Source of the DNA: Heterotrichella gracilis
Lineage: Eukaryota; Sar; Xanthophyceae; Tribonematales; Xanthonemataceae
Assembly (NCBI GenBank): GCA_032358255.1
Contig: JAULBX010000448.1
Span: 62,001-126,000, forward strand
Length of the DNA: 64,000 nucleotides
Reading direction: 5' to 3'
Position numbers and translations under genes: made by a program. Positions 1 to 64,000 of this stretch are shown in pieces. The stretch's first letter is position 1; every line of letters starts with the position of its first letter. The notes under the pieces are model-generated. The model worked only from the letters and a program-made list of their open reading frames with translations. It was not told where the DNA came from and made no database searches.

Positions 1-340
1 CAAACTGGGGGGCATGCTCAACCCATAAAACTGAAACCAATACATACCGAGCTTCATGCGCTCAGCTCGAGCATAGCGGCAGCAAACTGCCGGTCCTGCA
101 AAGAAATTCCAGAGCACCAACGTGCTCAGCTCACCTCAGCAAAGCCTAGAGAGGCTCTACAAAGCCACCGACCTTTCCACAACAAAGAAAATTGCAATAC
201 AGTTCTTGATAAAGCAAACCTAACTCCAGGAGACCAGCTTTATTGGCGCGACGTCCATGAAGGAGTTGCCGCGCTTGGTCAAAGAAGTACAGCACTCGAT
301 TAGGTGCTGGCTGACTGGCACAGCAGCCCTCCCTCAGAAC

Positions 341-2192
341 TCAATACGACCACTCTGCTGGCAGTCCACCAGTGGTAGGTGGAGATGCAACACCTGCAGG
401 AGGGAGGCAAGCCACTGTGAGCCAACCATGGGTTGGTGGGTTGTTAAGCAGACAGGTAGTCACTCGGTTGTGCCTGTGTTCAACCAATACACATATAGAA
501 CCCTGACTTGGCCACTTGTCACCCACAGCCTCCACCAGTTGTTAAGCAGACAGGTAGTGACTCGATTGTGCCTGTGTTCCAAACAATGTACATATAGAAC
601 CCTGACTTGGGCAGTTGTCACCCACAGCCTTCACCAGCTGGCAGTCCCTGCCACCTGGCTCCCACAATCAACAAGTGCAAACAAACGACCAAACACCTAA
701 AAAGAGCCCTTACCAGCTTCCTCCTCCGCCTCTGCTGCCGCGCCGCAGTCAGACAGCGCCGAGCCAGACCTGCTGCTGGTCAGGGACTCGATCGTGACGT
801 GGGACTCGGCAGAGGAAGTGCTGGAGGCGCTGCGGGAGCGTCCGGGGAGGAACACGCCCGTGCCCCCCTCCACGGTCGACATCGGCTTGGGCACGGGGGG
901 TGTCCAGCTGGGCGCACGGGTCATGAGGGGGCTCTGGTGCTTCTGGGGCACCTGGTGCACTGGGCGGGCAGGGAAGGCGCCTGACGGAGGCTGCGGCATC
1001 GAGCAGCTCCTCATGTCGGGCCCCGGCTGGGGACGCCCGGTGTTGGGCCTGATGCTGCCACCACGAGACGGCCTCCTGGTGAAAGCATCGGGCCTGCGAG
1101 ACATGGCAAGGATTTATTAGTCCGGTGCCAGTGAAAGTTGAATTTGGAACAATGCCCTGTATGTCCTTGGAAGCGCACAAGCAAACCACATAACCATAGC
1201 GAGACACAAGCGAGCGAGTCAACGTTCGCAAGCAAGAGCGAGTTTGAACTAGGCGGTACTATGGGAGAGCTGCACTATCGGCAGTCGGCTTACGTGAGGC
1301 ATGCCGGAACCCCGCAGCGAGACACGACATCTAGCCACTTTGGGTCAACCACCAACCCTCACCTGTAGTCGAAGTTGGCAGAGGGCCGCCTCTCCGCGTG
1401 CATGACAGGCGCCACCTGCTGGTACAGGCTCTGGTAGTAGCTATTGTGGGGCTTGTCCACAGCGTAGGGCGATGGGGTGGGTGCAGGGCCCCCATGCTGG
1501 CGAAACACTGGCTGCTGCAGAGGTGGGGCAGGGGCTGGGGCTGGTGCCTCGCCAGGCGCCATGTAGTTTTGGGCGATCTGATGCAGCGTTGCCGATTTGA
1601 GGTTGTCGAGAAGGTCGGCCAGTAGGATGAGGCTGTGCAGCGAGTTCTCGGGTGCCTGGAAAGCCAAAACGCCGACACGCGTGAGGCCATGCCAGCAGGC
1701 AGGGAATAACACGTTGCGAAGGGCAACCCAAGCGGTTGGCAGCAAGGATGCAGTGGGTGGCGTGCAAAGGCGTGACGCCGCCACGCAAGCTCATGGCAGA
1801 AAACTGTGTGCAAACACACGGCTTGGCCTGCCCTCAGCGTACCTCTACCCCAAGCTCCCGCTGTTCAAACCCAGCCACGGGCGCCACCATAGCCGCAGGA
1901 GCCTGTATGTCACACACAGCAGAGCGTTAGCAAGGTGTGCACCAGGTCTGCATCCAGGTACAGGGCACACGAGACAAAACGTGTGTAGGATGGCCCCTAC
2001 CTGGTGCTTTTCCAGCGACTGCAGCCTGTCCGCAGACACCTGCAAGCGCTGCAAGCGCTGCAGGACGTCGTTGGAAGCAGACTCGGGTGGGTAGTAGCCA
2101 GTCTCGGTGCGGTACTGAGGCAGGGAGGCCACCGGCTGCAGCATGGAGGCTGTCATGCCTGGGTTGTACACGCACGACTGGGAGGCTGCCAT
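341..2192 (-). CDS. Hypothetical Pro/Ser/Ala-rich protein, 4 exons
   Basis: I do not recognise this gene. A four-exon model is consistent in splice sites and phase: 2192-2001, 1655-1363, 1093-714 and 393-341, giving about 305 residues. The start ATG (reading MAASQSC) has a good CCCATGG context. Exon 1 ends in a short Leu/Gln-rich helix-like stretch (LQRLQRLQVSADRLQSLEKH) that continues in exon 2 as an amphipathic segment (SLHSLILLADLLDNLKSATL). The rest is rich in Pro, Ala, Gln and Ser and is probably disordered. Exon 3 is Ser-rich (SRSASSTSSAESHVTIES) and ends in an Ala/Glu run. The last exon ends GLPAEWSY. The short helical stretch is the only part likely to fold, so a protein-binding coiled coil is possible but unproven. 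The last exon rests only on phase and a CTGCAG acceptor. An upstream 5' exon before 2192 cannot be excluded. Confidence 0.5.
441..640. repeat. Tandem duplication, two units of about 100 bp
   Basis: Two adjacent copies (about 441-540 and 541-640) share the blocks GTTAAGCAGACAGGTAGT, TGTGCCTGTGTTC and CATATAGAACCCTGACTTGG with a few substitutions. They lie in the proposed last intron of the hypothetical gene on the minus strand. No coding function is visible. Confidence 0.85.
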
Positions 2193-3847
2193 GGGTGCGG
2201 TAGTTGGGGCCGATGAGTGAGCCTGGCTGGGGCAGTAGTGCCGCCGTGCGTCCACACAACCAACGCCGCCCTTGCTTCTGCTCCAACGACTATCTAGGTG
2301 AAAGGGCCCTGCTGCCTGCCAACCAAATGTGTTTTGCTCCAACGCTCTGCAGCGGGCCTGCCCGTACACCTCTCTTCGATCTCCTGCTCGAATGGCAAAC
2401 CGCGTTTGACCAGTGCAACGGCCGTACTGCCCGCAACAAGTTATCTCCTAGACAAACTAAAAGTAGACACACCAAAGCACGCTGGCCTTTTGTTTGCTTC
2501 CTTGCTTGTAGTTTTAGGTGCTTGTAGTTTTAGGTCCGAGCCGTGGGTTAAAAAGTGTCGCAAAGCTTCTGAGGCTTGTCATGTCAGCACAATCGCCTGC
2601 GCCTGGTTGCCCAATCGGCGGCCCGCACGGCTGGGGGCCCCGCATGACCGTCTGACAAAATATCAGGGAGGCAGTGATCAGGCCTAAAGTCCTCGTACCC
2701 AGTTTCGGCCGTGGCTCAAAAACGTGAGTTGGCAGGCAGCGTCAGGGGTAAAAACGTCAAAAGGCGTGCCACGAGGAGGCGACGGGCTGGCCAGATGGCG
2801 CAGATGAACCTTTGCGGCCTCTAGCAGCCAATGACAGACCAATCGTCAACGTCATATCGCGTGAGGAAGCGCAAGATGACTCATTGTTCGTACCTGGTTC
2901 TGTACCAAATATTGTAACAAGTCGGAAGGATGACTACTCGTTTTGCACGTTGCGGTTGGTCTACTCGGCTGTGTATTTGTCGTTATGGGAGGCACCCGCG
3001 AGCCAAAAGGTGATGAGTCATCCCGCTGCGCCACGCTTTCGGACAACCGTGGCAGCGTGCAAATTGCACAAAATACATGCTTTTGGGACATGCAGTACAA
3101 CTGGACCAGCGGCGGTGCAAGGCGGTCCAAGCGGCGGGGCCAGGGGGTGTAGTCGCGTTCAGGAACGAGAGTGGAAAACCCACTTCAAAAGAAGGGTCAA
3201 TTGGGCTGAAATAGATGTTAAGCACCCGTAACTGAGTCAGGCAACCGCCCTCATAAGCTGTCGTAGGTTTCCCTCCAGTGCTGTCGTTGTAGGTGCCTGT
3301 ATTTTACCGGCTGTTGGCAATTTCACTCACCTAGTTGAACATACTGCAGCTCGTAGGCACCCAACCCACACACGCACTCGCCCATCTGCCATAGCTACAC
3401 GGAAGATACACAAGTGCCCAGCCACTGCTTATCCGTACAAACCTAGGGCTGTGCTCCCCTAGCCAAGGTGGAAACGAACTAACCGCTCAGGTAGGGGGGC
3501 TACTAGCTGTGGTAGCCACAGCAGGGTACACTGACCTTTGCAAAGCGTTTATTTCCGTTTGTAACCGTCCCATTTCCCGGTTTTGGTGCCACGATTACAA
3601 CCCCAGTTCAAACACTTTGAATTAAAGTGCCAATGCATGCATATGCCCTGCCTAGTGACCTTGGACCAACGCCAGGGTCTGCAGTGATCAAACGTTGAAC
3701 CCCGCGCATATTCATCGTTGCCTGTGTGCATGTTGGGTCAAGCGTAGGGTGGGGATCTGGCTGTGGCCACAGCTGTGCTCCATGGCGTTTCCTCCAGCAG
3801 CTGTCGGTCGAGTAGTATAACTACCCCAGGCCTGTGGACACCTCCAG
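2193..3847. other. Divergent intergenic region
   Basis: This 1.65-kb stretch separates the divergent starts of the hypothetical gene (minus) and the membrane-protein gene (plus). Open frames here are short, lack splice-consistent continuation and match nothing I recognise. It presumably contains both promoters, but no specific element can be defended. Confidence 0.5.
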
Positions 3848-6800
3848 ATGGAGCCCTCGGTGGTGCAGAACATCGAGTATGTGGTGCTGGGGATCACCGG
3901 TGAGTACTGACACCTTTTCCCAAGCACACACCCGCCTGCCTGGCTGCCTGGTGGTACACACGAAGACCACCAACTGGCGGTGGTCAAAGAAAACCCTAAT
4001 CAGGGGGTGTGCACCGTGCCTTCTTTCTCCCTGTGCCTCCTTAGAAGGCCCTGGCTCTATTGTGCACTCAATACTCCCTCACTCACAAACAACCCCCACC
4101 CATTGCAAACACCCCACCACTGCCCCACTCATCTCGTGCCCTCCCACCCCTTGCACCCTCCCTATCGCAGCCCCCACCTCCGGCCCCATACCCCATACCC
4201 CTGCAAGCACCACTGTCCGCCACTGCCTTGGCCCCCACCCCTCCACCTCCCACCCACCCACCCACCGGCCACACGCCCCACCATCCGACGGTTCCACCCC
4301 TTATGTTCACCCACCCCTCCACCTTCCCCACCACCCACTCCACCCACCCGCCCCACCACCCCGCAGGCGCCGCGGTCCTCCTATGCCTAGTGTGTGCCTG
4401 GTACATCACCCCTTGGACCCGCAAGGCTAGGCGAAACTCCTCCACGCACGAGTTCAACGTGCTGTGGAAGGCGCGCCTGGGGATGGAGCTCGTGGGAGCC
4501 TTGTGGGTGGTGCGTGTGGAGGGGTGGGGGTGGGGTGGAGGTGGTGGGCGGCCGTGTGGGTGAGCGTGACTGTACGTGGTGGCTGGGGTGGGGGGAGGCG
4601 TGGTGGAGAGTTTAGGAGGGGGGCAGGGAGGAAACTGTCTGGCAGCAGCAGCATCGTTCAGCGTGCTGTTAGGGTTTGGCAAGGGTTTTAAGTGCCGTCC
4701 AGGTGGCTTAGGAGGTTGCGGCTCCAGCCAAGTGTTTGTATGGCAGGGTTTAGGGTTTAGGGTTCAGGGCGGGGCATAGCACAGCACAGCGCAGTTCTGC
4801 CTTGACACCCCCCCCTCCTCCCACTGCACCGCCTCTCCCTCCCCCCACTGCAGCTGGTCCATGTGATGCGGCTGCAGGTGACCTCGGGCCCAGCCTCTCA
4901 GGTTAAATATTTCGGTCAACCCTTTTTAAGTTGTAATTTACATTGTATTTTTTACGCCCCGATTCTTGCCCTCTTAAACCCACTTACCCGCCACCCCCTG
5001 CCTGGCCTCCCCTCCCCCTTCTGATCCCCACCCTCCTCCCACTGCAGATGGTCCAGGTGATGCGGCTACAGGTGACCTGGGGCCCCGCCTCCCCTTGGTT
5101 CCCCACCTCAGTCACCACAGCCACCTCCTCATCCTGGTGGTGCCGCGCATACCTGGTGGCCAGCATGGGGTTGTTGCAGCCGCTGTTCCTGGCAATGGCG
5201 GTGGTGCTCACACGCCAGGCGGTCAGGTGAGGATCAAAGCTGGGGTATGTTGCTGCTGTTCCATGTTGTAGGCCATAGGCTGGGGCTGTGCGATCATAAA
5301 ACCCTAGGCTAGGATGTGGCCAGCATGGGGTTGCTGCAGCCGCTGTTCCTGGCAATGGCGGTGGTGCTCACGCGCCAGGCGGTCAGGTGTGCTTGGGAGA
5401 ACCCTAGCCTAGGGTTTTGGATACGTAAAGTGAGGTTAGGTTGCTGCTGTTCCATGTTGTAAGCTTTAGGGCTGTGCGACCATGAAGGCGCAGGCTAGGA
5501 ACCCTAGCCTAGGCATTGCAAGCCCCTCCTGCTGCAGCTGATATACCTAATGCTGGAAGCAGCAGGCCAGTGCCGGTGTGCAGCATGGTGTTGGCCAGGC
5601 ATAAAGCCACTGTTCCAGGCGTTAGGCCCTGGGCTGTGCAATCACAAAACCCTAGGCTAGGGTGTTGGCCAGCATAAAGCTGCTTGAGCAACTGCTGCAG
5701 TTGCTGTGGGTGGTGTGCACTAGTTGTGGGCCTGCGGCCGTGGGAGCCCTGCATGTTGTCTACCTACCACACATAATTACATAGAAAGGGTAACTGGTCA
5801 CTGGTGTAAAACTAGATACATCAGTTCAGGGTGTGAAGTACAAAGTCCCTGTTACGGATTCATAATGACATGTGCGCACCTCCCACCAACCCCACCCCAC
5901 ACCCCTGCAGCAAGATGCGCCCCCAGGACCGCGCAGCACCCAACCGGCGGCTGCTCCTCCTCTCACTGGCAGCCACACTACCCCCCCTAGCACTGCAGAC
6001 CGTGGTGGCGTTCTTCACCAAAATGCATGGGGAGGATAGCTGGGCCACCAAGCAGCTGGGGGGCGCGGGGTACTACTTTTTCACTGTGGATGTGGTGGGC
6101 GGTGCGGAGGAGTGCGGAGGGGAAGCAGGGTGCGTGCATTGGGGGGTGGGTGGGTGGTGGTAGTGAGGGTGGGGGGTCGTGTAGGGGGGTGGGGGGGATG
6201 CCGCATCTAGGAGACGCACTGAACCGCATGCATGCACACTTGTGGGTGTGCACGGGGTTGGTGGTGTGTTTGTGTGGGTGTGGGTGTGGGTGCTCGCTTT
6301 TGTGTTGCTTGTGTCTCTGTTGTTCCCCCACCCCTTCCTACCACCAGCACTCGACGCCCACCCCACCAACACCCACCTCCCATCCCAGGTGCGCTCTGTG
6401 CCTCTACCCCGCCGCCAGCACCATCGTCACCGCCTGCTTCTCCGGCGCATGCACCGCCCTGCTGGCCTACCTGTGCTACACAATGACCTCCCGGGTACTC
6501 AATGTGCACCTGGGGAAACGCATCCTCGCCCTCCTACTCGTTTTTTTCCTGTCCACCACCCTGAGCCTGGCGTTCCCGGGGGTCAGCGTGCTGTCCCAGC
6601 CCTACGACACCCTGTTTGTGGTGTGCTGGCTGGGCCAGTTTGTGAGCGTGGTGGGGGCGGTGGGGGGCGTGGGGTGGCTGCTGGTGGCGCGCCCGGTGTG
6701 GGACAGCAACCAGGCGGAGAAGGTGGGTGCTGGTGGTAGTGTGGTGGTGGTGGGTGGTGTAGCATACCTCTCATTCTACCTGCGTCCTCCCCAAATCCCG

Positions 6801-7018
6801 CACAATGCCACGTTTATCACTCCCCCCCTAACCCCCCTGCCGTAGCACCCCAGGCCCCCCCTTCCTGCCTCTCCCCCATGCAGGCCCTCCCCCCTCGCCT
6901 GAAGGAAGCCGACTCCCTCAAGGCCTCCCTCCTGGGTACCTCCCCTCCTGGCGCCCAGGGGGAGTTGGAGCTCCTCACGGCACCAGGCACGCCACCCTCG
7001 CGCCAAGAGAGCGAATGA
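3848..7018 (+). CDS. Multi-pass membrane protein, plant/algal unknown family, 6 exons
   Basis: Six exons join in phase: 3848-3899, 4367-4506, 5048-5226, 5911-6129, 6389-6722 and 6884-7018, giving 352 residues. The first residues (MEPSVVQNIEYVVLGITG) run straight into a membrane segment ending CLVCAWYITPW. They are followed by a basic loop (TRKARRNSSTHEFN). Exon 3 carries a membrane segment, YLVASMGLLQPLFLAMAVVL. Exon 4 has a basic loop and another helix. Exon 5 has at least three more, including ILALLLVFFLSTTLSLAF. The tail (exon 6) is hydrophilic. The order of helices and the conserved-looking HEFN and GLLQP segments resemble uncharacterised plant transmembrane proteins of the Arabidopsis At1g10660 kind, recalled from memory only, so the assignment is weak. 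It is probably an integral membrane protein of unknown function. Introns 2 and 3 hold decayed copies of exon 3. Confidence 0.75.
4849..4902 (+). repeat. Partial duplicate of exon 3 start (membrane-protein gene)
   Basis: The segment CTGCAG + about 49 bases reads LVHVMRLQVTSGPAS and parallels the real exon 3 start at 5048 (MVQVMRLQVTWGPAS). It retains the 3' splice site and is followed by unrelated AT-rich sequence. It could act as an alternative acceptor, but without a matching downstream end it is more likely a decayed duplicate. Confidence 0.8.
5155..5690 (+). repeat. Tandem exon-intron repeat, about 160 bp, 2-3 units
   Basis: The end of exon 3 plus following intron (from about 5155) is repeated from about 5312, where VASMGLLQPLFLAMAVVL is again encoded almost perfectly and followed by a GT. 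A third, weaker unit spans about 5550-5690. Each unit carries a block containing CCTAGGCTAGG flanked by AAACCCT/AGGGTTT, and GTTCCATGTTGTA is shared by the first two. These copies sit in intron 3 and are probably not spliced in. Confidence 0.85.
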
Positions 7019-8381
7019 ACGCCAAGCGCAGGCGCGGGGCGGTGTTGGTGTCGGTGTGAACCCATGCGGGGTGGAATGTGGTTTTGGGAAGCAAATCTAG
7101 TGGGCTCCGGAAGGGATTGCCCGCAACTAGGCAGAAGAAGGGGGGGAATAGGAGCCAGCGCATGTGGGAAGGGATTGAGCGTCAGCCGTGGGTACACCAT
7201 TTTACAATGTACTTTTACCAATTTTTTTGATTGCAGCACCTGGTAGCTTTCCAGCCATGTCCCGGCCTTTCAGCGCCCCATTTGTCGGGGTGGGGTTGGC
7301 AGCTGTATATGTCAGGGGCCTGATGCGGGAGCAAGGGGGTGGTGTTATCACCAGGTGCTGTGCACGCCACCCGGGGCGTGGCTGAGGGTGGGGGAAGGTG
7401 GGGGCGAGAGGGGAGGGGGCCAGGCAGGGCGCCCGTGTGTACTTGATACCAGTACAGCACTTGATACATGTTGTGCGCAGTGCCCTGGTGCGAGCCAGTT
7501 GCTCGTTAACTCCGTCTCTGCGCGTCCCCTTTCTTTCTCTACATGTACATGTGTTACCTGTGGTATGTGGTGCTGCCCAAACGCCCAGAACTTCAGCCTG
7601 CCATGGCTTGGTGATTGACACACACAATTGCGGCCGCTTTTGGCGATGCTGCGGGCCACGGCAAGCCTTTACCGTTGATGAGATGACATATTTTATTCCA
7701 TATTCAGATTAATGTGGACTGGGAGGTTTTTGGGAACCCACAGCTTGCGAGCCAGCGGTTATAGGGACAATTGCCTGCTGCAGCAGACTGAGTAATCATC
7801 ATGTTGACGTGCAGCAACCAGTGTGTCATTTATTGCCTTCAGGGTTGCTTGATCAGAGCCCGCGAGACCGAAGTACAACCAAGACAATCATTGATCTCCA
7901 CGCTAAATCAGACAGGTTGCCAATGCCATTCGTGAAAGACATTGCCTGCAGGGGGTGGATGAACGATGGCCGGACCAGGCTAAACCCCTGCCGCAGTGGC
8001 ACCCTGGGCCACAGTCGCTATGCCTGACCCCCGCGGGTTCCTTCCTGCTTGACCCATGCGCCTGCACATGTCCCGGGGCCCGGGTTATCCGCCCATCCTG
8101 AATCACGCATCCAGTCTCAAATTCCAAAATAAATGCTATAGTAAGATATGATGTTGAAAAGAAAATAAACGCTTAAGGCGTATACAAGGCGGCATAGCAG
8201 CTACGCATAGCTCTCAAGTCAAGTCAATTACTGGGGACCAAAGGCCCGATGCCAACAATGTTTTTTGAAAAAATCATTGCACCAGAATCTGGCCTGATGC
8301 CCAGCGCAGAAACAGCGGCATGGCCAAGGGAATAGAATGGAAAGGCAGTCTATTCAATACACAGTATATACTTCCCAAAGT
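7019..8381. other. Convergent intergenic region / 3' UTRs
   Basis: This stretch lies between the stop codon of the membrane-protein gene and the stop codon of the phosphatase gene on the other strand. It must contain both 3' UTRs. No additional gene with supportable splice structure or recognisable protein is seen. Confidence 0.5.
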
Positions 8382-11376
8382 TCACCCCCTCTTCCCCTGT
8401 ATGTCTGCCAGCAGGCCAGAGCAGGCGTCCTCCAACAAGTCCAGGACCTGCGGGGATGGGGGACAGATGTTGCAATTTTCAGGACCTTATAGGGGGTTTT
8501 TAAGCCCTTGGTGCAAGGATAAAAGCTAACAACAGGTAATGGTTTTACCATAATAGTGGTCAGTTATTACGCTTGCATAGTGCACTGGGCGGCCAGGTTC
8601 ACGCCTGTTGTCAGCCACTGGCCGATACACCCATTCCCCTGGCAAGGGTTGAACCCCCTACTGAGTGAACCCACTTACTACACGCATGTATTGAAGTGTC
8701 CCATGCATCTGCCCTGGTTCCTTAGTGGACGGCAAAACTGTGCTAATACTATTACAAACCACAAACAGAGAAGGCATCCCCAGCCGTCATCGTAATTCAT
8801 AGTAGTACAGATAATACATCCCCACCAACAAGACTGATCTCACCTGTGCAAATCTGCTGCCTTGCGGGTAACTCACTCATTGACACAGTTTCAGTTTAAT
8901 AAAGTCAAATCTGGAGGGGCCAAGGCAATTGCATGGTTTGGAATACCCATGCAGTGTCCATTTTCAGTAGTTTTCCCAGCGCTACTCCAAACCCTATGCA
9001 AGGACACAAAAGCATGGATTATAATATATCCGCTAAGGTTCTTCACGCACCAGCTCAAAGCCCTTGTCCCCACCATAGTAGGGGTCTGGCACGTGATCGT
9101 ATGATTTGAACTCGTCACTGGTCAAGTAATCGGTCATCAAGCGAACCTGCTCAAGGGGAAACGGGGTTAGTAGAAGGGGAGTAGAAGGGAAAAGGGATCA
9201 TACATGCAGAATTCCAAAGGCTTTGGCAATTATTGAAGCCAGGGCAAGGTACACAACTACTGATATCTTTTTGCATGTGCAACCTTACAGACACATCGAA
9301 AGACAGATACTGAAATAAACCAGGAATATCCGACAAGGTTGCCAGGGGCGCTTGCCGTAAACCTTGCCCTTATCTGGTATCCTAACCTACCGCTATCGCA
9401 GCGCTGATTCAACTCACCCACCTTTTCCCTGTACCCCTCCGGCACCTCCTTGCCCTTGCCAGCCCAATGGTCCCCTGCCACCTGGCAGCAGCAGCAGCAA
9501 CACTCAGCAGTGGTAGGGTTTACAAAGGGTTTTGCTCAGGGTTGGTTGAATTTTTCAAGGATGTTCATTTGCAGCAGCCCATTGCCACCTGGCTCCAAAC
9601 CCTGAACCCTAAACTCTGGATCATCGCACCTCACAGCGCCACAAAAACAAAAGCTGGAAGGACACTTCCCTTGCAGTAATTCATTGGTTTTGAAGTGTGG
9701 CCATCGCATACATCGTGAAAACACCCCTCACACAGCACCGCCACCAACCCACACATTTCACAACCCACACAACATGCGGAGAGACATATTCCCACACCCA
9801 ACAGACGGAGAGACATATTCCCACACTCCATGCAGGCCACATGCAACTGACTCCCCCTTCACCCACCTGAATGGCCGTCATATTCGCGGCGTCCATGCCG
9901 ATGATGTAGTCAAATGTGGCCAAATCTGCCGGTTTGAGGGGCCTTGACCTGGATGTGAGGTGCACCCCTCGGGCCTGGGCGGTGCGGCGCATGCGGGGAT
10001 CTGCGGCATCCCCCTCGTGGTAGGACCAGCCCCCATCCTGGTACCTGCGGAAACGGAATTTAGGTAACAAATGGTGAAGTGTGGCATCAGAAAAGGTGTG
10101 GATATTGCTTTGCTGCAGCTTGCTGGGTGTTTAGTTGGTAGGTTGCCCGGGACTTGATAGAATGGGCAGGGTTGGTGGAATGCGGGGGCCTGCGGCATCA
10201 ACCTCGTGATAGGACCCGCCCCAATGCTGGGGATGACAAGGATATGACTAGGGTACAGCCAGGGTTTGACTAGGGTGTCGTTAGGGGGATGCCAAGGGTG
10301 TCGCTAGGGGATGCCAAGGGTGGAACGCACCAGCTTGGGTTTCCCCCTCCCGTGCCGCATGAGTCTATTTCGAACCCCCCCTGCACCCCCTGCCGCTCCA
10401 CCACCGCCCGGAACACAGCCTCAGCAGTAGGGCTGCGGCAGATGTTGCCTGTGGGTGGGGCGTGGGGGTGGGTGGGTGGGGTGGGGGGTGGGGGGGAGCG
10501 CACGCTGTGTTGGTGTGCCCAGTGCTGTGTATGGGTGGATGGTGGCAGAGCGCGCTGTGTATGATGGGTGGCAGCGGGGTTTTGTAGCGGCGCGGCATGA
10601 TGCAGCTGGTCCGTGGTTGGTCAAGCCGAGGCCTCTAAACCCTAAGCGCTGGACCCTAAAGTCTGAGCACTTGTGCCCGGGGGTTGGGGCGAGTGGCACA
10701 CCCAGGCAACACTCACTGAGCACCTTGCTCCTGCCGCGTGTGCTGGTGGGGGGTGGGGGCGGGGTGGGGGGTGGGGGCACGTACCTAGGCATACAAACAG
10801 CACCTTTGTCTTTCCTCCTGCTGGGGCTGGCAGTGGTTCCTGCAGCAAGGCGGAGCACGGTGAGCGTACACCCAAAACCCTACACCCTAACCTGCGGCAC
10901 ATGGTGAGTAGACACCTCCCCGCCAAAGTGGTGTGTGGCGACCACAGCTTGGGATGGTTGTGGGTGGGTGGGTGTGGATGTGTGTGGCGCAGTGGGGTTT
11001 GGTGTGGATGTGGGGCTGGGGGTGGGTGTGTGGGTGTGGATGTGGGGGTACGTGGGCGGGAGCGGGTGAGCAACCATACCACACTTTCGATGCAAAGGAC
11101 AAAGACACAAGCACAACCACATCCCCACCAAACCCAGAAAGTCCAAGCAGTGCTCGTGAATTCAAAATTCACCTGTTGCTCCCCTTGCTGAGCCCACACC
11201 CTCACTCCCCTGGCCACCATCACGCCCGGTGCCATGGTGGGGGCCCGTGGGGTGCAGAGGCTGCGGGCTGGGGGCGGTGTGCGGCGGCGGTGCACGCTAA
11301 TTTGTGCCGGTGAGGCGGCGGGGAAGGCGGGCGCGCGGCTGCTGCAGGCGGCAGTAGCAGGGCTTGGCATACCCAT
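8382..11376 (-). CDS. Low-molecular-weight protein tyrosine phosphatase, plastid-type, 7 exons
   Basis: The protein is a cysteine-based phosphotyrosine phosphatase of the low-molecular-weight (arsenate-reductase fold) family. Exons 11376-11173, 10839-10785, 10448-10331, 10044-9867, 9481-9422, 9146-9051 and 8447-8382 join in phase to give 258 residues. The signature C-X5-R-S is split by an intron: VLFVCLG at the end of exon 2 and NICRSPTAEAVFR in exon 3, with catalytic Cys about 85 and Arg about 91. The general-acid Asp lies in the DPYYGG motif of exon 6. Typical family members have about 160 residues. The extra N-terminal 70 or so are rich in Ala, Ser, Pro and Arg with no acidic residues, as in a chloroplast transit peptide, so plastid import is inferred. 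The start used is the ATG reading MGMPSPATAAC. In-frame ATGs exist both upstream (11451) and downstream (11235). Confidence 0.9.
10183..10231 (-). repeat. Decayed duplicate of exon 4 start (phosphatase gene)
   Basis: The plus-strand block at 10183-10231, with CCTGCGGCATCAACCTCGTG and TAGGACC, mirrors 9996-10044, the 5' edge of exon 4 in the phosphatase gene. It is followed by short repeats of the kind TAGGG-GATGCCAAGGG (about 10260-10320). It lies in the intron upstream of the true exon 4. Confidence 0.7.
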
Positions 11377-12178
11377 TGGTGCAGGTGCAAATTGGCAACC
11401 CACCAGTACTTTACCACAGAGGTTCTGGGTTTCTGAAACAACAGGACGCAATGTAGAAGCGTTACAGAAAAGTTTGGAAGGCTGATATCAATATCAGCTT
11501 TGCTAGGCAGGTGGGAAGGCGATAGATAGCAGATGTGTGTCAAACAGTATGGGCATACGCATGCATGCATGCATCATGCATCAGATCTGGTCGGAGCGCT
11601 TCCCAGCTTGCAACTTCGCTGGGGCAGCTATGTAACCCAATGTCACAGCAGTTAAATAGTGCTTTGTTGGTGTGTCACGCTCAATAGCGTTTGGCGTCAT
11701 CGTCATGGATCTCCACTCCCCTGTGTTTCTATGTAATATGTCACCGGTGGGACCTTCATGCACTTCTTCAGCGTTTGTTTGAAACAGCGGCCTTGTTAGG
11801 GCCGTGTGCACGAGTTGGGTGCTCATTATCGGTTGCAACGTTAGCTTGCTAGTACTCGGGGGTGTTAGAAGGCAGCGGGAAAAGTGCCACAGGCCGAGGC
11901 ATAGTATGCACACGCACGCCTGCCATTCCTAGCTATGCACCGGTTCACCCTGAGCTTTGGGCCCGGAGGCGCAACTGACCACTCCCAGCGCTGCGGGCCA
12001 CGTAGCGATGTCCCAATAGCTGCCGTCTTTATACACTCCTCTGTGCCTCTTGTTTGACGCATAGCGTGGTGTTGCGTGGCGTTGTCTGCTGAAAACGAGC
12101 TGATCAGCCTGTTGGGTGGGTGTAGTGCCTGGCTGGTGTGCGCCTGTGGGCCACGAGGGAAGCTGCCCTCCCAGAGAC
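11377..12178. other. Divergent intergenic region
   Basis: About 800 bp separate the start codons of the phosphatase (minus) and the ABP1-like gene (plus). A run of GCATGC-type palindromes lies at about 11560-11580. No core promoter motif is claimed. Confidence 0.45.
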
Positions 12179-14364
12179 ATGTCAGGCGCGTTGTCCACCG
12201 TCTTGTCCTACGTTCGTCCAAATATCAACGCCGTGGTGCTTCTCACGGTGTATATAGCGCTGAGGGAGTGGGGGGCTCCGCAGTACGCTGAATGGCGAAA
12301 AGGCGACCAACCAGCTTGTTTCGACTCCTATGCAGGCAAGTACCCCCTTCAACCTTGCTCCGCTCCCTCCTAGAGTTTATACTCTGTCCTGAGGTCTTAT
12401 AAATACCCTGTTTTCCTGCAGTGGGGTCTCGCCTGCCGCATGTCTGGCTAACGGATCAGCTATATGACCGAGACGGCCCGTACGATGGGCTGAGGCACAT
12501 TACGCTGGCAGGCGGCAGGCACCACGGCCTCAAGACCTTTGAGGTGAGATAAAGTGATGTTCTTTTTGCCTGCAAACCGCCCACTTGGGTTGTTTCTGCG
12601 CTTGATCTAGCAGCCATGTGGGTGGCCACGAGGCGCACTGGTGGTGCCTAGTCAATTCACGTGGGGTCTAATTTATCAGCGGTTTCTTAGACGCCAACCT
12701 CGTTGAGGTGAACCGCACACACACACGCACCCCCACGTTGCAACAACCACCGCTCAGCCTTGCGTCTCTTGTGGGCAGCACGGGGTGGATGCCACATGGG
12801 GTCCAATTTAGGGACCCCTTGTGAGGTGAACCGCATCTCCCCACATGCACCCCTCACAACCAAAGGCTGGCTAGGCTAGGCGAAACCCTGCTCCACCTTG
12901 CTGCTAGCAACAAGGTTTCCAACCGCAGACCTTAAACCCTAAAGCCCCTCCACCTTGTTGGCAAGCAAACCTGTGTAGAGGTTAGGGGTTAGGGATTAGG
13001 TAGAGAGTGGGTTAGCTAACCCTCTACCTAATCCCTAACCCCCAACCTCCTAAAGCCTGAAACCTGCCCCACCACCTGGATCTCACCCTAAGCCTCAAAC
13101 CCTAATGCTTGCCCCACCTTCTCGCTTGCAGACATGGCTCCAGACGATGGCGCCAGGCATGTCCACGCCCATCCACAGGCACGACTGCGAGGAGATAAAC
13201 TGGATAACCAAGGTGGGTGGCAGCTGCAAACCCTTAAACCTTAAACCCTCAATAGGCGCGACTGCAAGGTGATGGATTGGATCACCAAGGACAGCTGTAC
13301 CTGCACCTTAACCTGTACCTCAGTGCATGGCCATCGCCAGTGTACAAGGTTATATACTGCCCTGTATAACTTCTAACACTCGACAGCTGTAAGCGATCTG
13401 GCTGCAGATCGCTGTGCTCATCAGTGTGGCGTCAGCTACTGTGCGCCATATGATACCTGTGTGCCTCTTGAACCCTAGTAAACCCTCTTGAATCCTGCCA
13501 CACCTCTATTGAGACTGCGTTGAGCGTGCCTTGCCAGGGTCTCCATTGGTCAATACACCAATACGTGTGCATCCTCCCATCACTGCACGCCCACACACAC
13601 GCCAACGAACCACTGGCCGGGCCTGCAAACCCCAAAGCCCAACCCTAGTCCGCAAGGTGTACCACCTCTGGAAGGAGCCCCAAACCCTATACTAAACCCT
13701 AAACCCTAAACCCCACCCCGCAGGGCTCTGGCATCCTGCGGTACCGCGCATCTGGCGCCAGCGCAGTGCTTGAGGTGGCCATAGGGCCCAACAGCACGGT
13801 GTTTGCGCCCCCAGGGTCGGTGTACCAGGTGAGGAAGGGTTTTTTGCCCGCTGGCCAGATCACCGCATTTTTGCCCCGTCGCATTTTTGCCCCGTCGCAT
13901 TTTTGCGCCTGCAGGGTCGGTGTTCCAGGTGAGGAAGGGTTTTTGCCCCGCTGGACAGATCACCGCATTTTTGCCCCGTCGCATTTTTGCCCCCGTCGCA
14001 TTTTTGCCCGTCGCACTTTTGCCCCATCGCATTGCAGCAAGCATGTACACATTGGCGCCCAGCATGCATCCACAGATGCCGCAGCCTACTCCCACACACC
14101 ACATGTCATGCTACACCATCCCTGTCCCGGCAACACCCAACCACCCACCACCCCTCCCACACCCCGCAGTTTTCCAACACCGGCGCCACCGACATGCAGA
14201 CCCTGGTCATCCTGGGCTGCGCCCACCCCACCCTGTACCGCTACCCCTCATGGAGCACGCGCGATGCAGACGCCACCAAGATGGACCCCATGCCGTGGAA
14301 CGCGCACTGCCCGCCCAATGTCACGGCGTCGATCACCACCCCCATTGGGGTGGCTGCAGCCTAG
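12179..14364 (+). CDS. ABP1: Auxin-binding-protein-1-like cupin, 5 exons
   Basis: Exons 12179-12335, 12422-12543, 13132-13212, 13724-13828 and 14170-14364 join in phase to give 219 residues. Residues 94-114 (WLQTMAPG through HRHDCEE) match the ABP1 cupin box with its HxH(X)3E metal motif (H108, H110, E114). KGSGILRY, APPGSVYQFSNT and LQTLVILG-like strands follow in the ABP1 order, and the C-terminus has the WS plus W helix pattern. In plants ABP1 is an ER/apoplastic auxin-binding glycoprotein. Here the N-terminus is a single hydrophobic segment (AVVLLTVYIAL) preceded by charged residues, so an anchor or signal is likely. Three oddities stand out. The fourth metal-ligand position (His in NDxHQVWN of plant ABP1) appears to be Tyr154. 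There is no C-terminal KDEL. Intron 1 starts with a GC donor (CAG|GCAAGT), supported by phase. Whether it binds auxin cannot be told. Confidence 0.88.
13680..13720. repeat. Interstitial telomere-like repeat (AAACCCT)n
   Basis: Several imperfect AAACCCT heptamers occur directly upstream of the exon 4 acceptor of the ABP1-like gene. The plant-type telomere unit TTTAGGG is the same sequence on the other strand. Similar short arrays recur at about 4745, 17511, 30158, 40590, 49520, 53905 and 62970. Confidence 0.85.
13812..14035. repeat. Exon 4 edge duplication plus GCATTTTTGCCCCGTC minisatellite
   Basis: The end of exon 4 with its donor (GGGTCGGTGTACCAG|GTGAGG, 13813-13834) recurs at about 13914 as GGGTCGGTGTTCCAG|GTGAGG. 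Each copy is followed by GAAGGGTTTTT and by tandem units of about 16-17 bp built on GCATTTTTGCCCCGTC, seven or so in all. The arrays end just before position 14040. All of this is inside intron 4 of the ABP1-like gene. Confidence 0.9.
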
Positions 14365-14429
14365 AAGGGTGTTGCTTACATCGGTGGGGTGGGTGCACGT
14401 TTGAAGGCTTTGGGTTTAGGGTCTGGGGC

Positions 14430-14498
14430 AACCAAGATGGACCTCGTGGCGTGGAATCTGCACTGGCCCCCCAACGTCACGGCGCCAATCACAACCTA
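14430..14498 (+). repeat. Decayed duplicate of the ABP1-like last exon
   Basis: Downstream of the ABP1-like stop codon, about 69 bases read ATKMDLVAWNLHWPPNV and run to a TAA. They parallel ATKMDPMPWNAHCPPNV at about 14271-14340. The copy is preceded by GTTTAGGGTCTGGGG. It is a partial exon duplicate left in the 3' UTR or intergenic DNA. Confidence 0.85.
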
Positions 14499-14501
14499 AG
14501 G

Positions 14502-15710
14502 GTTTTCGTGGGTAGCAAGGCCCATGGCACAGCAGGCAGCACTGGTAGGGCCCTCGTCAAGCATGGTCAGTCTAAGGGAGAGAGGGAAGGGAGCTGCGAT
14601 TTTGACAACCAAACGTGTTGGTTGGGGGGTATGATAGCGGTTTAATAAATGTGTTAGGTAGTAGCGACCTGACCGAGCGCTGTTGACGTTCGCACTTTTC
14701 ATGCCATGGCAACATCTACAATGAACGAGAAAAGATGGACAAAGTGCAAAACCATGCTTGCAATGCAAATGCCGAACATCAATGCATTTAAACAAGGTCG
14801 CTACCAATTGAAGCCATGACGAGTCCCACTTTGTGTAGTCTATTAAGTCAAGTTCAATCTGCAGTTGATGTCCTACCAGTCGGACGTACGTACGTGATGA
14901 CCCCAGTCATTGTCTGTCTGAACTGCAATAAACTATTATTGATTTCCGTTCGATATGTCTTTTCACCCGCCATTTTCTATACCTTTTCACCCCCCTGTAG
15001 CACGATGTTGCATCCCCAGTCAATAGTGCCAGCACCAATTTCGGAAATTGGTGGAATCCACCATGATGAATGCAGTTGCATTTGCACAAACAGCGTGGAT
15101 GATTTTTCATTGGCAGTGTCCTCCAAACTGCAAGCATTTCAAGTATTGGATTTTAATGGGATAATCATTTTGTTAGCCCATTTTAACTGTAATGGACTCG
15201 AAGAAATGAGGTTTGATACTTGGTAGTTATTAACTACTGTACTGCGCGCCTATGGTGGGCGGTATGCCATCATGGATCGGATCCGGGCCTGAGGCGTGGA
15301 AATGAGGCAATCACAATAATTGCAAACATGTGCACATCCAACAATGCATCCAATGTTGCACGTAAAAATTAATGGTCATCAGAAACTTCGGAAGTCCAGC
15401 AAGCATGGGCCGCCCCACTGATCACTCAGTGCTTCAAATGCACACCTGCTGCAGCGGCCAAATCTGCTTTGTATTGCGCACCAAGTCTTGCAATGCTTAA
15501 GGACGTCATCCCTCAGCACAATGAAATGAAATCAAATGAATCTTCTGGCACATGTGCACAGTGTGCACTGACTGTGCATAGACACTCTAGAGTCGACATC
15601 CCATGCAACCCTAACAACAGCCCAAAAATAGAACGGTCCATCCAACTTAACAGTTTGACTTGAAGTGGTCAGACATGTGGACCACACAGCCCCCGCCAGA
15701 GTGCCACCAA
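14502..15710. other. Convergent intergenic region
   Basis: This AT-richer DNA lies between the ABP1-like gene and the malic enzyme stop codon. It holds a 21-bp near-perfect palindrome at 15033-15053 (CACCAATTTC-G-GAAATTGGTG). An uninterrupted 136-codon frame at 14816-15226 shows no recognisable motif and was not called. Confidence 0.45.
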
Positions 15711-18700
15711 TCACGCCCCTGCCTCCCCCGCCCCCACCCCTTCCGCAGCCGCAGCCACAGCCGCAGCCACAGCCTCGGCCACCTCCCGCAGCCGCCCCAC
15801 CTCAGGCAGGATGGAACCCTGGCCCAGCTCGCCAGGTGTCACCTGCTGGGCCACCGCCCCCGCTGCCGCCACCAGCATGGCGCGGGTGATGGCGGAGTGG
15901 GGGGAGCGGAGGTAGCCCAGGCCCACCCCTGTGGGAAGGGGGGGAGCGGGGTTGTGGTCGAGGGGGAGGGGGGTGGTATGGTCCATGATAAGATAAATTC
16001 ATGTGCGTGGATGCCATGACGCATGGTCAAGAGCATAGCAAAAACAGGAAAAAGCACAAAAGTCCACGCTGCCTTTCCCTGAAGACGCGCCCTGGTTTCA
16101 GACAAGTTCCCAGGTGGGTTTGTCTTCCTGGGTTTGTCACACTTCTTTCATGAAACTCAAATCTTATTTCTGTAATTGGTGAAGTAGCAAGGGATCCCCA
16201 CCTGGGAACACAAAGCAGTTGTTTGCCTGCGCCGGGTTGTACAGGGAGCCATCAGGAAGATTAAAGGAGGGGAAGTCGGTGCCGCTGGCAAACACCGCCC
16301 TGCCCCCAGACCACTCCATTGCCTGGCGGGCGCTGCACTCGGCCTTAGTGGCGGGGTTGGAAAGTGCCAAGATGAGGGGGCGGGTGCCGGATGGGCGGGG
16401 GGATTGGTCCAAGCCCTGGATCAGGTGGGAGCGACTATTGGCGTGGGAGCGACTGTTGGCATGGTGTATACTGCGACGGGCTGCGTTTATAAGAGTAATA
16501 CCTATAATTAGTTAGTTACATGCATTCCAGCAATACAGCCAGATTAGCAGTCGGTCATGCATATGCGGCGCCACGCAGCTTTCCTGGCACTGTTTGAACC
16601 ACTTATTGATCCCACGCGACTTGAGGTCCTGCTGGAGTAAGTCAGCCCATGTGGCCCTTGGCTTACCTACCCCCTTTGCCCCCTCTACCCTACCAAACAC
16701 CATACATTTAGGAACCCTATCGTCTGATGAACCTATGATGTAAATCACATGAAGTGGTGTGGATGTGTGACAGTACTGAAGTCGTTTTTAGTCTTTGTGG
16801 ACAGGCCCCCAATAAGGGGGCCGGGGAGGTGGGGGGGGGGGGCGGGGGAGGGGTCAACGCCTGAGTGGGGGTGGCGCATGTAGAGGGATAAGATGGAATA
16901 TAATTTGGATTAAAATGCAATGGAAATGAATTGTGTAAAACAAACTAGAACCCTCTACCCTTCCCACACACCACCACCATCCTACCCACCTCCACCAGCG
17001 CAGCCACCACCCCCTGGTCAAAGGCCCCCGCCAGGCTGGCAGCCCCCACCAGGGTGGTTGGTTGAATCACGCCCACTGCCTGACGCAGGGTGGCGCCATG
17101 TGGCAGGCGCAGGGCGTCCAAAGGGGGTCGCGCGAATGGCAGCTTCTCGCTGGTCATCCCCTGCTCTCGACCCTGGTATACCAACCCCTGTGGGTGGGTT
17201 GGCAGGATTAAAGGGAGATTGTGGGGATGGAGGGGTGTAAGTGGTTCCCATTCGCAAGAGGCCTGCCCAGCATAGTATGCATAAGAAGTCACCATTTCCG
17301 CACAGAAGAATGACAGCAGGTTTCACTCTACACGACCATGAACACTTGGGCTCACTGCTGGTGTTTGCATGCAGAAATTATGTTGCAATGCAATTGACTT
17401 CCCTGTGACAGCAACCTGGATCCCTGCACACCTAAACGCTCGCAAGCATGGCACACCAATGGACCATATGCTGTCCATTCACCCTTCAGTCCATCATCCA
17501 GCTGCAATATGTAAACCCTAAACCCTAAACAGATATCCAAAGGCTGCTTCACCTACCCTCGAGTCCATCATCCAGATGCGGTCCACTGCCTGCGCACGGG
17601 AAAACCCTGCAAGGGTAAACACAGCAAGTGACACAAGGGTCTGCCAAAGGGTTTCCATGGGGCAGTGTCCCCGTGCAGGCCACGCATTTCTACAAGGTTT
17701 CCACACACAAAGGGGAGCTTCACCCATCTATGCCACCAGGCAATATCTTTTCACCCAGCATAGGGTTCCCTGTGTTTTCTGTGTGCAGGATACCACACGC
17801 TACCCCTCCTTGCCTTTATCCATACCCTCCAATCACCTCCCAAACCCACCCAACTGTATTATCCTCTGAACCCCACTTTGAAACCCCTCCTTTAGATATA
17901 ACCGTCCCCCTCCACCCACCCACCCACCCACCTTGCTCCTCCAGCGCCCCCACCACCAAATCCGCAATGCCCACAGACGCCTGCCCTGCCCCCAGGAAAA
18001 GATACACCTGGTCAGCCAGGGGAGGAACCCCTTCCATCTTTGAGGCTCCCATCATGGCGGCCAGGGCCACAGCAGCGGTGCACTGGATGTCGTCGTTGAG
18101 GGTGGGGAAACCCTACGGAAGGGTTTTAGGGACGTCAGGGCTGTGGGCAGGGCGACAGCCGCGGTGCACTGGATGTTGCTGATGATGTTGGGAAACCCTG
18201 GGGAGGGGTTTAATGAGCGCTGATGTATTGACCAGAAAAGTGAAGGTTGTGCGGCATTGGGTTGAAAACCGGTGCACTGGTTGTCGTTCTTGATGGGGGT
18301 CCAGAGGGCTCTGGGTTGTTGTCCAAAGGGTTTGGGGTTTGAGGCAGTGGGTCAAAATGTGCGGCGCTTGCAATGACACTAGCACAAAATCCTAAGCAAG
18401 GGTGTGCCACCACATGACCATTGTGCCATACCCTGAGCAAGGTACATCACACACCAACACGAGACCTGCTCCATTCTGTATGCAAGCTTTTTGCCACCCA
18501 CATGTTCACCCACCCTCACACACACCTTGCCCTGGTATTCCTTCAGCAGTCGAAAGGCATTCCTGGCCCCAAAATCCTCCCAGTGTATTAACACCCGGGG
18601 ACCATATCTGTCCCTCACCGCCCCGATCAACTCCCCCAGTAATTGATCGTATTCTTCGCCTCGTACCCGTTTCCCCCTGGTCCCGATGTACAGGGGGTCA

Positions 18701-19870
18701 GCGGTGACGCCAGGGGTGTTGCAACCCACGTCGACCATTATGGGGAGGATCTGCGGTGGGGATGGGGATTAGGGGTGGGGATGCACAACCGGATATGTGC
18801 TCGAGGAAGGATATTCGGTGACTTTGCCATGCCAACGGTTGGCCCAGAAGGGTAATTGCCAACTCTAAACCCTAAATGGCAAGCAGCAATCTTAATTAGG
18901 GTTTACAAACCCCAGAGCCCTGCAGGTGTGGCGGCGAAGCGCAGGGGTGGGGGGGTGCAAAGGCGGACCAGCGCGGGTGCTTTCTGCCAATGCGCATTGG
19001 CCTGCCAAGGATTAACCTGGCAGGGAAGCTGCATTTAATATCCTAACCCTACATTGCCAAGCGTGCAACCACCTTTGCAGAGTCTCTCCGCAGCAAAACC
19101 CCTAATCCCTAAAAGTATACTTTAAACCCTCTTCCCTACCTGAGAGGGCCTGAGCCCCGCCGCAGCGCAGTACACCATCGCCTTGCCCACCGGGATGCCG
19201 CTCCCGTTGGCCCCCAAATCCCCAAGCCCCAGGATCCGCTCCCCATCTGTGAGCACTGCTATGGCCACTTCATCGCTGCGCCAGGTGGCGACTGCTGCTG
19301 CCATTTGGCCCATGTGGGCGGGTGTGATGTAGAGGCAGGGGGGCGGCAGGGGGAGTGAGGACCAAGACAGGCAGGCGTCACCAATCTGGGGTGTGTGGGG
19401 GGAAGGAGAGGTCGTGAATGAATGGGTGTGTGTGTGGGGAGAATAAAACATTAACTAACCGTACATGGACAATTCCAGAGCAGGAACAACAACTGTGCTG
19501 CCCTGAAGAGGCACAGGTCGTGGGAAAGTCTGTGGCGCATATTATACACTTGATCTGGTCACAACACTGTATCAATTGCTTTCACAATGTCCCATTCTAT
19601 GAGAGGGCTGGATAAAATCAATGCCTATTTTTCAATACAACCTCAGGAGAATCTGATGGTCCTAGTCACAATCATGACATACCGTGGGGGTGTATATCAC
19701 TGGCAGCAGCGCGGGCAGGTCATCCTCCAGGGCCGCATAGAACAGCGCCTCCTTCTCGCCACGCACAGCCATCAGCAGCTGCCAGCGCTCAAGGGGGGTG
19801 CAGCAGCGGGCTAGGGAGAGGCGTACCCGCGCGACATCCAGGGCGGTGGCTGTAGCTGTTGCTGTTGCTG
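15711..19870 (-). CDS. Malic enzyme (NAD(P)-dependent), 8+ exons, 5' end unresolved
   Basis: The enzyme oxidatively decarboxylates malate to pyruvate, reducing NAD(P). Exons found: about 19870-19683, 19385-19140, 18750-18526, 18112-17932, 17606-17557, 17187-16990, 16415-16202 and 15928-15711, all in phase. Family landmarks appear in order: LLPVIYTPT at the start of the substrate site; LTDGERILGLGDLGANG; PLYIGTRGKRVRGEEY; WEDFGARNAFRLL; TLNDDIQCTAA; the dinucleotide-binding FLGAGQASVGIA; RIWMMDSRG; LILALSNPATKAEC; and FPGVGLGYLRS. The coding length seen is about 500 residues against a usual 550-600. An N-terminal exon is therefore missing; candidates lie between 19870 and 20350. The frame upstream of VARVRLSLARC runs through a poly-Pro/Thr-Ala microsatellite, so the exon 1-2 junction is uncertain. 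Compartment and cofactor cannot be assigned. Confidence 0.9.
16512..16748 (-). mobile_element. LINE (non-LTR retrotransposon) 3'-end fragment in malic enzyme intron
   Basis: A minus-strand frame reads GRVEGAKGVGKPRATW then DLKSRGINKWFKQCQESC and ends shortly after. The GxGKPRxTWxDLLxxDL(K)xRG pattern is the usual C-terminal tail of LINE reverse-transcriptase polyproteins. Only about 80 codons remain, so this is a 5'-truncated copy. It lies in the intron between malic enzyme exons 6 and 7 of this list (17187-16990 and 16415-16202), in the same orientation as the gene. A related stretch of about 36 bp is at 62163-62200. Confidence 0.6.
18068..18290 (-). repeat. Duplicated exon edge, 2-3 copies (malic enzyme)
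   Basis: The start of the TLNDDIQCTAA exon (plus-strand 18068-18120) is repeated at 18148-18202. There the minus strand reads GFPN..SNIQCTAAVAL with GCGGTGCACTGGATG conserved. A fragment around 18258-18280 keeps GGTGCACTGG. Each copy is bordered by AAACCCT/AGGGGTTT. Only the first copy has the complete exon behind it. Confidence 0.85.
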
Positions 19871-19915
19871 TGGCGGTGGGTGGTGGTGGTGGTGGCGGCG
19901 GCGGCGGCGGGGGCC
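19853..19915. repeat. Trinucleotide/hexanucleotide microsatellite
   Basis: The plus strand shows GCTGTA-GCTGTT-GCTGTT-GCTGTGG followed by GGTGGT and GGCGGC runs. On the minus strand this is an open frame of poly-Pro then Thr-Ala leading into malic enzyme. It may be translated as a low-complexity linker or be intronic. Confidence 0.8.
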
Positions 19916-20350
19916 TGCGTGGTGCGGGGAATGGGACCGATGGTGGGTGTGGATGAGGGTGCGGGGGGCAAGGTCCCATTGGGTTGCAAGGACTCTATAC
20001 TTTGGCCAGGGCATTGCATAATTGAGCAATCTGGCCCACATTGGGGAGGGCTGCGGGGTGCATGGCTTGCGCCGAGCGTACTCGGCATTGTGTCTTATGT
20101 GAGTTAGTGATCCTGCCGTGTTTGCTTGGCCGCTCATTCCCATGCGGATGTGCTTAATTCCCCCAGGCAAGCTCATACCATATGCGCCTAGAACCACCCA
20201 CAAGGACGGTGACCTACCGGGCTATTTCCACCACTTGCGCATCCGGTACCGCGCCCCCCGCCCCCTGCACCCCCACCCCTGCCTGCAGGCCCGCCAAGGT
20301 GAGCGTACTGCTCAACAGGAGCCTGCGAGAGAGAGTGACACCGGCGCCAT

Positions 20351-21310
20351 GACTATCTTCCAGCTGGCTTGGCAAGGTTTCTTGTGTGTGTGGTGCGTCC
20401 TCGCACGGGTGCGGGAGCACTTGGCGTGGTGGCGAAGGGGGGTTGTGGCTGTGGCTGTGGCTGTGCGCGGCACGTGGGTGGTGGCGGCAGGGTGGCTGCG
20501 GGGTGCGGTGGGGGATCCCATGGTGGAGGGGGGTGGGACGGAGGCTGTGCAGGGGGAGCAGCACCGGGTGGGTACGCAGCCCGTGGTGCATTGTGGCACC
20601 TGTGGGGTGGCGGGTGTACAGTTATGCCTGTGTTGTACACAGGATTGGAGCCCAGTTTGAGTGGTTTGTATCGCGAGGGGGAGTTGGCGTTTAGGAGGTG
20701 CCGGTGGTGGCGGTGGCGGTGGCGGCAGCAGTGGTGGAGGGTGCCTTCTGAGTGCTGTCAGAGACACACTAGGGAAGCCCAGAGGCTACGGTAGTCCCAA
20801 ATGGTGTGACCCTTTTCAACTGTGACCCTATCGACCTAGGCAATTGGCTGTTTGCCAAAGAAAAGTAGAAAGCAAGTGATTTGTGGGTGGTGTGGTGTTG
20901 GCAAGCTAACGCAACGCCTGTGGAGGTACCCAAGCGCATCTGCATGCATGTAGTGCGGATGCATGCATGGCAACGGTGGGGCTATGGCCCATAGTATGGG
21001 CGTGGAAGTGCAGCTAGATACTTTTCACCCAAATGCACTGCTATGGACGGCGATTATCTGCGTTCGTATGCCATACCTGCTTCAAAACGGCGAAGGCTAC
21101 CACCCAGGGCCACCCTCGCGGGCGGAGTACTGTACTCCCCCACACCCACCTATAGGCAATTCAACACCTGGCTAGCTCCAACCTGCCAAACCCATACAAC
21201 AGACCCACCGACCTTTCCCCACCGCCCAATACCCTCCTCCTCCCTTCGTCCCACCTTCTACCCACACACACCGCCCACGCATACCCCCCACACCCCAAAA
21301 CTCTGCAACC
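20351..21310. other. Divergent intergenic region with simple repeats
   Basis: This interval separates malic enzyme from the Rieske gene. It includes GGCTGTGGCTGTGGCTGT and GGTGGCGGTGGCGG simple-sequence runs (about 20445-20730). Long open frames on both strands come from these repeats and from high GC. The missing malic enzyme 5' exon may lie at its left edge. Confidence 0.45.
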
Positions 21311-22296
21311 ATGCTGTCGTCCATCGCCCTCCCCAAGCCCTTCGTGGCACGACACTCCGCCCCCCGCGCCAGCCGCACCACCGTCCGGGTGCAGGCCGCC
21401 GCATGGACCACGGCGCTGACCAAGACTGAGCTTGCCGAGAAAGGCAACCTCGCTGTGGTTGAGGTGAATGGCCAGCGGATCCTGTTTGCGCAGGTGGATG
21501 AGGACGTGTTCGCTGTGTCCAACAAGTGCACCCACCTTGGCCTGCCCCTGGTGGGCAAGACTGCCATCTTCCAGGGCAAGGTGAGAAGAGAGTGAGGGTG
21601 GTTCGGGATGTAAGGAGGTGTGGTGGCGTTTGACATGCATGCATGTATATGCATGCATTGGGCTAGCCAAGCATTTCAACGCCAAGGACTGCCCAACTAT
21701 CGGTCTACTAAGTAGCTCTTAGGTTGTTTCAATCTTTATACTGATCTGTACCAGATAACCTATCTTTGCTGCTGGCTGAGTAGCGCACCCTTGTCTAGCC
21801 AGACACGCGATGTCCACACATACACACCAGGTATAGGGCCTTCTCCTCAGTGCACCAGCAGGTTGACATGCCTATTCCTGTCCCTATCCATCACCTATCC
21901 CTTATCCTGCCTGCCTGCTTGCCTGCCTGCCTTCCACTGAATGAAAAACACTGGGCCCTATCTATACCCCAAGAAGCCTGCAGGGCTGCAACCCAAAGAT
22001 TTGTATTGTCTTTCTACCGCCCAGGTCACGGACAGCTGCATCCCTGTCCCTACCCTATCCCCAAATGCCTGCAACCTCAAGCATATCCTGTCATTTTTCT
22101 TGCCCAGGTCGCGGACAGCTGCATCGTGTGCCCCGCACACGGCACCGCCTTTGACCTTGCCACCGGCGCCGTGAAGGGCGAGTGGTGCCCCAACTTCCCC
22201 ACCGTGCCCTTCATCGGCAAGGGGACCAAGGCCTCCCCCCTGCCCACCTTTGAGACGCGCGTGAACGAGGCGGGGGCCATCGAGGTGCTGGCATAG
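21311..22296 (+). CDS. Plastid Rieske [2Fe-2S] ferredoxin-like protein, 2 exons
   Basis: Exons 21311-21580 and 22108-22296 give 152 residues. The N-terminus (MLSSIALPKPFVARHSAPRA, then SRTTVRVQAA) is a classic chloroplast transit peptide, cleaved probably near residue 30. The remainder is one Rieske domain: first cluster motif CTHLGLPL (C73, H75) and second motif CIVCPAHG (C98, H101), the two Cys-His pairs that bind a [2Fe-2S] cluster. The chain ends shortly after the fold and has no catalytic partner domain. It therefore looks like a soluble electron carrier or the small-subunit type related to nitrite-reductase Rieske domains. No membrane anchor is present, which argues against the cytochrome b6f Rieske subunit. 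The intron contains a decayed copy of the second exon's start. Confidence 0.92.
22017..22052 (+). repeat. Decayed duplicate of Rieske exon 2 acceptor
   Basis: The block CGCCCAGGTCACGGACAGCT (22018-) followed by GCATCCCTGTCCC parallels the real acceptor and exon start GCCCAGGTCGCGGACAGCTG at 22102. It retains the AG. The copy loses both Cys residues of the cluster motif, so use of it would inactivate the protein. Confidence 0.85.
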
Positions 22297-23173
22297 GCAT
22301 CTACATGGGCACAGCCATTGGCTGGGTTCAACCTTAGTAAGGGTCTGAATGGGGTGTGAAGGCTGGCATTGGCTAATCTCATGTACACATCCATGGCTAG
22401 GCTACAAGGCTCTGATTAGGGTACGGAGACCGGCGCAGCCCTCTACATTTTTGGCCAGGGGCAAGCGAGGCATAAGGCAGTGCAATTGTGTGATGGCTGG
22501 GTCCATAGGATGCTATCCTATTAGGACGTGGTCCACAGGGTAAGGTGCCTGCGGCCGTCATACAATTATAATTGTATTCTTTGACACTGTCAGTGTGCAT
22601 TGGGAGATATGCATGGGCGATGCGATCCAAACCTTTGCTGCAATTTTGGGTACACCAGAACGGTTCCCGTTTACTTTGGTGGAATTTTGGCTAGGCTAGA
22701 ATGCCAGCAGGTAATTTATGGCTGCAATTGCTATATTGGGTGGTGGAAGAGCATGAGGGGTCAACTTCTAATGGTATGATGTGAAAAAATTGGGTGTCTT
22801 GCACAAGTGCGCACTGAACTTCATTGATTGAACTGATATTGCCGGTCCAGTGTTGAGAACTGATTTGCATACTGGAGTGTTTTCGATACCAATTCAAAGT
22901 GGGAATCCAATTTTGAGAAACTTGCAGGCGATACATCATGCTTCCTTAGTGCACGTACATAGGTGACAGGCGATGGTCAACAATTGCAGGTGTAAATATG
23001 ATAGATGATAACGTGTTTTCACCATTCAATTAATAAATCAATAAATTAACAGAGTATGCGCACCGCATTATGTTCTCAGAAACACATTCCCCGACAATAA
23101 CCCATGATGCGGGGTGGTGGCTCAATTCGCCCGTAGCAATGTTGGACCCCCAGGGGGGGCCCCACTTGCAACC
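22297..23173. other. Convergent intergenic region
   Basis: This lies between the Rieske stop codon and the BRCT-BAH stop codon. It is AT-richer than the flanking exons, and nothing recognisable is seen beyond expected 3' UTR sequence. Confidence 0.45.
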
Positions 23174-26100
23174 CTACACCCTCAGCGGCTTGAGGCTCAT
23201 GGCATCGATGTCGTAGTGGAACATGCACACAAAGCCCCCCTCCCCTTCGGCCTCCCCGTTCCCTCGACTACCGCCTCCCCCTGCCCCCGCCTGCTTGAAC
23301 GCCACCACTGCCCTGCCTGTCAGTGCAGCAAGGGGGATGCGATCCTCGATGTGGTCCGACAGGAAAAGCTCCCAGGGGGCGGCGACATGCGAGAAAAAGG
23401 TGTCCTGCAAGAAGGAGGAAGCGTGGGGTGGGGTTAGATACCATGCATTTTGCAGCCGTTGTGGATGTAACCTTTGTGATGTAATTTATTGCAAGAATTC
23501 CATTGTTGAGGGGGATTTTGCATACATGGGACGGGTGGCGCATCGTGGTGGGTGTGATCACTATTGATTGCAGCAATACACTGAAGGCTCGCGGCTGCCA
23601 CCGCATCCCCACCACACCACCCCCACGCCCTTACCACCCACCTGCGACCGGTAGAACCTCCTACACCTGCACATCATCTTCTCCTCCCCTCCCCCCTGCC
23701 GCTCTCCCCACAGCGCCTCCAGCTGGGCCACGCGGGGCAGCGCCTCACCGGGACTTGCAACCAGCAGGACTGCATCTCCCAGGGACAGGTGGACGGAACC
23801 CTGCAGGAGGGTTTTGTGGGAGGGTCAACGCACTGGATTTGGACAGGTGGACGGGAAGGTATGGCGGGGTTTTGTTTTGAGGGGTGGCAAGGCGTTGCCG
23901 AGTGCATTCAAATTCCTTCAAAAACGTTTCAGGCAGCGACTCGCCCAGGCTTGCCACCAAGAAGGTGGACTGAACCCTGCAGTAGGGTTATTGTACGAGG
24001 GATCAGGTGCATGGGCTGGGGACAGATGGCTGCAAAATCCGCGGTGGGGACTGGGGTGTACGTGGCAAGGCGTTGGACAGGAAACAAAACCCTGCTGTAG
24101 GGGTCGGGCCTCGCCCAGGGTTGTCACCCACCTGCCTGCATCCCCTGTAGAAGCTCCGGTAGGGGCCCTGTGGCATCCCGGCGGGGGGATCACATGGGCC
24201 CCCAACCCACTGCCACCCTTCCACCTGCCCCGGCGCATTGCCTTCGGCTGGTGGCGGTGGGTGGTGGGGTGGGGGGTGGGGCTGCGCTTGATGGGTGCTG
24301 CGCATCATGGCTGTGCGGTCCATGGCCGAATGGCGGTGGGTGGTGGGGGGTGGGGCGGGGGCTGTGGAAGGGGATGAGGGGGAGGCTGGTGTGAGGGGGG
24401 CCAGGGGTGGTAGGTAGTGAAGATTGGGAGGGAGGGGAGGGTATGGTAACGAGTGGGTACTGCAATTGCCAGTCAAGAGGACCATGATGCGATTGCCACA
24501 GACACCCGGAGTAGTTCTCTGAGCCATTGCGAACCTATTGCGATACACATATGACAGTCAATAACTACCGCACCCAATGAAAAACTCAAAATGTAAAGCC
24601 CCAACCTAATGCTGTGCAACCCCCCACCCCAACATCACCCACCAGGCCCCGCTCCAAAATCCGCATCCCCACCGCACAGCTCTTGCGTCCCCACCACCTC
24701 CACCTCTGCACCCCCAATCGACACCCTCCGCCGCCGCTTGCTAGGGTTCTCGGTAGGGTTTGCCCTAGGGTTTGGAGCGTCGCCCGGCAGCCGCCCCGAC
24801 AGCAGGGCTTCCACTGCCCAGGCCTTGGATTGGGTGGGGATCCCCAGCCGCCGCGCGCTGCGCTCCAAATCTGACAAGGACTTGTTGTCTGAGGGGGCTT
24901 CGTCTGTGGGGAATAAAGAAGGTATAAGCTTATGGAGGAATAAAGACTTGTGACTGTGGCGGGGGTTATGGGGGGTGAAAAAACTAGCATTTGGCAGGGA
25001 AGGATCCTGCAAATGCAGTGACGTGAATGCATGCCCCGCAGAGCTAAGGATTAACCTTGGTTAGGGTTCAGGGTTTAGGGTCCAGGAGCGTGTACCTATG
25101 ATGATGAGGTCACACGCTGATGATTGGGTGGCTGGCCGCTTGTGGTCCCCTCCCCTGCCTGATACAACCCCCTGAGCCCCTTCCAAGCTGGTCACTAGGG
25201 TTGCACCTGGGAACAAAACCCTAGGGTGTCAATGGCGCAGGGTACGGTAACTATCACAAGTGACTGTCGGTTACCACCAAAAACAGAACAAGGCTACGAA
25301 TAATCAACAGCTAACATTACAAACAGACTAAGAAATACCCTGTTGTGTAAGCATCATGCAGCAATAACCATTGTCGCCCATATTGTGTCCCGGTCCACTC
25401 TGCGGACGAAGTTCCAACCAGGACCTGACTTTGACAAACACAAAGCACATGTACATTCCCCCTGCCTCCACCACGCCCCTCACCCGCATGCTGCAGCAGC
25501 TCCCCAAAGGGCCCCACAAATCCCCGGGGACCGTGCAAATGCACCGCCAATCCCCCGAAAATCTGCTTGGGTCCCCGCAGCGCCCCCACCGCATGGGGCG
25601 CAATGGCAGCCATGCGCCTGGCTTCCACGCTGGCATCCACCCATTGGGGCCCCACTATCGGGCACCCCTTGATGGTCGCGTACAGGTACTTTGGGGTCCG
25701 TAGGGTTTTCTCGCTGATGACAAGCTCGATATCTGGGGTTGGGGTCCCCAGGGATGATCGGCGACGGACCTGGGGATTGAGAAAGTAATGTCAAAACCAT
25801 GGACGAGGTGCAGAAGGATGGAGGGATCGAGAAAGGTGGCATGAGGCATGAAGAGAAAAATTCAATATTGGGCCCATGTAAATTTCTCGCCAATGGCAGG
25901 GGATTGGCGGAGGAGCAGAAATGTCGAATGAGAACTACAAGTTTGTCCCAAGGGTCCTAGGCTTGCAGGGTTTCCCAGGTAGGGTTCTCACCTGGGGTTT
26001 CGGCACGTCGCCCACCACCTCTGCCCCATGCTCATCCAGCAACCCCAGCAGCCTCCTTTTCTCCTCAACATTGGTCAAAAACCCTGTCACCATCACCACC

Positions 26101-29100
26101 ATGCCCTGAAATACCCCCCTTGACGTACTGGCGGTGGGGGATCGCCCGGAGGTGCGGCGGATGGGGCGGAGGGCGGTGGCGGTGTCCGGCTGCGGGGCCA
26201 TGGGCGGCGGGGGGAGCTGTGGGGGGGTGACGGAGGGCGGTGGCGCGGGTGGGGTGACGGCGGTGGTGGGGGGTGGGGGGTGGGGTTTTCTGGAAGGCAG
26301 GCGGGGACCGTGTGCGCCCCCAGCTGTGGCGGCTGTGGATGCTTGTGGGGGGTTGGTGGTGGGGGCTGTGGTGGGAGTGGCGGGCCGGCATTTGGCGCAG
26401 CCGGAGCGGGAATGTCGGCATTTGGAGCACCCCAGGCGGGGGGTTGGGGCCTTTATCTGCACCTGTAGCAATGGCACCCATGTCAGTGCAGGTGATGTAC
26501 ACATACATGCGGGCATATCCATCAGGATTGGTTCTCAGGGCAAAAGGGTTCAGGGATTGTCCCCCGATTGTCCCCTTCGTTTCATTAATCACCATCGGCA
26601 CGACGGGGTGTGGTAGGATTGCTGCCAGAGGGGAGGTGCGGGCGCATGTGAGAGAGATGGTCGGGGATGGGTTCACGGATTGAAACGTAGGGTCCCCGAG
26701 AGAGGTGAACAAAGAACAAATACAGGGTCCCTGGGATATACCACAGCCTTACCTCTGGAGTAGCACCGTCACCACCACCACCACCACCACCAGGCAACGG
26801 CGTCAAACCGCCAGCCACTCCCCGCTGCGCCACGTCAGCGTCGCCATCACTGCCAGGCTCCCCAGGCAGATCCTTCGCCCGCCGCTCACGCCGCCTCCCA
26901 TCTTGCTTCGGGCCGCTGGCGGCAGCGCCCCGCAGCTCCCTCTCGGCGCTACCTTGCACGCCTCGAATAGCGCCGGCGCCCTCCACGGCATGCGAATGCC
27001 GCCTCGTCGCCATACAGTGCGTCACCGCCGCCGTGGCGTCATGCGCCGCATCCGCGGAGCCGTCGCCGCCGCCATCCCGGTACCGCACAGGCTGCCGCAC
27101 ATGCCGCGGGGCCCGGGGCAGGTCTGCGCCGTCATGTGCGCCATCGGCGCCGGCATGCGCATGCCGCCCCGCCGCCGCGCCGTCGGCGCCGCAATCCTCC
27201 CTGTCGGCAATGACCCGCATGGACGTGCGCCGCCGCCGCCGCTGGTGCGTGGCGGCGATGTCCAATGGGGACGCGTCAGGCTCAAGGGATGGGGAGGCAA
27301 CCCGGGGAGGCTGTGAGGGCTTGACGGCAGCCCGCTTGCGCTTGCGCTGCGCTCCCCACCTGGTGATGTCACCGCCATCCACCTCAGCACGCGCCACGTC
27401 AGCAGGCAGCGGAGCACGAGGTTCCGCCTGTGTGTCTGGGAAGCTGTAGGGGTCTGCGGGTTTGGGGTTTCCGCCCTGGGGCCGGGAGACCTTGGAGAGA
27501 CCCATGGCACCCCAGGGGGCGGAGGATTTCCTCCCCTGCTGGATCCCCTGCTGGTTTCCCCCTTTGGCGGGTGGGTTGGCAGCATGCAGGAGGGAGGCGA
27601 GGGCAGACGTGGGGTTGTGCCGCGTGGTGGGGGGTGGTGGTGGGGGCGGTGGGCTGGCGGAGGCTGGTGGTGGCGGAGGGGAGGGTGATGGGTCGACCCT
27701 GCACAGGCAGGGGGCAACGGGTTGTCAAAATACCGTACCCTAGGCGAAATTGACAGGGTTTCCGTGCACGGCTCTTTAGGAAGATGCGAGGCAGGTATAT
27801 GCCAGGGTTTCCTAGGGTTCACAGCTCTGAAGAGTTTCATCTACTCCCACATTATGCAAATTTGTGTTTAAACACACGGCACCGTATCTCAGTTGGGCGC
27901 ACATAATATACAGGATGCACATACCACACGCGAGGCGCCACCTCCCCACCCAGGCCCCACCTTCCCCCCATCTGCCGTGCCGCCGCTGTCTCCCCCACGG
28001 CCCCTGCCCTCCCCTCCTGAGGATGGACCAAGGGGGAGTAAAACCCTGGCAGGGCCTCGATTGTGCACAGCTCCCCATGCCCACAATCCCCGCTGCGCTT
28101 CGCATCCATCCCCGGGAGGGGGTGTGATGGCAGCTGGAGGGGTGGGGCGGGGTGGGGGGCGGGCACCCACTCCTGCTCCTCTGTGTCTGGTACCACACTG
28201 CAGGGGGCGGAGCCTGCGGCTGCAAGGGGGTGGGGGTGGAGGATCTCGTGAGGGTCTGGACATGGGGAGGTGCAGGGGCTATTACCCAGGGGGTACATGA
28301 ACCATCATCAACGGGTAGGACATCAGAGGAGGTTAAACGCAGACTGGTCGGGGTTCAGGGTTCAGGGTTCAAGCCAGCACAGCCCGCCAAGCGCGTCCGT
28401 TACAGACACTCCAAATCCTTACATGAACCCTCGCCCAACCTTGCATCCCAAACCCAAAAATGATAAGAGTTGAAAGGTAGTTACATCCAGGCGCTCACCT
28501 GCCAGGGAAGTAACGCCGGGCAATGAGGGTGGGGGTGGTGCAGCCTGCGACCCCCCCGCGCTCACAGTTGCGCTCGCATCCGACGCCCCCCCTGGCACAC
28601 CCACATGCACCCCCCCTCCCTTGCTGCCCGCGCGCTTCACCGCCCCCCACCCGCGCTGCCGCACCTCCGCCCCCTCCTGTGGGGACCTGCCCCCAGGGGA
28701 GCGCAACACCTTGTGCAGAGGGGTGCGCACTAGGCGGGGCGGGAGATTGGACGCTTGCATCTCGTCACGTGCATGCGCGCCAAAGCCCGCGGGCTCCGTC
28801 ATGTGCACAAACGCCGCGCCGTGCGCGCCGGCGCCGGCTCCGTCATGTGCGCCATTACCGCTCCCCGCACCCATACACCAACCCCCAGCGCTCCAAGCCC
28901 CCGTGGTGGGGGTCCGGTCCCTGATCGGGGATGCACTTTTCTTATTTTGCTTTTCCTCATTTTGCTCCCCAGCGCCTGACCCGGGGATTGGATGGGGATG
29001 GACGCCTGAGTCGGGGTTTCCTCCCTGTTTGCTGACAGTGTTGTTCCCCCCTTGGGGTCCGAGGGTGGATGCGGGGAAGTCAGACATTGGGGCTAAGGTG

Positions 29101-32100
29101 TGGAGGCCGCTGCATAACCCTAGCGGCTGGGTTTCATCATACAGGTCCAGGGAGAGCGTGAAATCCCCAAACGCATCCCCGTCCCCATCCCCGTTGCCAT
29201 CGCCACCAGCATTTTCCACCTTGGGGATGGTAGCTTGTGCAACTGGGGATTGAGGGACACTTTCCGGGATTATGCCCGCCCCCGCATCATCCCCATGCTG
29301 CGTCTCCATATGCGCGGTTGTATCGGCAGGCACTGCGGGACCGCGGCCCTCGTGACACGTGGCATGATGATCTGGCGCACCACCATTGGCTGGCGGCTGT
29401 GGCTGTGGCTGTGGCTGTGGCTGTGGCTGCGCCGTCTGATCGCCGCTGGCGCTGGTGGGGTGGTGGGGTGGGTGTGGGAGTGGACATGTGTCGAGGGGTG
29501 GGGGGCAGGGGCTGGCCCCCCGCTGCACCCCACCAGTGGTCTCAAACTCACGCTGACGCTTGGCCACCTCTGAAGGGGAGCATATGAGGGTCTGCAAACG
29601 GGGGCGGTGGATACCCTAGGTCAGTGTCAGCCTCCAAACCTAAACATGGAGGGTGGAAACCCTTGGATAGTGTCCAACCCCCAAACTGTGAACATGCAGA
29701 GGGTTACAATTGACGCCCTAAGATGATGCATAGAGCACAAAGCAGACTCTGAGGTAGGACTGTCGAATGCGCCAACCTCAAATATGCACCGACTGACCCA
29801 ACCACAGGGGAATGTCCCACTACTATATGGAAAAACAGGATGGTAAGGTACAACCGCAAAGGAATGACGGGTGCCGCGCAGCGTTTTTGCTCCGGCCGCA
29901 GCCGCCAAAGGTGACATGAATGACACAGCAGTAACACCAATGTCACAGTAATACACATGCCATAGTGTTATCAGATCCAGGGTAGGGGCATATGATTGGG
30001 ATGCGTTCCAGCCGCACCTCTATTTCTTGGTCCGCCTCCCTCCCCACCTCCACCTCCTCCTCTCCCCCATGGAATGCCACGCAGTCTATCCCCTGCCTCT
30101 GCCATGCCCGCCACACCTTGCGCTGCCAGCGGCCACCCTCCTGCAACACAGGGTTTAGGGCATGTTTAGGGTTTAGGGTTTGGATTGTGCCTTGCGCAGG
30201 CAACGGCCACCCTCCTGCATAGCAACACCCACCGGCTGAGGGTTTAGGGCAACCAGCCTTGCCCACTACGTACATGACTGCACTTTCATCTAGGGTTTGC
30301 ATTACGGACTTCCAGCCAGGGGTTGCTTAAGGTGCCCCACATCCCAACCCACCTGCTCCCCCAGCCCTCTGAAGCTCCTGCCGCCAGCCTTGCCCGCCAC
30401 ATACATGTCCTCGGTAGACAGCACATGGAGCAGGCTGGACAGGGGGTCGCCTGCACAACAGAATCAAAGGTAAATTTGTCATCATGTTCTTTATTTCTTG
30501 TTTAGCACATGGAGCAGGCTAGGAAGGGGATTGCCTGCACAACAGGGTTTGGGTTCAAGACTTCAGGGTATGTTTGCGATTTCCAGGACTGTCGTTGATG
30601 GGCATCGTTATATTTTGTTATTATCTCTAGGCATATCCTAGAGGATCCAAGGCACTCACCACCTCAACCTCTTGCCTTACCCTCTCAAACTCCCACCTTA
30701 CCCTGCCTGGATACGTCACCACACCCCACCCTACATTTGTACCATCCACATCGGACAAAGCCCTAGGCACACGCGTCCAGCGCATCCACATCCGACCCCT
30801 GCCTTGCCGCTAAAAACCCTAAGAATACCCTCCAAATCCTTGCCGTACCCTGCCTGAACCCTTCAGCAAAGGCCGCCACCGCATCCAGCGCCTCCACCTC
30901 AGAACCAATGATGCTCTGGTACTGGGTCACTCCCTCTGCAGGGGGAGGAGCAAGAGGGGGTGAGGCGATGCGGGAGGGACCCAACCCATGACATTGTGGA
31001 ACTAGACCACACCTTGTGCTAGGGAAGATTGGTCCAAAGGCCATGGCTTTTCAAATCACTCCTTTCAATGGGGCCATGCCACTACAACATTCACAAGAAT
31101 GATCCAAGCCCACCGCAGATTCCAGTCCAATGCTAGGGAGCCATGCACAAGCAACACCCGCCCACATGCGCCCATGGAATATACCAACATGCTCAGGCAT
31201 CAAAACAACAGTGCCCAAGTGATTTACCAACATGCCCAAGGGACCAGTTACATTCGCCCAAATGACTGGTGACATTAGCCCTATGTGAGCACCTTCCCAG
31301 CATCCATGCGATCAATGCAGCCATGCGAAATGAGGTGTACCTGTGAATGGCAGCTCCTCCCCAGTCAGCATTGACACCCCCTGGGTGGCGCCGCCACATG
31401 GCCGCCCCCCTGCCCCCGCACCGCCACCTGGCGCAGCCGCAGGGCTTGTCAAATCAGCAGCGCGCTCCGCTGCCTGCGGGCTAGGCGGAACAGCCAGGCG
31501 CCCTGCGAGAGGGCTGCCACCTGGAGCTGCTGCGTGCTTCGCTGCCTGCGGGCTAGGCGGAATAGCATGGCTTGCTGCGGGGTTGCCACCTGGCGCTGAC
31601 GCTGCCACATGATCCGCTGCCTGCTGGTTGGTCTCAATAAAGGCAAGCACCACCAGCTGAACAGCGCATGATTCCCCCTGGATACTGATCCGCACAGTAA
31701 CCTTCCTCCCTGGAGGCGGGGCAGGCGGAGTGAGGACCATCGCACCCGCCTCCCCTTTTGGCTCGGATGATGCCTCCTCCTGACAGTCTGGCACACGGCG
31801 ACCGCCCCCACCCTCAACCCCCTCCATTGGCAGCGGCTGCGTTTCCTCCCCTCCCACACCCACTGGGGGGGGATCCTTGGGAGGGGCCGGCGAGTGCTGA
31901 GCCATCGCCCCCAGGATCGAGCCCGGGACCTCTAGTGTTGGCCCCTGGCATGCCCCCCCTCCCTGGATCGATCCCGGGGCATCCAGGGATCCCGGGGGGA
32001 TTTGGGGCAGGGGCGACTCCGCCGGCCCCGCTGGCTCCGGCGCAGGCGCCTCAGCTTCCTCCCCCGTTTCATCCCCATCGCTCCACCTCTCTGCAGGCTC

Positions 32101-33201
32101 GGTGTCTTGAAAATACAGTGGGAAGGTGGAGGCGGGGAGGTCGCCTGGCAGCTCCATTAGCTGAGTGGGTGCGAAGAACTGGGTAGGCAGCATGGTAGAT
32201 GGCAGCCACAGCTGCGTGGCGTGCATTGGGAACTGCGCATTGCTGGGTAAATGGCTGGGGATCCCCGCGTTGGTGCCGGTGGGGATTGCGTTTCTGGGGA
32301 CCGGGACGGGGGCTGGTGCGCGTGGGGAGGGGGCTGGTGGGCCGCTTGTGGCGGCGCTGGTGGTGGGGGGTGGCGCTGCCCGGGGCTGGTTGGTGATTGG
32401 TTGGAGGGCGGTGGGGGGTGGGGGGAGGGGTGGCTTGCAAGGGGTGAGCGTCAGGTGCAGGGAGGGAGCTGCAGATGGGGGGGAGGGGGCAACTGTTGGC
32501 ATGGAATAGTAAACACCAACAGGGCCACGTTAAACCCTAACCCCTAACCCCTGCACTGCTGGAATGGATGTATGTATGTCACTATTCAAAGGAAATAGTG
32601 CAGTTGAGGTGAGGCTGAATCCTAATGCGATGCCCATGCGGCACTCCCGTAAGACATCGTCCAGGCCCACGGTACTGGAAAACCCTAGGGTGGGGTGGTG
32701 GGATGTGCACCTGCACTGGCAGTCTTAGGATTGAGGAAACCCTAGGAAGTTGTCCAAGTGGTGTGGTGGTTACCTGTGTCGCTGGCTCCGAATGACACTT
32801 GCGTGACGCCTCCCCTTGTAGCCTGCATAGGGTGCGCACAATACCCTACGTTAGGGCCAGACTGTACGCACCAACACCCTACGCAAGGGTGTGGCAGTAC
32901 CCACAAAACACATACGTTTGGCCCTACATAATTGTGCCGCTGTGCATGCAAAACCTCTACATTTGGCCCTAGGATAATTGGGCAGTTGTACACAAGAACG
33001 CAAAAGAAATGCACCAGTGCACAAGGGATTACGGGCTGCAGGCAGCTGTGCACAAGGTCCCCACTGAAAGTCAGCCATGGAAGCCACCCCTGGCAGGAAA
33101 GGGCAGGGGGTGAAAGTTATCAGTGCCCCCACCTGTGACGGGGAGGCCAGCAGCAGCTCCAGCTGTGTGGCCCAGTCATCGGGTGTGAGGTTGCCTATCA
33201 T
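23174..33201 (-). CDS. Large tandem-BRCT plus BAH domain protein (53BP1/Crb2-like BRCT pair), many exons
   Basis: The C-terminal exons chain in phase: 26462-25992, 25769-25484, about 25205-25096, 24903-24643, one ending at 24132, 23800-23642 and 23404-23174. They encode a CX2C-X7-CX2C motif (GCSKCRHSRSGCAKCR), then BRCT 1 (MVVMVTGFLTNVEEKRRLLG to RTPKYLYATIKGCPIV and WVD). BRCT 2 runs from IFGGLAVHLHGP through CDLIII to ARRLGIPTQSKAW. A BAH domain follows (YRSFYR, SLGDAVLL, ELFLSDHIEDRIPLAALTG, FVCMFHYDID) and the chain ends KPLRV. Tandem BRCT modules bind phosphopeptides in DNA-damage signalling; BAH modules bind chromatin. Upstream exons encode long disordered segments, including 29590-28498, about 27715-26753 and 32500-31340. 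A folded-looking stretch (GDPLSSLLHVLS, then WQRKVWRAWQRQ) lies near 30.4-30.0 kb. The start proposed is MIGNLTPDDW at 33201. One 10-kb gene is the simplest reading, but a split into two genes is possible. Confidence 0.7.
30240..30556 (-). repeat. Exon-edge duplicates in BRCT-BAH gene
   Basis: The exon encoding STEDMYVAGKAGG (30360-30456) is partly copied on both sides. At 30504-30545 AGCACATGGAGCAGGCT and GCCTGCACAAC recur. At about 30240-30320 the minus strand reads MYVVGKAG, with GTTTAGGG motifs in between. A further weak copy of the 23790 exon edge (GAACCCTGCAGxAGGGTT) is at about 23965. Confidence 0.75.
31449..31625 (-). repeat. Coding tandem repeat, three units of about 25 codons
   Basis: Within the disordered N-terminal exon of the BRCT-BAH gene the peptide PPSPQAAxxAA occurs twice, and the unit AAxHAAxAPGGxP occurs with variations three times. 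At DNA level CGCTGCCTGCGGGCTAGGCG recurs. This is a low-complexity expansion inside the coding frame. Confidence 0.8.
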
Positions 33202-34570
33202 GGCACCTACAAGGGGAGAAACATGTGGGGTTCGAAAGTCTGCGTTGGCGCTTGTCCTTATCATGCACAGGGCCAAGAAGGACCCTGTAGTGTTGAGAAG
33301 GGTGGCAGTGTGCAAGGGGGGAGGAGGAGAGCGCGGGGTCGCAAGCCAGCCTGTGGCGGTGTATGCATGTATATGAGGGCGACATACGCCATGCTTGTTA
33401 AGGTTTGCAGTTGGCTGGTTGTGTACATGGCTGCAAAGCCCTCCCTAATAAGAGGGGACTGGTATGCTACAGTGACACAGGCAGTAGGACTAAACAGCGG
33501 TGCAAGCCCACTAGGTATTGCAGCCCCTGGTGAGATGCACAGTTGCGTATGCAAATACAGAATCCCTGCTTGTGTCAACAAGTCAGCACTCGATGTCCAA
33601 CACATATATGCCACACTAGTCAGACTACACATGGACAGCACTTGAGCGATTTCCATCGCACAGAGCTGGGCCCCTACCTGCTGTTGCGTGGCCTCAGAGC
33701 ATGCGCAGCATGGAGGGTGAGCCCTTGTGCAGACTGCACAACTGGACAGAAGTGGAGAGTGTGCAGCAAGCATACGTACGCAAATATATGCGCGCTTATT
33801 CAGAGTACCCAGGTGTAGACAACTGACACCCTGTGTTGTATTTGTTGCAGCGCGTGCACTAGGAGCAGCAACCAATTGGGAAAAGCAGAAGTCAAGGGGT
33901 CCCCTATAAGATGGGACGGACGGGGTCCAAACGGCAAGGTGGCACGAGTCTTACATCTACCGCTGTGCAGAGAACAAATAGGGGTCAAACTCGTGCGTTT
34001 TTGTGCGTTTTGGCCTGGCCGTTTGAACTGGGAATTTGAACTGGGTCCCCGAGAGTGAAATAACTCCCCGAAATTTCGTCCAAATCCCGGCGCCGCCAAA
34101 TTTCGTATCCCCATATATTTGCCCGCAAACCTCTACAACTTCCTACAACTTTCCCACCAAGATGCCATGCATATGGTGCGCCCATTTCAGTGCTTAGCCA
34201 AGTGTTTTGCAGGCTTCCACCAGTGTCAGATCGCCTCTCGCGTGATCAGGTTGTGTGTAGTTGCAACTGTGCTTTCGTCACTGTGCAAGCTCTGTTGCTA
34301 CAGCTGGTCCAACGTGTGAGGTGCCCTTTGTGGCTGAGGTTTCAGGCCTTATCCGTCGCCCTTGCCTTGTTCAGGTGCATTTGCACCTCCGTTCCAACGT
34401 TGTTTCCATACTTGTCGAGGGAAACAAAACCTTGCGTCCGACGTACCCGTGTCGCCAACCCCAGCAGTCGGGGGTTTGGTTCCAACTGCAAACTTGCTTC
34501 CTGCGGTTTCAAAGCCGCCCAACTTAGAACCTCGGTCCTGCTCTTCGCCCTACCCACACATTTTGCCACA
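33202..34570. other. Divergent intergenic region
   Basis: About 1.4 kb separate the BRCT-BAH start (minus) from the ZIP start (plus). No open frame in it has a recognisable motif. It should hold both promoters and 5' UTRs. Confidence 0.45.
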
Positions 34571-36075
34571 ATGTCTCGTCACCTCGTCCTACTCGGCGTG
34601 GTGTTGAGCGCCCTGTCCCTGCATGGGGCGTCGGCGGGCGGTGATAGCCACAGCGGAGGTAACTTACACGCTGTACCCATGCTCACCACCCACTGGCATA
34701 CAACAAGTACACCAGTGGCTTCTGGGTTCCTCTTTTGCTTCTTGTTGTCGTTGCCCGTCCGGTAACTTTACACCAACGGTATTTTGAAATGCGCTGCTTG
34801 GACCCACCCATGGCGTCCATCGCCAAGGGTGTATTGCCCAGGCTCTGTCTTGTCCTTGCACTCACTCCTTGCTTGCACGGTTATGGTCTCGCTAACACCT
34901 GTTTTTGTGACGGTCTCCAGAAACAAACTTCTGCGCCAAGGAGGAGCTGGTAGACTACAGCCTGGGCCTCCACATAGGCGCTGTCTTCATCCTGCTGGGA
35001 GTCAGCCTGCTGGGATCCCTCCTCCCCGTCATCATGTCCTTTGCCTCCATCAAGAAACACACCTGGGTGCAGCTGGCCATCCGCATGGGCTCCTGCTTTG
35101 GCTTTGGGACCATGCTGGCCACCGGCTTCATCCACATGCTGGGCCCCGCGCACGCCAACCTCACTAACCCCTGCATCAACAAGTTCTGGAGCGAGCAGTA
35201 CTCCTCGTGGGCGTTTGTGTTCACCATCGTGGCCATCCTGTTCATGCAGCTGCTGGACTACTTGATAGAGGTAAAATATATTATGTTTTCTGTATGACTA
35301 AAGTATTTCGCTTCATGTTTTTGCATAGTGGTATACCCCGCCCCTGATTCTAAGTCAATTACAGGATGTGCGTTTCTTGCATACGGTAGTGCCAAGTATA
35401 ATGCTCTTTTCTCTCTCATCTGTTCTACTTGCTCAAGTATTAATTTGTGTTTCTGTATCAACTCAGGTTGTCACCAAGGTGGACTCTGACGAGGCCAGGA
35501 AGGTGTACGACCAACCCATCGGCTGCACCAAGCACACCCACTGCGACGAGGAGTCGGAGTCGCACCAGAACCTGCTGCAGCTCAAGATGGACGCCAGCCT
35601 CAACTGGTCCATGATCCTGCTGGAGGCGGGGGTGGTGCTGCACTCGGTGCTGATTGGGATCACGCTGGGAGTCACCTCGGGCGCCAGCTTCAACACCCTG
35701 CTGGTGGCGCTCTCCTTCCACCAGTTTTTTGAGGGCTTTGCCATCGTGAGCGCGGCGGTCAACACCGGCTTCAACGCCAAGAAGTCCCTGCTCATGGCGG
35801 TGGTCTACTCCATCACCACCCCGATCGGGATCGCCATCGGGATCGGCATCCGCTCCAGCTACAACGGCAACTCCAGCGAGGCACTCCTGGTCCAGGGCAT
35901 CTTTGATGCGCTATCCGCGGGCATCCTCATCTATGTGGTGCTGGTGGAGCTCGTGTCCCCAATGATGACCCACTCAAAGTGGCTCAGGGGCAGCAGCACG
36001 GGGGTGCAAATAGCGTGCTACCTGTCCTTCTATGGAGGGGCAGCGGCGCTGGCTGTTGTTGGCAAGTGGGCGTGA
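34571..36075 (+). CDS. ZIP-family zinc/iron transporter, 3 exons
   Basis: Exons 34571-34658, 34921-35270 and 35467-36075 join in phase to give 348 residues. A signal-peptide-like start (HLVLLGVVLSALSLHGASAG) is followed by eight predicted membrane spans. These include LHIGAVFILLGVSLLGSLLP and WAFVFTIVAILFMQLLDYLI. The ZIP metal-path helices are LEAGVVLHSVLIGITLGVTS (span 4) and LSFHQFFEGFAIVSAAV (span 5). The conserved HSVxxG and HQxFEG motifs carry the metal-coordinating His and Glu. The cytosolic loop between spans 3 and 4 is short, with KHTHCDEESESH as its only His-rich part. The protein should move Zn or Fe into the cytosol at the plasma membrane or an internal membrane. Its introns are short and free of the telomere-like motifs seen elsewhere. 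Confidence 0.95.
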
Positions 36076-37709
36076 ACGGTGGTCGCTTTTGAAGCAGTCA
36101 CACCAGCAGCGACGACGGCAGTAGAACCTGTGGCACTGCCGTGCAGGTGGCCACTGGCGTGTTTCCCACCACAACTCTACTGCCAAGTATACTTGGCACA
36201 GCTCTGATCACAATTGCAAGATACATTGATACATTAATAGAACCCTGTTAGCACTGTCCCTTCAAGATCTGTTTACATGCCTCATCCTTACAAGGCACTG
36301 CGTCCATGCAGATGCTTTTTTCCTATGCTACAGCTTCGCAGGTGTGGTTGCTTATTGGTTTTTATTTATAGATGTAGGTGGGTGCGAACGTTCGCATCAG
36401 TTTGCCACTGCAGGCTTGACATTCATCTTCATTTTGTTTTGAAGGTACAAGAAAAGAAAGGTTGCTGCGTGACATGCCAGTTAGATGTGAGGGTTAGCCA
36501 ACTAGTTGACCAGAACTATTCTAGCAAACAAGATGTTACAAGCCGCCTGATGCAAGATATTATTACTGTGTCTGCTCACAGATATTTTACGTCTGACTAT
36601 TTGTAAGCCTATGCGGTGAACGACACCTACTACAGACTGGGGGGCGTTGCCAACTGTGACGCAAACTTTTGTTATCTGATGCCACTGTTGTAAGGCTAAG
36701 CTTTGCCTTCCAAAGACAATGCCCAGCTGGCAATTTGTAGCTCCGATAGCTCTGACTACACGCAGTGACTGGTGCACCTTATGTCTCACAAATGGGAAGG
36801 AAGGAATGCACAGCGAGTAGATAAGGAGCACCCGTGCAAGGCTCACCCAGTGGCAAGGGTACCTGCGCCAAGCGCCATGACTCACTCGGTGACCGGCTTG
36901 CCAACGGCATGCAGAATGCTTTTGAGTGCAAAAGGGTGGGACGTCCGATGACACCTGTTGAAAGCTTGTAGGAAGGAAGTTTTGTTTCACTGGACTGAAT
37001 CCACTTTGAACCCACGCATCATGGCAGTGCCTTTGACCCACATGGCAAAGTTCGAAATGGTATATACCGTGTCACTCGGATCGTGCATGCTGTGGCACGA
37101 TAGCTACCACTTCAAATTATACTACAACTTATAGCAACCTGTCGGTAGTGGTGCTTTTGCCCCTGTATATATGCATGCATGTCTCAGACCTTGGTGCAGA
37201 CATGTGTGCATGCGGTTGCTGAGGTCAACGAGCATCCGGCGTAGTGTGTTGGCTTCGTGAGGACATATGCATATACCTAGTTTCACTCAACTGCATGTAA
37301 AATATATGGGCACCCCCCCCGTGTTTGATGTGCCTCGGCGGACGTTTGCATGCCCTGCATGCATGCATGCATGCATACTGTGCGCTACGAATGACCCTTT
37401 TTTTGAACCTGTGTCCATGCCGGGTGCAGACCATGATACATCCTGCGTATCCATCTCAATGGTATGAAAGTTTGAGGTTCAATTCGACCACTAGCCCGCA
37501 AGCACTTGTCTGCAGGTGCCTTGTCTTTGTGCTGCAGCTGGGCTATATTTCTTGGCTTGTACGAGAGAATACATTGCAAACCTACATCAGCTTGTGTAAG
37601 CCATAGATCACATGCCCACCTGCCACACTATGTTCTGCGAGTAGGTTTGCTGCCGTTAAACACTACTATTTGCTGCCGTTTGCTGCCATTAGACACATAT
37701 GCCTGCGAC
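36076..37709. other. Intergenic region with GCATGC-type palindromic runs
   Basis: No gene is supported here. A (GCAT)n run (about 37350-37376) and a similar one at 37165 are visible. It includes the ZIP 3' UTR and whatever promoter remains of the decayed TPR-RING copy. Confidence 0.45.
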
Positions 37710-40070
37710 ATGGCCTTCCCCAGAACCTTACGAATCGCGGTGTTTCTTGAGCACGGGTTCAGCTCTTCACTGCTCAGGGAACCCCCCCGACATTCAAGCA
37801 GGGAAGAACTGCTGCGCCGCCACGAAGCACTCCTGGAACGCCCCGTGCCTCCTGATGAGTTTGCACATTGACAGCCACCAGAGGATGCCAATGGGTCCTA
37901 TGGTGACCTGTTTGAGTTTGCCAAGCCTCCTGTAGGGATGCCGGCAGACGTGGGGCAGCTGAGGGTCATGCACGTCAGCGGGCTGTCGGCAGGGACGTCC
38001 TTGGGCAGGGTGTACCGCGGGAGGGTGTTGCCTGGAACCCTCGTGGTGCCTCCAGCCATGGACACAGGTGCGTCCAGGCCTTTCCACTAGGACCTCTTAT
38101 CCCCATTGCTGTCGCCACCCCTAGCTTAAGCCAGACCTGCTGATCAACGAGGTCACAGTACAAGCCTGCACAGCCTTGCATGCATATATATGCACCGGCT
38201 CCCCTCGACAGGACCTATGCAAGCAACCCCATGTCATGTGACTTTTAGCCAACATCTATTGGTATCGCTTGAAAGTGCCGCATATGGCATACAAGCAATA
38301 CAGACAGACCAGCAGTTAACCTTGCATGCATTGTGCAACCCCTTGCAATGTCTCCTTTGGTGGTCTTTTGCCGACAGTGTGCTCATGTGAATGCGCTGGC
38401 AATGAAGAAGGCCTTAAATAAGGTTCTAGATATACCACATTCTGCATATATATACACATATAGGCTATATATCAAGTAGCTTCTGAGGCCATTCGTACAG
38501 CCCACGCCTCTGCCAATGAGTGGGATTGTCCCACTGCCACAACTCCCCACCCTTGCAGCGGTGCACACCATCCTGGAGGATGAATTTGGGGATGTGGTGC
38601 CCCTGACCATGTACAAGATGTTTCCCAAGTGCCACTCCTACCCGGAGCGTCTGGAGGCTGCAAGGAGCAAGTTTGGCCAAGGCAAGGTGGTGGCAATGGT
38701 TGAGCCGCTGTTCAAGGTGATGCCAGGCTTGGAGCTGGGGATACGCGTGGACAACCCCAAGGAGGTGAGGTGTGGGCAATCCTTGCAAGGCACGTGCATG
38801 GCATGAGGTGTGGGCAACCCTTGCAAGGCACGTGCATGGCATGCGGTGGTTGCTTCGGAGCATGTCTTTGTGCACATGGAATTGCTGTGCACATCCAGGA
38901 ATGCACATTCGCTACTGGACGGCTGGTTGTTGTCCTGCCCAGCTTGATGAGGAGCGCGTGGCGACAGGAAGAAAGGGTGCACAATTGCGTGCCGCCAGTG
39001 CATGCTTGCAAATGCATGGCACAGGAGGGATGGCGATTTTCTGCCGTTACAATGCAGGGTGTACTGTCTTTTAAAGAGCACTTGCATGTGACCCACCTGA
39101 AGTCGTTGGCATACCCGCCAGCACTGTGGTCTGCCAGCCCGTTTGCGCGTTGATTTCCTTAAAAAATGGCGCAGCACGTCAGTACCAATGCGAGTACGTA
39201 TGCGGTCGTTGCATTGTGATTGTGCCGCATGCTCAGTGCACTCAGTATCACCGTCTGGTAGCATGAAAGCTGGTGGGTGCAATGCAAACCATTGAACACA
39301 AGGGTAACACAGACTTACCAGCCGCTGGGCCACTGTAGCGTAAATCGGAGCGGGACTGATTGACCAGCGTAGGTGCCAGTCTTCATTATACAATTATGTC
39401 TTTACCGATTGACTGATACTGCACTTGGTGGCACTTGCAACTGCAGCCATGCATGTGCTTCCCCTTGAATACCTTTAAAACTGGTGTCATGCCTAGCTAG
39501 CACCATGTTCCTTTTCGAAAACCACCAATGCTCCCTGATGCGCAGGTGCTTTTCCTCGAACGCCAAGTCCCCACAGCCTCAGAGTAGTGGCACACCACAG
39601 CCCAGGGACAGCTTCACAACAACCCACCTGATGGCGCCCTCCCCTGCTTCTAAGTGCTGGGGAGAGTGTTCATCGCCCAGGCGGAATTCTGCCTGCAGCC
39701 GGGGTAGCCCATGGTTGGAGAGGGTGCAGCGGGCTTGGCCGCAAGGACATTTGTGCCTGGGCTCCATGCATCAGCGTAGATCTTGTGACAGCACGCAAGA
39801 CAGCGCATCCCCCTCGTGCACATGAAGCTGGCGCAGCAAGACACCACGTCAATGTTGTCTCCAGCAGTTTCAAAATTTTTTCAGGTTTGTCAGACTTGTC
39901 CCCGGGCTAGCCTGTCCACCCCAGCAGAAGCAGGAGGAACAAGACAATTTGCAAAGGAGGGCACAGCAGCAGGAGCAGATGCAGCAGCAACAAAACTAAT
40001 GCAGTGACCGCTGGCCAATCCACAACAGACCCTTCCTCCTATGCGTGTTGTGTGGGGCGGTACACAGCTT
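37710..40070 (+). pseudogene. Decayed tandem copy of the TPR-RING gene
   Basis: The exon order and sequence follow the intact gene at 40836-43797. Exon 1 (37710-38067) matches RHSSREELLRRHEALLERPV and VYRGRVLPGTLVVPP. Exon 2 (38559-38764) encodes AVHTILEDEFGDVVPL to MVEPLFKVMPGLELGIRVDN. Exon 3 begins at 39546 (VLFLERQ). In-frame stops occur at 37869-37871 (TGA), 39585-39587 (TAG) and 39651-39653 (TAA). The TPR and RING regions beyond are only traceable as eroded DNA similarity (the part aligned to the Lys-rich linker and RING start at about 39900-40070). Exons 1-2 are still well kept, so the duplication is moderately recent. A truncated transcript is possible, but a functional E3 is not. Confidence 0.85.
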
Positions 40071-40176
40071 GCCGCCAAATATGTGCCCACATGCGGGGGC
40101 TGCGCAAACAAATATCTCAGAACCCTCATCTCTGGCGCACAATATTAATTAATTGCAAGTATTCAAGGTGTATATA

Positions 40177-40222
40177 TAGAGCCTTTTAGGGGTATTGAAT
40201 AGAGCCTTTTAGGGGTATCGAA
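40177..40222. repeat. Direct repeat, two units of about 23 bp
   Basis: AGAGCCTTTTAGGGGTAT-GAAT occurs twice in tandem with one substitution (TTGAAT and TCGAAT). It lies between the decayed and intact TPR-RING copies. Confidence 0.85.
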
Positions 40223-40429
40223 TTTTGGAGGTTATTGCTGGTATGTTAAGTTCTGCTTTGCATGCAGTGCACTGCGCCAGTTAGTTTGTGTATATATGGC
40301 ACAAACCACTTCATTTCAGTATAGGATTGTACCGAGTACAAGTCATTGCATGGCCATGGGCAGCGCCTGGTGCGCCAGCATATATATAGCCCTTCAAATA
40401 TTCCTAGGTAATTAGATTTGGCTGCATGC

Positions 40430-40445
40430 CACCTAGTACTAGGTG
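40430..40445. repeat. 16-bp perfect palindrome
   Basis: CACCTAGTACTAGGTG is its own reverse complement. It is followed by AACTAGGTGGGTACTAG, giving further partial symmetry. It lies about 390 bp upstream of the intact TPR-RING start and could be a protein-binding site or chance. Confidence 0.6.
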
Positions 40446-40835
40446 TTAACTAGGTGGGTACTAGATTAGTACTCAACCTGCAGGACTGTTGCCAAATTAA
40501 TCGTGAGTCACCGCAGTGCACCAAAAACACACCTCAAACTTGACCAGGCCTGTAAAAGGTAGAATACTTCCACCCTAAAACCTATAGACCCTAATTGTAA
40601 ACCCTAACTGTAAACCCTCCAGTGCTGCCAGCATGCCCGTGTAGACACGGGTCCGCTAGGTTGTTGCAACATAGGTTTATCTGGCAAAAGGCCCTTTTGC
40701 CATCCACACCTAACGCAAGTAGTTGCAGAACGTTTAACCAGTAGCTGCTGTCAAGGGCGAGTTGAGCGCTGGAACACAGTTGGTGCCCTTAAAACAGTGT
40801 TGCGACAATTGTATATGTATGCGCATGGCCTCGAC

Positions 40836-43797
40836 ATGGATTTTTTGGACTTGTTCAGGTTGCTCACGGCCAGTGAGCGCCCCCACCGTTCAAGCAGGGC
40901 AGCGCTGGTGCGTCACCACGAAACGTTTCTAGCACATTCCGTGCCCACTCATGAGTACGAGCACCGAAAAAGCGATGACCTGTGCGTCAAGCCTCCTCGA
41001 CAGATGCCTGAAGATGTGGGGGCCCTGCGGCCTATCTCCATCAGGGAGCTGTCCACAGGGGAGTCCAAGGGCCAGGTACACCGCGGGAGGGTTTTGCGTG
41101 GAACACTGGTGGTACCCCCAGGCATTGAGAGAGGTGAGTTGTATGCCATTTGCGTGCATTGACTTCCCCGCACGGACTTTCCTGTGTCACACATTGGCCT
41201 GCAGCTGATTGCATCATGCAGTGCACTTATGCATGGCCATATCTCTCCTGGAGGCTCAGCAGGAGTGTGTACACAGATCTCTGATAGCTGCTGAGGCAAG
41301 GCATCTATATATACCCAACGCATGCAACTATGTTTCTGATAGCCAACTGGAGTCTGGCACATGTAAGTACCTTGATTCCCCACTGGCTAGCACTGTTTGA
41401 AAACAGGCCTGTCATGCCAACGCTGTACAACCGCCCACTACTGCAGCAGTGCACACCATCCTGGAGGATGAGGACGGGGATGTGCTGCCCCTCAACCTGT
41501 ACAACATGCTTCCAGAGTGCCTGTATCCCATGCAATTGGGGATGGCAAGGAGCATATATCCAAAGGGCACAAAGGTGGCGATAGTTGAGCCATTCTACAA
41601 GGTGATGCCAGACGGGGAGCTGGGAGTGCGCGTGGACAACAGGGATGAGGTGAGGCGTGGGTGTGAGGATTGCCCACCTGAGGTGCTTTCTGCCTGCTGG
41701 GGTCCTGTGCAGAATCTGATGTGGTGAGGATGTGCACTCTGCGCATCATACTAACATTGCTGCTGCAATGCCACAATTGCATGCGGCCCACCTGGTGTTG
41801 CCCTGGTGCAAGCTAGTGGATATGCTCGACGTTGTTTATGCACGAATCACCCGCCCTGGACTTTTTCCCTACAATTTCCTAATATGATATATTTGTTTCA
41901 ATGCTTTTGAGCTCAAAGCATTGACTGGCACCAACATGAGCCCAGCCACAACCTGCTGGCCGCCATGCGGCATCAATGTACCAACCATCATGCGCTTCTT
42001 TAGCTAGCATGGCTGCTCATTCAGATAAAATTCCAATGCAATTATTTGATATTTGCCATTTGACAACGTCTGCACCGTTTAGGTGATTGCGACCACATTT
42101 CTTCGTGAGCACCAGATGTAGATTGTGCCATGCTACAATGTGCCATGCTAAGATTCGATATTTATCCTCCCCGTTGCGCAGGTGGTCTTCCTGGACAGCT
42201 TGGGCCCCACAACACTCGAGCAATGGCACACCAAAGCCCAGGCACATCTGGACAACGACACGCCCAAACGCGCCCTCCCCTGCTTCCAGCGCGCCCTGAA
42301 AATGTCATCGCAGGCTGCCAACCAGGACAGCATCCTCCCCTCACTCCTGCTCAATCTGGCTGCATGCCACCTGGAGCTTCAGCAGCCAGCGCAGGCACTG
42401 GAGTACGCCATGGCGGCACTGGCGGTGGATCCTGGGCTTGACAAGGGGTGGTACCGAGCGGCAGTTGCGCTGGAGGCGCTTGGAGAGGCCAGTGCTGCGC
42501 TGTGGTGCTGCAACCAGGTGGGCAGTGGTGGCATCCTGCTTTGAAATTTGTTCTAAGGATCTCAATTGTTGTTTTTGGAATAGGGGCCCACTTGTTGTAC
42601 ATTTTGTTGCTTGTTCTTTCAACTAAAATAATTTCCAGATCCTCACTGGCAGTACTGGTACTGTTACCCTGGCGCAATGACGCAGACATCCCGACCCATA
42701 CATTTATTATTTGATTGATTTGGCACCTTGAACCCTAAAAGATGAGCACTAAGCTCATTTCAGTTGTCCTGGGGGTGTAAATGGCCCTGGATCCAGGGCG
42801 ATCCACACCGCGGGGCAAAATACCTTTCAAGAGTCCTTTTCACATTGACTATCGCCAGATTGCATGAATAACATCAAAGGTGGCACCACTGCAGGTGGAC
42901 GGCGCGGGTGATAACCGCGACCCAAAGGTGGAGACGCTGCGCAGCAAGCTGCAGGTGAGGCATGGGTCCGACAGGATGGGTAGCGCAAGCAGGGCTGATG
43001 TTGTGCAGCACCTGGTGCAGACGCTCGCAGCCGCACCGCCGCAGCCGCCAGCACAGCTTGGCGACGCACCGCCAGCCGCCGCCCCACAGGCCGCGCTGCC
43101 ACGCAAGGAGGCTGGGAACAGCCTTTTCAAGGGCAAGCTCTATTCCGAGGCTGCTGCTGAGTACCACCGTGCTCTGACATGCCTGCGCTCATCTGTGGAG
43201 CTGCTTGTGGGGTGCGCCAACTGCCAAGTGAAGCTTGATGGGGAGTGTGTGGCTGCCGCATGGAGCGCATCGGCTGCCGTGGTGGTCAATCCTCACTTGG
43301 CAGTTGCCCACCATGCATTGGTGGAGGCTTGCCTGCAGCTGGGGTGGGTGGGAGAGGCGGGCGCAGCCGTCAAGACCGCGCTCAGATTCTCACCTGGTGA
43401 CGATTGGCTGGTGTCAATGCATCTGCTCATCTTGGATAGGATGCCGTCTGAGCACCCAGTGGGACCTGGGACCTCTGCATCACCGGGCAGGGCAGGTGGG
43501 GGTGATGAAGTGGGTGCAGCCAGGCAGGGTGCCCATGCCAGTCCCAGCAAAAGCAAGAGGAAAAAGGACAGCAGGAGGGCCAAGCGGGAGCAACAGCAGC
43601 AGCAGAACTCCAGCATGAGCGCTGGCCCATCCACACCTGACCCCTCCTCTGGTGCGTGTGTGGTGTGCTTTGATCAGGAATGCGAGGTGGTGTTCACAGC
43701 CTGCGGCCACATGTGTGCATGCTCAGCCTGCGCAATCAGGCTTTCCAGCTGTCCACTCTGCCGCGTTCAGTCCAAGGCCATCAAGGTGTTTCGGTAG
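40836..43797 (+). CDS. TPR and RING-finger protein (putative E3 ubiquitin ligase), 4 exons
   Basis: Exons 40836-41133, 41447-41649, 42182-42517 and 42895-43797 join in phase to give 579 residues. Exons 1-2 form a region I do not recognise (RSSRAALVRHHETFL, then AVHTILEDEDGDVLPLNLYN). Exon 3 encodes TPR helices (LLLNLAACHLELQQPAQALE, then YRAAVALEALGEASAALW). Exon 4 begins with a variable linker and a second TPR block (AGNSLFKGKLYSEAAAEYHR, then GWVGEAGAAVKTAL), followed by a basic Lys/Arg/Gln linker. It ends with a C3HC4-type RING: CVVC, then TACGHMCACSAC, then CPLC, ending IKVFR. The arrangement suggests an E3 that selects partners through its TPRs. The start is the ATG that aligns with the start of the decayed copy; an in-frame ATG lies 21 bases upstream. 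Confidence 0.88.
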
Positions 43798-43910
43798 ACC
43801 AATGCGCATTGGATTTTCCCTGACCAGACTGCAGTTCAGGGTTCAGGGGTTAGGGTTTAGGTTAGGTATCGGTAGACCATTGCGCATCGGATTTCCCTGA
43901 ACAGTTCTAC
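43787..43910 (+). repeat. Duplicate of the TPR-RING stop-codon region
   Basis: The last bases of the gene and its 3' UTR (CGGTAGACCAATGCGCAT, from 43790) recur at about 43869 as CGGTAGACCATTGCGCAT. The two are separated by GGTTCAGGGGTTAGGGTTTA. This has the same form as the intronic exon-edge duplicates, but at a 3' end. Confidence 0.85.
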
Positions 43911-44521
43911 GGTTTTGTGCTAGGGTTGCCTCGATGGTAGACACACACCTGTGTGCATCAATTGAACTTTCGTGAAACCTGTCAAGTTGAGCAGCGTTGT
44001 AAAAGGAAGCAGATTCTGAAGTTGATGTGGGTTTCAGTTATTTTGCACACTGTCAGTCTGTCATCATGTCCTGGACCATCGCATGGACCATGCGATGTTG
44101 CCGTATTACCTCTTCAAGAGGTACGTTTTCATACAGTGTATTTTAATGCATACTGCTCAGCCCCGGGCAGCCCGCTGACGATGCACTAAGCCTTGCCATG
44201 GGCACTGGTCATACCGGCATCTGAGCATACAGCAGGCTTGTGGTACTTCACAAAATGATGATCGAGTGCAATTGGTACTGAGTCATACTGGTAGCAGTGT
44301 TATCAAAAATTGCTATATCACAGCCACTGTTCAATTTGTAGAGCAGAGGAGGCCAGTGCCATATGCAATATTGCCATACATGGTTGCTTATTACGGCAGA
44401 GGCCCTCGCTGCCCAATGGCCAATCTCAAGCCCCTCGGTAACCACTTTTGGGGGCCCCTTTTGAAAAGTAAATGTTTAGAGTTTAGAGAAACGTCTCCTG
44501 AAATGTATAGCTGATAATGCC
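43911..44521. other. Convergent intergenic region
   Basis: This lies between the TPR-RING gene and the F-box/LRR gene on the minus strand. No further gene is seen. Confidence 0.4.
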
Positions 44522-46243
44522 TCATGACAGGAATTTGTCAAGAATGTTGGGCAAATCCCACCCCTCCTTTGGATCCGGCATCCCATACTCATGCGCTTTG
44601 CCTTGACTTCCATCCCGCACAGCAATGCTGTAGCTGCCACCAGGCAGCCGCGTCCACTGGTACCACACACCATCGGTCAACCTCACGTCCCCTGGATTCG
44701 CCGCGCATGGGATGGTGTCAAAGTCCAGCCAAGATTCTGGGCTAACGTGCAGTCGCAGCTTCGTTGCATGCTCAGACTGCCATGAGAGATCTCTCAGGCT
44801 GGGCAGCCAGGGCACCACCACTGGCTGCAGGAGCGGGCCCAGGTCCCTATTTAAGGGTTCTGCAAACTGCACCTGCAGCTGCTCCAGTTGGGGCAAGCGC
44901 GCCAGCCACGCAAGCAGCAATCTATACCTCTCCCTCTCGAGCAGTGTGAGACTCAGTACCCGCAACTGAAGTGCCATGCACCCCCACGACTGCATGTTGT
45001 GAAATGTGGCACTTGGTAGTCGCACGGTGTGGAGAGCATGAGGGAGGGAGCCCTCCTCCATCTGGGCCTCGCCACCCGCCACCAACAGGCGCCCAAGGAA
45101 CTGAGGCAGCCCGCCACGTGGCAACACCACATGCCTGTCGCACCTGGGAAAGGAGGCCAGCGTCAAGAGGGTGGGGTTGGTGGCGGCAAGGAAATTTGTA
45201 CATGACACGCACAAACCTTATTCATAAACAGCAGCAATCATGGTGCACATATATGCCTAGTGGAAAATTGTGACAAATGTCAAAGTTTATGTTGAAAAAG
45301 AATAAACTAGTACTTTATATTTCCGAAGTAAATCAATGCTTTATATACTTTTTTAAAGAATTGTGCAGATTCTAAATGCGAAGGGGAACTGTAGCAAAAA
45401 GAACAACATAAAATAAGTAAAATCCTCTACGGGTAATGAGAGTACTCACCTGATGGAAAGTGTTTGCAGCACGGTGCACCCAGAAAGGTTCACCAGTAGG
45501 TGGTCGCTGTACTCTGAATACAGCACAATGTGAGTGAGCGCTGTGAGCTGATTGATTCCCGGAAACAATGTTGTAATTATGCTGGCATCTTCCATTTCTT
45601 CGTCTACCTCCAACTCACTTTGCGCTTCAACTAGCTCCAGTTCCCGGAGCGACAGTGGCAGCGGGAACGCGGGTGCTGGCCCTTCGCTGGGATGCAGGCT
45701 CAGGCCCAGGCTGGTGAGCTGGGTGAGGGCTGTCAGGAAGCGGAAGTTGTCTTCCTCGGTGGTGGCAATGAGCTCCAGGGTGGTGAGGGTAGTGAACTTG
45801 CGCAGGATAAGCTCGGGCTTGCCAGGGATCCCTGGTGCGCCTTGCAGCTGCAACAGCTCCAAGCGCTGGGGGTTGAGGCAGGCCAGGGACCACTACACCA
45901 CCTTCTGGCCCCACTCATACTCCATCAGGTCTGCATGTTCGAACTGGCCCAGCTCCCTCTTTTCTAGCACCTCGTTGAGGTTCGCCCCAGTTTCCACCGA
46001 CACCCATCTAGCTGTGGCCAAGCGGGGGCCCATCCAGTATGCAAAACGTGCCCACATGGTTCTGTCAAGCATCCACAGCCAGTCAGTTGACGCAAGCGGG
46101 ATCCTTTCCCACACAGGAGACGACTCATCCATTGCGTCCCTCCAAGCCCTGCACGTCGCTTGCGCCCAGATTCTGTCATTCAAGTTGAGCCTGGCCAGGA
46201 TGTTCTGTAGCTGGGCAACGGGGAGGGACGTGATAGTGGCCAT
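44522..46243 (-). pseudogene. F-box/LRR-like gene with one in-frame stop
   Basis: Translation starts with MATITSLPVAQLQNILARLN and continues LNDRIWAQATCRAWRDAMDE, an F-box that would bind SKP1 in an SCF ubiquitin ligase. The frame runs to EWGQKVV, meets TAG at plus-strand 45895-45893, and then continues in the same frame with WSLACLNPQRLELLQLQ and leucine-rich repeat-like segments (ELILRKFTTLTTLELIAT). It ends at a donor near 45448. A second exon (about 45145-44522) continues with more Leu-rich repeats (LPQLEQLQVQFAEPL) to a stop after DKFLS. The sequence is otherwise well preserved, so the TAG may be a recent mutation, a sequence error, or part of a 36-base intron (GTGGTG to CCCCAG), which would be unusually short here. 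Confidence 0.65.
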
Positions 46244-47103
46244 CGGAAAGTGCCTGAGGGCAAAATAGTTGCGTTTGACTACGCTGGAAATCAAAGCCTT
46301 TGGCAAAGGGCTGTGTTACTAGGCATATGCCTGCACTGAAGGGGTGCATGCATATGCGCCTCCATTGCACGACGGCAGGTTCTGGGCTACCGAGGGCTTA
46401 TCTTAACGGTTATCATCTCCAAGATGACAACTCAGAGTGCCTGTGCACTTCACCAGTTGAGATCTGCGGGCGAACACAGATAGGCAGATGCATGCATGCG
46501 TATTAATCGAACTCGAGCCAAGGGCCTAAACAGTTCCTCTAAACGTATTTCAGCGGCGACAGATAGGCTCGCCAGGACCATGCACCAGATATAAGTCGTT
46601 GGGGTTTGGGTTGTGCACCAAGCAGGTGGGCGCTCGAGCTCGAGGTTATTGGCGGGAAATGGGGACCATACTTCAAGATGACTGACGCTGCTTTTCTACC
46701 ACCAGTAACTGCTGACCAGACTGACTACACGTGATTCAACCACAATCCTGTTACCCAGGTGGACGCTGTACACAACTGTAATCTCATTATCCTCGGAATA
46801 GTTGGCCACGCATACTTAAGGACCAAAGCCACTTCACAGCAGAGCCAACACATCACTGCAAGCACCCCAGGCGGAAGTTAAAACCTGCTGCGGTAGGCCT
46901 TTTGAGGTATGTATACGTTAGAGGAGAAGATGCGCTTGATGGGTTTCAAATTTTGAATTCAGCCCATGTGCACAAAGTCGAGTCAGTCCCAACTGCCACC
47001 TAACAACGCTAGCTACACATATACCACCGCTCCGATTTCCATATAACACCGCTCTGATTTCCATTTACACCTATAGGTCGCCAGCAGCAACGGCAGCCAA
47101 ACC
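46244..47103. other. Divergent intergenic region between two F-box genes
   Basis: About 860 bp lie between the two divergent F-box starts. Near 47020-47070 the block ACCGCTCxGATTTCCATxTA occurs twice in tandem. This is a plausible shared promoter; no defined motif is claimed. Confidence 0.45.
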
Positions 47104-47809
47104 ATGGTGACTATGCGAGGAGCAGGCTGCTGGCCCAAAGGCATGGGCAGTGAGAAGGCAGCACCTGCTCAACCAAACCCCACCAGCCCCACTCGAGAAC
47201 TGCAACTGGACGACCTGCCTGATACAGTGCTGGGCCGCATCTTGCTGGGAGGGCCTCTTGACGAGCGTGCGCGGGCGATCACTGTGTGCAAGCGCTGGCA
47301 CTCAGTCATTCACAGCCAGGGAGTGCTGTGGGAGGTAACGGACCCCAACGACGCCTGTCCCAGGCTTGACCAGCTGAAGGCTCACTTGGCGGGCACAAGA
47401 GTATTGGACGTCAGGGGTTGGTGTCACTTGCGTGCACGCCTGCCCTGCCTGGAGGTTCTGTCAGCACTGGACCCAGGTGCAGACACTGAGCATCGGCTTT
47501 CACGCTACACCAGTCACCCAGTTGGCCGACCTGGTGGGGCACTTTCTGGCAATAGGGCGCCTGCGCAAGCTGGAGGAGCTGACGCTGGGGTCTGCAGTCT
47601 GTCCCTGGTACGCAGGGTCGGAGGATGGCCGCTTGGCAGCGTTGGCGCGGCACCTCTCCGACCTCACATGCCTAACCCGCCTCTCGGTGACGCTCTCCCT
47701 CATTGGCCATGACGTTGGCTATGGCGATACGGTGTACTGCCTACTCCCGCTGCCTTTGCTTCCCTCAGTCACCCATGCGGAGGTCGTTGTGGTGCCCCCT
47801 GTGCAGTAG
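47104..47809 (+). pseudogene. F-box protein gene, single exon with a frameshift
   Basis: The frame from 47104 encodes an F-box: ELQLDDLPDTVLGRILLGGP then CKRWHSVIHSQGVLWEV. It continues to CLEVLSALDPG at about 47472. From there the homologous-looking continuation lies in the next frame (VQTLSIGFHATPVTQLADLV, then RLRKLEELTLGSAV, then LTRLSVTLSLIGHD) and ends with VVVVPPVQ and a TAG at 47807-47809. The break is at CCAGGTGCAG, where one extra base changes the frame. No intron fits because the flanking frames abut. It is either a recently broken F-box/LRR gene or a sequence error. Its neighbour on the minus strand is also an F-box/LRR-type gene, so these may be divergent relatives. Confidence 0.65.
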
Positions 47810-47812
47810 GTG

Positions 47813-48614
47813 CCAGGGAGCAGCTGGGGAGGGAAGGGCATTGCACGGCTGGGGGAGGGAGGGATTAAGGTGCCTGGCTTAGGGAAGGTAAGCTGTCTGT
47901 AAACTATACTTGCTGCAGAGAAGAACTAAAGTTGACACATTGTTTCATCAACTTTCTATTTGAATTTACGGTGAATTGCTCTTTGTTCATAAACGAGTTA
48001 TTCTTTTCCAACGATCTGCTTTTTGTTGAACTTTAATCATGCCATCCTTCCATTTACTGCAGCTAGATGCGGGTGGCGAGCTGGCGGATGCGCTGCACTG
48101 GCTGAAGGGGCAATGCGCAGCAGGCGGGGGTTACGGCGTTCCCATCCCCACACCAAGTGTGTGCGTGGGAGACCGCACCAGGGCAAGGGTGAAAAGGTCT
48201 CGAAATGACTGCTGAGCAGCCTGTTTCTCAATGGATTTGGCTCAACCAATAACATCTGTATGTAGGATTTTTTTATCTTTTATTTTTAATTTTTCATTTG
48301 CATAGTACTGCCAATAAGTTTACAAGGGGGGTCAATTGAATTGACCTCAGGTCACATGATGTAATTCACAATAGAACGCAATTGTTCGGGCTCGCGCATG
48401 CCACGCAACTGCCAATGTAATTGCTGTGCCTAGGCGGCCGTCCCATGCCCACCCCTCCAGCCAGCAAGCAGCATTCGGCCTTTTGTGGCCCACTAGCCCT
48501 TCACCATCGCTATGGTCCGGAGCTCAACTGTCTTCCCATTGAAACGCTGCTGCCTGCTCATGCAAATTACCCGGGTGCATCAGGGAAGCAGCAACCTTCA
48601 ATGTGGCTGCCTCA
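47813..48614. other. Convergent intergenic region
   Basis: This lies between the F-box gene and the RTCB stop codon. It is AT-rich around 48270-48320 (poly-T tracts). No gene is seen. Confidence 0.4.
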
Positions 48615-51600
48615 CTACCCCTTGACCACCGCGATGGGCCTCAGCTTGACCGTCTTCTTGCTGATGCCCGCTTGGTGGCACGTGTCCACCACCTCGCTCA
48701 CATCCTTATAGCTCTCGGGCGCCTCCTCCATCACCAGCTTGGGGCTGGCCACCCGGATGGCGATGCCCTTGGTCTTCAGCGCATCAAGAACCTGTGTGGG
48801 AGAATGGGGGTGAGGGGTCAAAAGTAATCGTGCGGGTGGTGATGCCTTTGCCATCAAGGAAAATCTGGGGCAAAGGGAAGCAGGGGGTTCTGTGGCGACT
48901 GCCCCAATGGCAAATGGCATCCTACAGATTGCAGGGTGGATCACCATCAACACCATCAGCATACTGAGAGCCCTAAAACCCTAATCACAAGCCTAATCGA
49001 GTAATCGTGCTTTATGCGGGTGCTGCACCCTCATCACAGCCCCGGGTGCCCTGAAACCCTACACAGCTACCATGGAACCCTAGCGATAGACTGCAACCCG
49101 CACTCTGCACCGTCATCATGGACTCTATGCAAACACTCTGGAACCCCTGCACCCTCCCCACCTGTTGGTACCCCAGGTTATTCCTGGATGAATTCCTTGA
49201 CCGCGCCCTGCCTGCACCGTGGCAAGTGGAGCCAAAAGTCTCCTGCATGCCCTTCTCGGTCCCTGGGGAGGTGGGGGTGATGGTCAGCGGGGACGGAATA
49301 CATTTATAAAGAATCAAAATGCGGCACAGCCGCACGACGCATGCATGCTGTTCGTGTTCGATATTTTCCTGGGGATGACCAGCAGGGATGGGAATGGGCA
49401 AAGTATGGCGCGACATGGAAAACGTGAATGGAATTGGACCCCTTCCGTATCATCACCCCACCTATGTTGCCGCCCACCCGTGAGCACATAGGAAACCATG
49501 GTTCGCCCTGCACCACCGCTAAACCCTAAACTCTAAACCCTAAACCGTACACCCCACCTGTGAGCACATATGAGCAGGTACCCATGGTCCCCCCGATGAG
49601 CACCGGCTGCCCTGTGAGCTGGTAGTCCACCGGGATGAGGGGGTGGTGTGGGGGGAAGGCGCGCGTGCTGCCCTTGCGGTGCACAAGCAGGGACATGGCC
49701 TTGCCGTCCACCCAATGCTCCTCAACCTGCAGCAGGAGGTTTAGTTAGGGTTTCAGATAAGACTTTGAGTAGGTTTTGCCACCCATGGGGTTTGCCACCC
49801 AGTGCTCGACCTGCGAGGACATTCTAAACAGGGTTTTCCTTAGAGGGTTCTGTCGCTTGGGCTTGCGCTCTCCTTGCAGTGAACATGCAGCGGCATGGTG
49901 TTAACCAGTCTACCCACCTCGGCAATGTTGTTGCTGAAGTCATACACCACATGCATGTCCAGGTCATTGGGCGTTTAGGGTTTAGGGGTACGGGGATTGG
50001 ATAGGGCTTTAAACAGGGTTTTATATAGGTTTTTGTCACTTACCTTTGCGATGTTGTGGCTGACGTCATACACCACATGCATATCCAGGTCGTCGGGCGT
50101 GGCCTTGAACATCTTGGCAAAGGCCTGGCGCGCAAGGAAGGTCATCGAGGTGCGGTTGACCCACGCGTAGTTGGCGGCGCACGCCATGGCGGTGAGGTAC
50201 CTTTGGCCCTCGGGGGAGTGGATCCTGCGGGAGGGTGGGGAGCCAGTGAGGGGCGTCAGGTGCTGAAAAAGTTGCAAGCAAGGTGTTGGGTGATCACACA
50301 ATGCAATCTTCAACCCTGTGTTGACAGGATGAGTGATATGCGGGCTGACCAAGTACTTGGCGGCGCAGGCCATGGGGGCGAGGGACCTCTGGCCCTCGGG
50401 GGAGTGGATCCTGTGCGGGGTGGTGCGAGGGTGATGGGGATCCAATGGAATGTTGAAAGGGATTCGCAATGGGGCGATGGGGTATTGACTGGGGTGCAAG
50501 TAGAATTTTCCGCCACCGCATGCTACAGTTTGCACCGTGCCCCACCTGCGTGCTTTAGTTTTGTCACACCTTTCCAAAAAGGATAATCTCCACCATGATC
50601 TCTAACACCATCCGCCACACCCTACAGAGCCCACGCTGTGCTCCCACAACACCAGAATTCCCCTAACCAGCCCATGCACCCATGCGAGCTATGTCCCAAG
50701 CACACCCTACCGCGCGCACGCCAGCTGCCTGTCGTTGACCTTGATCCCGTCCCTCTCCATGGCCCGCTCCATCTCTGTGAGGGAGTCTGTGGCAACCTGG
50801 TGGCCCAGGCCGCGGCTGCCGCTATGGATCATGATGCACACCTGGGGATCGGGGGTGGGGTTAAGGACTACCGTTATTGATTGGGGATTGAGAACGGAGA
50901 TCTAGCTAATCTGGCTGTACTACTAAAACGCATGTGAGAGTGGAAGAGGGTTGATAATGGTGATGGTGACGGTATGGTGATGATGAAAGGGGAGGGGTTT
51001 AAAGAGAGCACATTGGTGGCCCAGGCCGCGGCTGGCACTGTGGATCATGATGCACACCTGGGATAGAGATGGGGACTAGGATGAAAGTCGGGGAGGGGAT
51101 GGGAAAATGAATGTAAGGATGGAGTTTGCGGGGGCGTATTGGTATTGCCACCTTGTGGTCCAGGCCATGGCTCCCGCTGTGGATCATATATGATGCCCAC
51201 CTGGGGATGGGGATGGGGGAAATGGATGGGAGTGGGGAACGGGTTGCAGGTTGGGGAGTGATAATCCACTGGGAATCCACACTGAGCAACGGCATGCACA
51301 TAACCCTGGACACCAGCAACCACAGCCGCAACGACCACCACAGGCTTCCATCCCCATCAATTAAACCCTATTCAACCTTAAAGATTCTCAATTCCCGCGA
51401 CCACACCACAGCCACCCCCACCACCACAGCCACTCCGCACCTGTCCCACTTGGTCGATACCCATCTTCCTTGCCGCCGCCAGGTCAAACACCTCATCCAC
51501 CACCTGAATCTCAGCGTAGTGGTTGCCGGCGCCCAAGGTACCCATCTGCAGGAGTGGAGGGTAGGGGACTGTGTTTAAACTGTGCATTTTGGAGCCTCAT

Positions 51601-53886
51601 GTAAATTACAAGTCATTGACAAATATTTTGATTCTCGGCGCAGTGGTTGCCGGCTCCCAGGGTTCCCGGGGGTAGGGAGTGGGCGGCTGCTTTTATGCAA
51701 AGGGGAGATCATCCCAGATGATAGTGAGCCTCACGTGGATTACAAGTCATCGGCAGTTTAAAGCAAGTAGACCAGGGATGGCAGCATCACTGCGGGTGGG
51801 GAGTGGGTGTGGGTAGTGTGCATTTACAAGGGGGAGACATGCAAGCCAATGCCCTGATGCGCCAAGGGTTGGAGGTGACAAGGGAGAGAAGCTTTGCACC
51901 TGTGCAGGCCCCTCTTCCACACAGCAGCGGCCATTGCTTAGGCGCCATCAAACCCGATTCTTAGTGTGTCAACAAAACCCTTCCCTAGGGTTTCTGCGCA
52001 CCTGTGGCAGCCCCCTCTTCTTTGCCCTGGAGCTCACACAGGATGGGTCTGCCGCCAGCATGCGCCCATACTCCTCGCAATGCTCCTTGTCCTCAGCCCA
52101 CGCGTAACCCTACAGAAGGGTTTGGACAAGGGTTGAAGTAGGGTTTAGGCAAAGCTCCTTGTCCTCAGCCTGCGCGTAACCCTACAGCAGGGTTTAAGAA
52201 GGGTTAAAGTAGGGTTTAGGCAGGGTTGGGGGCAGAACCACTCCTCGCAATGTTCCTCTTCTCACCCTCAGCCCTCGCGTACACCTACAGCAGGTTTTCA
52301 GAAGGGTTAAGTAGGGTTCAGTCAGTGGTGGGGGCGGAAACACAACAGCTCCTGTAATGTTGTAGTTCCCCGCCTGCGCCGCCCTACACTAGGGTTTACA
52401 CCGCCTTGCCACTCCCAAACCCTAAAACCCTAAATCACCTTCCGAAGCAACGAGTCCATGCCCATCGCCAGTGCCACTCCCAACAACCCTAAACTCTACC
52501 GCATTCCCAAAATCTAGACCCAACCTTTTAAACCATTCTCACCTCTCGCAGCGACCAGTCCATTCCCATCTCCAGTGCTGCTTCCAGGTCCTTGCGGGTG
52601 GTGGGGATGATGCCCTGAGACCCCACCCCCACGGGTATGTGGTCAAATAGGGACTGGGCGAGCTGCTCCTTGAGATGAGCCACATCCTTCTCTAACTGCA
52701 GTATGGGGGACGTAGTTAAAACGACAAGGTTGGAAAGAGGATGTGGATGGGATACCCATGAAGGGGTGGGGCCGTTTTCCATGTCTCGATTCCTGGTGGG
52801 TCCCATGAGCCTGGCGGCTCATTGAGGTCCAACCGCAGCCCTCATCAGCTTAAGGGTCTAGGGTGTGTACCCTTCCCCCCCTCACTCGCCGCCAGTGGCC
52901 TGACTGACCCTGGCCCACATTTTACATCACATGCACCCATCTACAACAAATTGGTCAACACTTCAGTGCCCGCATGCACCCTTCACACTCACCAGGTTTG
53001 TCCGGATGAGCCTGACCCCGCAGTTTATGTCGAACCCCACCCCCCCTGGGGACACCACCGCCTCGGGGTTGTTCATGTCGAACGCCGCCACATTGCCGAT
53101 GGAGAAGCCATAGCCAGAGTGCACATCGGGCAGGGCGATGGAGCTCTGTGGGGGCAAGGGGTGGGTGGGTGGGAGGAGGGAATCAATGGAGGCAGGGTAG
53201 TCGGATAAAAAAAGTGGTAGTCTGCCACGGTCTGCCACAGTTCGGTAGCATTCAGTGGCAACTAACGGTAGTGGTAGGCAGGGTTGTGCATGTCAAATCT
53301 TGCCACGTTCCCGATGAAGAAGCGTACCCCAAGTGCACATCAGGCAGGGCGATGGAGCTCTGTGGAAGTAGGGAGGGGGTGATGGAGGGATGAGCATAGC
53401 AAGCGATGAGGAATGGATGAAAGGACCCACCCCGCCGGCGGTATAATACAATAAGAAAATGGTGGAAAGTCTGCTGTAGTTTTGTAGTATCTGTTTGGCA
53501 ATTGACCTTTGCATGGCAATTTGGCTTTGCAACAACTTTGCAACCATTGCTAGCCCCAATCCAATGCGCATAGCAATGCACACGCAATACGCCATGGCGT
53601 GCCATGTTGCTGACCACTGGCAGATTTTTCTTCAACCCCCTCCCCCCCTCTCCTCCAGAACACACACCTTGACGATCCCCGGCATGGCCGCCACGTTTGC
53701 TATCTGCTTGACAGCTGGCAGGAACCCACCATGGCCCCCGCTGGCCGAGTAGGCGTGCAGTTCATCGTATAACAACCCCTTGAGGCGGTCGTTCACGTAC
53801 ACGCGGCCTGGCACCAGCATGTTGGGCACAAAGCCCGGCAGGATGTCATAGTGCACGGGGCCCACTTGGCGGATGTAGGCGGACTC
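48615..53886 (-). CDS. RTCB: tRNA-splicing ligase RTCB (HSPC117 family), 5' exon not found
   Basis: RTCB joins tRNA exon halves (RNA 2',3'-cyclic phosphate to 5'-OH) using GTP and Mn. Exons 53886-53668, 53145-52993, 52695-52543, 52109-52002, 51545-51441, 50841-50711, 50224-50044, 49726-49558, 49262-49162 and 48791-48615 join in phase and give about 498 residues. The animal protein has 505. The sequence is very close to the animal form throughout: [48 protein letters not shown] (metal-binding Cys), [70 protein letters not shown] (the His that takes GMP) and LRPIAVVKG at the end. Only a short first exon of perhaps 6-20 codons is missing upstream of 53886. Nearly every intron carries decayed copies of exon edges. 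Confidence 0.95.
49909..50420 (-). repeat. Exon-edge duplicates in RTCB introns (set 1)
   Basis: The exon edge at 50040-50110 (CATACACCACATGCATATCC) recurs at 49944 as CATACACCACATGCATGTCC, followed by GTTTAGGGTTTAGGG. The other edge of the same exon (50160-50235; GGGGGAGTGGATCCTG) recurs at 50337-50415 with TTGGCGGCGCA, CCATGG and CCTCTGGCCCTCGGGGGAGT preserved. Both copies keep the splice dinucleotides. Confidence 0.88.
50790..51206 (-). repeat. Exon-edge duplicates in RTCB introns (set 2), three copies
   Basis: The block GGTGGCCCAGGCCGCGGCTG at 50800 recurs at 51016 and, more diverged, at 51156 (GGTCCAGGCCATGGCTCCCG). In each case it is followed by GTGGATCAT and GATGxxCACCTGGG. Each copy includes the exon start and the splice acceptor of the [13 protein letters not shown] exon. 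Confidence 0.9.
51505..52595 (-). repeat. Exon-edge duplicates in RTCB introns (sets 3-5)
   Basis: GTAGTGGTTGCCGGCGCCCA (about 51517) recurs at 51640 as GCAGTGGTTGCCGGCTCCCA. The acceptor of the [11 protein letters not shown] exon (52080-52118; CTCCTTGTCCTCAGCC and CGCGTAACCCTACAG) recurs at about 52150-52192 and again at 52240-52300. The edge at 52540-52595 (GCAGCGACCAGTCCATTCCC) recurs at 52443 as GAAGCAACGAGTCCATGCCC. AGGGTTTA motifs separate the copies. Confidence 0.88.
53065..53365 (-). repeat. Exon-edge duplicate in RTCB (set 6)
   Basis: The start of the [18 protein letters not shown] exon (53067-53148) recurs at 53283-53367, keeping GGCAGGGCGATGGAGCTCTG exactly and the adjacent acceptor. 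The copy at 53283 has lost the reading frame in part. It lies in the intron upstream of the true exon. Confidence 0.9.
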
Positions 53887-56053
53887 CTGTGGGGGGGGGG
53901 AGGGTTTAGGGTTTAGGGTTTGGGGCAGGGAGGACACGAAGGCATTGGGGTTGGGGGCGTGGGGGGAGAGGGGTTGGAGGCTGAAGGGGATTTGAAGCGG
54001 CTTGGCACGCACATGTTGAGCACAGAGCAAACTGCTAGCACAGGGCATATTTGACAGACATTAGCGGTTTTGCAGTGGGGAAGCGGGGGTGTTAGGGAGG
54101 GGTGGGCAGGTGCGGGGGGAGGGGAGGTATGGTGGGTGGAGATGGGGTGGTGGTGTGGGGGGACACTGAGTGTGCCCTGGTTATGTAAGTGCCTGGAGGT
54201 GGGTGCAGTGTATTCAGATGGTTGTATACCACTACAACTCAGACCTGCCGATTGCCTATGTACCCCAGAGGCCCTCTGTGGTAACAACTGCCCAATCCGT
54301 GATAATGAGCAACAGTGCAACTCTTTCTTTAGCGTGTGCTGACAAGATGTGACTGGTGACAGGCCCATATGCAAAACCGTTGGGCACTGGTGACCACTGC
54401 CACCTACTACAAGTCTTGAGGGGTGTATTGAAACCAACGGCACGCCACTTTCAGCTGCACTTGCCGTGCCGTGCCACCAAACCCAGTAGGTGCGTACGAA
54501 AGTAAAGTTCAGAGCGGAACCAAGCAGAGGCTAGTGGCACGCGAAATTGGCCACGGCATGTGGCTTCCCATGGACTCGCCCATATGCATGCATGCGCTGG
54601 GCATGCCACGAGGATGATTACAAACTTGACAAAGCGGGCAGTGTACTTAATAACTGATTCGAGCAAATACCTCTTCAAACGTCCTGACCACCATCGCAGG
54701 GGCCAGCCGAGCCCGTCACTCGTCGGCCAGTCTAGTAGTATTCACAAATTGACGAAAACTGGCCAATGCCTATGCGCCCAGCACCAAGGCAATGCAGCCA
54801 CTGCAGGACGCTGACAGCCTTCTGCGGATGCAAACAAATATCGGCGCTCTCGCCCACTGGCAACAAGAGGGACCAGTTTTGCTGGCTATCAGTGTGTATG
54901 GCGGGTGGCGCCGATCCTTCTTGTTCTATGAGTTTAAGAGCAAGGCACTCGTTCGGTTGCAACGACGCAGTGAGGGGTAGCAACGCAAGATTTGCACGAG
55001 TGTTTGGACACGGAGGAGTGCTGAGAGCTGCTTCAGTACCCGCATGACCACTGCCCAGGCCAAGCATCGCCCACCTCCGGGATGCCAATATCGTCGGGGA
55101 TGCCAGTTTTGGGTTCGGGGACGACAGGTGCTTGGCGCCACCAGAAAATAGATTCCGACCGGTAAACTTACTGCACCGGCACAATCCACACACAATCCCT
55201 GAATTGTGGGCCAAACCCACGGGGAAGACAGGGGCGTTGGAAGTTACCTCATAAAGGCTTGCAAAGTCTGCTTTCCAGCTGGCTTTTCCCATCTGTCTGT
55301 CTTGCGCTGTTTATTGGCAGGCTGGCTGAGGTAAGTGTTCAAGTGAGTGTCCGGTGGTCCACGACGCCACCAATGGGGCAAGGGGAACAGTTGATGGTGG
55401 CAAGGTCAAGTGCTGCGCAACCGCAGAGTGGCACACACCTTGCCAGGAGCCAACGTCTGTTATTGTATGGGCTGTGTACTGGGGTGCAAACAGCACGTGG
55501 CAGGTTGCGGTTGTGAGACATAAAGTGTGGAAGAGGCAGAGTATAATTGTGGGGTGAAGTTTACAGTCAGATGCCAACCAGGCATACCACCACAATGGCT
55601 GTAGCTCAAACAAATACTTCCCAAAAGCAAAACCATTAGAACCGACTATTCTGACCAGTGCAAGTCAAACCACCGTCAAAACTGTGTCATAAGGGCACAC
55701 TACAAATTCTGCAACAAGCGCTTCCCCGACACCAAAATTCTCTTCTCATACACAAACAAAACAGCGCATCGTCTCTCATCACCAGCGTCCAACAATCAGT
55801 CTCGAAAAAAGGCTGCCAAACCAGTCAGCCCACTCCAACGAATCGGTGGGCGTGCTCCCACCCCTGGCCCTCCCCAGTGCTCTTTTACAAGCCTGGCAGC
55901 TTGGAGGCCACCTTGTCCTGCAGAAGCCAAGATAACCATCAGGATGGTGTACGCCGGTATACAAGAGAGGCTAGCAACAGTACTTGGACATGGGTGGTGT
56001 TGTGCCTTGTCCCTCCGCACTAGTAGATACAGCAGGGGTGGCGGGTATGATGG
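53887..56053. other. Intergenic region upstream of RTCB
   Basis: This 2.2-kb stretch begins with a GTTTAGGG array (53905-53925) and should contain the missing first RTCB exon and its promoter. Minus-strand frames such as 54732-55292 are long but show no domain and no splice-consistent partners. No other gene is called. Confidence 0.4.
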
Positions 56054-56281
56054 GACTGGACCTTCGAAAGTGGGTGGCACAACGGAACCTTCATCCAAAA
56101 GTTCGCAGCCATGCACTTGAGAACTAGTGTTATCAACTGCAACCTGACTTTTGTTCAGCCACTGGTTTGGGGTGGCTAAACAAAAGTCTGGCTTCAGCTG
56201 ACGCCACTAGCCCTCACAAGGCATGGCAGCGACGTTTGGATGCGGGGTCCGTTGTTCTGCCCACTTTCGATGTCCAGTGGT
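56054..56281. other. Long imperfect hairpin (about 100-bp arms), foldback element or small-RNA precursor
   Basis: The left arm (56055-56165) and the reverse complement of the right arm (about 56175-56280) align along their whole length. Shared blocks include ACTGGAC, TCGAAAGTGGG, ACAACGGA, CATCCAAA, GCAGCCATGC-type, CTAGTG and GACTTTTGTTxAGCCAC. The loop is about 9 bases (TGGTTTGGG). By eye, identity is roughly three quarters, highest at the tip and base. It starts about 115 bp beyond the CURT1/CAAD stop codon on that gene's 3' side, so it may be transcribed in its 3' UTR. The options are a MITE-like foldback transposon remnant or an inverted duplication giving a dsRNA hairpin. Confidence 0.8.
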
Positions 56282-56397
56282 TTGGGGTATTCCCCGTCCA
56301 TCAACGCTCACAGCTTCAGAAGCTGTGCACTGTCAAGTTGCCGCGGCTCTGGCAAGGTGCGCAGCAAGGACACAATACAGCAGCGGCAGTTTAGAGT

Positions 56398-57655
56398 TTA
56401 GGGTTCCTGGTCAGCACGTACCACGTAGGCCTGCAGGTCAGCCAGCAAGTCCTGGTCCTCTAGCACATACTTGATGACGAAGTAGGGCAGGGACACCACG
56501 CCAATCAGCTGCACTGGGAAGCCCAAGAGCTGCGCACAGGGAGGAAAACAACTTCCATCAGACGCGCAAACAGTTGGGGACAGCAGCTAGGGACAAGACC
56601 CCTGCTGTGATGGTTCAAAGCTAGCCAACAACACAAAGATCAAGGACAGGTTGCTAGTCAGATTGAAAGCATGACACGGCAGGTAGACTGTGGCTACACC
56701 AGCAACAGCAGTGTGCCAACTTCATCAAGGGGCGCACCACATCCAGCACTGGCAGGTGGATGAACCACTCCAAGAGGAAGAAGGCACCCAGGGTGGCCGC
56801 AGACCACCCCACCACAGCCACCTTGTTCTCGGTTTTCTCAAACTGCACAGCGGGGTCAAACGGGCCATTCAGCCTTGCAAGCAAAAATACCCAAAGAGTT
56901 CCGGTGCAGTGAGCATCCAGCACAAAACACGGCAAGTTTATGGGACACTGACCAAGGTACTCTTCACTCCTGCTGCTGCATGGTCACCTAGCCCATGGCA
57001 TGGCATTGACATGGCATGCATCGTGCACCCCTTATAAGAAGGTGGAGGTGCTTGTTTACCTTGTCTGCGAACTTCTCCAGGAAAGTGTCGAAGTCGGTTT
57101 GGCCAGCTTGGACCACGGCTGCATCAGAAGCAAGGGAGTCTGTTGTAACAGCAATATCCCCAAAAGTACCCAAGGTTGGATGAGACAAACCGTTCAAAAC
57201 CCACACGCCATCGTAGCCAAATCACCCCCAAAGATGGCTGGCAACCACGAGACTCAGCGATGTTGGGCAGTTGATGCAGGTTTCAACGTCAAAAGGGCCA
57301 GCAGCAAGCTACCAGCTGCGTCGTAACTGGGTGCAATGGCGCGCGCCTTATCCCCGATTTGTCACAAGATACGACCCAGGACCCCAGCCTCGAAGATCAA
57401 CCCAGTGCAGCCACCAGGCACCAGCGAAGCGACCCAATCTACAAAGCACAGCCCACCGCAGCGAGTAGAGCTGACTTGACGGGTTTGAAACAGAGCAACT
57501 GTACCTGGCCTGCTGCGCAGGGAAGAGGCTCCGAGACCTAGACCGGTCGATAGCCTGCCTGGGAAGGCGCGTGTGGCCGGCTGGCTGGTGAGGCTGGTGC
57601 GGGTTGGCTTTGCCACGGCAAAGGTGGGGACGCGGCAGGTGATGGAGGTGGCCAT
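56398..57655 (-). CDS. CURT1/CAAD-domain thylakoid membrane protein, 4 exons
   Basis: Exons 57655-57505, 57139-57060, 56842-56738 and 56529-56398 join in phase to give 155 residues. The N-terminus (MATSITCRVPTFAVAKPTRT onward, rich in Ser, Thr, Arg and lacking acids) is a plastid transit peptide. After a predicted amphipathic helix (DFDTFLEKFADKFEKTENK) come two membrane spans, VAVVGWSAATLGAFFLLEWF and LLGFPVQLIGVVSLPYFVIK, and a short acidic tail. This is the architecture of the CAAD fold shared by CURT1 proteins, which bend grana margins, and by cyanobacterial aminoacyl-tRNA synthetase appendages. The intron-exon phases fit without adjustment. The protein presumably oligomerises at thylakoid margins. 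It cannot be assigned to a particular CURT1 paralogue. Confidence 0.88.
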
Positions 57656-58298
57656 CGTGCCTGATGGGTGGTTGGGTGATGGGTGGGTGGATCGGTCTGA
57701 TGGCGGGCAGGAATCTTGTTATGTGTTTGCGAAGGCTGCAGCACACGAAACAGGCGAGGACAGCAACACTTGGTAAGGCTACTGTTTTAATAAGGGATGA
57801 GCATTCTACCACCGTTGTTTGCTGTGGTTTGTCGCAACGCCTATTGGTCGAGGTTTCCGCGGGAAAAGGATCCCGTTTTTCCGGAAGCATTTTTTGAAAT
57901 TCAAACTCATTTTCGAAAAATTAATTAACCCCCAACAAAACCCTCCGTTGTCCCCATGCATTTGGTGGAGCTTGACTGCTCCCTTAATCAGCAACTTAAT
58001 GGGAAAAGAGTTGCTTTGAATGCTTGCTTGCCTCATTAACACCTGGCAGCGGTTTGTAACCACCCACCTGGTCTGAGCACATCACTGTGGCCCCCCAACC
58101 AGTGCCCGGGACACTGCCTTGCCAGCGCTTAATATTCAACAAAACCTGGCAGGCCCTTGTGGCGGCGTTAACGCAGCGTTTCCTTATGCTTGGGGTCGCC
58201 CTAGGACAGCTTGACTGACCAGAGTGTGTCAAGCAACGGCCATCCCTGTGTCTCAACCAGCTGTCCCAAGAATAGCTCTCAAACCGCCAGCTGCTAGG
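57656..58298. other. Divergent intergenic region
   Basis: About 640 bp lie between the divergent CURT1/CAAD and NDOR1 start codons. It includes an AT-rich stretch near 57890-57930. It is a probable bidirectional promoter; no specific motif is claimed. Confidence 0.45.
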
Positions 58299-61200
58299 AT
58301 GGGACCGCAGGCCAGCACCACCCCGCTGTTGGTGCTCTATGGGTCCCAGACTGGCAATGCACAGGTGAAGCCCTGCATGGGGAAGCTCTGCATGGGCTAC
58401 AGAGTTGCCTCCATGCATGTATGCATGCAACCATGGCCTTATAGGCTGAAGATGTTTGCGCTCTGGAACTGCATATGTATCCACCTCCACCCCGCTCCCC
58501 TACACATGAGCCCTTAGCATCACTCACACCTGCCCTCTCCCGCCCTTCTTCCCCACACTGACCCAAAACCTCCCGCCTCCACAACCCACCACTCCACGCA
58601 CCACCAACGGCACCCACCCACCCACCCACCTGCCCCCTCCCTGGCGCCATCCCGCACCCGCATTCCCACCCAAATACACCTCCCACCCACATCCCCCACC
58701 TGCTCGCAGGACGTAGCAGAGCTCATTGGCCGCGAGGCGCGCCGCCGTCACTTCTCCCCCCGCGTGCTGCCCATGGACGCATACGACGTCACAAACCTGC
58801 CTGGTGAGCTGGCGGTGGTGGCGGTGGCGGCCACCACGGGGCAGGTGCGGGACACAAAAATCTGGGCCACATGCATGCCTTGGGCATTGGGCATTGGGAT
58901 GTTGCATGCCATGGCGCACGCCATCCTTGCTGGCCGTGCTTGTGCCACCTGCACATATACGTTTGTGGCCACATGGTGCTGGCAGCACTATTGTCAGCAT
59001 GGTCGATGCGGTATGTTCTTTGGAATCATGAGTTGCATTGGGGTCGTGGGCAATTGCCATGCTGTGCGGTCAGCGCCCCGATGCCGCCGCCAGCACTGTT
59101 TTCGAGGGCATGTGGTGTGTATCTGCTCTGATTGCCACACAGCTGTGCAAGTCAGGTTGGCGTGCACCCACTAGCGCCTTTTTTGTGTGGCAGCCCTTGC
59201 CTAGGATTAGCATCCTGACATGCTGGAACCCTTGCTTAGGGTGAGCACCCAGACAACATGCGCTCCTTCTGGCGCTTCCTACTGCGCAAGTCACTGGCTC
59301 CAGACTCGCTTGCTGAGGGGGCGTACGCAGTGTTTGGCCTGGGCGACTCAGGTTTGTCAGTTACTACTGCAGGTTTCTGGTACACGTGGTGTTTGTGTGC
59401 CTGGGGAATTTGAGGGTGGCAACAAGCATTTCCATTGCTCCCTCCCCGTTGGCCGCCCGACCTTGCATTGCTTTATCGATAGCCACTGCCGCACCCCCCC
59501 CTATACCCTCCACGCCACTCATGACACCCCACACATTCCGTGGACACCCTCCCCATACTACTCCCCTTACACCCGGCCTGAAACCCTGCGTAGGGTATGT
59601 CAACTTCAACACGGTGTCCAAGAAGCTGGACAGGCGGCTGAGCGGCCTGGGTGCTGCCCCCCTCCTCCCACGGGGTGAGGGCGATGACCAGCACCCAAGC
59701 GGCTACGAGGCGGCGCTGGATGCGTGGCTGCCGCAGCTGTGGGGGGCGCTCAGGGGGCGCTTCCCGCTGCCAATTGGGGTCACCGAGGTGCGGGGGGAAG
59801 CTTCCTGATGGCTGGTTGATTACCTGCAACGAGTAACGATGTCAAAGGCATTAAAGTACAAGTAATCCAACAAACAAAAATTCTTATTTAATAAAAGTTT
59901 CATTGGTGAGTATACATTTATTTACTTGGCTGATTACTTTCATCCAAGAGTGCAGCCAGATGAGCAATGCGGTTTAGCTGAACCAACCATGCTGTCCCCT
60001 GATGCAGCCATCACCGGATGACACCACTGCACACCTGGACCCCAAATTCCGTGTCACGTTCCTCCCCTCGCCTCCCTCCCCCACCGCCCCACCCCTTGAC
60101 CACCATGCCGAGGCCATCGCAGCAGCAGCAGCCTTTCGAGTGGTGGATGCAGCAGCCTCCGGCCAATGCGCAACACCAATTGCAACTGATCATAACTCAT
60201 TCGACGGACAATTGCGGGAGGGGTGGAGCCGGGATCGACCCTATTTTGCCCGCATGGTGGGGAATGCGCGAATAACTGCCCCGGAGCATTTTCAGGACGT
60301 GCGCCACATCACGCTGGATATAGGCCCCTCTGGGATGGAATACCAGCCAGGTGGGGCTGATTTGGACCCTTAGTAACAACGCCCCCTCATCACTGGCTCT
60401 CTATGTGTGTTCAATGTGCGACTGTGCATGCTTGCGCACCAGGAGGTATTTTTTTGTGCATTGTAGTAGGCACGAGCAAACAAAGTTGCTGCGGTTCCCC
60501 AAACACCTCAGATGATACCACATTGCAACCCATGCCCCAGCAGTTTCCAGCACACATTGCTGCTATAATTCAAGCGATTTCGTTCAGAGTTTTAAATCAG
60601 TATCCACATTTCTGCCAATTTGCACTGCCCCGCAGCCATCCACACCCTACTCAAACTCTACAAAACCCTGTCAGAAAGTCTTGTGTGGGGTTTTCAGGTG
60701 ATCTGCTGGCCATGTGGCCCCGCCAGTCTCACGAAGCGGTTGAAGGGTTTTGTGCGCGCATGGGCCTGAACGCTAACGATTGGGTGCGGGTGGAGCCTGC
60801 GGAACCCCCCGTCTCATCCGCATCCCCTCACCCCCACATGGAGGTGCGTACTTGTCAGGACTGCTCGATCGAAACCCTAACCCCTGAACCCAACATGGAA
60901 GGGGACATAGTGGACAGGAGGGCAAAGCCGTCTTTGCTAAAGACTAACTCCTCTTCCTGGACCATCACACCTGTTCCAAGACGCAGTTGCAGCGTAGTTT
61001 GTTTATAGACCTATCAGCAGTCTCCAGGGTGCATTTTTGCCAATCCCATGCTATTGGTCGCCATTCCTTGCAGGTTTTTGCTGATCCTCTGCCGACAATA
61101 CAGTTGTGTGCCCTGGACACTTGTGGGATCCCCATGTGAGGGGCATCAATCCCCCTTGTCCGTGTGACGCCATCCATTTCCCTCCCTCCTTCTCCCTGCA

Positions 61201-63567
61201 GGCACGGGTGGGGGCCCTGGTAGCCGGGGTCCTGGACATCTATGGGATCCTCATGTCATGGGCACCAGTCCCCCATCCACGTGTGACGTCATCCATTTCC
61301 CTCCCCTTCTTCTCCCTGCAGGCACGTGTTGGGGCCCTGGTGGCTGGGGTCCTGGACATTTGTGGTGCCTCCCCCCGGCGCACATTCTTCCAGTGCCTGC
61401 AAGAATGCACCCCGGATGGCATGCAGCGGGAGCGGCTGGAGTACTTTGGCAGTGCAGAGGGGAGGGACGACATGTACACATACAACCAACGGGAAGGTAA
61501 CGGTTTTGTGCAATCTTGTGCATCATCGACCCATTGCATACACGACTCCCTGCAAGGGTTGCTGAGGGCTTGGAGTTGTGTGTGCGGCATTGCGGGGTTC
61601 TCCCTGCATTGTACGATGGCAACAGGAGGACTTCAATATATCACGATATATTATGTTATATATTGAAGTCCTCCTGATGGCAGCCCTAGGTGAAGGTTTA
61701 ATGATGAGACATGCATATGACTGAATGAAGCAACACATGCATGGAATCCTGTGACATCCGATGACTGTCCGCTCAAAATTGTTACCCCTCCCCCACCCCC
61801 CTGCAGGCCGCACAGTGATGGAAATCCTCCAAGATTTCTCCTCCTCTACACCCCCCTTGGACCTGCTGCTGCAGACCGTGCCCCACCTCAAGCCGCGCCA
61901 ATTCTCAATCTCCTCATCCCTGAAGATGCATCCCGGGGAGGCCCACCTCACTGCCGCCATCGTCCAATGGAGGACCCCCTTCAAGCGACTGCGCCAGGGT
62001 GTGTGCACGTCGTGGCTGGCGGGTCTAGACCCTAGCGCAGGGCAGGTAGGGTTTTGGGCGGGTTTGTGGCTGTGGGTGGGTCCTGCCAGGTTGGAGAGGG
62101 CGCTGGATGCAAGCTGCCAACTGCTGTGGCTGGTTGTGTATTCGCACGCACATGTGTACATATGATTGCATGCATGTCAGCAGTGCAGCCAGATTGGCAG
62201 TCAAAGTTGCACAGCTGGTGCTACCCAGCTCTGTCTTCACAATCAAAACAAACCGCTTGTAACTGTATTACAAAGCATAACCATTCCATTATCTAGTGGC
62301 TCCACAGCCTGGAATACTGGCTCCAAAGCCTGGAAGAAACCTTGGTTGCTTGAACCAACATGCTCCACAAAACCATCACCAGGCACACCACCGCCTCGCC
62401 CATGCACCTTCATTTTCACCCTCTCAAACCACACACCACGATCCCTAAACCCTGAATCCAAACCCTCATCGCCCATGCACACTCATGTGCGCGGTCTCCC
62501 AGCCCCCAACTCCACATTGCCTACCCTTCTCCCCACCGCAGGTGTGTGTGCCGGTGTGGGTGGAGCGTGGCGTGATGCGCCCCCCACCCACCCCCACCAC
62601 CCCCATGGTGCTGGTGGGGCCTGGCACAGGGGTGGCCCCTCTCAGGGCAATGCTGGAGGACAGGAAGGCGGACCAGGTAGCAGGTAAGGGGTTGAGCTAG
62701 GGTTTAGGGTCCACGCTAGGATGGGGCAAGGGTGTGGGGCGTAATGCTGGAGGACAGGAAGGCGGACCATGTGGCAGGTAAGGGGGTTTGCGTTAGGGTC
62801 TGGTTGAGGGTTTGGACCTGGGGTTTAGGGAGGAAATGCTGGCAGAACGACAGGTTGTGGGCCAGGCGGCATGGAAGGGTTTGGCTAGGGTCTGCTAGGG
62901 TTTCGGCGAGACCTGCTCATCATGGAGCTGCTCGCGGACCTGGGCAGCAGATCGAGGCAGTGTATGGTAGGGTTTAGGGTTTACGACTGCAGTGGTGCAG
63001 CCCTGGTGTAGATGCACCGCTCCATGTGGATAGGCATGATATGCGCTTGACCTGGCTGAGACGATTGTCGTTTCCTAGTGTGCATAGGGAAGCTCATGAA
63101 ATCTCCACTCCACATGCAACCCCACGCATGGCCTGGAGCCATCCCCATGTCAAACCCCTGTTTTTAATTCTCGCTGGCCTGCAGGCATCCCCATTGCTCC
63201 CAGCTACCTCCTCTTTGGCTGCCGCAACTGCAAGGGGGATTATTACTACCAATCGCAATGGGAGGAATACACGCGCACGGGGGTACTGGCTCCCCAAGGG
63301 GGACTAATCACCGCCTTCTCACGGGACCAGGCCCAGAAAGTGTACGTGAGCCACCGCATCCGGGAGCATGGCGAGACCCTGTGGAGGGTATTGCAGCAAG
63401 GGGGGGTGGTGTATGTGTCGGGGTCGGCGGAGAAGATGCCGCAGGATGTGGCCAGGGCATTCTGCGATGTGGCGGTGGCGCAGGGGGGGATGAGTGAAGA
63501 GGAGGGGAGGAGGTTTGTGCGGGGGCTGGAATTGCAGCGGAGGTACTTTGTAGAGGCGTGGTCTTGA
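58299..63567 (+). CDS. NDOR1: NADPH-dependent diflavin oxidoreductase 1 (TAH18/ATR3 type), 10 exons
   Basis: The enzyme passes electrons from NADPH through FAD and FMN to the anamorsin/Dre2 protein in cytosolic Fe-S cluster assembly. Exons 58299-58364, 58710-58844, 59240-59351, 59594-59787, 60008-60350, 60698-60843, 61322-61496, 61807-62045, 62542-62683 and 63185-63567 join in phase to give 644 residues. Landmarks include the FMN phosphate loop YGSQTGNAQ, the FMN-domain ATTGQ and DNMRSFWRFLL, and GDSGYVNFN. The FAD-domain motif RQFSISSS and the NADPH-domain motifs GPGTGVAPLRAMLEDR and LLFGCRNCKGDYYY follow. The chain ends RYFVEAWS. The linker after the FAD-domain start is Ala-rich and adds to the usual 600-residue length. 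Two introns carry tandem copies of the following or preceding exon edge. Confidence 0.95.
61106..61380 (+). repeat. Tandem repeat of acceptor and exon start in NDOR1
   Basis: About 125 bp (61110-61255 and 61238-61380) are repeated: intron tail with TTTCCCTCC and CTTCTCCCTGCAGGCACG, then GGGGCCCTGGT-GC-GGGGTCCTGGAC. The second copy leads into the complete exon ARVGALVAGVLDICGASPRR. The first reads ARVGALVAGVLDIYG and then diverges. Both acceptors look usable. Confidence 0.9.
61621..61683. repeat. Perfect-stem hairpin in NDOR1 intron
   Basis: CAGGAGGACTTCAATATA and TATATTGAAGTCCTCCTG form an 18-bp perfect stem with further partial pairing outside, around an AT-rich loop of about 20 bases. It resembles the tip of a small foldback (MITE-like) element or a tight RNA hairpin inside the intron. 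Confidence 0.85.
62163..62200. repeat. Dispersed repeat related to the LINE fragment's 3' end
   Basis: GCATGCATGTCAGCAGTGCA then GCCAGATTGGCAGTC is closely similar to 16520-16556 (GCATTCCAGCAATACAGCCA then GATTAGCAGTC), which flanks the LINE tail in the malic enzyme intron. Both lie in introns. Shared 3' ends are what 5'-truncated LINE copies would give. Confidence 0.5.
62640..62860 (+). repeat. Exon-end duplicates in NDOR1, three copies
   Basis: The end of the NADPH-domain exon with its donor (ATGCTGGAGGACAGGAAGGC, 62650-; GGACCAGGTAGCAG|GTAAGG) recurs at 62743 almost unchanged with an intact donor, and at 62838 in a decayed form (ATGCTGGCAGAACGACAGG). TAGGGTTTAGGG separates the copies. Confidence 0.9.
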
Positions 63568-64000
63568 GACTGGGGAGGGGAGCCGTGGAGCACATCCAAT
63601 CGTTTATGAGGGGACACCTGGCAGGGTGGTGGCACGCGCCATGCGGCATGTGGCATTGTAGGTTGTATTGGTCGCCGGGCCCCACCTGGCCCTTGGTGAT
63701 GTGTTGCCGTTAGACATGGCTTGTAAGACATCATTGACGAAAAGACCCGTGTGTGCGACCCCTTTTAGTGCGAGGATATATCATATTGCTTTGAGAGCAA
63801 AACCACAACATAAAATAAAATAATTAAAAAATTAATATTGATCAATTCCATTTCATTTTTGAGCTGACCTGAGAGTTGATGGCCAGTCTACTTGACAAGA
63901 TGCGATGGGTTTAGTTGTCAGGAGCTGGGCCAGAAGTCACGTCTCAAGGAACTGTTCCACAAGGTACGTAAAGCCACTGACGCGTTGCTGGCTGGTTGTT
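63568..64000. other. 3' flank of NDOR1
   Basis: This holds the 3' UTR of NDOR1, with a TGTAA element at 63722-63726 that fits the usual green-algal polyadenylation signal, then AT-rich DNA (about 63780-63860). No other gene is seen before the window ends. Confidence 0.45.

Follow-up and report, generated by a model that had tools for sequence, protein, structure and literature searches.

Two kinds of described event come close to the pattern reported here: short tandem duplications that cross exon boundaries, and telomeric repeats inserted at DNA breaks. Potato provides a precedent for the first, with one duplication crossing an intron–exon boundary (PMC4974935). Among telomeric insertions in the horse, a direct duplication of the target is reported at a few loci, which the authors ascribe to staggered breaks; the same account gives no telomeric insertion in about 350,000 repaired I-SceI breaks in cultured cells, a result that counts against the explanation we favor below (PMC7215372). 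For the telo boxes of plants, the authors propose that telomerase acts on transcription-linked 3' ends (PMC3022908). Exon-edge copies accompanied by telomere-like motifs in introns were not described in the titles and opening abstracts of open-licence PMC articles, among the matches listed.

We found such copies in one 64,000-nt stretch of Heterotrichella gracilis DNA (contig JAULBX010000448.1; hereafter, the window), where self-BLAST detected 21 copies of an exon edge, distributed over 18 of the 65 introns modelled and over eight genes (Table 1). A preliminary description had listed 17 intronic copies and one at a 3' UTR in eight genes. All were found again, with its 17 coordinates falling in or beside copies, and four more were added (13246–13290, 23963–24001, 30190–30219, and 52240–52324).

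The 12 modelled genes came from a third HMM run corrected by hand; two HMM runs that over-joined exons were not used as models, although the third took its codon table from one of them. Intron edges are GT-AG in 62 of the 65 introns and GC-AG in one, with two imprecise. Some first exons and genes lie outside the 12-gene set, for example at 0.7–2.2 kb and 45–47 kb. The gene finder at first called three copies coding (4854–4877, 50357–50410, and 61202–61496, the last fused), which we removed by hand and count against our favored explanation. The NDOR1-like exon edge was set at 61322 instead of 61321 for the mismatch, flank, and later analyses. Pfam supported the LMW-PTP (LMWPc, E=1.3e-32) and Rieske (E=7.5e-14) genes; the exon edge at 10044 in the former is putative, as a homolog has a 12-residue gap there. 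The 498-aa RtcB product, modelled without any copy, aligns gap-free over residues 7–498 to 9i8v_C, and because it matches solved homologs in this way, there is no need to assume that the mRNA contains the copies. Searches of viral contigs with RtcB, ZIP, and NDOR1 found no relative; the genome-contig search returned one locus at 40% identity (Verrucomicrobiaceae MAG L001).

Self-alignment of the window (at least 36 bits, 25–600 bp apart) gave 29 direct pairs and no inverted pairs. Twenty dinucleotide-preserving shuffles gave none of either kind at the same thresholds, bearing out the earlier judgment that the pattern is too regular for chance. Most direct pairs (21) match an exon edge to the adjacent intron, and three are intron–intron rows of the edge-copy families. 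The remainder comprises two pairs at the end of a coding sequence (14272/14428 and 43788/43866), one intergenic pair (440/538), one in-frame exon–exon duplication (31457/31529), and one low-complexity pair (19845/20438), which was set aside. Self-BLAST is blind to pairs less than about 50 bp apart; a diagonal scan at 20–75 bp added 38766 (38 bp, at a coding-sequence end), 9766 (29 bp, intron only), and, outside the modelled genes, 40176 (23 bp) and 47018 (22 bp). Turning off the BLAST low-complexity filter added four intron-only rows, all simple C/A- or G/T-rich runs. We picked the 21 copies from the self-BLAST output and fixed the aligned length of each manually.

A separate scan of exons against adjacent introns, keeping the best match per comparison, found matches in 17 of 130 comparisons at a score of at least 34 and in 15 of 130 at 38 or more. 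At the higher score the controls were empty (0/390 shuffles, 0/130 reverse complements, 0/130 introns of other genes); at the lower they gave 1/390, 0/130, and 1/130, respectively. All 17 matches lie on their own side, with 11 exon starts copied into the upstream intron and six exon ends into the downstream one. Very short exact matches (at least 9 nt of the terminal 14) occurred on the own side for 6/65 starts and 4/65 ends and on the crossed side for 0/53 starts and 3/53 ends, the search covering 200 nt for the own side and whole introns for the crossed side; the own-side rule thus looks looser here than in the longer-match scan. The exon-edge copies in introns are real.

Table 1. Copies of exon edges and coding-sequence ends in the window, with the RtcB gene model
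Feature	Positions	Strand	Identity/length and splice site
Copy of exon start at 5048 (source 5031–5091), upstream intron	4837..4897	+	90%/61 bp; AG kept
Copy of exon end at 5226 (source 5156–5229), downstream intron	5316..5389	+	97%/74 bp; GT kept
Copy of LMW-PTP exon 9867–10044 start, upstream intron	10180..10233	-	84%/51 bp; AG lost
Copy of exon end at 13212, cupin/auxin-binding-protein-like gene	13246..13290	+	78%/45 bp; GT lost
Full tandem copy, exon end at 13828 with 78 bp intron	13902..14007	+	93%/106 bp, unit 100 bp; GT kept
Copy of last coding exon (14272–14340), past stop codon	14428..14496	+	81%/69 bp
Copy of malic enzyme exon 17932–18112 start	18145..18211	-	81%/68 bp; AG off by one base
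Copy of Rieske exon start at 22108	22019..22042	+	96%/24 bp; AG kept
Copy of exon 23642–23800 start, BRCT/BAH gene	23963..24001	-	87%/39 bp; AG kept
Copy of exon 30018–30140 start	30190..30219	-	90%/30 bp; AG kept
Copy of exon 30353–30450 start	30504..30545	-	88%/42 bp; AG kept
Copy of TPR-RING gene stop-codon region 43788–43827	43866..43904	+	87.5%/40 bp
RtcB gene model, ten exons	48615..53886	-	9/21 copies in its introns
Copy of RtcB exon 50044–50224 end, downstream intron	49916..49974	-	86%/59 bp; GT kept
Copy of RtcB exon 50044–50224 start, upstream intron	50353..50423	-	87.5%/72 bp; AG kept
Copy 1 of RtcB exon 50711–50841 start	51014..51062	-	94%/49 bp; AG kept
Copy 2 of RtcB exon 50711–50841 start	51147..51218	-	81%/73 bp; AG kept
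Copy of RtcB exon 51441–51545 start	51629..51669	-	85%/39 bp; AG lost
Copy 1 of RtcB exon 52002–52109 start plus AACCCT-rich intron tail, tandem array	52149..52239	-	array match 52077–52241/52149–52343; AG kept
Copy 2 of RtcB exon 52002–52109 start	52240..52324	-	78%/87 bp; AG kept
Copy of RtcB exon 52543–52695 end, downstream intron	52435..52482	-	79%/48 bp; GT kept
Copy of RtcB exon 52993–53145 start	53281..53394	-	78%/115 bp; AG kept
Full tandem copy, NDOR1-like exon start at 61322	61112..61245	+	84%/135 bp, unit 119 bp; AG kept (edge moved one base)
Tandem copy, NDOR1-like exon 62542–62683 end plus intron	62743..62903	+	73%/172 bp, unit 94 bp; exon part 33/35; GT kept

The copies decay like non-coding DNA. 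Mismatches between copy and exon number 33/302, 33/301, and 59/294 at the three codon positions, which fits a neutral copy and a source whose third positions can vary freely. Of the 21 copies, 17 retain the splice dinucleotide at its position (AG in 12/15, GT in 5/6), roughly the fraction that neutral decay would spare, and the source–copy distance is divisible by three in 6/21, in line with removal of the spare copy by splicing. We rejected the idea that the copies are alternative coding exons, as the mismatch pattern is not coding-like and RtcB is gap-free without them.

Many copies, not all, form a direct repeat that runs from the exon edge through the splice site into the neighboring intron. 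Full tandem units are seen at three edge loci (13802, 61112, and 62649), the array at 52077 overlaps itself in self-BLAST, and residual homology of the intron flank exceeds shuffles in 14 of the 21 copies (P≤0.01; two of the 21 are copy-to-copy comparisons). These observations support the earlier proposal of recurrent short direct duplication at exon–intron junctions. The flank of the copy at 5316..5389 itself recurs at 5243, 5434, and 5611. Judged by the divergence of the exon part, however, the intron flank has changed too much in 13/21 copies (P<0.05, with 10 falling below all 200 simulations), so simple tandem duplication with a single clock fails for many. At 49916, 51014, and 14428 flank homology is not significant, which likewise counts against the explanation below.

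The best explanation, to which we give about an even chance, is recurrent short direct duplication across junctions, with break repair perhaps adding telomeric units. A short direct, mostly tandem, duplication would span the exon–intron junction at a spacing of about 70–220 bp; the exon-proximal copy would continue to be spliced and translated, and a spare copy, with 14–80 bp of recognizable exon and usually a splice site, would end inside the intron. The spare copy is probably spliced out and would then decay neutrally, and such duplications would be tolerated because it is removed. They may arise when staggered or nicked breaks are repaired by fill-in or template switch, with telomerase sometimes adding AGGGTTT/AAACCCT units at the same breaks, and the breaks, or their retention, would be concentrated at exon edges. 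Both the mechanism and the timing are deduced from the sequence of this one window, and we count against the explanation that 9/21 copies come from one gene, RtcB. It seems rather doubtful that a lineage-specific process operates at the splice junctions of transcribed genes, in which break repair duplicates the exon edge and telomerase adds units, so that introns grow by, and record, junction-centered breaks.

The telomere-like heptamers are a feature of introns (3.43/kb, compared with 0.42/kb in exons and 0.35/kb elsewhere in the window); outside modelled exons and introns there are eight in 23 kb, UTRs pooled in, where 4.3 are expected. Telomerase acting at random breaks predicts intergenic motifs too, and their low density there argues against the explanation above. 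Six-base motif cores are denser in introns with copies than in those without (9.09/kb vs. 3.40/kb, Mann-Whitney p=1.2e-4; p=0.006 among introns over 300 bp), and their density is still 7.11/kb outside the duplicated tracts of copy-bearing introns. Among individual copies, 49916..49974 abuts TTAGGGTTTAGGG on the + strand, 52435..52482 adjoins TTTAGGGTT in gene sense, and the spacer between 30190..30219 and its source contains telomere-like units. Motif cores appear moderately enriched at copy joints, with one lying within 30 nt in 10/21 copies against an expectation of 4.8 for those introns (P=0.0035; P=0.09, 0.03, and 0.04 at 15, 20, and 40 nt, the four widths being uncorrected). The association is weakened because the joints of exon-start copies face the AACCCT-rich end of the intron. 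Density and joint proximity thus sustain the earlier link between motif and copies; its further suggestion that repair adds TTTAGGG units fares less well, given that the motif also occurs in copy-free introns and that perfect arrays of at least two units number only seven in introns.

We consider it unlikely that ascertainment produces the pattern, i.e., that tandem duplications arise everywhere, exonic ones being purged and intron-only and intergenic ones going unseen as both copies decay. Edge pairs would indeed remain recognizable longer, since constraint acts on the source exon; in simulations at t=0.2, detection was 0.87 for edges, 0.53 for intron-only pairs, and 0.57 for intergenic pairs. 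Other tandem duplications are also present (440–640 and 31457–31627, with shorter ones at 9766 in an intron and at 38766, 40176, and 47018). Yet in a simulation of short copies with intron rates multiplied by 1, 1.5, 2, and 3, the 21 edge copies imply 46, 31, 20, and 9 intron-only pairs, where BLAST found none, and 55, 37, 26, and 11 intergenic pairs, where it found one. With the shorter pairs included (one intron-only, two outside genes), the Poisson tails at the threefold rate are about 0.001 and 0.005. Even a threefold faster decay of introns therefore leaves edges in excess, and tolerance and visibility alone are insufficient. Exon parts are, moreover, shorter than uniform placement would give (mean 43 vs. 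71 bp, p=9e-4), the measured part being the aligned part, which alignment trimming may shorten.

Selection on splicing, which would keep the copies and the GGGTTT/AAACCC motifs as decoys, enhancers, or pairing arms for spliceosome choice, strikes us as quite improbable. It would account for motifs that are both intron-enriched and polarized: By intron fifths, AGGGTT counts are 17, 14, 11, 5, and 4, and AACCCT counts are 9, 7, 18, 17, and 26, and within 60 nt of the 3' splice site AACCCT occurs in 12/64 introns and AGGGTT in 1/64. When the last 22 nt of an acceptor contain ACCCT, the exon more often opens with GGT (6/15 vs. 1/50, Fisher p=3.7e-4), and the 17 retained splice dinucleotides, together with several copies that outlast their flanks, are in line with selection. 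But the copies show no coding selection, their splice-site retention is about neutral, and the polarity can be explained by base composition, which is G-rich toward the start of introns and becomes C-rich toward their end. Bridging of intron ends by pairing of 5' AGGGTTT with 3' AAACCCT was rejected, as the two do not co-occur (Fisher 0.72, 0.90, and 0.62 at 60, 80, and 100 nt), and own ends had only a small, nonsignificant pairing advantage over foreign ends (p=0.27, two window sizes). Inverted copies of splice junctions in general were not significant either (acceptor p=0.052, donor p=0.94).

Templated filler, in which intron breaks are end-joined with 30–100 bp patches of the nearest sequence plus telomeric units, the copies never having been tandem units, is improbable to the same degree: It suits the three copies without significant flank homology (49916, 51014, and 14428), the short aligned exon parts (14–80 bp), and the motif cores near joints in 10/21 copies, but flank homology in 14/21 is as in tandem units, and intron-derived patches, which should be at least as common, number, edge-family rows aside, none at distances above about 50 bp outside low-complexity sequence and one below (9766).

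Two accounts of intron origin were also rejected. The preliminary description had named AG|GT duplication as a known route to intron gain; intron starts here are no nearer to the next exon start than to other exons (8.28 matches for own pairs, 8.27 for cross pairs, and 0/65 introns reaching at least 14), which lends no support to birth by target-site or AGGT duplication. An introner family was dismissed because intron–intron similarity across genes consists of telomere-like tracts only (self-BLAST, E<1e-3).

Our results suggest that the introns of this window preserve traces of a process of DNA damage or duplication that is focused on splice junctions. There are few dated cases that bear on intron growth and on why breaks or duplications would favor exon edges. 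If the proportion of 18 in 65 introns held genome-wide, it would provide a large set of directional events, from which the start sites of junction duplications, the death rate of spare splice sites, and any part played by telomerase could be measured. It would also bear on whether intronic telomeric repeats affect splicing, a question named for testing in PMC7215372.

Among described systems, the potato boundary duplication is alike in being a short tandem duplication over an intron–exon boundary, with part of the former exon copy in the intron and splice signals duplicated (PMC4974935). Short tandem duplication is equally common to the AGGT model (PMC3443670), the Drosophila cases (PMC2891723), and the copies in the window. 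Unlike these three, the window combines duplications in 18/65 introns with no signature of intron birth and an association with telomere-like motifs. Plant telo boxes (AAACCCTA) likewise occur inside genes as single telomere-like units; they are most frequent in 5' UTRs and number 150.7/Mb in Arabidopsis introns and 72/Mb in rice introns (PMC3022908), whereas the window has 46 AAACCCTA/TAGGGTTT in 24.2 kb of intron, about 1900/Mb in both orientations, the plant figures possibly reflecting other strand counting. Interstitial telomeric insertions at double-strand breaks place telomeric units at a repaired break, as may have happened at our loci, and at a few horse loci they come with a direct duplication of the target (PMC7215372). 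In human, the 31% intronic share of interstitial telomeric sequences equals random insertion according to that source; the motif in the window is not randomly distributed, with introns about ten times denser than sequence outside genes. The window further differs from such insertions in having few perfect multi-unit arrays and in placing its duplications at exon edges.

A self-BLAST of the window returned 29 near direct repeats (≥36 bits) and no near inverted repeats at the same threshold, and 20 dinucleotide shuffles of the window yielded neither kind. An exon edge was paired with the adjacent intron in 21 of the 29 rows, so the exon-edge copies claimed in the preliminary description are present and strongly non-random. 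These copies (diverged intronic repeats of the neighboring exon's start or end) were spread over 18 introns of eight genes, leaving 47 introns copy-free; in the printed alignments the copy edge coincides with the exon edge, and 17 copies retain the splice dinucleotide. The self-BLAST scan is blind to pairs less than ∼50 bp apart; a diagonal scan added four pairs (one at a CDS end, one intron-internal, and two outside modelled genes). An independent scan of exons against adjacent introns gave scores of at least 34 in 17 of 130 comparisons, every one matching an exon start in the upstream intron or an exon end in the downstream intron. Duplication across a junction necessarily produces this one-sided geometry, as long as the exon-proximal copy keeps its function. 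The pattern was looser among very short exact matches, with at least 9 nt found in the upstream intron for three of 53 exon ends.

Other duplications were seen in the window. The sole long direct pair entirely within coding sequence is an in-frame 72-bp tandem duplication that lies within one of the BRCT/BAH gene's coding exons (31457–31627; 76% over 102 bp), and the sole intergenic case above 50 bp is a full 98-bp tandem duplication outside modelled genes (440–640; 90%). A 38-bp tandem repeat over the end of a modelled CDS (38766–38848), detected by TRF and the diagonal scan and missed by self-BLAST, is the third CDS-end duplication besides those at 14428 and 43866.

The gene set, built with a hand-written HMM and then corrected by hand, comprises 12 genes, 77 exons, and 65 introns (median 348 bp). 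The 64 kb (GC = 56.4%) carry intron-rich genes on both strands, from which we infer eukaryotic nuclear DNA. The RtcB product aligned gap-free to its homolog 9i8v_C over residues 7–498, the NDOR1-like alignment spans the flavodoxin and reductase domains, and the malic enzyme alignment covers residues 10–476 with gaps. The LMW-PTP product had several gaps, one at the copy-bearing exon edge 10044; the CAAD match was under the cutoff. There was also an auxin-binding-protein match, and this cupin/auxin-binding-protein-like gene has a GC-AG intron at 12336, read by hand from the sequence and in agreement with frame continuity. Together with the plant-type telomere-like motifs, the auxin-binding-protein and CAAD matches weakly support the preliminary description's view of the DNA as algal. 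Regions 37767–40048 and 40864–43659 share five stretches of 72%–77% similarity, ∼3 kb apart with order kept, and probably represent two paralogous genes in tandem.

Mismatches between copy and exon numbered 33/302, 33/301, and 59/294 at codon positions 1, 2, and 3. A freely decaying copy should differ equally at all three, with a constrained source adding the excess at position 3; the copies therefore look like dead weight, with ∼11% decay, rather than coding exons. Source–copy distances showed no multiple-of-three bias (6/21). Full tandem units occur at three edge loci, and the array at 52077, at the start of an RtcB exon, is self-overlapping. The intron flank past the edge resembled its matching flank more than shuffles did for 14 of 21 copies (P at most 0.01). 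For 13 of 21, the flank had diverged beyond the prediction from the exon part, 10 of these falling below all 200 simulations; introns may turn over more quickly than the copies they contain, or some copies may have arisen as patches that never had the flank.

Introns (24.2 kb) contained 83 occurrences of the telomere-like motif AGGGTTT/AAACCCT (3.43/kb), where a second-order Markov model predicts 7.3; exons (16.7 kb) contained seven (1.6 predicted), and the remaining 23.1 kb eight (4.3 predicted). Permutations of the motif held most top places in an unbiased intron k-mer ranking (TAGGGTTT, 26 vs. 0.8 expected) and were absent among the 15 over-represented heptamers listed for the rest of the window. 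Outside modelled genes the leading heptamers were CATGCAT (19; 3.5 expected), ATGCATG (19; 3.8), and TGCATGC (22; 5.9). Same-orientation neighbors within 40 nt peaked at a spacing of 7 nt (9/31), with a second cluster at 10–12 nt (12/31), and introns held seven perfect arrays of at least two units. Within introns, AGGGTT is skewed toward the 5′ side and AACCCT toward the 3′ side, and base composition is skewed likewise (5′ to 3′ in the 12 modelled genes, G 34% to 16% and C 20% to 38%).

Six-base motif cores (AGGGTT/AACCCT) were denser in copy-bearing introns than in others (9.09 vs. 3.40/kb, p = 1.2e-4), also among introns >300 bp (p = 0.006) and with duplicated tracts excluded (7.11 vs. 3.40/kb). 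Copy-free genes had 0 (ZIP, SET/TPRa, CAAD) or 0.82 (TPR-RING) cores/kb; the motif was absent from the Rieske gene, which carries one copy. A core lay within 30 nt of 10 of the 21 copy boundaries, against 4.8 for positions drawn at random from those introns (P = 0.0035), a proximity that was weaker at other widths (15 nt, P = 0.09; 20 nt, 0.03; 40 nt, 0.04). In gene sense, cores within 40 nt of the boundaries were AACCCT 14 times and AGGGTT twice (raw counts). The link between motif and copies is moderate and correlational.

A splicing role for the motif is possible: AACCCT clusters at the 3′ splice site, lying within 60 nt in 12 of 64 introns against one for AGGGTT, and the exon opens with GGT at 6 of 15 acceptors having ACCCT in the last 22 nt vs. 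one of 50 others (Fisher p = 3.7e-4). Intron-end pairing, the simplest such role, was unsupported by a pairing test. At palindromic acceptors the junction and the first bases of the exon are mirrored in the intron tail.

Palindromic acceptors in the window
Position	Site	Pattern
17603	modelled acceptor	ACCCT-n-AG/GGT
18109	modelled acceptor	ACCCT-n-AG/GGT
23797	modelled acceptor	ACCCT-n-AG/GGT
52106	modelled acceptor	ACCCT-n-AG/GGT
59227	modelled acceptor	ACCCT-n-AG/GGT
59582	modelled acceptor	ACCCT-n-AG/GGT
23973	acceptor copy	ACCCT-n-AG/GGT
52178	acceptor copy	ACCCT-n-AG/GGT

Could edge copies stand out merely through the tolerance and visibility of duplications placed anywhere? Under simulated uniform placement, 24.8% of events were intron-only, 33.5% outside genes, and 22.2% one-junction, and at low divergence intron-only and outside-gene duplications were as visible as edge ones. 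A second simulation, with short copies and intron and intergenic decay at 1, 1.5, 2, or 3 times, predicted 46, 31, 20, and 9 intron-only and 55, 37, 26, and 11 intergenic pairs per 21 edge pairs; BLAST found 0 and 1, counts that exclude low-complexity intron rows and two CDS-end pairs. Including shorter diagonal-scan pairs gave 1 and 3 (Poisson tails ∼0.001 and ∼0.005 at threefold decay). The aligned exon part averaged 43 bp vs. 71 under uniform placement, with none >80 (p = 9e-4), although alignment trimming may add to this shortness. The duplication process, or its survival, therefore appears to prefer exon edges, on evidence short of proof from simulations of one contig with these gene models, in which RtcB contributes 9 of 21 copies.

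We favor junction-spanning direct duplication via break repair with occasional telomerase addition. Repair of a staggered or nicked break would produce a direct duplication spanning the exon–intron junction, and telomerase may occasionally add units during such repair. The preliminary description had proposed a similar process, and its duplication across junctions is supported by the three full tandem units, its telomeric component only to the extent of the correlation. Duplication following adjacent nicks has reportedly been seen in plants, to go by the title of Schiml et al. 2016. The break-repair model does not explain the scarcity of motif and copies outside genes. According to one study, none of ∼350,000 breaks induced in cultured cells had acquired a telomeric insertion (PMC7215372), which counts against the telomerase and break-repair mechanism.

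Telomeric insertions with flank duplication are already known; in horse, the same study describes a duplicated target at a few loci (PMC7215372). Recurrent exon-edge copies together with an intron-enriched telomere-like motif had no description in the titles and opening abstracts of the papers listed by literature searches. For plant telo boxes, telomerase acting at transcription-linked 3′ ends is a published proposal, and the same article gives intron densities of AAACCCTA of 150.7/Mb in Arabidopsis and 72/Mb in rice (PMC3022908), whereas the window's introns hold ∼1900/Mb for AAACCCTA and TAGGGTTT combined. A single duplication crossing a junction is likewise documented in potato (PMC4974935), whereas in the window such duplications recur at exon edges over one contig.
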